A DNA stretch of 35,447 bases from Anaerolineae bacterium (GTDB lineage Bacteria > Chloroflexota > Anaerolineae > Promineifilales > Promineifilaceae), in contig JANTHP010000006.1 in the NCBI GenBank assembly GCA_024762395.1, forward strand, positions 1 to 35,447, given 5' to 3'. Below are positions 1 to 35,447 of this stretch, piece after piece; position 1 is the stretch's first letter, and each line of letters begins with the position of its first letter. The notes beneath the pieces are model-generated. The model was not told the origin of the DNA. It made no database searches and saw only the letters and a program-made list of their open reading frames with translations. The position numbers and the translations under genes are program-made.

Positions 1-83
1 GAACTGGGTTGGTAACGGCCGTTCCCCCACCGCAGGAACTTTTTTTACGGCCGTTTCGTTCTATATCCAGAAAACCAACCAAC

Positions 84-177
84 GTAACTACTAAGCCTCA
101 GAGGTGACAGTCACTTAATATGGCGATTTGTCATGACCATTGCCTCTGGAGAAAGTGACTGTCGCCTTAGTGGTTAC
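84..177. repeat. 94-bp inverted-repeat element, copy 1
   Basis: GTAACTACTAAG...CAGAGGTGACAGTCACTT...GCCTCTGGAGAAAGTGACTGTCGCCTTAGTGGTTAC. Same layout at 8676-8769 and 27447-27530. Confidence 0.8.
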
Positions 178-203
178 CAACCAACTTATACAGGAAGGAT
201 ATT

Positions 204-1152
204 ATGACCCCCAAAAGATCGTTTCCCATTATTTTATTCATCATGGCATTATTAATCGCCGCTTGTGGCGGCGGCGGTTATGCTATGGAAGCGCCGATGG
301 AACCGGGCATAGCTTATGATGAAGCTGTTTTTGTCGAATCAGAAGGAATGGCGGCTGTGGACGATGCGGCTTTCCGCGACACAGCCGGCACAACCAGCCA
401 AAACATTGACTCAGCGCCAATCCAGGAACGGCTCATCATCCGCACCGGCGATTTGAGCATCGTCGTAGCCGACACCGAAGCTGCCATCGCCCAAATTACG
501 GCAATGGTAGAAAGTAACGGCGGCTGGGTCGTCAGCAGCAGCCTGTACCAATACAGCGAAACGGCCAAAACAGGCGACATCACCGTCCGCGTGCCATCCG
601 ACGGCTACAACAGCGCTCTGGAAGCGATTAAAGGGATGGCGCTGGAAGTGACCCATGAATCTTCCTCCGGCCAGGATGTGACGGATGAATATGTAGACCT
701 CTCCTCCCGGCTGGCGAATCTGGAAGCAACGGCCGCTCGCGTGCGCAGTTTTTTGGATGAGACCAAAAATGTGGAAGAGGCGCTGGCTGTTAATGTGGAA
801 TTGAGCCGTTTGGAAGGGGATATTGAGGTCATCAAGGGCCCGGATGCAGTATTTGAGCCAATCGGCCTCATTTTCCACCATAAGCGTTCATCTGACGCCG
901 GATGAAGCGTCGCAGCCGATTGAGATCGCCGGCTGGCATCCGCAGGGCATTGCCAAAGATGCTGTGGAAGCGTTGGTTGACGCTTTGCAGGGTATCGCCA
1001 GCTTCCTCATCTGGTTTGTCATCTACGCGCTGCCGCTGTTGTTGATTATCGGGGTTCCCATCTGGCTGTTTGTCCGCTTTGTGTGGCGGCGTCGGAAACG
1101 GCGAAAAATGGCTAAAACTCCCGCAGAAACGCCATCTGAAACTGAAGAATAG
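204..1152 (+). pseudogene. DUF4349-type membrane lipoprotein, interrupted by an apparent 1-nt frameshift near 838-843
   Basis: ORF 204-905 has a lipoprotein signal (LLIAACGGGG) and a coiled region (RLIIRTGDLSIVV...SRLEGDIEVIKG). The continuation (RMQYLSQSASFSTISVHL...TM helix...RRRKRRK) lies in the next frame (823-1152). Removing one c from 'aagggcccggatg' restores K-G-R-M-Q-Y-L. Confidence 0.7.
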
Positions 1153-1161
1153 TCGCTGTAG

Positions 1162-1194
1162 ACCTGCGAGGTTTGGAAAACCTCGCAGGTTTTG
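1162..1194. terminator. Bidirectional terminator-like hairpin between convergent genes
   Basis: ACCTGCGAGGTTT-gga-AAACCTCGCAGGT followed by TTTT. 13-bp perfect stem between the stops at 1152 (+) and 1201 (-). Confidence 0.75.
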
Positions 1195-1200
1195 TCGTTT

Positions 1201-1965
1201 TTATTGTTGAATAGCCGCGCGAATGGCAGCCGCGTGGCGTTGGAATTCGGCGGCGCTTTGCATCTGGAATTGGCGGGGGCGGGGCAGGTGGATGGGGATG
1301 CGGTGGGTGATGGCGGCGGGACGGCCGTTTCCCGGATCGCCCCCCATCACCAACACCTCATCAGCCAGCAGGACTGCCTCGCTGATGCTGTGCGTGACCA
1401 TGAACACCGTCACCGGCATCGCCTGCCAGATTCGCAGTAGTTCTTGGCCCATCCGTTCTCGCGTCAGCGCATCCAATGCGCCAAACGGCTCATCCAGCAG
1501 CAGCAGCGGCGGTTCATGCACCAATGCCCGCGCCAGCGCTACCCGCTGCGCCATCCCGCCCGATAGTTGGGCCGGATAGTTTTGCTCAAACCCGGCCAAT
1601 CCAACCAAATCTATCATTTTTTGCACGCGCCGGCGGGCTGACGGGTCGTTTTTTCCTTGTAATTCCAACGGCAGGCGCACATTTTCGGTAACGGTGCGCC
1701 AGGGCATGAGGTTGTCGCGCTGGAATACCAGCCCCACAGGATTGGGGGATTGGTGGGCGGGGTGGTTGGCGATGCTGATTTGACCGGCAGACGGCCGTAA
1801 CAACCCCGCTATCAACCGCAGCAGCGTAGATTTCCCCACCCCCGACGGCCCCACCAGCGCCACAAACGCCCCCGCCGGCACGGACAGTGAAATATCTGTC
1901 AGGACGTGCAGCGGCCCATCCTCAAAGATGTATTCGACTTGAACGGCCGTTAGAAAAGCATCCAT
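1201..1965 (-). CDS. ribZ: ABC transporter ATP-binding protein, NitT/TauT type (predicted riboflavin transporter ATPase)
   Basis: Walker A GPSGVGKST, signature LSGGMAQR, Walker B LLLLDEP. The start at MDAFLTAV is preferred because the longer ORF N-terminus translates the upstream repeat. Confidence 0.8.
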   Translation of the reverse strand: MDAFLTAVQVEYIFEDGPLHVLTDISLSVPAGAFVALVGPSGVGKSTLLRLIAGLLRPSAGQISIANHPAHQSPNPVGLVFQRDNLMPWRTVTENVRLPLELQGKNDPSARRRVQKMIDLVGLAGFEQNYPAQLSGGMAQRVALARALVHEPPLLLLDEPFGALDALTRERMGQELLRIWQAMPVTVFMVTHSISEAVLLADEVLVMGGDPGNGRPAAITHRIPIHLPRPRQFQMQSAAEFQRHAAAIRAAIQQ

Positions 1966-1975
1966 CTGAAAAATT

Positions 1976-2075
1976 ATGAATGATGAATGCGGAATGATGA
2001 ATGCCACATTCATCATTCATCATCCATCATTCATCATTCATCATCCATCATTCATCATTCATCATTCCGCATTCA
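1976..2075. repeat. Heptad-repeat hairpin (unit ~ATTCATC)
   Basis: Left arm GAATGATGAATGCGGAATGATGAATG. Right side is tandem CATTCATCATTCATCATCC... ending CATTCATCATTCCGCATTC. Lies between ribY and ribZ. Confidence 0.85.
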
Positions 2076-3048
2076 AAACAAAATCGTTTGTGTACGCCGC
2101 ATCCAAATCATCCACCGGCGCATCCAACAAGCCCATGCCTAATAAAACTTCCTGCGTTTTCTCCCAAGAAGCGGGGTCGGTGTAGCCCAAAGTGTCCGCC
2201 TCCCACATGGGCAGGCTGGCTTCTAATACATTCATGCGGCTGTCGTCCAGCCCTTCGACAAACTGTTTGCTAATTGCGTAAGCTTCCGCCGGATCGGCCA
2301 GCACATCGGCCAAACCGTGCAGCACGGCCCCCACAAACCCTTGTACCAGGGCCGGGTTTGTGGCAATTGTTTCCTCATTGGTGATGATGCCGTTGGAAAC
2401 CATATCCACGTAATCGGCCACGTAAATGACGTTGATGTCTTCGCCCTGGGCGGCCAACTGCACCGGCTCGTTGTTGGCAAAAACGACGACTGCTTCGGAT
2501 TGGCCTGTCATGAGCGATTCGACCTGGTTGAAGCCGATGTCGTTGGCATTGACATCGGCCAGTTTCATCCCGTTGGCATCTAGCAGGCCGGCAAAGCCGA
2601 CGTAGGATGCGCCAAAGAAACCGGGGAGACCGATGTTACGGCCGTTCAAATCAGCAGGCGTTTCAATTCCGGCGGCCGTTTTACTGACAACCGCGATGGG
2701 ATACCGTTGGAACCATTCCAGCACATAGACCACCGGCAGCCCCTGAGCGCGGGCCAAAATAACCTGGTCGCCGCCTACAATAGCAAAAGGCAGCTCATTG
2801 GCGCCCACCAGGGCCATGCCATCGGTCTCAAAACTGTAATCAAACTCAATTTCAATCCCCGCTTCGGCAAAGTAGCCTTTTTCAACCGCCACGTAGTAGG
2901 GCGAATACTGCGGATCGGGAATATAGCCCATTGGCAGCCGAATTTTCATCAATTCATCTGGTATTTCCGCTTCCGGTTCTGCCTTTTGACCGCCACATGC
3001 GGCCAAAACCAGGGTTAATAACACAAAAAATATCAATGTTCGCTTCAT
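2062..3048 (-). CDS. ribY: ABC transporter substrate-binding lipoprotein, NMT1/THI5-like (predicted riboflavin-binding)
   Basis: Lipoprotein signal LVLAACGG; NMT1/THI5 fold features (MGYIPDPQYSPYYVAVEKGYFAEAGIEIEF...). Second gene downstream of an FMN riboswitch. Confidence 0.82.
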   Translation of the reverse strand: MKRTLIFFVLLTLVLAACGGQKAEPEAEIPDELMKIRLPMGYIPDPQYSPYYVAVEKGYFAEAGIEIEFDYSFETDGMALVGANELPFAIVGGDQVILARAQGLPVVYVLEWFQRYPIAVVSKTAAGIETPADLNGRNIGLPGFFGASYVGFAGLLDANGMKLADVNANDIGFNQVESLMTGQSEAVVVFANNEPVQLAAQGEDINVIYVADYVDMVSNGIITNEETIATNPALVQGFVGAVLHGLADVLADPAEAYAISKQFVEGLDDSRMNVLEASLPMWEADTLGYTDPASWEKTQEVLLGMGLLDAPVDDLDAAYTNDFVLNAE

Positions 3049-3067
3049 AATTTTCTCCTGACTAAAT

Positions 3068-3838
3068 TCATTTGCTCGCCTGCCAACGCAGCAGGCGTTT
3101 TTCTAAAAGCGCGACCAACCCGTACATGACCAACGCAATCGCCGATAACGTAATCAGGACAACAAACACCAAATCGGTTTTGAATTGGTAGCGGGCTGTC
3201 ACCAGTAAATAGCCCAACCCCTGGCTCTTGGGCTGGACAAATTCGCCGACTAATGCGCCAATGACGGACAGCGTGGCCCCAACTTTCAACCCAGCCAGCA
3301 ATATGGGCAGCGCTGCCGGAATTTCCAATTTGGTAAAAATTTGTCGCCGCGTCGCCTGTAACGAGTGCATCAGTTCGTACAATTCAGCCGGTACAGCGCG
3401 TAAACCGGCAATGATGTTGATGAGGATGGGGAAAAAGACGACTAATACGGCTACTAAGACCCGCGCCCAGTAAGTCGAACGCACCCAAATGGTAAGCAGC
3501 GGTGCAATGGCGATGACGGGAATGGCCTGAGACGCGATCAAATAAGGCGACAGCAGCCGCTCGGCCAGGGAGGATTTGGCTAGCAGGTAGCCCAACGGCA
3601 TGGCGATGAGCAGGCCGATGCCCAGGCCGGGCAGTAGTTCGCTGATGGTGATGAGGCTGTGTTTGAGGAGACGGCCGTCTCCCCCCACAATCAACAACTG
3701 CCGCCACACATCTACCGGGCCGGGGAGAATAAATCGGTCATACGCGCCCCATGTCACCAATAAATGCCAGCCCGCCAGCAGCCCCACAAAAGAAACCAAC
3801 ACCATCAACCAGGTTGGTTGTGCATTCAAAAATTTCAT
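3068..3838 (-). CDS. ribX: ABC transporter permease, NitT/TauT type (predicted riboflavin transporter permease)
   Basis: BPD-type permease with EAA-like segment (ELYELMHSLQATRRQIFTKLEIPAALPILLAGLKVGATLSVIGALVGEF). Start MKFLNAQP chosen; the longer ORF runs into the riboswitch. Confidence 0.8.
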   Translation of the reverse strand: MKFLNAQPTWLMVLVSFVGLLAGWHLLVTWGAYDRFILPGPVDVWRQLLIVGGDGRLLKHSLITISELLPGLGIGLLIAMPLGYLLAKSSLAERLLSPYLIASQAIPVIAIAPLLTIWVRSTYWARVLVAVLVVFFPILINIIAGLRAVPAELYELMHSLQATRRQIFTKLEIPAALPILLAGLKVGATLSVIGALVGEFVQPKSQGLGYLLVTARYQFKTDLVFVVLITLSAIALVMYGLVALLEKRLLRWQASK

Positions 3839-3930
3839 CCAATTGTTTTTTGGCAGGGGGGATGGGAGCGCGGAAGGAGATGCTGTCATCACCAGCAACC
3901 AGCTGCTAATTACCAGCAACTTTCCTACAC

Positions 3931-4068
3931 CTTCTCCCATCCAGACTATCACTGTCGGCTCTGGAATTACACCAGATCAACGACAAAACAAGCTGTTTTG
4001 CCGGTCGCGGGCTTGGTTAGCGCCCAACCATACCGCCGGTCGGGAATTACGCCCTGCCCCGAAGGTTA
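3931..4068 (-). ncRNA. FMN riboswitch (RFN element)
   Basis: Reverse complement reads CCTTCGGGGCAGGGCGTAATTCCCGACCGGCGGTAT...AGCCCGCGA...GATCTGGTGTAATTCCAGAGCCGACAGTGATAGTCTGGATGGGAGAAG, matching the conserved RFN segments. Confidence 0.95.
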
Positions 4069-4088
4069 AATGATTAAATTGTGTTTGA

Positions 4089-4117
4089 ATTATACAACGG
4101 AGCGAATTTCCAAACAA
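4089..4117 (-). promoter_or_regulatory. Putative sigma70-type promoter for the riboswitch/ribXYZ transcript
   Basis: On the minus strand TTGTTT (4117-4112), 17-bp spacer, TATAAT (4094-4089), just upstream of the riboswitch. Confidence 0.55.
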
Positions 4118-4118
4118 A

Positions 4119-4146
4119 ACGGCCGTACTGCATGCAATACGGCCGT
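4119..4146. repeat. 28-bp near-perfect palindrome bounded by two ACGGCCGT motifs
   Basis: ACGGCCGTA-CTGCATGCAA-TACGGCCGT with an inner TGCATGCA palindrome. Confidence 0.8.
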
Positions 4147-4157
4147 CATCAAATCGT

Positions 4158-4255
4158 GGCTCTTTGGGAATTCGCGGGGTTGACTAGCCGTGAAACGTGA
4201 AACGTAATGCGTGACCAGAGAACCTTCACGTTTCACGCATCACGTTTCACGCGGT
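4158..4255. repeat. Composite repeat: GGCTCTTTGGGAATTC tag plus CGTGAAA heptad hairpin
   Basis: GGCTCTTTGGGAATTC...CGTGAAACGTGAAACGTAATGCGTGACCAGAGAACCTTCACGTTTCACGCATCACGTTTCACGC. Inverted copy at 19007-19096. Confidence 0.85.
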
Positions 4256-4328
4256 TTTTTAGCAGTTCTTGCAGCTTGGCGCCAGAGGTGAAAACCTCGC
4301 AGGTCTAAAATTCGCCAGACTCCAGTAA

Positions 4329-5792
4329 TTATTCTTCATCTTCAACCGGACTCTCTTCAGCGGGAACATTCTGCTTCAAACCCGGCAAATTGCTAATCGC
4401 CCCCATCAAATCCATTCCCGTCAGCGCCTCAATCGTTGCCGGAACCTGGGCAATGATATTCGTCACATCCTGCGTCACCTTCGATGCGCCAGCGCCGCTG
4501 TCGCCGCCGGTATTGACCACCACAATCTTATCCGTCTTGGACAACGGCTGCGCAATCGCCGAAGCCACTTCCGGTAAACTGTCCAACAATTGTTGGATAA
4601 CGGCCGCTTGCGTATATTCCTTCCACGCATCCGCTTTTTTCAACGTCGCTTCCGCTTCGGCCAGACCTTGCCGCCTGATAACCTCGGCTTCCGCCAACCC
4701 TTTTTGCTTTAGCACTTCCGCCTCAGCTAACCCGCGCGCTTTAGCCGCATCCGCCTCCGCCTGACCTTTGGCCCGGATCGCTTCCGCTTCACCGGCTGCT
4801 TCTGTGAGCAGTTGGAATTTGCGCGCCTCGGCTAACGTGCGGACTTTGTACTGTTCCGCTTCAGCCGGTTTTTGTACCGTCGCTTCCAGTTCCTTTTCAC
4901 GCCGCGCCACTTCCTGCGCCTGTACTTCAATCTGCTTGTGCTTGGCGACAACTTCAACCTCAACTTCCTCGGCTTTCACCTTTTGGTTGGTGATATTTTG
5001 CTGCAAGGTGTAGGCCAATTCGGCATCGGCTCGTTTGGCGTTCGTCTGCCGCTCGTACTCCGCCTTTTGCACCTCAAAATCTTTGCGGCTCTCAGCCACC
5101 CGCGTTTCCGCGCCGAATTTGGCCGATTCCCCTTCTTGACGCGCTTTGGCGCTTTCGATGGTGGCGTCACGGGCCGCTTCCGCCTCGCCGATAGCGGCAT
5201 CGCGCTTCACCTGCGCGATGCGGGGACGGCCCAACGCTTCCAGGTAGCCTTCAGCATCGCTAATATCTTTAATGACGAAGGAGACGATTTCCAACCCCAT
5301 GCTGGCCATATCATCGCCAGAAACCTCTTGTACTTTTTGAGCAAACGCTTCCCGATCTTTGTACAACTGCTCAACGGTAAGCGTACCCAAGATAGCGCGC
5401 AAGTGGCCGGCCAAAGTTTCGTGGGCCACATAGCGGATTTCTTCTTCGGTTTTAGATAAGAATTGGATGGCGGCCGTTTTGATGGAGTTGAGGTCGCTGC
5501 CAACTTTTACCTGAGCGACGCCGTCAACCGTGACTGGCACACCCTGGCTGGTGGGCACATCGGGCGTAGTCACTTCGATGGTCATGATTTCTAAAACGAT
5601 GCGGTCTACTCGTTCCAGTACGGGCCAAATAAAGGAACGGCCGCCTGTCACAATGCGGGCCTCATCGCCACGACCGGAAATAATCAACACTTCATTAGGG
5701 CCAACTTTCTTAATACGGCTGGCATATACGAATATGAGCGCAAAGAAAATAAATACGAAGGCTGGAATAAGAATCGCTACAATCCCACTCAT
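4329..5792 (-). CDS. Flotillin-like SPFH/PHB domain protein
   Basis: N-terminal TM, SPFH region (KVGPNEVLIISGRG...), long EA-rich coiled coil (AEAEVLKQKGLAEAEVIRRQGLAEAEA). Confidence 0.9.
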   Translation of the reverse strand: MSGIVAILIPAFVFIFFALIFVYASRIKKVGPNEVLIISGRGDEARIVTGGRSFIWPVLERVDRIVLEIMTIEVTTPDVPTSQGVPVTVDGVAQVKVGSDLNSIKTAAIQFLSKTEEEIRYVAHETLAGHLRAILGTLTVEQLYKDREAFAQKVQEVSGDDMASMGLEIVSFVIKDISDAEGYLEALGRPRIAQVKRDAAIGEAEAARDATIESAKARQEGESAKFGAETRVAESRKDFEVQKAEYERQTNAKRADAELAYTLQQNITNQKVKAEEVEVEVVAKHKQIEVQAQEVARREKELEATVQKPAEAEQYKVRTLAEARKFQLLTEAAGEAEAIRAKGQAEADAAKARGLAEAEVLKQKGLAEAEVIRRQGLAEAEATLKKADAWKEYTQAAVIQQLLDSLPEVASAIAQPLSKTDKIVVVNTGGDSGAGASKVTQDVTNIIAQVPATIEALTGMDLMGAISNLPGLKQNVPAEESPVEDEE

Positions 5793-5842
5793 GGGGTTAT
5801 CCTCCTAACTGATAAGGCAACGGCCGTTGCCACTAATAAACA

Positions 5843-6412
5843 CTACTCTTTTTCAACCGGTCGGACAACGGCCACACGGCCGGTAACTCTCTCCACAATG
5901 ACGAACTCGCCCCGGTTGATTTTTTGTCCCCCAGCCGAACGCGCTCCCAACGTCACCCGCCCGCTTACGTTATCAAACGCAATTTGGCCCAAGCCGTCGC
6001 CTGGAATCGTAATAATGACTTCAACCTCTCGGCCGATTGCATCCTCAGTCAGGCTAAAATGACTTGATTTGCTGGGAGATAACACATACAAAAACAATGC
6101 CTGGGACGATCCCCCAATCAAAATACCCAGGCCAACTGCCCACAAAACGCTGGGAATCGCCTCCATATCCAGCCAAAGGCGGGTGATAAGCCCAGTCATG
6201 CCAAATGTCGCGGCGAACATAGCCAGTGCAAAGGGGCTGACGCTAATAAAATCAAACACACCGTCAGTATCGGCATCCATGCCTAAATCTATGTGCATGG
6301 CGTCGCCCAATTCTGCGCCAAATAATGTGATGACGGCAAAGACAAAGCTGATGAAAACCATGCCTGCATAGACTAGATTGAGGGTACCGGAAGCCAAAAA
6401 TTCCCGAAACAT
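5843..6412 (-). CDS. NfeD-like membrane protein with C-terminal OB-like domain
   Basis: Several TM helices then IGREVEVIITIPGDGLGQIAFDNVSGRVTLGARSAGGQKINRGEFVIVERVTGRVAVVRPV; next to the flotillin gene. Start MFREFLAS chosen. Confidence 0.75.
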   Translation of the reverse strand: MFREFLASGTLNLVYAGMVFISFVFAVITLFGAELGDAMHIDLGMDADTDGVFDFISVSPFALAMFAATFGMTGLITRLWLDMEAIPSVLWAVGLGILIGGSSQALFLYVLSPSKSSHFSLTEDAIGREVEVIITIPGDGLGQIAFDNVSGRVTLGARSAGGQKINRGEFVIVERVTGRVAVVRPVEKE

Positions 6413-6593
6413 GAAGTCTCCTTTTCGCTTGGGAAGCAAGCTGTACCAGGAAGAAGCCACTAAATTATACTCTTTGCCTGTCTGCCAACGCAACAGCAAC
6501 GCTGCTGGGGACACGATTTTTCCGAACTTATAATAAATTCGTCAGTATTGCCCGCGCGAGGGCGCTTCGCGTCCCGCGCGGGGTAGGGCTAAG

Positions 6594-6642
6594 GGGTTTT
6601 TTCAATTTTGGGGGTCTTTGACCCCCAAAATTGAAAAAACCC
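6594..6642. repeat. Perfect 23-bp inverted repeat with 3-nt loop
   Basis: GGGTTTTTTCAATTTTGGGGGTC-ttt-GACCCCCAAAATTGAAAAAACCC, flanked on both sides by GC-rich imperfect hairpins. Confidence 0.9.
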
Positions 6643-6991
6643 TCTCCTTTTGGCGACGCCAGGCGCGCAGCGCCGAGGCGACGCCCCTTGAGTCTAATCA
6701 TTAATGTCTGAAGTGTATAATTTTTTATGAGTTTGGAAAAACCCTGCTTGGCAGAGGCAGGCTCTTGCCTTTTTGACGTTTCTCGCCTTGCTTTTAGTGT
6801 CTTTTGGGTCGTTTTGCTTCGTTTGTTAGGGGCGATTGACGACTGTTTGCCTTCTCACCCCCCTTGCTCGTTCTTCTCCTTCTCTGTTTTTGTTCCTATT
6901 GCTTCGAATGCCCCACGTTTTTTCCTCTAGCTCTAGCTCTAGCTCCATGCTACAATTTTTATGTTACATGCCATCAAGCAAGGAGCAGGTG

Positions 6992-7687
6992 ATGAGTCAG
7001 GTGCAGCAGCTTTACCAATTGCAGCAAATTGATACGGAAATTCAGGAGAAGAAGCATCGGCTGGGCGAGGTTTTGCGGGCGCAGAAGGAAACTGCTGTGT
7101 TGTTGGCGGCGAGGAAGCGGTTGGAAACGGCCGTTGCCGACCTCCAATCTTGGCAAAAACAGCGGCAAGACCTGGATTTGGAGCGGCAGACCCTCAAAAA
7201 CAAAATCAAAAGCGCCGAACAACGCCTTTACTCCGGCAAAGTCAAAAACCCCAAAGAATTAGCCGATCTGCAAAGCTCTATCGAGTCCATGGGGCGACAA
7301 CGATCGGCTCTGGAAGATGAAATTCTGGAAGCGATGATCATGATCGAGGACGCTGAAACCGAAAAAGGAGCGGCGGAGCAGTCCTTGCAAATGCTTCAGG
7401 CTGATTGGGAACAGTCGCAGGCAGCGTTGAAAATAGAACAAAATGAACTGGCGCTGCGCGTTCATGCGTTAATGGGACAGCGCAAAACGCGCCTGGGTAC
7501 AATCACTTCCCAATCCTTGACGGAATACGACGCTCTCCGTAAAAAGAAACATGGTCTTGCCGTCGTTAAAATTAAAAACAACACATGCACTGGCTGTCAG
7601 CTTAATGTCTCCGCCCAGAAGGAAAAAGAAGCCCGCGAAGGTAAGAAGGTGTATTGTGCCAGTTGCGGCCGCATTTTGGCGATTTAG
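6992..7687 (+). CDS. DUF164 family coiled-coil protein with C4-type zinc ribbon
   Basis: Coiled coil followed by CTGCQLNVSAQKEKEAREGKKVYCASCGRIL. RBS AAGGAG upstream of ATG 6992. Confidence 0.85.
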   Translation: MSQVQQLYQLQQIDTEIQEKKHRLGEVLRAQKETAVLLAARKRLETAVADLQSWQKQRQDLDLERQTLKNKIKSAEQRLYSGKVKNPKELADLQSSIESMGRQRSALEDEILEAMIMIEDAETEKGAAEQSLQMLQADWEQSQAALKIEQNELALRVHALMGQRKTRLGTITSQSLTEYDALRKKKHGLAVVKIKNNTCTGCQLNVSAQKEKEAREGKKVYCASCGRILAI

Positions 7688-7727
7688 GGCTGACGATTAA
7701 ATAATTGTCGGAATTGCATCGTCAGCC
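7688..7727 (+). terminator. Possible terminator hairpin downstream of the DUF164 gene
   Basis: GGCTGACGAT...ATCGTCAGCC perfect 10-bp stem; no strong T tract follows. Confidence 0.45.
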
Positions 7728-7858
7728 TTGCGGAACGGGAATTCATTTGTGGACAGTTATTAAATCCCCGTTCCTTAATCAGGACGTGGGGGAAAATATT
7801 CACCCTTTCTTCTCTCTGTGAATCTCTGCGCCTTCTCCGCGTATCTCTGTGTAACTTC

Positions 7859-8578
7859 TTAAAGGGGATAGTAGGCAATCCCCAACGCATCCATAATGGC
7901 AACGGCCGTTGGCGCCACAAACAACGCCGGCAACAAATTCGCCGCCCGGATTTGCTTAATCTCCAACAAACGCAGGCCAATTGAAAGCAAAACCACCCCG
8001 CCCGTCGCCGTCAACTCGGCAATCATCGGCTCGGTAAATACATTGGCCCCCAATCCGGCCAGCAGCGAGATGCCGCCCTGGAAACCCAAAATGACAAAAA
8101 TAGAAGCCAAAACGCCTGGGCCAAGCGTGGTGGCGAAGGCCAGCGCCGCAAATCCATCCATCATGGATTTAATCGCCAGCTTGGTATAGTCGCCAATCAA
8201 ACCGTCTTCAATAGCGCCTTGAATGGTGAGCGGCCCCACGCAAAAAACCAGACTGGCGGTCACAAACCCTTCCACAAACCGCGCGCCGGAGCCGCCTTCC
8301 TGATTTTTGACCAACAAATCGCGCAGCCATTCGCCAAACTGCTCCAGCCGTTTTTCCAGCCGAATCGCCTCGCCAATGAGCGCGCCGACGATAAGGCTGC
8401 CCAAAACGATGAGCGCATTACCGGTGGCAAAGGCGCTGTGCATCCCAATAAACAAGGTAAACAAACCCAACACAGCAAAAATCGTCTCCTGCATCCGGGC
8501 CGGAAAACGATGTCCCAAGACTGTGCCCAACGAACCGCCAATTAAAACAGTTAAAGCGTTGATTAGTGTGCCGATCAT
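7859..8578 (-). CDS. DUF554 family membrane protein (YdfK/YqgA-like)
   Basis: MIGTLINALTVLIGGSLGTVLGHRFPARMQETIFAVLGLFTLFIGMHSAF...; typical length and multi-TM pattern. Confidence 0.85.
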   Translation of the reverse strand: MIGTLINALTVLIGGSLGTVLGHRFPARMQETIFAVLGLFTLFIGMHSAFATGNALIVLGSLIVGALIGEAIRLEKRLEQFGEWLRDLLVKNQEGGSGARFVEGFVTASLVFCVGPLTIQGAIEDGLIGDYTKLAIKSMMDGFAALAFATTLGPGVLASIFVILGFQGGISLLAGLGANVFTEPMIAELTATGGVVLLSIGLRLLEIKQIRAANLLPALFVAPTAVAIMDALGIAYYPL

Positions 8579-8675
8579 GAAAAACCTCTTTGGAAATGCC
8601 GGTATGGTTCAGAAACGAAATTATTATCGTTACAAGTTTATGAACGCGAATACCGCGGATAAGCGAATAAAACGA

Positions 8676-8769
8676 GTAACTATACAGCTATCAGAGGTGA
8701 CAGTCACTTTTCAACATCATAGCTTCGGCTAACACCTCTGGAAGAAGTGACTGTCACCTGTATAGTTAC
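8676..8769. repeat. 94-bp inverted-repeat element, copy 2
   Basis: GTAACTATACAG...AGGTGACAGTCACTT...AAGTGACTGTCACCTGTATAGTTAC; termini are perfect 12-bp inverted repeats. Confidence 0.88.
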
Positions 8770-8900
8770 TGGACTTTTAACCTATTGCAAGTGGTTTATG
8801 AGTCGTTGATGATTCGTGGAACGGCCGTTGTGCAAGCGGCTGCCTGATCTGATAAAATAGGCGTATATCGGGATAAAAATTTTTGGAGTGCTCACAACAT

Positions 8901-9989
8901 ATGGCGCGATACGCTCGATTTGGATTTACGATTGGCTTGTTAGCGGCTGCTTTCTTCATCTTTACGCAGCCGGCAGCGGCCGTTGACTGCTACTACAGCG
9001 ACGCTCTCGGCTTCGTTTGCGACGCCAGCCCGCCGCCGCCCACCTTTGAACCACCTGAACCCTTCCCCAACAGCTTCTTGCCCGACGTAAAATATGCGCG
9101 CTTAAATGATTTGATAAACGTATACGCAGGCCCCAGCCGGGCAGAGCCGATTGTACGCAATGTGGGCGACGGCTTCCTTTTCTCCTCCTTGCAAGGAGCC
9201 GTATACAATGACGCCGGCGAACTTTGGTACATTATCAACCCCGGTGAGTATGTACATGCCGATGATTTACGAGTTGTGGAAGCTTCCGAGTTTACCGGTA
9301 TGGTTGTGAACCGGCAGCCGGAACGGCCGTTTGGTTGGATGATTGTAGATTACTGGTACAGCCTGGAACCCGGCGCCGAACTGGACGAGAGCCTGCCCAA
9401 ACTACCACGCTACACCTTCTTCGAAGTATATGACGCCGTTGAAGCCGAAGACGGCTGGATTTGGTACAATATTGGCCGCGGCCGTTGGATACGGCAAACC
9501 TACGTCAGCGTCATTGACATTACCCCGCGACCAGAAGAAATTGGCCCCGACGAGTATTGGGTAGAAGTAGATTTGTACGAGCAAAGCTTCACCGCCTACG
9601 TAGGCGACCGCATGGTTTACGCCGGATTAATTTCCAGCGGTCTCAACCGGTGGCCGACTTACGAAGGATTATTCCAGGTAGAACAGCGGTTCACCACCAC
9701 CAAAATGTCCGGTGCAGAAGGCAAAGTAGATTACTACTTTGTAGAAGACGTACCTCATACCATGTACTTCGACATGCACAACGAAATCGCCTTACATGGC
9801 GCATATTGGCACGACCGCTTTGGCTACAAGCACAGTCATGGCTGTGTGAATATGCCCCCTCGTGATGCCGAATGGGTATTCAACTGGTCGGCCGATGCGC
9901 CCAACGATTTGTGGGTGCTGGTGCATACATCCAATCCCAACAGCATCTTCGAACGCTACGACATGGAAGCGAACTTTTCCGGGCCATAA
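8901..9989 (+). CDS. L,D-transpeptidase (YkuD domain) with N-terminal SH3-like region
   Basis: Signal peptide; catalytic motif HGAYWHDRFGYKHSHGCVNMPPRDAEWVF. Confidence 0.9.
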   Translation: MARYARFGFTIGLLAAAFFIFTQPAAAVDCYYSDALGFVCDASPPPPTFEPPEPFPNSFLPDVKYARLNDLINVYAGPSRAEPIVRNVGDGFLFSSLQGAVYNDAGELWYIINPGEYVHADDLRVVEASEFTGMVVNRQPERPFGWMIVDYWYSLEPGAELDESLPKLPRYTFFEVYDAVEAEDGWIWYNIGRGRWIRQTYVSVIDITPRPEEIGPDEYWVEVDLYEQSFTAYVGDRMVYAGLISSGLNRWPTYEGLFQVEQRFTTTKMSGAEGKVDYYFVEDVPHTMYFDMHNEIALHGAYWHDRFGYKHSHGCVNMPPRDAEWVFNWSADAPNDLWVLVHTSNPNSIFERYDMEANFSGP

Positions 9990-10037
9990 TGCTTCAATCG
10001 TGACCGTCACCTGAGCGCTTGCACCGGGAGAATTCTC

Positions 10038-10072
10038 AAACAGCCTTCTGCATTTGTGCAGAGGGCTGTTTC
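10038..10072 (+). terminator. Rho-independent terminator downstream of the L,D-transpeptidase
   Basis: AAACAGCCTTCTGCA-ttt-GTGCAGAGGGCTGTTT hairpin. Confidence 0.7.
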
Positions 10073-10085
10073 GTTGTAACTATAC

Positions 10086-10175
10086 AGCGCTGGCGCGAAG
10101 ATTTGTCAAATTTTTTAGCATGACCAGGCGTTGACCAGACCAAATTTGACAAATCTTAGCAAAACAGCGCGAAAT
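10086..10175. repeat. Intergenic hairpin element with ATTTGNCAAAT arms
   Basis: GCGCTG...AAGATTTGTCAAATTT...AAATTTGACAAATCTT...CAGCGC. Directly preceded by GTAACTATACAG, shared with the 94-bp element copy 2. Confidence 0.75.
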
Positions 10176-10226
10176 CAGCTCTTTCTGCACCGTTTTAACC
10201 AATCTACCCCAAAACCTAAACATTTC

Positions 10227-10254
10227 TTGACAGAATAGTTCGGTGTCGTATAAT
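10227..10254 (+). promoter_or_regulatory. Sigma70-type promoter for the marR-ABC exporter cluster
   Basis: TTGACA (10227-10232), 16-bp spacer, TATAAT (10249-10254), about 40 nt upstream of the marR ATG. Confidence 0.85.
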
Positions 10255-10292
10255 TCCTCTTGGTACTTTTCGCCAACGAACGGAGATGCGCC

Positions 10293-10817
10293 ATGTCAAA
10301 ATTAATGATGGATAAAGAAAGACGAGAGAAATGGATTAACTTCATTTACTCCCTCAACCCCGACATCAATCCCAAAGCCGTGCAGCTTATGGACGAAATG
10401 CGTCGGGTCTCCCACGCCCTCTACCAAATTCGAGAAAACAGCGTCAACGAAACCGGCATATCTTATGCCAAATTCCGCATCCTCATGGTACTTTTGTTTT
10501 CTCAAGAAGTTGAGGGGCGAAATGAGCTAAATCCATCCGAGATTAGCCGTCTGCAAGGAACCAGCCGCAACACCATCAGCGCCCTCATCCGCGATTTGGA
10601 GGATGACGGGTTGATTGAGCGGCGCTTGAACAAAAATGACCGGCGTAAATTTAACATTCGGCTTACAAAAGCGGGTGAAGCCCGCGTCCAAGCCCATTTG
10701 CGCCATCACTTCAACATCATTGGCAACTGTTTTAACACGCTCTCCGACGACGAAAAGGATACATTAAGCCAAATACTCAACAAAATCAATGCCGCCGCAC
10801 AGGAGGCAAATTCGTAA
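10293..10817 (+). CDS. MarR family transcriptional regulator
   Basis: Winged-helix: LNPSEISRLQGTSRNTISALIRDLEDDGLIERRLNKNDRRKFNIRLTKAG. Confidence 0.9.
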   Translation: MSKLMMDKERREKWINFIYSLNPDINPKAVQLMDEMRRVSHALYQIRENSVNETGISYAKFRILMVLLFSQEVEGRNELNPSEISRLQGTSRNTISALIRDLEDDGLIERRLNKNDRRKFNIRLTKAGEARVQAHLRHHFNIIGNCFNTLSDDEKDTLSQILNKINAAAQEANS

Positions 10818-10880
10818 AACGATTTGGCAAATCGTTTGCCCGATTTGGCAGATCGTTTTACGTTTACGAAGGAGCAAATT

Positions 10881-12776
10881 ATGCAAGCAGCTAGAAATCC
10901 GGCCAGAGGCAAGCGGCGCACGCGCGGCGAACGCAACCCCAGCCTGGGTCGGGCTATTCGCTATTTGGGGCGGTATCCCCGGCTAACTATTGCGGCCGTA
11001 ACCGCACTCATCATCGCTACAGGCGCGCAGCTCGCCGTGCCCCAATTAGTGCAAAACATCATTGATACCATCGTCAACAACGCCATCAACAAGGCCATCT
11101 TGGAAATTCCAACAGCATTCCAACAAATGGCCGCCGACCGTTTTGGCCTGGATTTCGCCGCTGCGCAAACCGAATTGGATGGCGCGCCCCGAGCGCTGCT
11201 TTGGGCCGGGTTAACCGTTGTTTTGTTTGCCATTGCGCGCGGGTTGTTCACCTTTGCCCAGACGTACATGTCGCAAACCTTGTCGCAAAACATCGCCTTT
11301 GAGCTGCGCAACGATTTATTTGCCAAAATTCAGCGGCTCAGCTTCAGCTACCACGATAAAAACCGCACCGGTCAGTTGATGATTCGGGCTACGGACGATG
11401 TGGAAAAGCTGCGGATGTTCATCGGGCAAGGGCTGCTGATGGCGCTGCAATCGTTCATTTTGCTTACCGGCACGCTCATTATTTTGTTTGCCACCAATGC
11501 CAAGCTGACGCTGGTGATTCTGCCGGTGCTGCCCATCGCCCTGGTGGTGTTCATGGTTTTTGGCCGCATCGCCATGCCGCTTTTCCGCGAGGCGCAGGTG
11601 CGGCTGGGTAAGGTGAACACCATCTTGCAGGAAAATATGGCAGGGTTGAAGGTGGTGAAGGCGTTTGCCACCGAGCCGCGCGAACAAAAACGATTTGGCG
11701 ACAGCATTGACCATTTGCTGGCGCAGCGGATCACCATCAGCCGCACCTTCTCGTTTTTGTTTCCGTTCATCTTTTTGGTGATGAATTTGGGACAGGCGGC
11801 GATTTTGTATTACGGTGGCCGCCAGATTTTGGATGGCACGCTGACGTTAGGCCAGTGGCAAAAATTTAGTCTCTATCTGGTTTTTGTATTTATTCCAATG
11901 GGCCAGTTGGGGATGATTATCCAGTTTATGGCCCAGGCGTCGGCCAGCGCCACCCGGATTTTTGAGATTTTGGACGCCAAGAATGATGTGGAAAATAAGC
12001 CGGGAGCAGTGGCGTTGGAGCAGGTAAACGGCCGTGTCGAATTCAAGAATCTCTCTTTCCGTTACTTTGAAAGCGGAGAACCCGTCTTAAGCAACCTCAA
12101 CTTCGTGGCCGAACCCGGCCAGACCGTCGCCCTGCTCGGTTCCACCGGCAGCGGTAAATCCACCGTCATCAACCTCATCCCCCGCTTCTACGATGCGACA
12201 GAGGGACAGGTGTTGATTGACGGCCGTGACGTCCGCGACGTCACCATCGAAAGTTTACGCACCCAAATCGGCATTGTGCTGCAAGAAACCACCTTGTTCA
12301 GCGGCACCATTCGGGACAACATCGCTTTCGGCCGTCCCGACGCCACCGAAGAAGAAGTCATCGCCGCCGCTAAAGCCGCCGCCGCCCATGAATTCATCAT
12401 GGAATTCCCCCAAGGCTACGAAACGCCGGTAGGCGAGCGCGGTTCGACGCTCAGCGGTGGCCAAAAACAGCGCATTGCCATCGCCCGCGCCCTGTTATTA
12501 AATCCGCGCATCCTCATTCTGGATGATTCGACCAGCAGCGTAGACCTGAACACGGAATACCAAATCCAACAAGCGCTGGACAAGCTGATGAAAGGGCGCA
12601 CCAGCTTCGTCATCGCCCAACGCATCAGCACGGTACTGAACGCCGACCAGATTTTGGTGCTGGACAAAGGCCGTATTGTTGACCGGGGCGTACATGAAGA
12701 ACTGATGGAACGCAGCGCAATTTATGCTGAAATTTACCATTCGCAGTTAGCTGAGGATGTGGAGATTGATGCGTAA
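10881..12776 (+). CDS. ABC exporter half-transporter (TM + ATPase), subunit 1
   Basis: Six-TM domain; Walker A LLGSTGSGKST, LSGGQKQR, ILDDSTSSVD; RBS AAGGAG before ATG 10881. Confidence 0.92.
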   Translation: MQAARNPARGKRRTRGERNPSLGRAIRYLGRYPRLTIAAVTALIIATGAQLAVPQLVQNIIDTIVNNAINKAILEIPTAFQQMAADRFGLDFAAAQTELDGAPRALLWAGLTVVLFAIARGLFTFAQTYMSQTLSQNIAFELRNDLFAKIQRLSFSYHDKNRTGQLMIRATDDVEKLRMFIGQGLLMALQSFILLTGTLIILFATNAKLTLVILPVLPIALVVFMVFGRIAMPLFREAQVRLGKVNTILQENMAGLKVVKAFATEPREQKRFGDSIDHLLAQRITISRTFSFLFPFIFLVMNLGQAAILYYGGRQILDGTLTLGQWQKFSLYLVFVFIPMGQLGMIIQFMAQASASATRIFEILDAKNDVENKPGAVALEQVNGRVEFKNLSFRYFESGEPVLSNLNFVAEPGQTVALLGSTGSGKSTVINLIPRFYDATEGQVLIDGRDVRDVTIESLRTQIGIVLQETTLFSGTIRDNIAFGRPDATEEEVIAAAKAAAAHEFIMEFPQGYETPVGERGSTLSGGQKQRIAIARALLLNPRILILDDSTSSVDLNTEYQIQQALDKLMKGRTSFVIAQRISTVLNADQILVLDKGRIVDRGVHEELMERSAIYAEIYHSQLAEDVEIDA

Positions 12777-12835
12777 TGCGTGATACGTAATGCGTGACCC
12801 GTGTGGTTACGCATTACCCATTACGCATTACGTTC
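12774..12835. repeat. Heptad-repeat hairpin (unit ~AATGCGT)
   Basis: GATGCGTAATGCGTGATACGTAATGCGTGACC...GGTTACGCATTACCCATTACGCATTACG. The left arm contains the stop codon of the upstream CDS. Confidence 0.88.
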
Positions 12836-12851
12836 ACTGGAGCGTGTCATT

Positions 12852-14849
12852 ATGATGGGACACAGACAAGATGCAATGCTCGGCACGGAAGCGCGGAAGG
12901 CGCAGAGTGTGAGCGCGACTTTGAAACGATTGGGCGGCTATTTTCGCCCGTATACATTAGCTTTGTTGGTAACGGCCGTACTCGTTCTCGCCGGAACCTA
13001 CATGCAAGTACTCATTCCCGACCTGATCGGGCAATCGGTGGACTGCTACCTCAGCCCCTACGCCGCCGCAGAAAGCCTGGGCGGCCAGGCCGGCGACATC
13101 CCCCCCGAAATGCTGTCCGGCGGGCCAATGGGCGGCCAACAAGACCCCTTCGCCAACTGCTGGTACGCCGACCCCAGCCTCGAAGATACCACCGAGACCG
13201 TTTTGCGCGGGTTGGGCCTGCTCGTCCTGCTCATCGCCGGGTTGTACACCGGCAACGCCCTGGTCAGCGGCATCCAATTCTTCATGATGAGTTGGGCCGG
13301 CTACCACGTCCTGCGCGATTTGCGGGCCGAGGTTTTTGAACATGTCCACCGCCTTTCGATGGGCTACTTCACCAAAAACGAAGCGGGAGACGTGATGAGC
13401 CGCTTCACCAACGACACCGACACCTTGCAGCAAATCATGGGGTTTGGCTTGCTCAGCGTCATCCAGGGCGCGCTGCTCATCGTCTGGATTGTCTATAACA
13501 TGCTTAACCGCAGTTGGGCCTTTGCCCTCATCAGCCTCGTCACCCTGCCGCTGATGTTCATCGCCACCCGCTGGTTCTCCAACCAGGCGCGCAAAGCATT
13601 CCGCCGCGCCCGCAAGGAAATCGGCACAGTCAACGCCGATTTGCAAGAAAGCATCTCCTCGGTGCGCGAAGTGCAGGCATTCAGCCGCGAGGAGGAAAAC
13701 ATCCAGCAGTTTGAGACCAGCAACGCCGCCAATCGAGACGCCAACATCCGCGCCCAGGCGTTCACCAGCGCCCTCGCGCCCACGTTGGAAGCGCTCAGCT
13801 ACGTCAGTCTGGCGATTGTGGCCGCAGCGGGTGGTTTCTTCATCCTCAGCGGGCAAGATATGATGGGTACGACGATCTCATTGGGTCTTATCATCACCTT
13901 TATCGGCTACACGCAGCAGTTTAACCGGCCCGTGCAGCAAATTTCGGTGATGTGGACAAATATCCAAAGCGCCATCGCCGGCGCAGAGCGCATCTTTGGT
14001 TTGTTGGATGAGAACCCGGACGTGCAAGACAAGCCCAATGCGCCGAAAATGCCAGCCATTGAGGGCGCGGTCAAATTCGAGAACGTGTGGGCGGAATACA
14101 ATCCGGGCGAACCGGTGCTGAAAGGCGTTTCGCTGGCGGCGGAACCGGGCGAGATGGTAGCCATTGTCGGCCCGACCGGCGCGGGCAAGACGACGATTAT
14201 CAATCTGCTGCCCCGTTTTTGGGATGTGTCGCAGGGGGCGGTGTTGATTGACGGCCGTGACGTGCGCGATGTGACCCGCCGCAGTTTGCGCAAGCAGATG
14301 GGGATTGTGCTGCAAGATACGTTTTTGTTTAGCGATACGGTGATGGCCAATATCCGTTACGGCCGTCCCGACGCCACCGATGAGGAAGTGATTGCCGCCG
14401 CCAAACTGGCCCGCGCCCATGATTTCATCATGAACCTGGAAAACGGCTACGACACCGTTTTGGGCGAACGCGGTTCCGGTCTCAGCCAGGGGCAGCGCCA
14501 ACTTCTGGCCATCGCCCGCGTGGCGCTCACCGACCCGCGCATTCTCATCCTGGATGAGGCCACAAGCAGTGTGGACACGCGCACGGAGAAGCAAATTCAG
14601 AAGGCGTTGGATGAGATGCTGCACGGCCGTACCAGTTTCGTCATCGCCCACCGTCTCAGCACCATCCGCAGCGCCGACAAGGTGCTGGTGCTGGATCAAG
14701 GCGAAATCATCGAGCGCGGCACGCACCAATCGCTGCTGGCAGCCAAAGGGTTCTACTACGATTTGTACATGAGCCAATTCCGCCGCCAGGTTGACGAGGA
14801 AACGGGTGAAGTCAAGGATGAAGACGCTTTTTTGGTGATGGGAGACTAA
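12852..14849 (+). CDS. ABC exporter half-transporter (TM + ATPase), subunit 2
   Basis: Walker A VGPTGAGKTT, LSQGQRQL, ILDEATSSVD. Tandem with subunit 1, suggesting a heterodimer. Confidence 0.92.
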   Translation: MMGHRQDAMLGTEARKAQSVSATLKRLGGYFRPYTLALLVTAVLVLAGTYMQVLIPDLIGQSVDCYLSPYAAAESLGGQAGDIPPEMLSGGPMGGQQDPFANCWYADPSLEDTTETVLRGLGLLVLLIAGLYTGNALVSGIQFFMMSWAGYHVLRDLRAEVFEHVHRLSMGYFTKNEAGDVMSRFTNDTDTLQQIMGFGLLSVIQGALLIVWIVYNMLNRSWAFALISLVTLPLMFIATRWFSNQARKAFRRARKEIGTVNADLQESISSVREVQAFSREEENIQQFETSNAANRDANIRAQAFTSALAPTLEALSYVSLAIVAAAGGFFILSGQDMMGTTISLGLIITFIGYTQQFNRPVQQISVMWTNIQSAIAGAERIFGLLDENPDVQDKPNAPKMPAIEGAVKFENVWAEYNPGEPVLKGVSLAAEPGEMVAIVGPTGAGKTTIINLLPRFWDVSQGAVLIDGRDVRDVTRRSLRKQMGIVLQDTFLFSDTVMANIRYGRPDATDEEVIAAAKLARAHDFIMNLENGYDTVLGERGSGLSQGQRQLLAIARVALTDPRILILDEATSSVDTRTEKQIQKALDEMLHGRTSFVIAHRLSTIRSADKVLVLDQGEIIERGTHQSLLAAKGFYYDLYMSQFRRQVDEETGEVKDEDAFLVMGD

Positions 14850-14851
14850 TC

Positions 14852-14915
14852 GTGAAACGTGATGCGTGAGACGTGATGCGTAATGCGTGGTGGTTACGCA
14901 TGACGCATTGCGCCT
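14852..14915. repeat. Heptad-repeat hairpin (units CGTGAAA/CGTGATG/CGTAATG)
   Basis: CGTGAAACGTGATGCGTGAGACGTGATGCGTAATGCGTGGTGGTTACGCATGACGCATTGCGCC. Confidence 0.82.
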
Positions 14916-14929
14916 CAGGAGACCCCGAC

Positions 14930-15454
14930 ATGGCTGCTAACAAATTCAACCGCCGCATTTACCGCGGTTTCGGCCAGTTTTGGCGCGAGTTTCGTTATCC
15001 GCTGCAAAATCGGGATAAGATCAAAAAGGCAATGAGAGGCGAGTTGGTCTCTTTTGCATTTCGGGAGCGGCTGATGTTGGCGGTAACGGCCGTTAACGGC
15101 TGCCGCTACTGTTCTTATTTCCACGCCAAAGAAGCCGTCAAAGCCGGGCTGCCTGACGACGAATTACAAAAGCTGCTGACCGGCGTGGTAGACGACGCCC
15201 CGCCCGATGAACTGACCGCCCTGCTCTACGCCCAACATTGGGCGGAAAGCAACGCCAACCCTGACCCAGAAGCGCGGCAAAAGCTGATCGAACAGTACGG
15301 CGCAGAGCGGGCGGAAGCCATCGAAACGGTTTTACGGATGATTCGGATGGGGAATCTGCTGGGTAATCAGTGGGATTATTGGCTGTATCGGGTAAGTAAC
15401 GGCCGTTGGGGCCTGACAAAAGCTGACATGAATGGCGTAAAACATAATGCGTAA
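14930..15454 (+). CDS. AhpD-like / carboxymuconolactone decarboxylase family protein
   Basis: RERLMLAVTAVNGCRYCSYFHAKEAVKAGL CxxC-H motif. The longer ORF start is translated repeat. Confidence 0.8.
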   Translation: MAANKFNRRIYRGFGQFWREFRYPLQNRDKIKKAMRGELVSFAFRERLMLAVTAVNGCRYCSYFHAKEAVKAGLPDDELQKLLTGVVDDAPPDELTALLYAQHWAESNANPDPEARQKLIEQYGAERAEAIETVLRMIRMGNLLGNQWDYWLYRVSNGRWGLTKADMNGVKHNA

Positions 15455-15485
15455 TGCATTTTTGGTTACGCTTTACATTTCACGC
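15440..15485. repeat. Heptad-type hairpin (GCGTAATGC...GGTTACGC)
   Basis: GTAAAACATAATGCGTAATGCATTTTTGGTTACGCTTTACATTTCACGCC; overlaps the upstream stop codon. Confidence 0.65.
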
Positions 15486-15487
15486 CA

Positions 15488-16111
15488 TTACAAAACAATC
15501 GGTTCCTGCTCAACCCGGCAGTGAGCTGCATCAATAATGCTCAAAATATACTGCACCGCTTCGTCCTGCCGCCCTTCCCGATTAACAACCCAATAATCAA
15601 ACTCAGACACCTGCTTCATTTCCTGGCGGGCAGTGGCGATGCGTAAAGCCAGCCCTTCGGCCGTCTCCGATTTGCGTTCAGTCAGCCGCCGCACCAATTC
15701 ATCTTCCGATTCAGTCGTCAAAAATACATGAATAGCGTTAGGGATCAACTTGCGAATAGTAGCCGCGCCTTGCACGTCCACCCGCATAATGACGTCCTTA
15801 CCGCTGGCTAACGCATCGCGGATATGCTTCTTGGGGATGCCTTTGTAATCGTTGTAGACAACGGCATATTCCAACAGCTCGTTCTCCTCAATCATACGCG
15901 CAAATTCATCATTGCTGACAAAATAATAATCATGCCCATGCACTTCACCGGCGCGTGCAGGGCGGGTGGTGGCGGTCACAACAAAATAAAAGTCATCGGG
16001 ACGTTCATCAATCACAGCACGGGCAATGGTGTCTTTCCCTACCGCCGATGGGCCGGAAATGACAATCAATAAAGGCTGGATGTTTCGTTTGTATAATTCG
16101 TCGGTTGTCAT
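15488..16111 (-). CDS. gmk: Guanylate kinase
   Basis: LIVISGPSAVGKDTIARAVIDERPDDFYFVVTATTRPARAGEVHGHDYYFVS. Confidence 0.92.
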   Translation of the reverse strand: MTTDELYKRNIQPLLIVISGPSAVGKDTIARAVIDERPDDFYFVVTATTRPARAGEVHGHDYYFVSNDEFARMIEENELLEYAVVYNDYKGIPKKHIRDALASGKDVIMRVDVQGAATIRKLIPNAIHVFLTTESEDELVRRLTERKSETAEGLALRIATARQEMKQVSEFDYWVVNREGRQDEAVQYILSIIDAAHCRVEQEPIVL

Positions 16112-16113
16112 GG

Positions 16114-16141
16114 TTGCACCTGCAATCGCAAAAAGTATAAT
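16114..16141 (+). promoter_or_regulatory. Putative promoter for the FmdB-like gene
   Basis: TTGCAC, 16-bp spacer, TATAAT in the gmk/fmdB-like divergent region. Confidence 0.5.
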
Positions 16142-16157
16142 GATTCTATCAGAAAAA

Positions 16158-16206
16158 AGGATGGAGGATAGAGATAGAGATAGAAGAAGAATCGGCCTCT
16201 ATCTCT
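16158..16206. repeat. Short-unit hairpin (unit GATAGA, 6 bp)
   Basis: GGATGGAGGATAGAGATAGAGATAGAAGAAGAATCGGCCTCTATCTCTCGCT; left GATAGA repeats pair with TCTATCTCT. Confidence 0.65.
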
Positions 16207-16217
16207 CGCTTAGAATT

Positions 16218-16595
16218 ATGCCTGTTTATGAATTTCGCTGTCAGGATTGCGGCCGGTTGGTGCGGTTGTTCATGTCGTTTGCAGAGTATGATACGGCCGT
16301 TCCCACCTGTCCCTATTGTCAAAGCCAACATCTCAAACGGCGCATTAGCCGCGTTGCTCTGGGGAAATCTGAAGCGTCCCGCATGGATGCGATGATGGAC
16401 GACAGCGCTCTGGCCGATTTGGATGAAAACGATCCTCGGTCAATCGGCCGTTTCATGCGTCAAATGAGCAGCGAAATGGGTGAAGACATGGGGGATGAGT
16501 TCAACGAAGTTGTAGGACGCCTGGAAAGCGGTGAATCGCCCGAATCCATCGAAGAATCCATGCCGGATTTAGGAGCCGATGATCCGTTAGCCTGA
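16218..16595 (+). CDS. FmdB-type zinc ribbon protein
   Basis: MPVYEFRCQDCGRLVRLFMSF...CPYCQSQHLKRRISRVAL. Confidence 0.85.
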   Translation: MPVYEFRCQDCGRLVRLFMSFAEYDTAVPTCPYCQSQHLKRRISRVALGKSEASRMDAMMDDSALADLDENDPRSIGRFMRQMSSEMGEDMGDEFNEVVGRLESGESPESIEESMPDLGADDPLA

Positions 16596-16610
16596 AGAAC
16601 CAAAATTTCA

Positions 16611-17237
16611 TCACGCATTACGCATCTTTAACTGCTCTAACACAACCTCCTGCAACGTCTGCTGCACATCTTCTACCGGCCGATCAGCGTCTACAATCAC
16701 CCAACGGTTTGGTTCTAACCGCGCCAATTCATGATACCCCTGCCGCACCCGCCGGTGAAAGGCAACATGTTCCAAATCAAGCCGGTTCATCTCGTCATCG
16801 TTGTCGCGCCGCCGGGCCAATCCTCGTTCCACGTCAATATCCAGCAGCAAGGTCAAATCCGGTTTGAGGCCGCCGGTGGCAAACTGGGTGATGGTTTGCA
16901 AATCGGCGAGGGGAAGGTTACGGCCGTATCCCTGATACGCCAACGTACTATCCGCAAATCGGTCGCACAGCACCACCTTCCCCGCCGACAGCGCCGGCCG
17001 AACCAGTTCCCCCACCAACTGCGCCCGCGACGCCGAATACAGCAGCAGTTCCGCCGCCGAAACCATTGCCGTGTTAGCCACATCATGCAATATCCCGCGA
17101 ATCTGGTCGCCGATAGGCGTTCCCCCCGGCTCGCGTGTTGCCACAACCGCAAATCCCTGCCGGCGTAAAAAGTCAGCCAACAACGCTATTTGACTTGATT
17201 TTCCACTCCCTTCCGGGCCTTCAAATGTGATGAACAT
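16611..17237 (-). CDS. tmk: Thymidylate kinase
   Basis: MFITFEGPEGSGKSSQIALLADFLRRQGFAVVATREPGGTPIGDQIR...CDRFADSTLAYQGYGR. Confidence 0.93.
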   Translation of the reverse strand: MFITFEGPEGSGKSSQIALLADFLRRQGFAVVATREPGGTPIGDQIRGILHDVANTAMVSAAELLLYSASRAQLVGELVRPALSAGKVVLCDRFADSTLAYQGYGRNLPLADLQTITQFATGGLKPDLTLLLDIDVERGLARRRDNDDEMNRLDLEHVAFHRRVRQGYHELARLEPNRWVIVDADRPVEDVQQTLQEVVLEQLKMRNA

Positions 17238-17309
17238 AGCAAAGCAGCAAGGCGGCAAAGCGGCAGAACTGTTTCATACTTTGCAACTCTGCCACTTTGC
17301 AACCCCGCC
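17238..17309. repeat. Octamer-repeat hairpin (AGCAAAGC/GGCAAAGC versus ACTTTGCA/ACTCTGCC)
   Basis: AGCAAAGC AGCAAGGC GGCAAAGC GGCAG ... ACTTTGCA ACTCTGCC ACTTTGCA ACCCCGCC fills the tmk/R3H spacer. Confidence 0.8.
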
Positions 17310-18956
17310 CTATCTTTTCCTTTTCTCGTTAAAAATACGCACGTAGCGGCGCGGCTCTTTCCCGTAGCTGTGTGAAACCAGGTTTGCTTGCCGCGCCATC
17401 TGGTGCTGGTAGCGGCGGATGGCCGAACCGACAGGGGTGAGATTAACGCCTGGGGTTCCGGCCGCTACTTTGCGGATAGCCCGCTCGGCTTCGGCAATGG
17501 CTTCTTCAAACGGATCGCTGGGAGCGACTTCCAAATCCATTGCTTGCACCAGGAATTTTTCCATTTGGGTAACCGTATTGGCGCGCAAAACGTAAATAGG
17601 CGTCTGCCGCCGTTCGGCATCGCCTATTAGCTTGCGCCGGTTGCGGTAATAGCTTTTTAGGGTCACTAACACATCGGCCTGAGGCATTTGGTCAACGATG
17701 TTGATTTTAACGCGAAGCTGCTTGGCGGCTTGCTTAAGCCGATTACGCGCCACGCCGTAGGCGAAAACGTTGAGAATGCTGCGGCCTTCCTGGCTGGTTT
17801 CTTGCGGTTGGTCATCGGGGAGGCGGATACGGCCGTTTCTCTCCCCTTTTGTCGCTTTCTTATCATCAACACGGCTGCGGGAACGGCCGTTGCGCCCACC
17901 GCCGCGCCCACCGTCCCCATCACTGCGCCGCCCCGTAACCGCCGACGACGTCACCAGCATCGTTTGTTCTTCCACCTGGATGGCGCCATCGTCATTCCGT
18001 TTACGCAGCTCCACCTTAAACGGCTGGCCGCGCAGCATCGCATCCACCGAGGTTGTCACATCTCGGTGCGCCAGAAGCTGCTGGCGTTCCTGAATCTCCA
18101 CCAGCACATCAAACGTTGGCGGCGCGCGCCGTTCCAAAACCGTCTTCTGCGTGCCCCGCCGCCGCGCTTCCTCATCCGAGAGCGTCACACTTTCAATGCC
18201 GCCAATCAAATCAGAAAGCGTGGGGTTCATCAGCAAATTTTCCAGCGTGTTACCATGCGCCGTGCCGATGAGCTGCACACCGCGCTCGTTAATCGTCCGC
18301 GCCGCCGCCGCTTCCCGTTCCCGGCCAATTTCGTCAATCACAATCACTTCCGGGTTGTGATTTTCCACCGCCTCAATCATCGTCTCATGCTGGTGCGAAG
18401 GGCGCGGCACCTGCATCCGCCGCGCTTTGCCCACAGCCGGATGGGGGATGTCGCCATCGCCGCCGATTTCGTTGGAGGTGTCCACGATGACGACGCGCTT
18501 CTTTTCGGCCAAAATGCGGGCCATCTCGCGCAGCATCGTCGTTTTCCCTACGCCAGGACGGCCCAGCAGCAAAATACTGTGTCCTTCTTCGACAATATCT
18601 TCGATGATGTCAATTGTGCCGTAAACCGCCCGCCCTATGCGGCAGGTTAAGCCCACCACCTGGCCGCGCCGGTTACGAATACCGGCGATACGATGCAAAG
18701 TGCGGGCAATGCCGGCCCGGTTATCATCATCAAAATCGCCAATGCCATTGACAACAGTGTTGATTTCGGCTTGAGTTATTTCATCCTGGTGCAGCGTTCG
18801 TTCGCCACCTACATAACGCGCGGTTGGCGGCCGTCCCAAGTCCATGACGATTTCTAATAATTCTGTTTCGTTACCTTGCTGTTCGATACTTCGTCGCACG
18901 CGCTCCGGTAACAAGACGAGCAGCGCTTGTAAATCTTCTTTGGCTTGTGTTTCCAT
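17310..18956 (-). CDS. AAA ATPase with C-terminal R3H domain (Ycf45/SpoIIIAA-like)
   Basis: ILLLGRPGVGKTTMLREMARIL, VIVIDEIGRE; C-terminal LVSHSYGKEPRRYVRIF R3H-like motif. Confidence 0.87.
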   Translation of the reverse strand: METQAKEDLQALLVLLPERVRRSIEQQGNETELLEIVMDLGRPPTARYVGGERTLHQDEITQAEINTVVNGIGDFDDDNRAGIARTLHRIAGIRNRRGQVVGLTCRIGRAVYGTIDIIEDIVEEGHSILLLGRPGVGKTTMLREMARILAEKKRVVIVDTSNEIGGDGDIPHPAVGKARRMQVPRPSHQHETMIEAVENHNPEVIVIDEIGREREAAAARTINERGVQLIGTAHGNTLENLLMNPTLSDLIGGIESVTLSDEEARRRGTQKTVLERRAPPTFDVLVEIQERQQLLAHRDVTTSVDAMLRGQPFKVELRKRNDDGAIQVEEQTMLVTSSAVTGRRSDGDGGRGGGRNGRSRSRVDDKKATKGERNGRIRLPDDQPQETSQEGRSILNVFAYGVARNRLKQAAKQLRVKINIVDQMPQADVLVTLKSYYRNRRKLIGDAERRQTPIYVLRANTVTQMEKFLVQAMDLEVAPSDPFEEAIAEAERAIRKVAAGTPGVNLTPVGSAIRRYQHQMARQANLVSHSYGKEPRRYVRIFNEKRKR

Positions 18957-19006
18957 ATAATTAATGAGTAATAATTGATGATGGTTCTTCAGGCTTTCCC
19001 GTGATT

Positions 19007-19096
19007 TTGCGTGAAACGTGATGTTCCTCTGGTCACGTTTCACGTTTCACGTTTTACGTTTCACGCCGTGATTATCACGGGAATTCCCAAAGAGCC
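19007..19096. repeat. Composite repeat (inverted copy of 4158-4255)
   Basis: GCGTGAAACGTGATGTTCCTCTGGTCACGTTTCACGTTTCACGTTTTACGTTTCACGCCG...GAATTCCCAAAGAGCC. Confidence 0.85.
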
Positions 19097-19128
19097 TTGA
19101 TGATTAGATGAATCTAGCGGGTTAATCA

Positions 19129-20130
19129 TCAATCTTTATTTCTTTTTCGTTTGTACTGCCGTACCATCGGCGCTGAAGCGGGAACGCGATTGCCGTCAAT
19201 TACAGTTGACAGCTCCGGCAGAGGCTTCGTCGTGTGGTGTACGGTATGTTTGACCATGACGGCTTGACTGCCCCACAATTCAAAACCGGCGCGTTCCATT
19301 GGTCCTTCCAGCCAGCTCTGGTAACGGCGCACACAGCAGTAAACGGGCTGGTTCGCTTTGCGGGCAGCCACCCGGACAGAAGCGGTAATAATATCATCGG
19401 CCTGGGTTGCGGCGTTGGGATGGATGAACAAACGCATCCAGGTGGCCGCTGACCCGGCGCGGATGTGGGCGAAGGCCGCCAGTTCGTCTTTCTCGCGCAG
19501 CAGCCATCCCTCACCCTGGTGCAAGGGCGGGACTGGTTCGACAAGTTGGACGAGCCGGGGAACCAGGTTGCCGTATAGGAGTTGAATGTCCCAATCGTCT
19601 ACAGGGCGGCGGGGATGGAGCTCCATTGGCGTGTGGCTGTTATTGGTAACGGCCGTTTCCGCAGCAGCGCCCAGTTCCAACCGAAAAACATCCTGCCGTG
19701 TGTAAACGGCAAACCCGGCCCGGCGCAAAACCGACAGTTCAGCCCCCGTCTCACTTACCTCGGCCACCAGGCTGTGAATGCCGCGCCGTCCGATTTCGGC
19801 AACAGCCTGGTCTAACAGCGGCAGCCATACGCTTTCATTGATGTAGGGAACGTCATTGTGGGGGGAAACGGCCGTATCCTCAACCGATCCCACAAACAAA
19901 ACACGGGCGCGACGAGCATCTTCTTCCAGCGCCAACTGGATAAACCCCGCCGCATCCCCTTTTTCCACCTTCCAGACAAACGTAGGAAATTCACCGCCGA
20001 CCAAACTAAACAAAGCTCCCCGCAGCGGGTTCAAATTATTGGTTAAAGCCGATTCCGTATGCAAGGAAACGACGTGTTCGCTCAACCGGCGCACCAATGC
20101 CAAATCGCGCAAATTAAAGGGTTTAATCAT
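19129..20130 (-). CDS. GNAT-like acetyltransferase family protein
   Basis: MIKPFNLRDLALVRRLSEHVVSLHTESALT...; IHSLVAEVSETGAELSVLRRAGFAVYTRQDVFRLE GNAT-like segment. Confidence 0.6.
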   Translation of the reverse strand: MIKPFNLRDLALVRRLSEHVVSLHTESALTNNLNPLRGALFSLVGGEFPTFVWKVEKGDAAGFIQLALEEDARRARVLFVGSVEDTAVSPHNDVPYINESVWLPLLDQAVAEIGRRGIHSLVAEVSETGAELSVLRRAGFAVYTRQDVFRLELGAAAETAVTNNSHTPMELHPRRPVDDWDIQLLYGNLVPRLVQLVEPVPPLHQGEGWLLREKDELAAFAHIRAGSAATWMRLFIHPNAATQADDIITASVRVAARKANQPVYCCVRRYQSWLEGPMERAGFELWGSQAVMVKHTVHHTTKPLPELSTVIDGNRVPASAPMVRQYKRKRNKD

Positions 20131-20241
20131 CTCCTTCAAAGTGTAGCAGTCGCCGCCACCCAAAGCAAGCGTGTCGCACTCCGCACTCCCAAACGCAAAG
20201 GCATGCTTGCAATCCCTCTAACTTGTTACATAATTTCTTTT

Positions 20242-22290
20242 ATGCGCTTTTTCCGACGATTCAAACCAGAACTGCTTGCGATTTTAGCCGCAATTGCCGC
20301 CCTTATCCTCTACTGGCCCAGCTTGCGCCTGCCGGTTATGTACGATTCTTTACTCCATATTCGCATCAGCGACAATATGACGTTGGCTTCAATGTGGCTG
20401 CCGACAAAAGCGTTCGGATATTATCGGCCGTTTGTTTTTGTGCCGTTAACGCTGATCCGAGAGGCGCTGGGGCATTACCCCGGCTGGCTTTTGCATGGTT
20501 TGAATTTGGCGCAGCATAGTTTGAATGTTTTTTTGTTGGTCGTTCTTGTCCACCGGCTGGGCTTTGGCCGAGAACGCGCTTTTTTGGCCGGGATTCTCTT
20601 TGGTCTTTTCCCCTTTTCTTATCGCGCTGTCATTATTTTTGGCAATAATATCTATTTATTGGCGATTGGGTGGATTTTGTTGGGCGCGCATACGTATTTA
20701 ACGGCCGTTACTCAGCTAACGGCCGTCACCCAGCTAACGGCCGTTACTCAGCTAACGGCCGTTACCCCACAACACCAGGCAAACAGCCATAAAGCCGCAA
20801 TCTGGCAAGGCATAACAGGGCTAATCTTCCTGCTGGGGCTGTTGAGCCATGAAATGATGATACTTTTTGGCCCGCTCATGGCCCTTGTTCATTTAGCCGC
20901 GTTGTCCCAGCCGCAATCGCGTCCCCTTAGCCAGATTTTACGCACATCATTCAGCGATTTCCGTTCCCTGCGCCATCATCCCTGGCTGTTTTACTTGTTG
21001 ATGGGGGGCGCTTATGCAATTGGGTATCAATTTCTACCGTTGAGCCGGGGGCCGGTAGGCGATTTAACGCCGGGCGGTTTGTGGATGCGCTCGCTGTACG
21101 CCTTGCAAGCGGGGGCGTATCCCTTTACGTGGCTGGCCCATTTACTGCCGGACACGTCAGCTCAAACAATTATTTTGGGCGGTACGGCCGTTGCCCTCAT
21201 CCTCACCCTCATCACAGCTAGACGCCGGGAAAATCGGCTGCCATTACTATTCGGCTGGGGCTGGTGGGGGCTGGCGTCCGCTCTGCTCATCGTCACATTG
21301 CCGACCAATTACCTGCTACGAGGGCCGCGCACCATGTATCTCGGTTCCATCGGTTTGGGAATCGTTTGGAGTGTCATCATCATTAACGGGTTAGGAAAAG
21401 ATGCAAAAAGCCGAACGAAATGGACGGCGGCGCTTTTTCTGACTTACCTTTTGGTTACAAACTGGCAGATGATTCGGGGAAAACTAAGCGATTATGCCAT
21501 TTTATCCGAACCAACTGCGGTCATGAAGCTGGTCATGGCGGAACGGCCGTCATCCGAAGGTATCGTCATCGTCAATTTACCGCAGTGGATGGCCCCGCCG
21601 CGCAACACCTACGCCCTGGGCGGCGAATTTTTACCCATCCTGGGCGAGCACCTGTTTGCTGTCGAACTCATTCAAGCCAACATAGGCCCCCATCCCACCT
21701 ACCCCATCGTAGTTCCAGACCTGCTGCAAGAAACGACCTATCAATTCGGCCTGCACAAAGAAGCGGAAGATCGAGACGACATCCGCCTGCCCATCCCCAG
21801 CGATTGGTCGCCCGGCGGCAGCCAGCTTTTCATCGTTCACTATGCCGCCAAAGGGCCGCAAACCGTGCACACAGGCGGCTTCAGGCCAGCGCGCGGCGGA
21901 GCGCCATTGGCCCAACTCGGCCCCTATGTTTTGTTTGCCGCCCAGGCCCAATTGTGCGACGGCGTTGTATCGGCCGAACTGGTTTGGCAAGAATCCGGGG
22001 CCGCGCCGCCCACATTGTCGGTATTCGCGCAGTTGTTGGGGGAAGACGGCCGTCTCATCGCCCAATCAGACGGCCCACCGCTCGGCTTGCGCCCCGATTT
22101 AATCCAGCTAAAGCCCAACTGGGAAATCGTTGACCGGCGCACATTAACGCCGGACAATCCTGAGCAGGCAGCTCAACTGCTCATTGGCGTTTACGACTTT
22201 ACCAACGGCGAACGCGCCCCGGCCTTTGATAACCGGCAAACGCCGCTGCCGGACAACGCGCTGCGCATCCCCATTACCCGCTGTCCCTGA
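20242..22290 (+). CDS. Large multi-TM membrane protein, glycosyltransferase/PMT-like, with C-terminal beta-sandwich region
   Basis: Many TM helices; N-terminal YWPSLRLPVMYDSLLHIRI; soluble C-terminus with the LVWQESG... module. Confidence 0.6.
   Translation: MRFFRRFKPELLAILAAIAALILYWPSLRLPVMYDSLLHIRISDNMTLASMWLPTKAFGYYRPFVFVPLTLIREALGHYPGWLLHGLNLAQHSLNVFLLVVLVHRLGFGRERAFLAGILFGLFPFSYRAVIIFGNNIYLLAIGWILLGAHTYLTAVTQLTAVTQLTAVTQLTAVTPQHQANSHKAAIWQGITGLIFLLGLLSHEMMILFGPLMALVHLAALSQPQSRPLSQILRTSFSDFRSLRHHPWLFYLLMGGAYAIGYQFLPLSRGPVGDLTPGGLWMRSLYALQAGAYPFTWLAHLLPDTSAQTIILGGTAVALILTLITARRRENRLPLLFGWGWWGLASALLIVTLPTNYLLRGPRTMYLGSIGLGIVWSVIIINGLGKDAKSRTKWTAALFLTYLLVTNWQMIRGKLSDYAILSEPTAVMKLVMAERPSSEGIVIVNLPQWMAPPRNTYALGGEFLPILGEHLFAVELIQANIGPHPTYPIVVPDLLQETTYQFGLHKEAEDRDDIRLPIPSDWSPGGSQLFIVHYAAKGPQTVHTGGFRPARGGAPLAQLGPYVLFAAQAQLCDGVVSAELVWQESGAAPPTLSVFAQLLGEDGRLIAQSDGPPLGLRPDLIQLKPNWEIVDRRTLTPDNPEQAAQLLIGVYDFTNGERAPAFDNRQTPLPDNALRIPITRCP
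20701..20768 (+). repeat. 18-bp tandem repeat, about 3.8 units, each starting with ACGGCCGT
   Basis: ACGGCCGTTACTCAGCTA / ACGGCCGTCACCCAGCTA / ACGGCCGTTACTCAGCTA / ACGGCCGTTACCCC; encodes (TAVTQL)n in frame. Confidence 0.95.
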
Positions 22291-22293
22291 GAA

Positions 22294-24609
22294 TCATGGC
22301 GACTTTACCCTGACGGCCACATCTACCGAGTCGCCATTCCCATCCAGCCGCGCCAGCCGCGCGCCGGTGTCAGGATCATACATGCCCACACGAACAACGT
22401 AATCGCCCGGCGGCAAATCGGCAGGGATGGCCAGCGTATGCAAATCGTCTACCCAATCGCCCGCTTGCCACATGGCAGTGGGAAAAAAGTTGTTGACGGG
22501 CGGCGCATCGGCCCCGGCTAACCATTGGTCATCGGCGTCAAGCAGTTGGACAAAAACGGTGTAATTTTGCGTTGGCGCGGCGGCGGCCTGCCAATAAAGG
22601 GTAATGGGCAGGGCGTCGCCGGGCGCGGCGGCGATGACGTCTGAATCGGAATTTATCCCCCAAGCGTAACCGGCCAGCGTAATGCCGTCGGCAAAGGGGA
22701 TGTCCAGGGCGATGTGGCGCGCGTCCGGCGGGTTAGGGTTGGCTAATCGGGCCGGTTCGCCAACGAGGAGGAGGTTGACGGCCGTTCCATCCTCCCATAT
22801 CGCCGGTAACGGTTTCTCCGCCTCGCTGTCGTACAGGCTGACGGATACGCGCAGTTGGGCCGGGGCAACGGCCGTTTCCTTCACCCGCACACGATACGCA
22901 TCCCGCCAAATCTGGCCCGGCCGCCAGCGGCTGGTGGGAATCATTCCCCAGGCCGGATAACGGTTAACTGAGCCAACCGACTCAAACGCCCGTCCCAACA
23001 GATGAACCGAACTGAGGTAATCTTTTTCGACTGGCGATTCTGCCCGCCAATACAAAACAACTTCTACCGGCTCACCGCCAGGCACAACACGCTGATCGGG
23101 CGGCATTTCCACGCCGACGAGTTGGAGTTTACCTTGCCCCGCATCGAACGTGATGGGGCCGAATTGGGCGGAGGCGGGAACGGCCGCTTGGGATTCGCTC
23201 GGCGCTGGCGTCAGCGGTTCTGGAAACGCATACGCCGGCCGAATAACGCCAAACAAGGCATAAATCGTCGTCACAAACGCCAAACCGGGCCAAACCAGCC
23301 GCCAACGGCCGTTGCTAAAACGACTCACCCCCTGCGCCAGTCCCAAACTTAAAGGAAGAATCGCCGGAAGCAGCAAACGTCCCTGCGCCGCCTCCGTTTT
23401 GAGCATAAATAACGCCAAACCGGCATAAACCAGCAGCGGCCAAACCGCCAGCAGCGCGCCGGGCAGCCATTTTTGCCCCAAAATCGCGGTCAATGACAGC
23501 GGTTTCATGCGCTTTACCGTTTTTAACTGGACCGCGAAAGCCAAAACAGCCGCTCCCGTCATGCCGCTCCAAATCCAGTAAATCCAATCGGGCGCGCGCA
23601 CATTAAACCAGCCAAAAACAGCGATGAGCGACAACCATAACCCGCTCGATTCACCCAATATCTGCCAAAGCGTATAGCCGCGATCGCCGCCGGCAATGCG
23701 AATGAATTGGTTGGTTGCCGTCCAATCGCCGTAGAGGGCGCGGTTACGCAGCCACAACCAGCCGGCAATGAGGAAGACGGGGAGGATGAGGGCCAGGAAA
23801 TCAAAGAGTAAAGATTGGAGATTGAATGCTGTGTTTCGGGAATTGGCAGCGGGAAGGCGGCCTGTCCCCAATGCATCGGCTGCGATTCGGATGGCGAGGA
23901 AGCCTATCGCGTATAACAAGAGCAGGACGCCGGCGTTTTTGGCGAGCGCGGCCAGGCCGATTGTGACGCCTAACATGAGGAGCCGGGTGCGGGTAACGGC
24001 CGTTGCCCACAAACGCAGCAACTGCCAAATAACCAATGAGCTAAGGAAGATAATGAGGGGATCGTTACTAACCGCGCTGTGGACAAAATCAAACTGCGGC
24101 AAAAAGGCGGCCAGGGCGACTGCCAGCAGCGCCTTCCCCTCATCATCCGGCCACAGCAAACGGCCGCTGCCGTAAATGCACAGCAAGGTTCCCAATCCCA
24201 ACGCCGCCGAAAACGCGCGTAACAAATGCGCCGCCAGCGCCGCCCCGCGCCAGGGCCAATCGTCCCAACCAATGTGGATAGCCCGGTTGATGTTGGCTGC
24301 GGCGGCGGCGTCGCCAATGGAGACGAACGGGTTGAGCCAAACCTGTTCTCTGGCTTGCGCGGTATCCAGGGGCGCAATCAGCGCGCCGCCCAGCAAATAG
24401 TAAAGCGGCGGCTGGGCCGCTTCCTGGCTCAGCCATTCGTCATATGCGCCGCCGGGAGCCACAAAGGGCAGCTTGCCATTGTCAGCAATGTATTGGGCGG
24501 TGAAGTAGTGCCAATGCTCGTCGGGCGCTTCAAACAGCGGGTTGACAACGCCGTAAGCCAGGGTAACGGCCGCATAGAGCGCCAGCAGCGCAATCAGGGG
24601 GCGTTTCAT
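22294..24609 (-). CDS. Multi-TM glycosyltransferase-like protein (PMT/DUF2142-like) with C-terminal beta-sandwich modules
   Basis: MKRPLIALLALYAAVTLAYGVVNPLFEAPDEHWHYFTAQYIADNGKLPFV; C-terminal repeats VVLYWRAESPVEKDYLSSVHLL and ITLYWQAAAAPTQNYTVFVQLLDADDQWLAGADAPP. Confidence 0.75.
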   Translation of the reverse strand: MKRPLIALLALYAAVTLAYGVVNPLFEAPDEHWHYFTAQYIADNGKLPFVAPGGAYDEWLSQEAAQPPLYYLLGGALIAPLDTAQAREQVWLNPFVSIGDAAAAANINRAIHIGWDDWPWRGAALAAHLLRAFSAALGLGTLLCIYGSGRLLWPDDEGKALLAVALAAFLPQFDFVHSAVSNDPLIIFLSSLVIWQLLRLWATAVTRTRLLMLGVTIGLAALAKNAGVLLLLYAIGFLAIRIAADALGTGRLPAANSRNTAFNLQSLLFDFLALILPVFLIAGWLWLRNRALYGDWTATNQFIRIAGGDRGYTLWQILGESSGLWLSLIAVFGWFNVRAPDWIYWIWSGMTGAAVLAFAVQLKTVKRMKPLSLTAILGQKWLPGALLAVWPLLVYAGLALFMLKTEAAQGRLLLPAILPLSLGLAQGVSRFSNGRWRLVWPGLAFVTTIYALFGVIRPAYAFPEPLTPAPSESQAAVPASAQFGPITFDAGQGKLQLVGVEMPPDQRVVPGGEPVEVVLYWRAESPVEKDYLSSVHLLGRAFESVGSVNRYPAWGMIPTSRWRPGQIWRDAYRVRVKETAVAPAQLRVSVSLYDSEAEKPLPAIWEDGTAVNLLLVGEPARLANPNPPDARHIALDIPFADGITLAGYAWGINSDSDVIAAAPGDALPITLYWQAAAAPTQNYTVFVQLLDADDQWLAGADAPPVNNFFPTAMWQAGDWVDDLHTLAIPADLPPGDYVVRVGMYDPDTGARLARLDGNGDSVDVAVRVKSP

Positions 24610-27404
24610 GGCAGCGTTATGGTTCCCAGGGTGAACTGATTGTCGGCTTGCGGTTGGTCATGGTAGCTAACGGACGGCCGTTCCCCGGTTTCGGGGTTGA
24701 ACAAGCCCACAATGATGGCATAGTCCCCCGGCGGCAAATCGGCCGTTAAATCAAATGTGTAGGCGTCTTCCAGAACCTCATTTTCGCGCCACCCCCGGCT
24801 GGGACGCAGCCCGTTAACCGGCACAAAGGCTTGCTGGGCGGCAATCTCGCCCGCTTCGTTAACGATGTGGACAAAGGAAAAGTAGTCGGCCTGCGGCGGC
24901 GATTGGGCGCGCCAATACAAAACGACGTCTAACGTTTCGCCGCTGTTTTCATACATAAACCCGGCCAATTGGATGTCCGGGCCAAAGTTTACCCGGATGG
25001 GGGTGACGGCGTCGGGCAGCGTTGTGTTGAGGGGCCAGGGGACGACTTCGATGGTTCCCAGTTCGTTTTCGGCTGTGCGCCAGGGCCGCCAGGACGGCCG
25101 TCCCCCAATCGTGCCCGTCTCATCCAGCAGCCGCCAGCGCAGCCGGTAAACGCCGGGTTCGGTTTCCGGGTTGAAGTAAAGGCTGGTTGGCTGGGCGATG
25201 GGCGCGTTGGTGGGCCAGGGATCAAGCCAGGCCGCGCCGGGAATGCCCTCTTGCCGTTTCCACACCTGTCCGTCCGGGGCAATCACAGCCAGTTCGTAGC
25301 GCATGTCGGCGGGCAGCGGGGAGTCGGCCTGCCAATACAGGGTGAAGGGCAGATTGTGGCCGGGCCGGACTTCGTTGTCGGGAAAGGCGGCGCCGAGCAG
25401 GCTGAGGCCGTTTTGGAAGTGGAGTGATGGGGATGTGTACGGCCGTTCCCCCTTTACCGGCCAATGGTCGGACGAGGCCAGGGCAATGTCGGCCAGTTTC
25501 TGCGGCTCGCCCAGCGCGGGGCCGGTTGACGAGACCAATGGTTGGCCGTACAAGGCGTAGCTGCCGGGCGGCGTGCCAAAGGGAATGGACAGGACACAGC
25601 TTTGCCGGATGAGTTCTTTTTGTGGGGAAACGGCCGTTTGCGGCAGCGTCTGTCCCTGAATCAAATAGGTCTCATCATTGGGGCCGCGCAGTGTAAAGCG
25701 CATCTCTGTTCCGGCATTGACAGGCGTATCAGCCTGCCAGAACAAGTCAAAGCGCACAGCGGGCAAGGCGACGGGTTGGGTTCCGTCCAGCCGGATACCG
25801 CGTAACGGCGGCATAGCGGGCCAGCGAATGTCCAGCGAACGGCCGTCCGGCGGCAAACGGTCCACCAGCGGCGGGGCAGTGGTGTAAGTAATTGTACGCA
25901 CTTCAACGGTATGGCCGTCAAAATTACGGTCGTTTATCTCTGTCAAATGGGCGTCCAGCCACGCGCGCACAAAGCCATCGGCGTCCCGCTTGTCGGCTGG
26001 CGGATTGGTTACGTACCAGATGCGGTCAAACTGCTGCGTTAACGCGGTCAAATCCGCCTCGGTTTGCGCGTTGACCCGGTACGGATATGTGGGCAGCGCG
26101 GTGTAGGCAATATCAGTCCGCTGCCGATAATGTTCGTGCAGCGGCAGCAGGACGGCGTCGTTGTACAAAAAAACGTCATTTTCCCCTGCCATGCGCTCAA
26201 CGTAGGCGATGAGGGCGCGAAAATCGTTTTTAGCGTAATGCGGATTGGTGTAAAGATTGGTTAACGAAAGCGCCGGGCCGGTCAGCAGTGCCAATCCTCC
26301 CAGCCCGGCCAACACGCCCCAGGCGGCGGAACCGGCGCGCCGGCGCGCCGCCCTGGCTTGATTGAATAACCAGACAAATCCCCAGGCCACTAATAATAGG
26401 AAGGCGGGACTGCCCAGCATGATGTGCCGCGCGCCCTGGTACATGGGTTTGATGAGCGACCCGGCCATCAAACCAAAGACGATGGCGTATAAATAAACCA
26501 GTAAAAAACTGCGCCGCAGCCAACTGCCCGCGCCGATGACGCCGGCCAAAAGCAGTCCCCAGGCGGCAAGATCGAGCAGTTTTACGCTGAATAGTTTGAC
26601 ATCGGCGGTTAAACCCAGCCCGAAGGCGTGTACGACGTCCTGAATCATGATGCGCGGCGAGACGTAGAAGTAGTTGGCTTCGGCGCCGGTGAAGAGGCGC
26701 GGCCAGTTGGCGTAGATGATGGGGATGGCGGCGGCGATGAGGGCGACGGCCGTGCCCAACAGTAATTTTCGCTGTCCGCCCCGCCACAAGGCCCACGCCC
26801 AAAATGCTGTTTGCGCGCCGATGAGGAAAACGGCCGTGTAATGGGTGTAAATGGTTAATCCGGCCAGGAACAGGTAAAGAAGCGCGTAGCGGTACGGCCG
26901 TGCGCTCGTTATCCCCCGCCACAGCGCGTAAGCGGCCAGCGCGGCCAGCAAAACGGCCAATGTGTACATGCGGGCTTCGTTGCTATACCAGATTTGCAGG
27001 GGGTTAACGGCCGTTAGGAAAGCGGCCGTTATACCCAAACCGCGCCCTCCCAGTCGCCGCCCCAACTGAAAAAGAACGGGGATGAGTAAAACACCCGCCA
27101 ACACAGCCGGGTAGCGATAAGCAAAATCCGTTTCCCCAAATACGCGGCGGCTGACATGGATGAGCAAATAAAAAAGAGCCGGATGCGTATCTCTGCCCAC
27201 ACCATCTTGAATGGTAATTTCGTTACTCAAAATCCTGGCGATTGAATACCCTGATCGCAGCGGCGTCAAGCCCTCGTCCGTCCAAAAGCTAAAATTGTCA
27301 ATGTTGTGCAAGCGTAAAACAAAAGCTGTTAAAAGGATAAAAAATAAGGGGAGCAACCAACGAGAACGAACCCGACGATTTGACTGCGCGGCATCTGCGT
27401 CCAT
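24606..27404 (-). CDS. GT39/PMT-type membrane glycosyltransferase with about three C-terminal beta-sandwich modules
   Basis: FWTDEGLTPLRSGYSIARIL...RDTHPALFYLLIHVSRRVFGETDFAYRYPAVLAGVLLIPVLFQLGRRL; overlaps the next CDS by 4 nt. Confidence 0.82.
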   Translation of the reverse strand: MDADAAQSNRRVRSRWLLPLFFILLTAFVLRLHNIDNFSFWTDEGLTPLRSGYSIARILSNEITIQDGVGRDTHPALFYLLIHVSRRVFGETDFAYRYPAVLAGVLLIPVLFQLGRRLGGRGLGITAAFLTAVNPLQIWYSNEARMYTLAVLLAALAAYALWRGITSARPYRYALLYLFLAGLTIYTHYTAVFLIGAQTAFWAWALWRGGQRKLLLGTAVALIAAAIPIIYANWPRLFTGAEANYFYVSPRIMIQDVVHAFGLGLTADVKLFSVKLLDLAAWGLLLAGVIGAGSWLRRSFLLVYLYAIVFGLMAGSLIKPMYQGARHIMLGSPAFLLLVAWGFVWLFNQARAARRRAGSAAWGVLAGLGGLALLTGPALSLTNLYTNPHYAKNDFRALIAYVERMAGENDVFLYNDAVLLPLHEHYRQRTDIAYTALPTYPYRVNAQTEADLTALTQQFDRIWYVTNPPADKRDADGFVRAWLDAHLTEINDRNFDGHTVEVRTITYTTAPPLVDRLPPDGRSLDIRWPAMPPLRGIRLDGTQPVALPAVRFDLFWQADTPVNAGTEMRFTLRGPNDETYLIQGQTLPQTAVSPQKELIRQSCVLSIPFGTPPGSYALYGQPLVSSTGPALGEPQKLADIALASSDHWPVKGERPYTSPSLHFQNGLSLLGAAFPDNEVRPGHNLPFTLYWQADSPLPADMRYELAVIAPDGQVWKRQEGIPGAAWLDPWPTNAPIAQPTSLYFNPETEPGVYRLRWRLLDETGTIGGRPSWRPWRTAENELGTIEVVPWPLNTTLPDAVTPIRVNFGPDIQLAGFMYENSGETLDVVLYWRAQSPPQADYFSFVHIVNEAGEIAAQQAFVPVNGLRPSRGWRENEVLEDAYTFDLTADLPPGDYAIIVGLFNPETGERPSVSYHDQPQADNQFTLGTITLP

Positions 27405-27446
27405 AGCCCAAAATTGTACCTGCGGCCCCTTTAATTAACAAACAGG

Positions 27447-27530
27447 GAACTACTCAGGTGACAGTCACTTTTCCCAGAGGTGTTGGTCACAACCTATTAC
27501 GTTTTAAGTGATTGTTACCTGTTTGGTTAC
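27447..27530. repeat. 94-bp inverted-repeat element, degenerate copy 3
   Basis: GGAACTACTCAGGTGACAGTCACTTTTCCCAGAGGTG...AAGTGATTGTTACCTGTTTGGTTAC. Confidence 0.7.
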
Positions 27531-27540
27531 ACCATTTTTT

Positions 27541-27639
27541 ACAAATTTATGAGCGTGAATACCGCAAATGGTCGAATGAAACGAATGATTTATCGAGAAA
27601 TCGGTACCATTTGTCCATTCGCGCCATTCGTAATTTGTA
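27541..27639. repeat. Imperfect hairpin; left part resembles 8632-8676
   Basis: ACAAATTTATGAGCGTGAATACCGCAAATGGTCGAATGAAACGAA versus ACAAGTTTATGAACGCGAATACCGCGGATAAGCGAATAAAACGAG. Right part ACCATTTGTCCATTCGCGCCATTCGTAATTTGT pairs with the left. Confidence 0.65.
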
Positions 27640-27805
27640 AAGATGAACTGCTCATGAAATGAACTATGCCGAATTGCCGAACAGCTTGTGAACAATTGGA
27701 CAAAAGAGGTCAGGTAAGGTAACATCACGCCGCTGCTAAGTGTACACTTAGGCGTATTTGCCTGTCTGTGTTCAAAGCGGCGATTCTTCAATTAAGGAAT
27801 AACGA

Positions 27806-28870
27806 GTGGATCAAACAGAACAACTTCTGAAATCATTAACAGAGGCGCAAGGCGTCCCCGGTTATGAAACCGAAATACGCGCCTTGCTGCGCCAATATAT
27901 GGAGCCGCTGGGAACCGTTACCCAAGATAAATTGGGCAGTCTCATCTGTACCAAAACAGGCGATGGCCCGCGCGTAATGCTGGCGGGGCACATGGACGAA
28001 ATCGGTTTTATGGTTTCGCATATTACCAAAGAAGGATTTCTGCGGTTTGTTCAACTTGGCGGATGGTGGGACCAAGTTTTGTTAGGGCATCGCGTTATCA
28101 TCAAAACGCACAAAGGGGATGTGATCGGTGTTATTGGCGCCAAACCGCCCCATCTTCTCCCCGCTGACGAACGAAATACGGTTGTCATCAAAAAGAAAAT
28201 GTACATTGATATTGGCGCTACTTCCAAAAAGGAAGTTGAAGAAGCAGGTGTTCGTATGGGCGACCCGGTTGTGCCGCTCAGTGAATTTTCGATTCTGGCG
28301 AATCCTAAAACATACATGGCAAAAGCTTTCGACAATCGTGTGGGCTGCGCGCTGGTGATTGATGCGCTCAAACGCTTTCAAAATGAAATGCATCCCAATA
28401 CGATCGTCGGTGTGCAAACGGTCATGGAAGAGGTTGGTATTCGCGGCGCAACAACGAGCGTCCGCGCCGCTAAACCTGATGTGGCGATTGTTCTGGAATC
28501 TGATATTGCCGGTGATGTGCCAGGAATTAAAGAGGATGAATCCAACGTAAAACTGGGTGGCGGGCCTTCGATGATGTTGTATGACGCTCGTATGATTCCT
28601 AATATCAAGCTGCGGGATTTGTTTGTGGAAACGGCCGTTTCCCTCAACATTCCGCTCCAATATTCAGTCATGACCGGCGGGGCCACCGACGGCGCTGCCA
28701 TTCATTTGCATGGCGAAGGTGTTCCCACCGTCGTCATTGGCGTGCCATCGCGGCATATTCACAGCCACAGCGCCATCATCCATCGTGATGATTATGACAG
28801 TGCCGTAAAGTTGGTAACGGCCGTTGTCGCCAAACTAGACAAAGATACAGTTAAAAAATTAACAGAGTAA
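27806..28870 (+). CDS. M42 family metallopeptidase (glutamyl aminopeptidase/endoglucanase-like)
   Basis: GTG start; VMLAGHMDEIGFMV, KAFDNRVGCALVIDAL, VMEEVGIRGA, GVPSRHIHSHSAIIHRDDYDSAV. Confidence 0.93.
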   Translation: MDQTEQLLKSLTEAQGVPGYETEIRALLRQYMEPLGTVTQDKLGSLICTKTGDGPRVMLAGHMDEIGFMVSHITKEGFLRFVQLGGWWDQVLLGHRVIIKTHKGDVIGVIGAKPPHLLPADERNTVVIKKKMYIDIGATSKKEVEEAGVRMGDPVVPLSEFSILANPKTYMAKAFDNRVGCALVIDALKRFQNEMHPNTIVGVQTVMEEVGIRGATTSVRAAKPDVAIVLESDIAGDVPGIKEDESNVKLGGGPSMMLYDARMIPNIKLRDLFVETAVSLNIPLQYSVMTGGATDGAAIHLHGEGVPTVVIGVPSRHIHSHSAIIHRDDYDSAVKLVTAVVAKLDKDTVKKLTE

Positions 28871-28871
28871 A

Positions 28872-28954
28872 AAATTATGAATTGTGAACGGCGAATTGTG
28901 AATTGTGAACGGATAATTCACAATTCATCATTCACAATTTGCAATTCACAATTT
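28872..28954. repeat. Heptad-repeat hairpin (unit GAATTGT)
   Basis: AATTATGAATTGTGAACGGCGAATTGTGAATTGTGAACGGATAATTCACAATTCATCATTCACAATTTGCAATTCACAATT. Confidence 0.87.
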
Positions 28955-28971
28955 ATTGAGGAGGTTGGTGC

Positions 28972-30639
<1,668 letters not shown>

Positions 30640-30648
30640 AAATCGGTG

Positions 30649-30735
30649 AATAGTAATTAGTAATTAAGTAATTAGTAACTAAAATTACCAATTACCAATT
30701 ACCAATTACCAATTACCAATTACCAATTACCAAAA
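30649..30735. repeat. Heptad-repeat hairpin (7 tandem ATTACCA-type units)
   Basis: AGTAATTAGTAATTAAGTAATTAGTAACTAAA then (ATTACCA)x7, ending 2 nt before the atpG ATG. Confidence 0.92.
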
Positions 30736-30737
30736 AT

Positions 30738-31637
30738 ATGGCTACCGAACGCGAACTAAATAAGCGAATTAAGAGTATTGGCAATATCTCGCAGGTGACG
30801 GGGGCGTTAGCGGCCGTTTCTGCATCCAAAGCCAGTAAATCACAGCGTCAGGTTGAGGCCACCCGCGATTATGCCGGGAAAGCATTTGAAATCCTTAACA
30901 ATCTTGCGTCGCAGCCCGGCGTTGGCTCCACCGGCCACCCGCTGCTCACCGTGCGCGAGGAAATCAAAAGCGCCTACCTCATTCTCATCACCGGCGACCG
31001 GGGCCTGGCGGGGGCATACAACGCCAACGTTGTCGCCAGCGCCGAAAAATTCATCAAAGCAATGAATGTGCCCGTGAAAGTCGTCACCATTGGCCGCAAA
31101 GGACGCGATTTGATGATCCGCCGCGGCTATGACGTAATCGCCACCTTCGACGACATGCCTGATGATTTGTCCGTCTTGGACATTATGGCCGCTGCCAGAA
31201 TCGTAACCAACGATTACCTGGACGGCAAAACGGATGAAGTTTTTATTGCCTACACCGATTTTGTAAACCTTGTGACCCGTATTCCGCGAGTCAAACAGCT
31301 TTTGCCGCTCAAGCCCCTCGATTTTGATGGAATGGCGGTTTCCGAATATGTCAGCTCCGTAGATTTGAGCGGCGTTTCGGAGCGGGTTTACAGCTATGAA
31401 CCAGAACCGGCGGCATTGCTCGATGTTGTCGTTCCCCGTTTTACCCAACTGCAGTTGTATCAGGCCATACTAGAAGCGCAGGCCAGCGAGCACAGCGCCC
31501 GTATGGTAGCGATGAACAACGCAACGGATAATGCGGCCGAATTAATTGATGTTTTAACTTTAGAGCGAAACAAAGCGCGTCAGATGAGCATCACCAGCGA
31601 AATCCTGGACATCGTCGGCGGCGCAGAGGCATTATAA
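30738..31637 (+). CDS. atpG: F-type ATP synthase subunit gamma
   Basis: MATERELNKRIKSIGNISQVTGALAAVSASK...ITGDRGLAGAYNANV...ERNKARQMSITSEILDIVGGAEAL. Confidence 0.96.
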   Translation: MATERELNKRIKSIGNISQVTGALAAVSASKASKSQRQVEATRDYAGKAFEILNNLASQPGVGSTGHPLLTVREEIKSAYLILITGDRGLAGAYNANVVASAEKFIKAMNVPVKVVTIGRKGRDLMIRRGYDVIATFDDMPDDLSVLDIMAAARIVTNDYLDGKTDEVFIAYTDFVNLVTRIPRVKQLLPLKPLDFDGMAVSEYVSSVDLSGVSERVYSYEPEPAALLDVVVPRFTQLQLYQAILEAQASEHSARMVAMNNATDNAAELIDVLTLERNKARQMSITSEILDIVGGAEAL

Positions 31638-31640
31638 CGA

Positions 31641-31701
31641 AAGGGCTGAAGGTGGAAGGATGAACAATATGCAAATTCATCCTTCATCCCTCATCCTTCC
31701 T
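31641..31701. repeat. Heptad-repeat hairpin (unit CATCCTT)
   Basis: GGGCTGAAGGTGGAAGGATGAACAATATGCAAATTCATCCTTCATCCCTCATCCTTCC. Confidence 0.82.
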
Positions 31702-31708
31702 ACTTTGA

Positions 31709-33115
<1,407 letters not shown>

Positions 33116-33116
33116 A

Positions 33117-33183
33117 GTGTGAAACATGAAACGTGAAACGTGATGGGCAACTAGGTTGCTTTCACGTTTCACGTTTCACGTTT
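33117..33183. repeat. Heptad-repeat hairpin (unit CGTGAAA)
   Basis: GTGTGAAACATGAAACGTGAAACGTGATGGGCAACTAGGTTGCTTTCACGTTTCACGTTTCACG. Confidence 0.88.
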
Positions 33184-33200
33184 TCATAATTGAGTAGATT

Positions 33201-33653
33201 ATGGATTGCACGATTGTTACACAAGAACGGACAGTCTTTAACGGCGAGGTAAAGTACGTCAGTCTGCCGGGAACGGAAGGGACGATGGGTATTTTGCCGA
33301 ACCACTCGGCGATGCTGACGACGCTGGGCTTTGGCGAAGTGATGGTGCGCTCCGAAGAGGGTGAGGAATCATTTTTTGCCATTGGCGGCGGGTTTGCCGA
33401 GGTACAGCCGGAAAAGATTGTGGTTTTGGCCGATTCGGCGGAACAGGCTGACGAGATTGATATTGAACGAGCGGAAAAGGCGCGTCAGCGAGCTGAAAAG
33501 TATATGGCGGAAGGCGTGCCGGAAGACCCGGAACGCTACGCGCAAATTCGCGCCTCGCTACAGCGGGCGCAAATTCGGATTGATGTGGCGCGTAAACGCC
33601 GTCGTAAACCGACAATGCCGACGTTGAGCGGAACTGAGCAGAGCGATAATTAA
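33201..33653 (+). CDS. atpC: F-type ATP synthase subunit epsilon
   Basis: MDCTIVTQERTVFNGEVKYVSLPGTEGTMGILPNHSAMLTTLGFGEV. Confidence 0.95.
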   Translation: MDCTIVTQERTVFNGEVKYVSLPGTEGTMGILPNHSAMLTTLGFGEVMVRSEEGEESFFAIGGGFAEVQPEKIVVLADSAEQADEIDIERAEKARQRAEKYMAEGVPEDPERYAQIRASLQRAQIRIDVARKRRRKPTMPTLSGTEQSDN

Positions 33654-33659
33654 TTTGTA

Positions 33660-33736
33660 AGGCGTGGAACGTGAAACGTAAAACGTGAAGGACCGCCAGG
33701 TGGCAATCACGTTTCTCGCTTCACGTTTCACGTTTT
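33660..33736. repeat. Heptad-repeat hairpin (unit CGTGAAA)
   Basis: GGCGTGGAACGTGAAACGTAAAACGTGAAGGACCGCCAGGTGGCAATCACGTTTCTCGCTTCACGTTTCACG. Confidence 0.87.
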
Positions 33737-33766
33737 TTATTGACTTTGGTCAAAAGAGAGTAAATT

Positions 33767-34783
33767 GTGGCTATTTTTACGCCTTATGTGGCCGTTGATT
33801 TGGGGACGGTGAATGTCCTGGTTCACGATCAGGGGCGCGGGGTGGTTTTACAAGAGCCGTCGGTGGTGGCGATCCGCGAGGATGGCAGTAAAACGACGAT
33901 TGTTGAAGTGGGACGGGCGGCGAAGGATATGTACGGCCGTACCCCCGAAGAGATCGAAGTGATGCGGCCGTTGCGAGATGGCGTTATTGCCGACTATTTT
34001 GTCACCCAAGGGATGCTGGAATACTTCATCGGCAAGGTAACGGGGCGGCTGCGGCTGCGTAAACCGGTGGTGATGATCAGCGTGCCCTATGGCGTAACCA
34101 GCGTGGAACGGCGCGCCGTGCGCGAAGCGGCTTTGGCGGCCGGCGCACGCGAGGTTCATTTAATTCCTGAACCGTTGGCGGCGGCGATTGGCGCCGGGCT
34201 ACCCATTGGCACACCAACCGGCAATATGGTTGTGGATTTGGGCGGCGGTTCGACGGAAGCGGCCGTTGTCTCCATGAACGGCATCGTCTGCGCCGAATCG
34301 GTGCGTGTGGGCGGTGTCCATCTGGATGAAGCCATCATTGCCTACATTCGCCGTAAATACAATCTTGTTATTGGCGAACCAACGGCCGAAGCGCTCAAAA
34401 TTAAAATTGGCGCGGCAATGGAATTGGACGAGCCGTTGGAAATGCAGGTGCAAGGCCGCGATCAGGTGGCTGGCTTGCCCAAAACGATCACTGTCAGCAC
34501 GGGCGAAGTGGTGGAGGCGATTGCCGAACCGCTGGCGGCTATTGTCCATGTGATTCGGGCCGTGTTGGCGAAGACGCCGCCGGAGTTATCGTCAGACATC
34601 ATTGATCGCGGGATGGTTTTGAGCGGCGGCGGGGCGCTTTTGCGTGAAATTGAAACGCTCATTACACGAGAGACGGGTGTGCCCGCCTACGTGGCCGATA
34701 ATCCGATGGCTTGTACAGCATTGGGCGCAGGTAAGGCGCTGGCGGAACTGCCTATTTTACAGCGCAGTATTCCTGATTTGTAA
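33767..34783 (+). CDS. mreB: MreB-like actin homologue, rod shape-determining protein
   Basis: GTG start; [66 protein letters not shown]. Confidence 0.92.
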
Positions 34784-34816
34784 AACCGTGAAACGTGATG
34801 CGTGAAACATGAATTG

Positions 34817-34850
34817 AAAAGCCCCCGCAAACTTTGCGAGGGCTTTTTTT
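34817..34850. terminator. Rho-independent terminator between convergent mreB and rex
   Basis: AAAAGCCCCCGCAAA-c-TTTGCGAGGGCTTTTTTT. Confidence 0.88.
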
Positions 34851-34885
34851 AATGGTTTGAAATGGGTCGAATTTGCGAATTCGAC

Positions 34886-35447
34886 TTATGAGGTTGGCGG
34901 GGTGAGGTAGTAGGCCATTTGCTGCATTTGGATGACGGGGTCGCTGTAACTGACACGCACATGGGAGGGCACATTCAAATGGATAGGGGCGTAACTCAAA
35001 ATTGATTCAACGCCGGCGTCAATGAGTCGATCCGTGATTTCTTGCGCGACTTGAGCCGGAACAACGATGATGGCTATTTTGATCTGATGTTTTTGAATGG
35101 TTTCCTCTAATTCGCTTACATCTTGGACAACCAGGTTATTCGTTTTCTGACCGATTTTTTCAGGATCGTTGTCAAAAAGAAAAGCAATGCGAAAGCCCCG
35201 GTGTTGGAAGCCGTTGTAATTGGCGATAGCATGGCCTAAATACCCAGCGCCAACTAAGGCGACATCCCATTCTTGGGTAAGATGCAGGATTTGTTGTAAT
35301 TGCTCAATGAGGTAGTTGATGTGGTAGCCGGTGCCTTGTTTGCCAAATTCGCCGAAGTGGGAGAGGTCTTTGCGAATTTGGGCTGAACTGATGCCTAGTC
35401 GTCGCCCAAGTTCGTGGGAAGAAGTGGTAATTTTACTTTCGTCTTGC
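34886..35447 (-). CDS. rex: Redox-sensing transcriptional repressor Rex, truncated at the window edge (5' part missing)
   Basis: Minus-strand translation: SHELGRRLGISSAQIRKDLSHFGEFGKQGTGYHINYLIEQLQQIL...DVALVGAGYLGHAIANYNGFQHRGFRIAFLFDNDPEKIG...AYYLTPPTS*. Confidence 0.9.
   Translation of the reverse strand, partial: QDESKITTSSHELGRRLGISSAQIRKDLSHFGEFGKQGTGYHINYLIEQLQQILHLTQEWDVALVGAGYLGHAIANYNGFQHRGFRIAFLFDNDPEKIGQKTNNLVVQDVSELEETIQKHQIKIAIIVVPAQVAQEITDRLIDAGVESILSYAPIHLNVPSHVRVSYSDPVIQMQQMAYYLTPPTS

What the first reader, a model, noticed from the sequence alone, without database searches (positions are those of the whole stretch)
15..33941. ACGGCCGT is a highly iterated palindrome (HIP1-like) throughout the window
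Hand scan finds about 52 exact ACGGCCGT octamers in 35.4 kb, often extended to AACGGCCGTT, GGTAACGGCCGTT or GGAAACGGCCGTTTCC. With roughly 57% GC, chance expectation is about one. Examples start at 15, 47, 1321, 1943, 4119, 4139, 5820, 7127, 8821, 12963, 15086, 19650, 28628 and 28816. In genes it appears in all frames: ACG GCC GTT = TAV in roughly half (e.g. ETAVA, VTAVL), xAC GGC CGT = NGR/DGR/YGR, and CGG CCG = RP. It also lies between genes. The DNA word rather than the encoded peptide therefore appears selected or mutationally generated. The cyanobacterial HIP1 octamer GCGATCGC is the established analogue; I know of no described function for this palindrome.
Basis: partly seen in the sequence, partly recalled or inferred. 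Interest (0 to 1): 0.87.

Follow-up and report, generated by a model that had tools for sequence, protein, structure and literature searches.

The report
A genome-wide ACGGCCGT palindrome in Anaerolineae
One family of uncultured bacteria has filled its genomes with thousands of copies of one 8-letter DNA palindrome, strongly enough to change its proteins; its phages carry the word too, and sister genera use the same six-letter core with different end letters.

Summary
In detail: 52 exact ACGGCCGT in the window and 7,806 in the 4.9-Mb genome, against 176 for the reversed word. In 435 kb the observed/expected ratio is 36-80, and no other 8-bp palindrome is comparable. In 396 sampled genomes of the class, counts in the thousands occur only in this family. 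It is a highly iterated palindrome (HIP) outside cyanobacteria, with a fixed CGGCCG core.

Sister genera switch the outer base. TCGGCCGA occurs 7,668 and 9,414 times in two genomes; GCGGCCGC (the NotI site) dominates a sample of a third. Others enrich only CGGCCG, and one uses TGCCGGCA.

Sites occur in all codon frames and between genes, with Poisson spacing and a symmetric degenerate 16-bp consensus. In same-genus orthologues 67-72% are kept, against 15-18% of control octamers. The tripeptide TAV is 7-10 times commoner than in relatives lacking the octamer; 97% of TAVs are HIP-coded. Phage contigs carry ACGGCCGT at about 1-4 per kb.

The force therefore acts site by site on all DNA in the cell. 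A methylation/repair-type lock-in is my best guess, but no responsible enzyme was identified: the best-correlated methyltransferase is neither necessary nor sufficient.

The parts
15..22 (.). HIP site ACGGCCGT (intergenic)
47..54 (.). HIP site (intergenic)
1321..1328 (.). HIP site in ABC ATPase gene
1791..1798 (.). HIP site in ABC ATPase gene
1943..1950 (.). HIP site in ABC ATPase gene
2638..2645 (.). HIP site in ABC substrate-binding gene
3671..3678 (.). HIP site in ABC permease gene
4119..4126 (.). HIP site (intergenic)
4139..4146 (.). HIP site (intergenic)
5820..5827 (.). HIP site (intergenic; GGCAACGGCCGTTGCC 16-bp palindrome)
7127..7134 (.). HIP site in zinc-ribbon protein gene
7902..7909 (.). 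HIP site in DUF554-like gene
8821..8828 (.). HIP site (intergenic)
9323..9330 (.). HIP site in L,D-transpeptidase-like gene
12028..12035 (.). HIP site in ABC exporter gene
12220..12227 (.). HIP site in ABC exporter gene (IDGRDV motif)
12972..12979 (.). HIP site in ABC exporter gene
14251..14258 (.). HIP site in ABC exporter gene (IDGRDV motif)
14359..14366 (.). HIP site in ABC exporter gene
14623..14630 (.). HIP site in ABC exporter gene
15086..15093 (.). HIP site in AhpD-like gene
15399..15406 (.). HIP site in AhpD-like gene
16293..16300 (.). HIP site in FmdB-like gene
16920..16927 (.). HIP site in thymidylate kinase-like gene
17829..17836 (.). HIP site in R3H/AAA gene
17883..17890 (.). HIP site in R3H/AAA gene
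19649..19656 (.). HIP site in acetyltransferase-like gene
19868..19875 (.). HIP site in acetyltransferase-like gene
20701..20708 (.). HIP site, unit 1 of an 18-bp tandem repeat in a membrane-protein gene
20719..20726 (.). HIP site, unit 2 of the 18-bp tandem repeat
20737..20744 (.). HIP site, unit 3 of the 18-bp tandem repeat
20755..20762 (.). HIP site, unit 4 of the 18-bp tandem repeat
21184..21191 (.). HIP site in membrane-protein gene
21543..21550 (.). HIP site in membrane-protein gene
22046..22053 (.). HIP site in membrane-protein gene
22778..22785 (.). HIP site in glycosyltransferase-like gene
22868..22875 (.). HIP site in glycosyltransferase-like gene
23305..23312 (.). HIP site in glycosyltransferase-like gene
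23996..24003 (.). HIP site in glycosyltransferase-like gene
24674..24681 (.). HIP site in GT39-like gene
25094..25101 (.). HIP site in GT39-like gene
25439..25446 (.). HIP site in GT39-like gene
25630..25637 (.). HIP site in GT39-like gene
25839..25846 (.). HIP site in GT39-like gene
26746..26753 (.). HIP site in GT39-like gene
26830..26837 (.). HIP site in GT39-like gene
26894..26901 (.). HIP site in GT39-like gene
27007..27014 (.). HIP site in GT39-like gene
28631..28638 (.). HIP site in M42 peptidase-like gene (GGAAACGGCCGTTTCC)
28817..28824 (.). HIP site in M42 peptidase-like gene
29735..29742 (.). HIP site in atpA (codes DGR of LDGRDALV)
33933..33940 (.). HIP site in MreB-like gene

Best explanation
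ACGGCCGT is a highly iterated palindrome (HIP) of one Anaerolineae family. It has a hard hexamer core (CGGCCG), a lineage-specific pair of outer bases, and a softer symmetric 16-bp consensus. Shown: a force raises and keeps the word independently at each site, in every reading frame, between genes and in phage DNA, strongly enough to change proteins. Inferred: the force is a sequence-specific recognition step, probably by a symmetric (dimeric) DNA-modifying or repair enzyme, coupled to mismatch or recombinational repair, so that a mutation that creates the word is kept and one that destroys it is reverted. This is an Elhai-type methylation-linked lock-in. When the enzyme's preference outside CGGCCG drifts, the genome is rewritten to TCGGCCGA or GCGGCCGC and the old sites decay. 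The word itself then need not have a further function. The enzyme is not identified.
For: Genome-wide count and O/E. Restriction to one family among 396 genomes of the class. Outer-base switch with constant core. All frames and intergenic, with the same flank consensus in intergenic sites and no left-right covariation at the three flank positions nearest the octamer; flanks specific to full sites. Poisson spacing, CV 1.00, so no local density control. TAV 7-10 times commoner than in relatives lacking the octamer, and 97, 92 and 70% of synonymously possible sites realised in frames 0, 1 and 2, against 0-10% (20% for one 5-site class) for control palindromes. No excess of inner one-mismatch sites (105 against 154-166), while one-mismatch sites at the outer base are 2.2 times expected. 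Strong positional conservation within HIP-sharing genomes, 0 of 16 kept in genomes of another HIP type. Phage contigs with portal, terminase and capsid genes carry it at about 1-4 per kb. If the counts are at equilibrium, O/E 36-80 corresponds to a scaled force of about ln(36-80) = 3.6-4.4 per site (inference).
Against: No methyltransferase or repair gene tracks the HIP. The window's genome has no C5-methyltransferase match, and the best-correlated enzyme (a 660-aa DUF1156-like methyltransferase) is missing from G013, which has the HIP, and present in many genomes without it. A 16-bp consensus is longer than usual methyltransferase sites. A selected binding site with additive benefit would give nearly the same statistics. 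The specific GmeC model predicts outer G..C, which fits only the GCGGCCGC genome.
Confidence: 0.4

Rival explanations
1. The word is a self mark: a host nuclease or recombination complex spares or is redirected by DNA rich in the lineage's HIP, so both chromosome and phages must carry it; genera change the word to shut out adapted phages.
For: Phage contigs carry the host word at host density or above, including in structural genes; the word differs between genera with a constant core.
Against: No such nuclease identified; the word is palindromic and Poisson-spaced, unlike Chi; the same phage pattern follows from a lock-in acting on any DNA replicated in the host.
Confidence: 0.2
2. Binding site of an abundant dimeric architectural or regulatory protein, kept by weak selection at each site.
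For: Symmetric 16-bp consensus without left-right covariation at the innermost flank positions, flanks specific to full sites, high positional conservation.
Against: Commoner in coding than non-coding DNA (1.66 against 1.12 per kb), no spacing regularity, phages carry it too, rewriting of about 10,000 sites when the word changes.
Confidence: 0.2
3. DNA-uptake or Chi-like word accumulated through recombination bias.
For: Thousands of short dispersed copies, as with DUS/USS (from general knowledge).
Against: Palindromic; inner one-mismatch copies are not enriched (105 against 154-166), whereas USS/DUS genomes, from recollection, have many near-sites; spacing is not even.
Confidence: 0.08
4. By-product of codon usage or of a favoured peptide (TAV).
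For: About half of genic sites code TAV.
Against: Three frames and intergenic copies; TAV is nearly always coded by the HIP; [NDHY]GR shows the same; genera with another word lack TAV enrichment.
Confidence: 0.01
5. Dispersed mobile repeat (REP/MITE) or restriction site.
For: Repeated palindrome; other intergenic repeats exist in the window.
Against: Homology between copies stops at the degenerate 16-bp consensus; variation between orthologues is mostly by substitution; restriction sites are avoided, not enriched, and phages carry the word.
Confidence: 0.02

Closest known systems
HIP1 (GCGATCGC) of cyanobacteria and its alternates (TCGATCGA, GGGATCCC, GGCGCC, rCCGGy, GCsGC), PMC4390886
   Same: Very high O/E palindromic octamer, one copy per several hundred bp, in and between genes; one-mismatch copies at the outer base; hexamer core kept while the outer base changes (GCGATCGC/TCGATCGA); related genomes with a different word.
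   Different: Unrelated core (CGGCCG), another phylum; the outer base changes between genera of one family with near-complete replacement; the outer A..T and T..A do not fit the GmeC model; saturation of codon-permitted sites, tripeptide enrichment and phage genomes carrying the word are shown here; no matching methyltransferase established.
DNA uptake sequences / USS and Chi sites
   Same: Short, genome-wide, over-represented words.
   Different: Palindromic, Poisson-spaced, no cloud of inner one-mismatch copies.
Restriction-modification sites (EagI CGGCCG, NotI GCGGCCGC)
   Same: Same recognition sequences.
   Different: Enriched 36-fold or more in host and also enriched in phage, instead of avoided.

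Membership tests
Highly iterated palindrome (HIP) | Palindromic octamer far above Markov expectation genome-wide | tested here: met
   7,806 copies; O/E 36-80
Highly iterated palindrome (HIP) | Dispersed in all frames and between genes | tested here: met
   346/194/80 in frames, 69 intergenic
Highly iterated palindrome (HIP) | One-mismatch copies concentrated at first/last base | tested here: met
   outer 258 vs about 119; inner 105 vs 154-166
Highly iterated palindrome (HIP) | Relatives with an alternate word | tested here: met
   TCGGCCGA 7,668 and 9,414; GCGGCCGC in G015; TGCCGGCA in G012
Highly iterated palindrome (HIP) | Resident orphan methyltransferase for the core | tested here: inconclusive
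   best correlate is a 660-aa DUF1156-like enzyme: 21/23 octamer genomes vs 4/11 others in the family, but absent in G013 and present without HIP elsewhere
HIP1 proper | Sequence GCGATCGC | tested here: not met
   1 copy in the window
Restriction-modification target | Avoidance in host and phage | tested here: not met
   enriched in both
DUS/USS | Non-palindromic word with many inner near-matches | tested here: not met
   palindrome; near-matches below expectation
Chi | Non-palindromic, oriented with replication | tested here: not met
   the word is its own reverse complement
Highly iterated palindrome (HIP) | Methylation of the core in vivo | not testable with these tools
   no methylation calls available

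The most novel reading that the evidence does not exclude
The word is a genus-specific molecular password: DNA without enough copies is degraded or not replicated in the cell, so phages must be rewritten to carry it, and genera escape phages by changing the bases outside CGGCCG. The arms race rewrites host and phage proteomes.
Probability: 0.12. Interest if true: 0.97.

Novelty: new variant of a known kind. Interest (0 to 1): 0.8.

Why it matters
The cause of HIP1 has been open since 1995, partly because it was known only from cyanobacteria. A second, independent case within one family gives about a dozen contrasts (same core, different outer bases; octamer, hexamer only or none). It also gives two new facts any explanation must meet: phages carry the word, and the word alters proteins. 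It is also a caution for protein analysis: in these genomes TAV, NGR and DGR tripeptides mostly report a DNA word.

Tried and rejected
Correlating methyltransferase families with HIP type: C5 (PF00145), N4/N6 (PF01555) and D12 (PF02086). The D12 enzyme is present in most family members regardless of HIP; C5 enzymes are absent from several HIP-rich genomes. A 660-aa DUF1156-like methyltransferase looked promising, but homologues at 50-61% identity in Planctomycetota, Desulfobacterales, Gemmatimonadota and Dehalococcoidia records carry no CGGCCG enrichment, and it is not found in HIP-rich G013. Hairpin/cruciform selection rejected: no left-right covariation of flanks at positions 1-3, z 3.4 at position 4 only. 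Codon-driven flank rejected: intergenic sites have the same flank. The GmeC repair model in its published form does not predict outer A..T or T..A. A phage-encoded methyltransferase on L398 is not close to a shared host enzyme. One apparent TCGGCCGA-rich viral contig (L508) is a single repetitive gene.
Full report
OBSERVATION. The window (35,447 bases, 54.3% GC) holds exactly 52 ACGGCCGT. The genome it comes from (4.91 Mb in 500 contigs; the window is contig 6) holds 7,806, against 176 for the same-composition word read backwards. In a 435-kb sample of this genome there are 691 copies against 8.6, 9.9 or 19.1 expected under Markov orders 0, 1 and 2, and the next most common 8-bp palindrome has 51 copies at O/E 1.1.

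DISTRIBUTION. In 59 relatives the word is counted in thousands in most genera of the same family (up to 12,866) and near background in other families. In 396 genomes of the class, no genome outside the family exceeds 430 copies, while members reach 14,867. NCBI titles of related records (Ardenticatenales/Ardenticatenaceae, Promineifilum, 'Anaerolineae bacterium') place the group in Anaerolineae, Chloroflexota. The exact family name was not established.

THE WORD CHANGES, THE CORE STAYS. Family members poor in ACGGCCGT often use another word. Two genomes carry TCGGCCGA (G009 7,668; G032 9,414 copies; about 15-300 in genomes rich in ACGGCCGT). G015 carries GCGGCCGC: 85 of its 93 sampled CGGCCG sites have that context. 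With 13,814 CGGCCG genome-wide, that implies a NotI site about every 600-700 bases (inference). G007, G018 and G027 enrich CGGCCG with little or no octamer preference (O/E 3.8-6.8). G012 avoids CGGCCG (447 against 7,315 GCCGGC) and enriches TGCCGGCA (3,665). The next base out is also lineage-specific: T in G000, G013 and G020; C in G014; A or G in others.

ANATOMY. In G000 the symmetric context is roughly GGNAACGGCCGTTNCC: T 55% at +1, C 52% at +3, C 54% at +4. The same preferences occur in the 69 intergenic copies (T 56, C 47, C 53), so they are not a codon effect. CGGCCG sites without the outer T/A lack them (C 32 and 27%). Left and right flanks vary independently at positions 1-3 (z -0.5, 0.3, -0.4; position 4 gives 3.4), which argues against a hairpin and suits independent half-site contacts. 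Spacing is Poisson-like (CV 1.00), with a deficit only at short distances (2.2% against 4.7% below 30 bases; 11.8% against 14.9% below 100).

STRENGTH. In 329 called genes of the sample, 346 of 356 TAV tripeptides and 194 of 210 [NDHY]GR are coded by the word. Of all sites where the code permits the word, 97, 92 and 70% in frames 0, 1 and 2 are the word; control palindromes reach 0-10% (20% for one class with only 5 sites). This is partly because the word creates the tripeptides. TAV density is 7.1 and 10.5 times that of family and order members without the octamer or with another word. TAVs not coded by the word are 2.6-4.8 times rarer (p 0.03 and 0.001). Members with TCGGCCGA show the same for SA[DE] (68 of 74), and G015 for AAA (79 of 90). 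Proteins have therefore been changed. Inner one-mismatch copies are below expectation (105 against 154-166), while copies with one wrong outer base are in excess (258 against about 119). Genes were called by a simple script, not a published gene finder.

CONSERVATION. Window sites aligned to orthologues at about 76-78% DNA identity: 24 of 36 (G001) and 26 of 36 (G002) are identical octamers, against 18 and 15% of octamers with the same letters (p 7e-10 and 8e-13). In the more distant G014, 14 of 33 against 15%. In genomes with another word, 0 of 16, where 6% would be expected by the same control.

PHAGES. IMG/VR contigs found by the 16-bp word or by paired words carry ACGGCCGT at about 1-4 per kb, O/E mostly about 60-240. 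Several encode portal, terminase, head-protease or endolysin proteins, and the word lies inside such genes. The codon-permitted sites are again mostly realised (150 of 161, 115 of 145, 32 of 49), and the flanks match the host's (these contigs were selected by one extended site each, and some loci come from one contig). Whether they are prophages or lytic phages was not determined, and hosts are inferred from the word alone.

MECHANISM. Shown: the force is DNA-level, acts site by site without local density control, holds sites over long times, extends to phage DNA and changes specificity outside a constant hexamer. At equilibrium the O/E corresponds to a scaled force of about 4 per site (inference), so either weak selection in a large population or a matching bias in mutation/repair suffices; the data here do not separate them. 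I favour a recognition-coupled repair lock-in of the kind proposed for HIP1 (PMC4390886). It explains the lack of density control, the phages and wholesale replacement after a change of specificity without requiring benefit at every site. Its published GmeC form does not explain outer A..T or T..A.

METHYLTRANSFERASE. G000 has no C5-methyltransferase match. The only amino-methyltransferase found in common among G000 and two well-assembled HIP-rich genomes with few such enzymes (G019, G020) is a 660-aa DUF1156-like protein (split over two contigs in G000). It is present in 21 of 23 octamer genomes against 4 of 11 others in the family (Fisher p 0.002, not corrected for phylogeny). It is missing from G013 (95% complete, 6,514 sites), and homologues at 50-61% identity in other phyla have no HIP. 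It is a candidate at best.

NOVELTY. HIPs, alternates and outer-base derivatives are known in cyanobacteria (PMC4390886). No report for Chloroflexota or for this word was found in the searched library, which does not hold all journals. I rate it a new variant of a known kind.

Noticed in passing
window 4182-4260, 12765-12797, 14844-14890, 30683-30733, 33104-33196, 33656-33741, 34780-34812, 1993-2075: Intergenic runs of heptanucleotide units such as CGTGAAA, AATTACC and CATTCAT (spacings of 7, 14 or 21), reminiscent of the heptanucleotide repeats (STRR) of cyanobacteria.
   Followed up: no
window about 6545-6750; also 1970-2078, 4157-4252, 7805-7860, 12760-12832, 30652-30733: Intergenic stretches with many dispersed similar copies in sister genomes G001 and G002; the 6545-6750 stretch looks like an interspersed element.
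   Followed up: no
window 20699-20767: Four tandem 18-bp units each holding a HIP, coding repeated LTAVTQ in a membrane protein.
   Followed up: no
G015, G018: GCCGGC is almost absent (51 in 8.0 Mb; 132 in 4.1 Mb) while CGGCCG is very common; G012 shows the reverse.
   Followed up: partly
window 28972-33653 (atp genes): Only one HIP in about 4.7 kb of ATP synthase genes, at a conserved DGR; the word is sparse in strongly conserved genes.
   Followed up: partly
L398:9695-10948 (-): A HIP-dense phage contig encodes an N4/N6-type DNA methyltransferase (PF01555), only distantly similar to host enzymes.
   Followed up: partly
L126:1501-3507 and homologues (A1): A 660-aa DUF1156-like methyltransferase with zinc-ribbon-like cysteines is found across many phyla at 50-60% identity, suggesting transfer; recognition sequence unknown.
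   Followed up: partly
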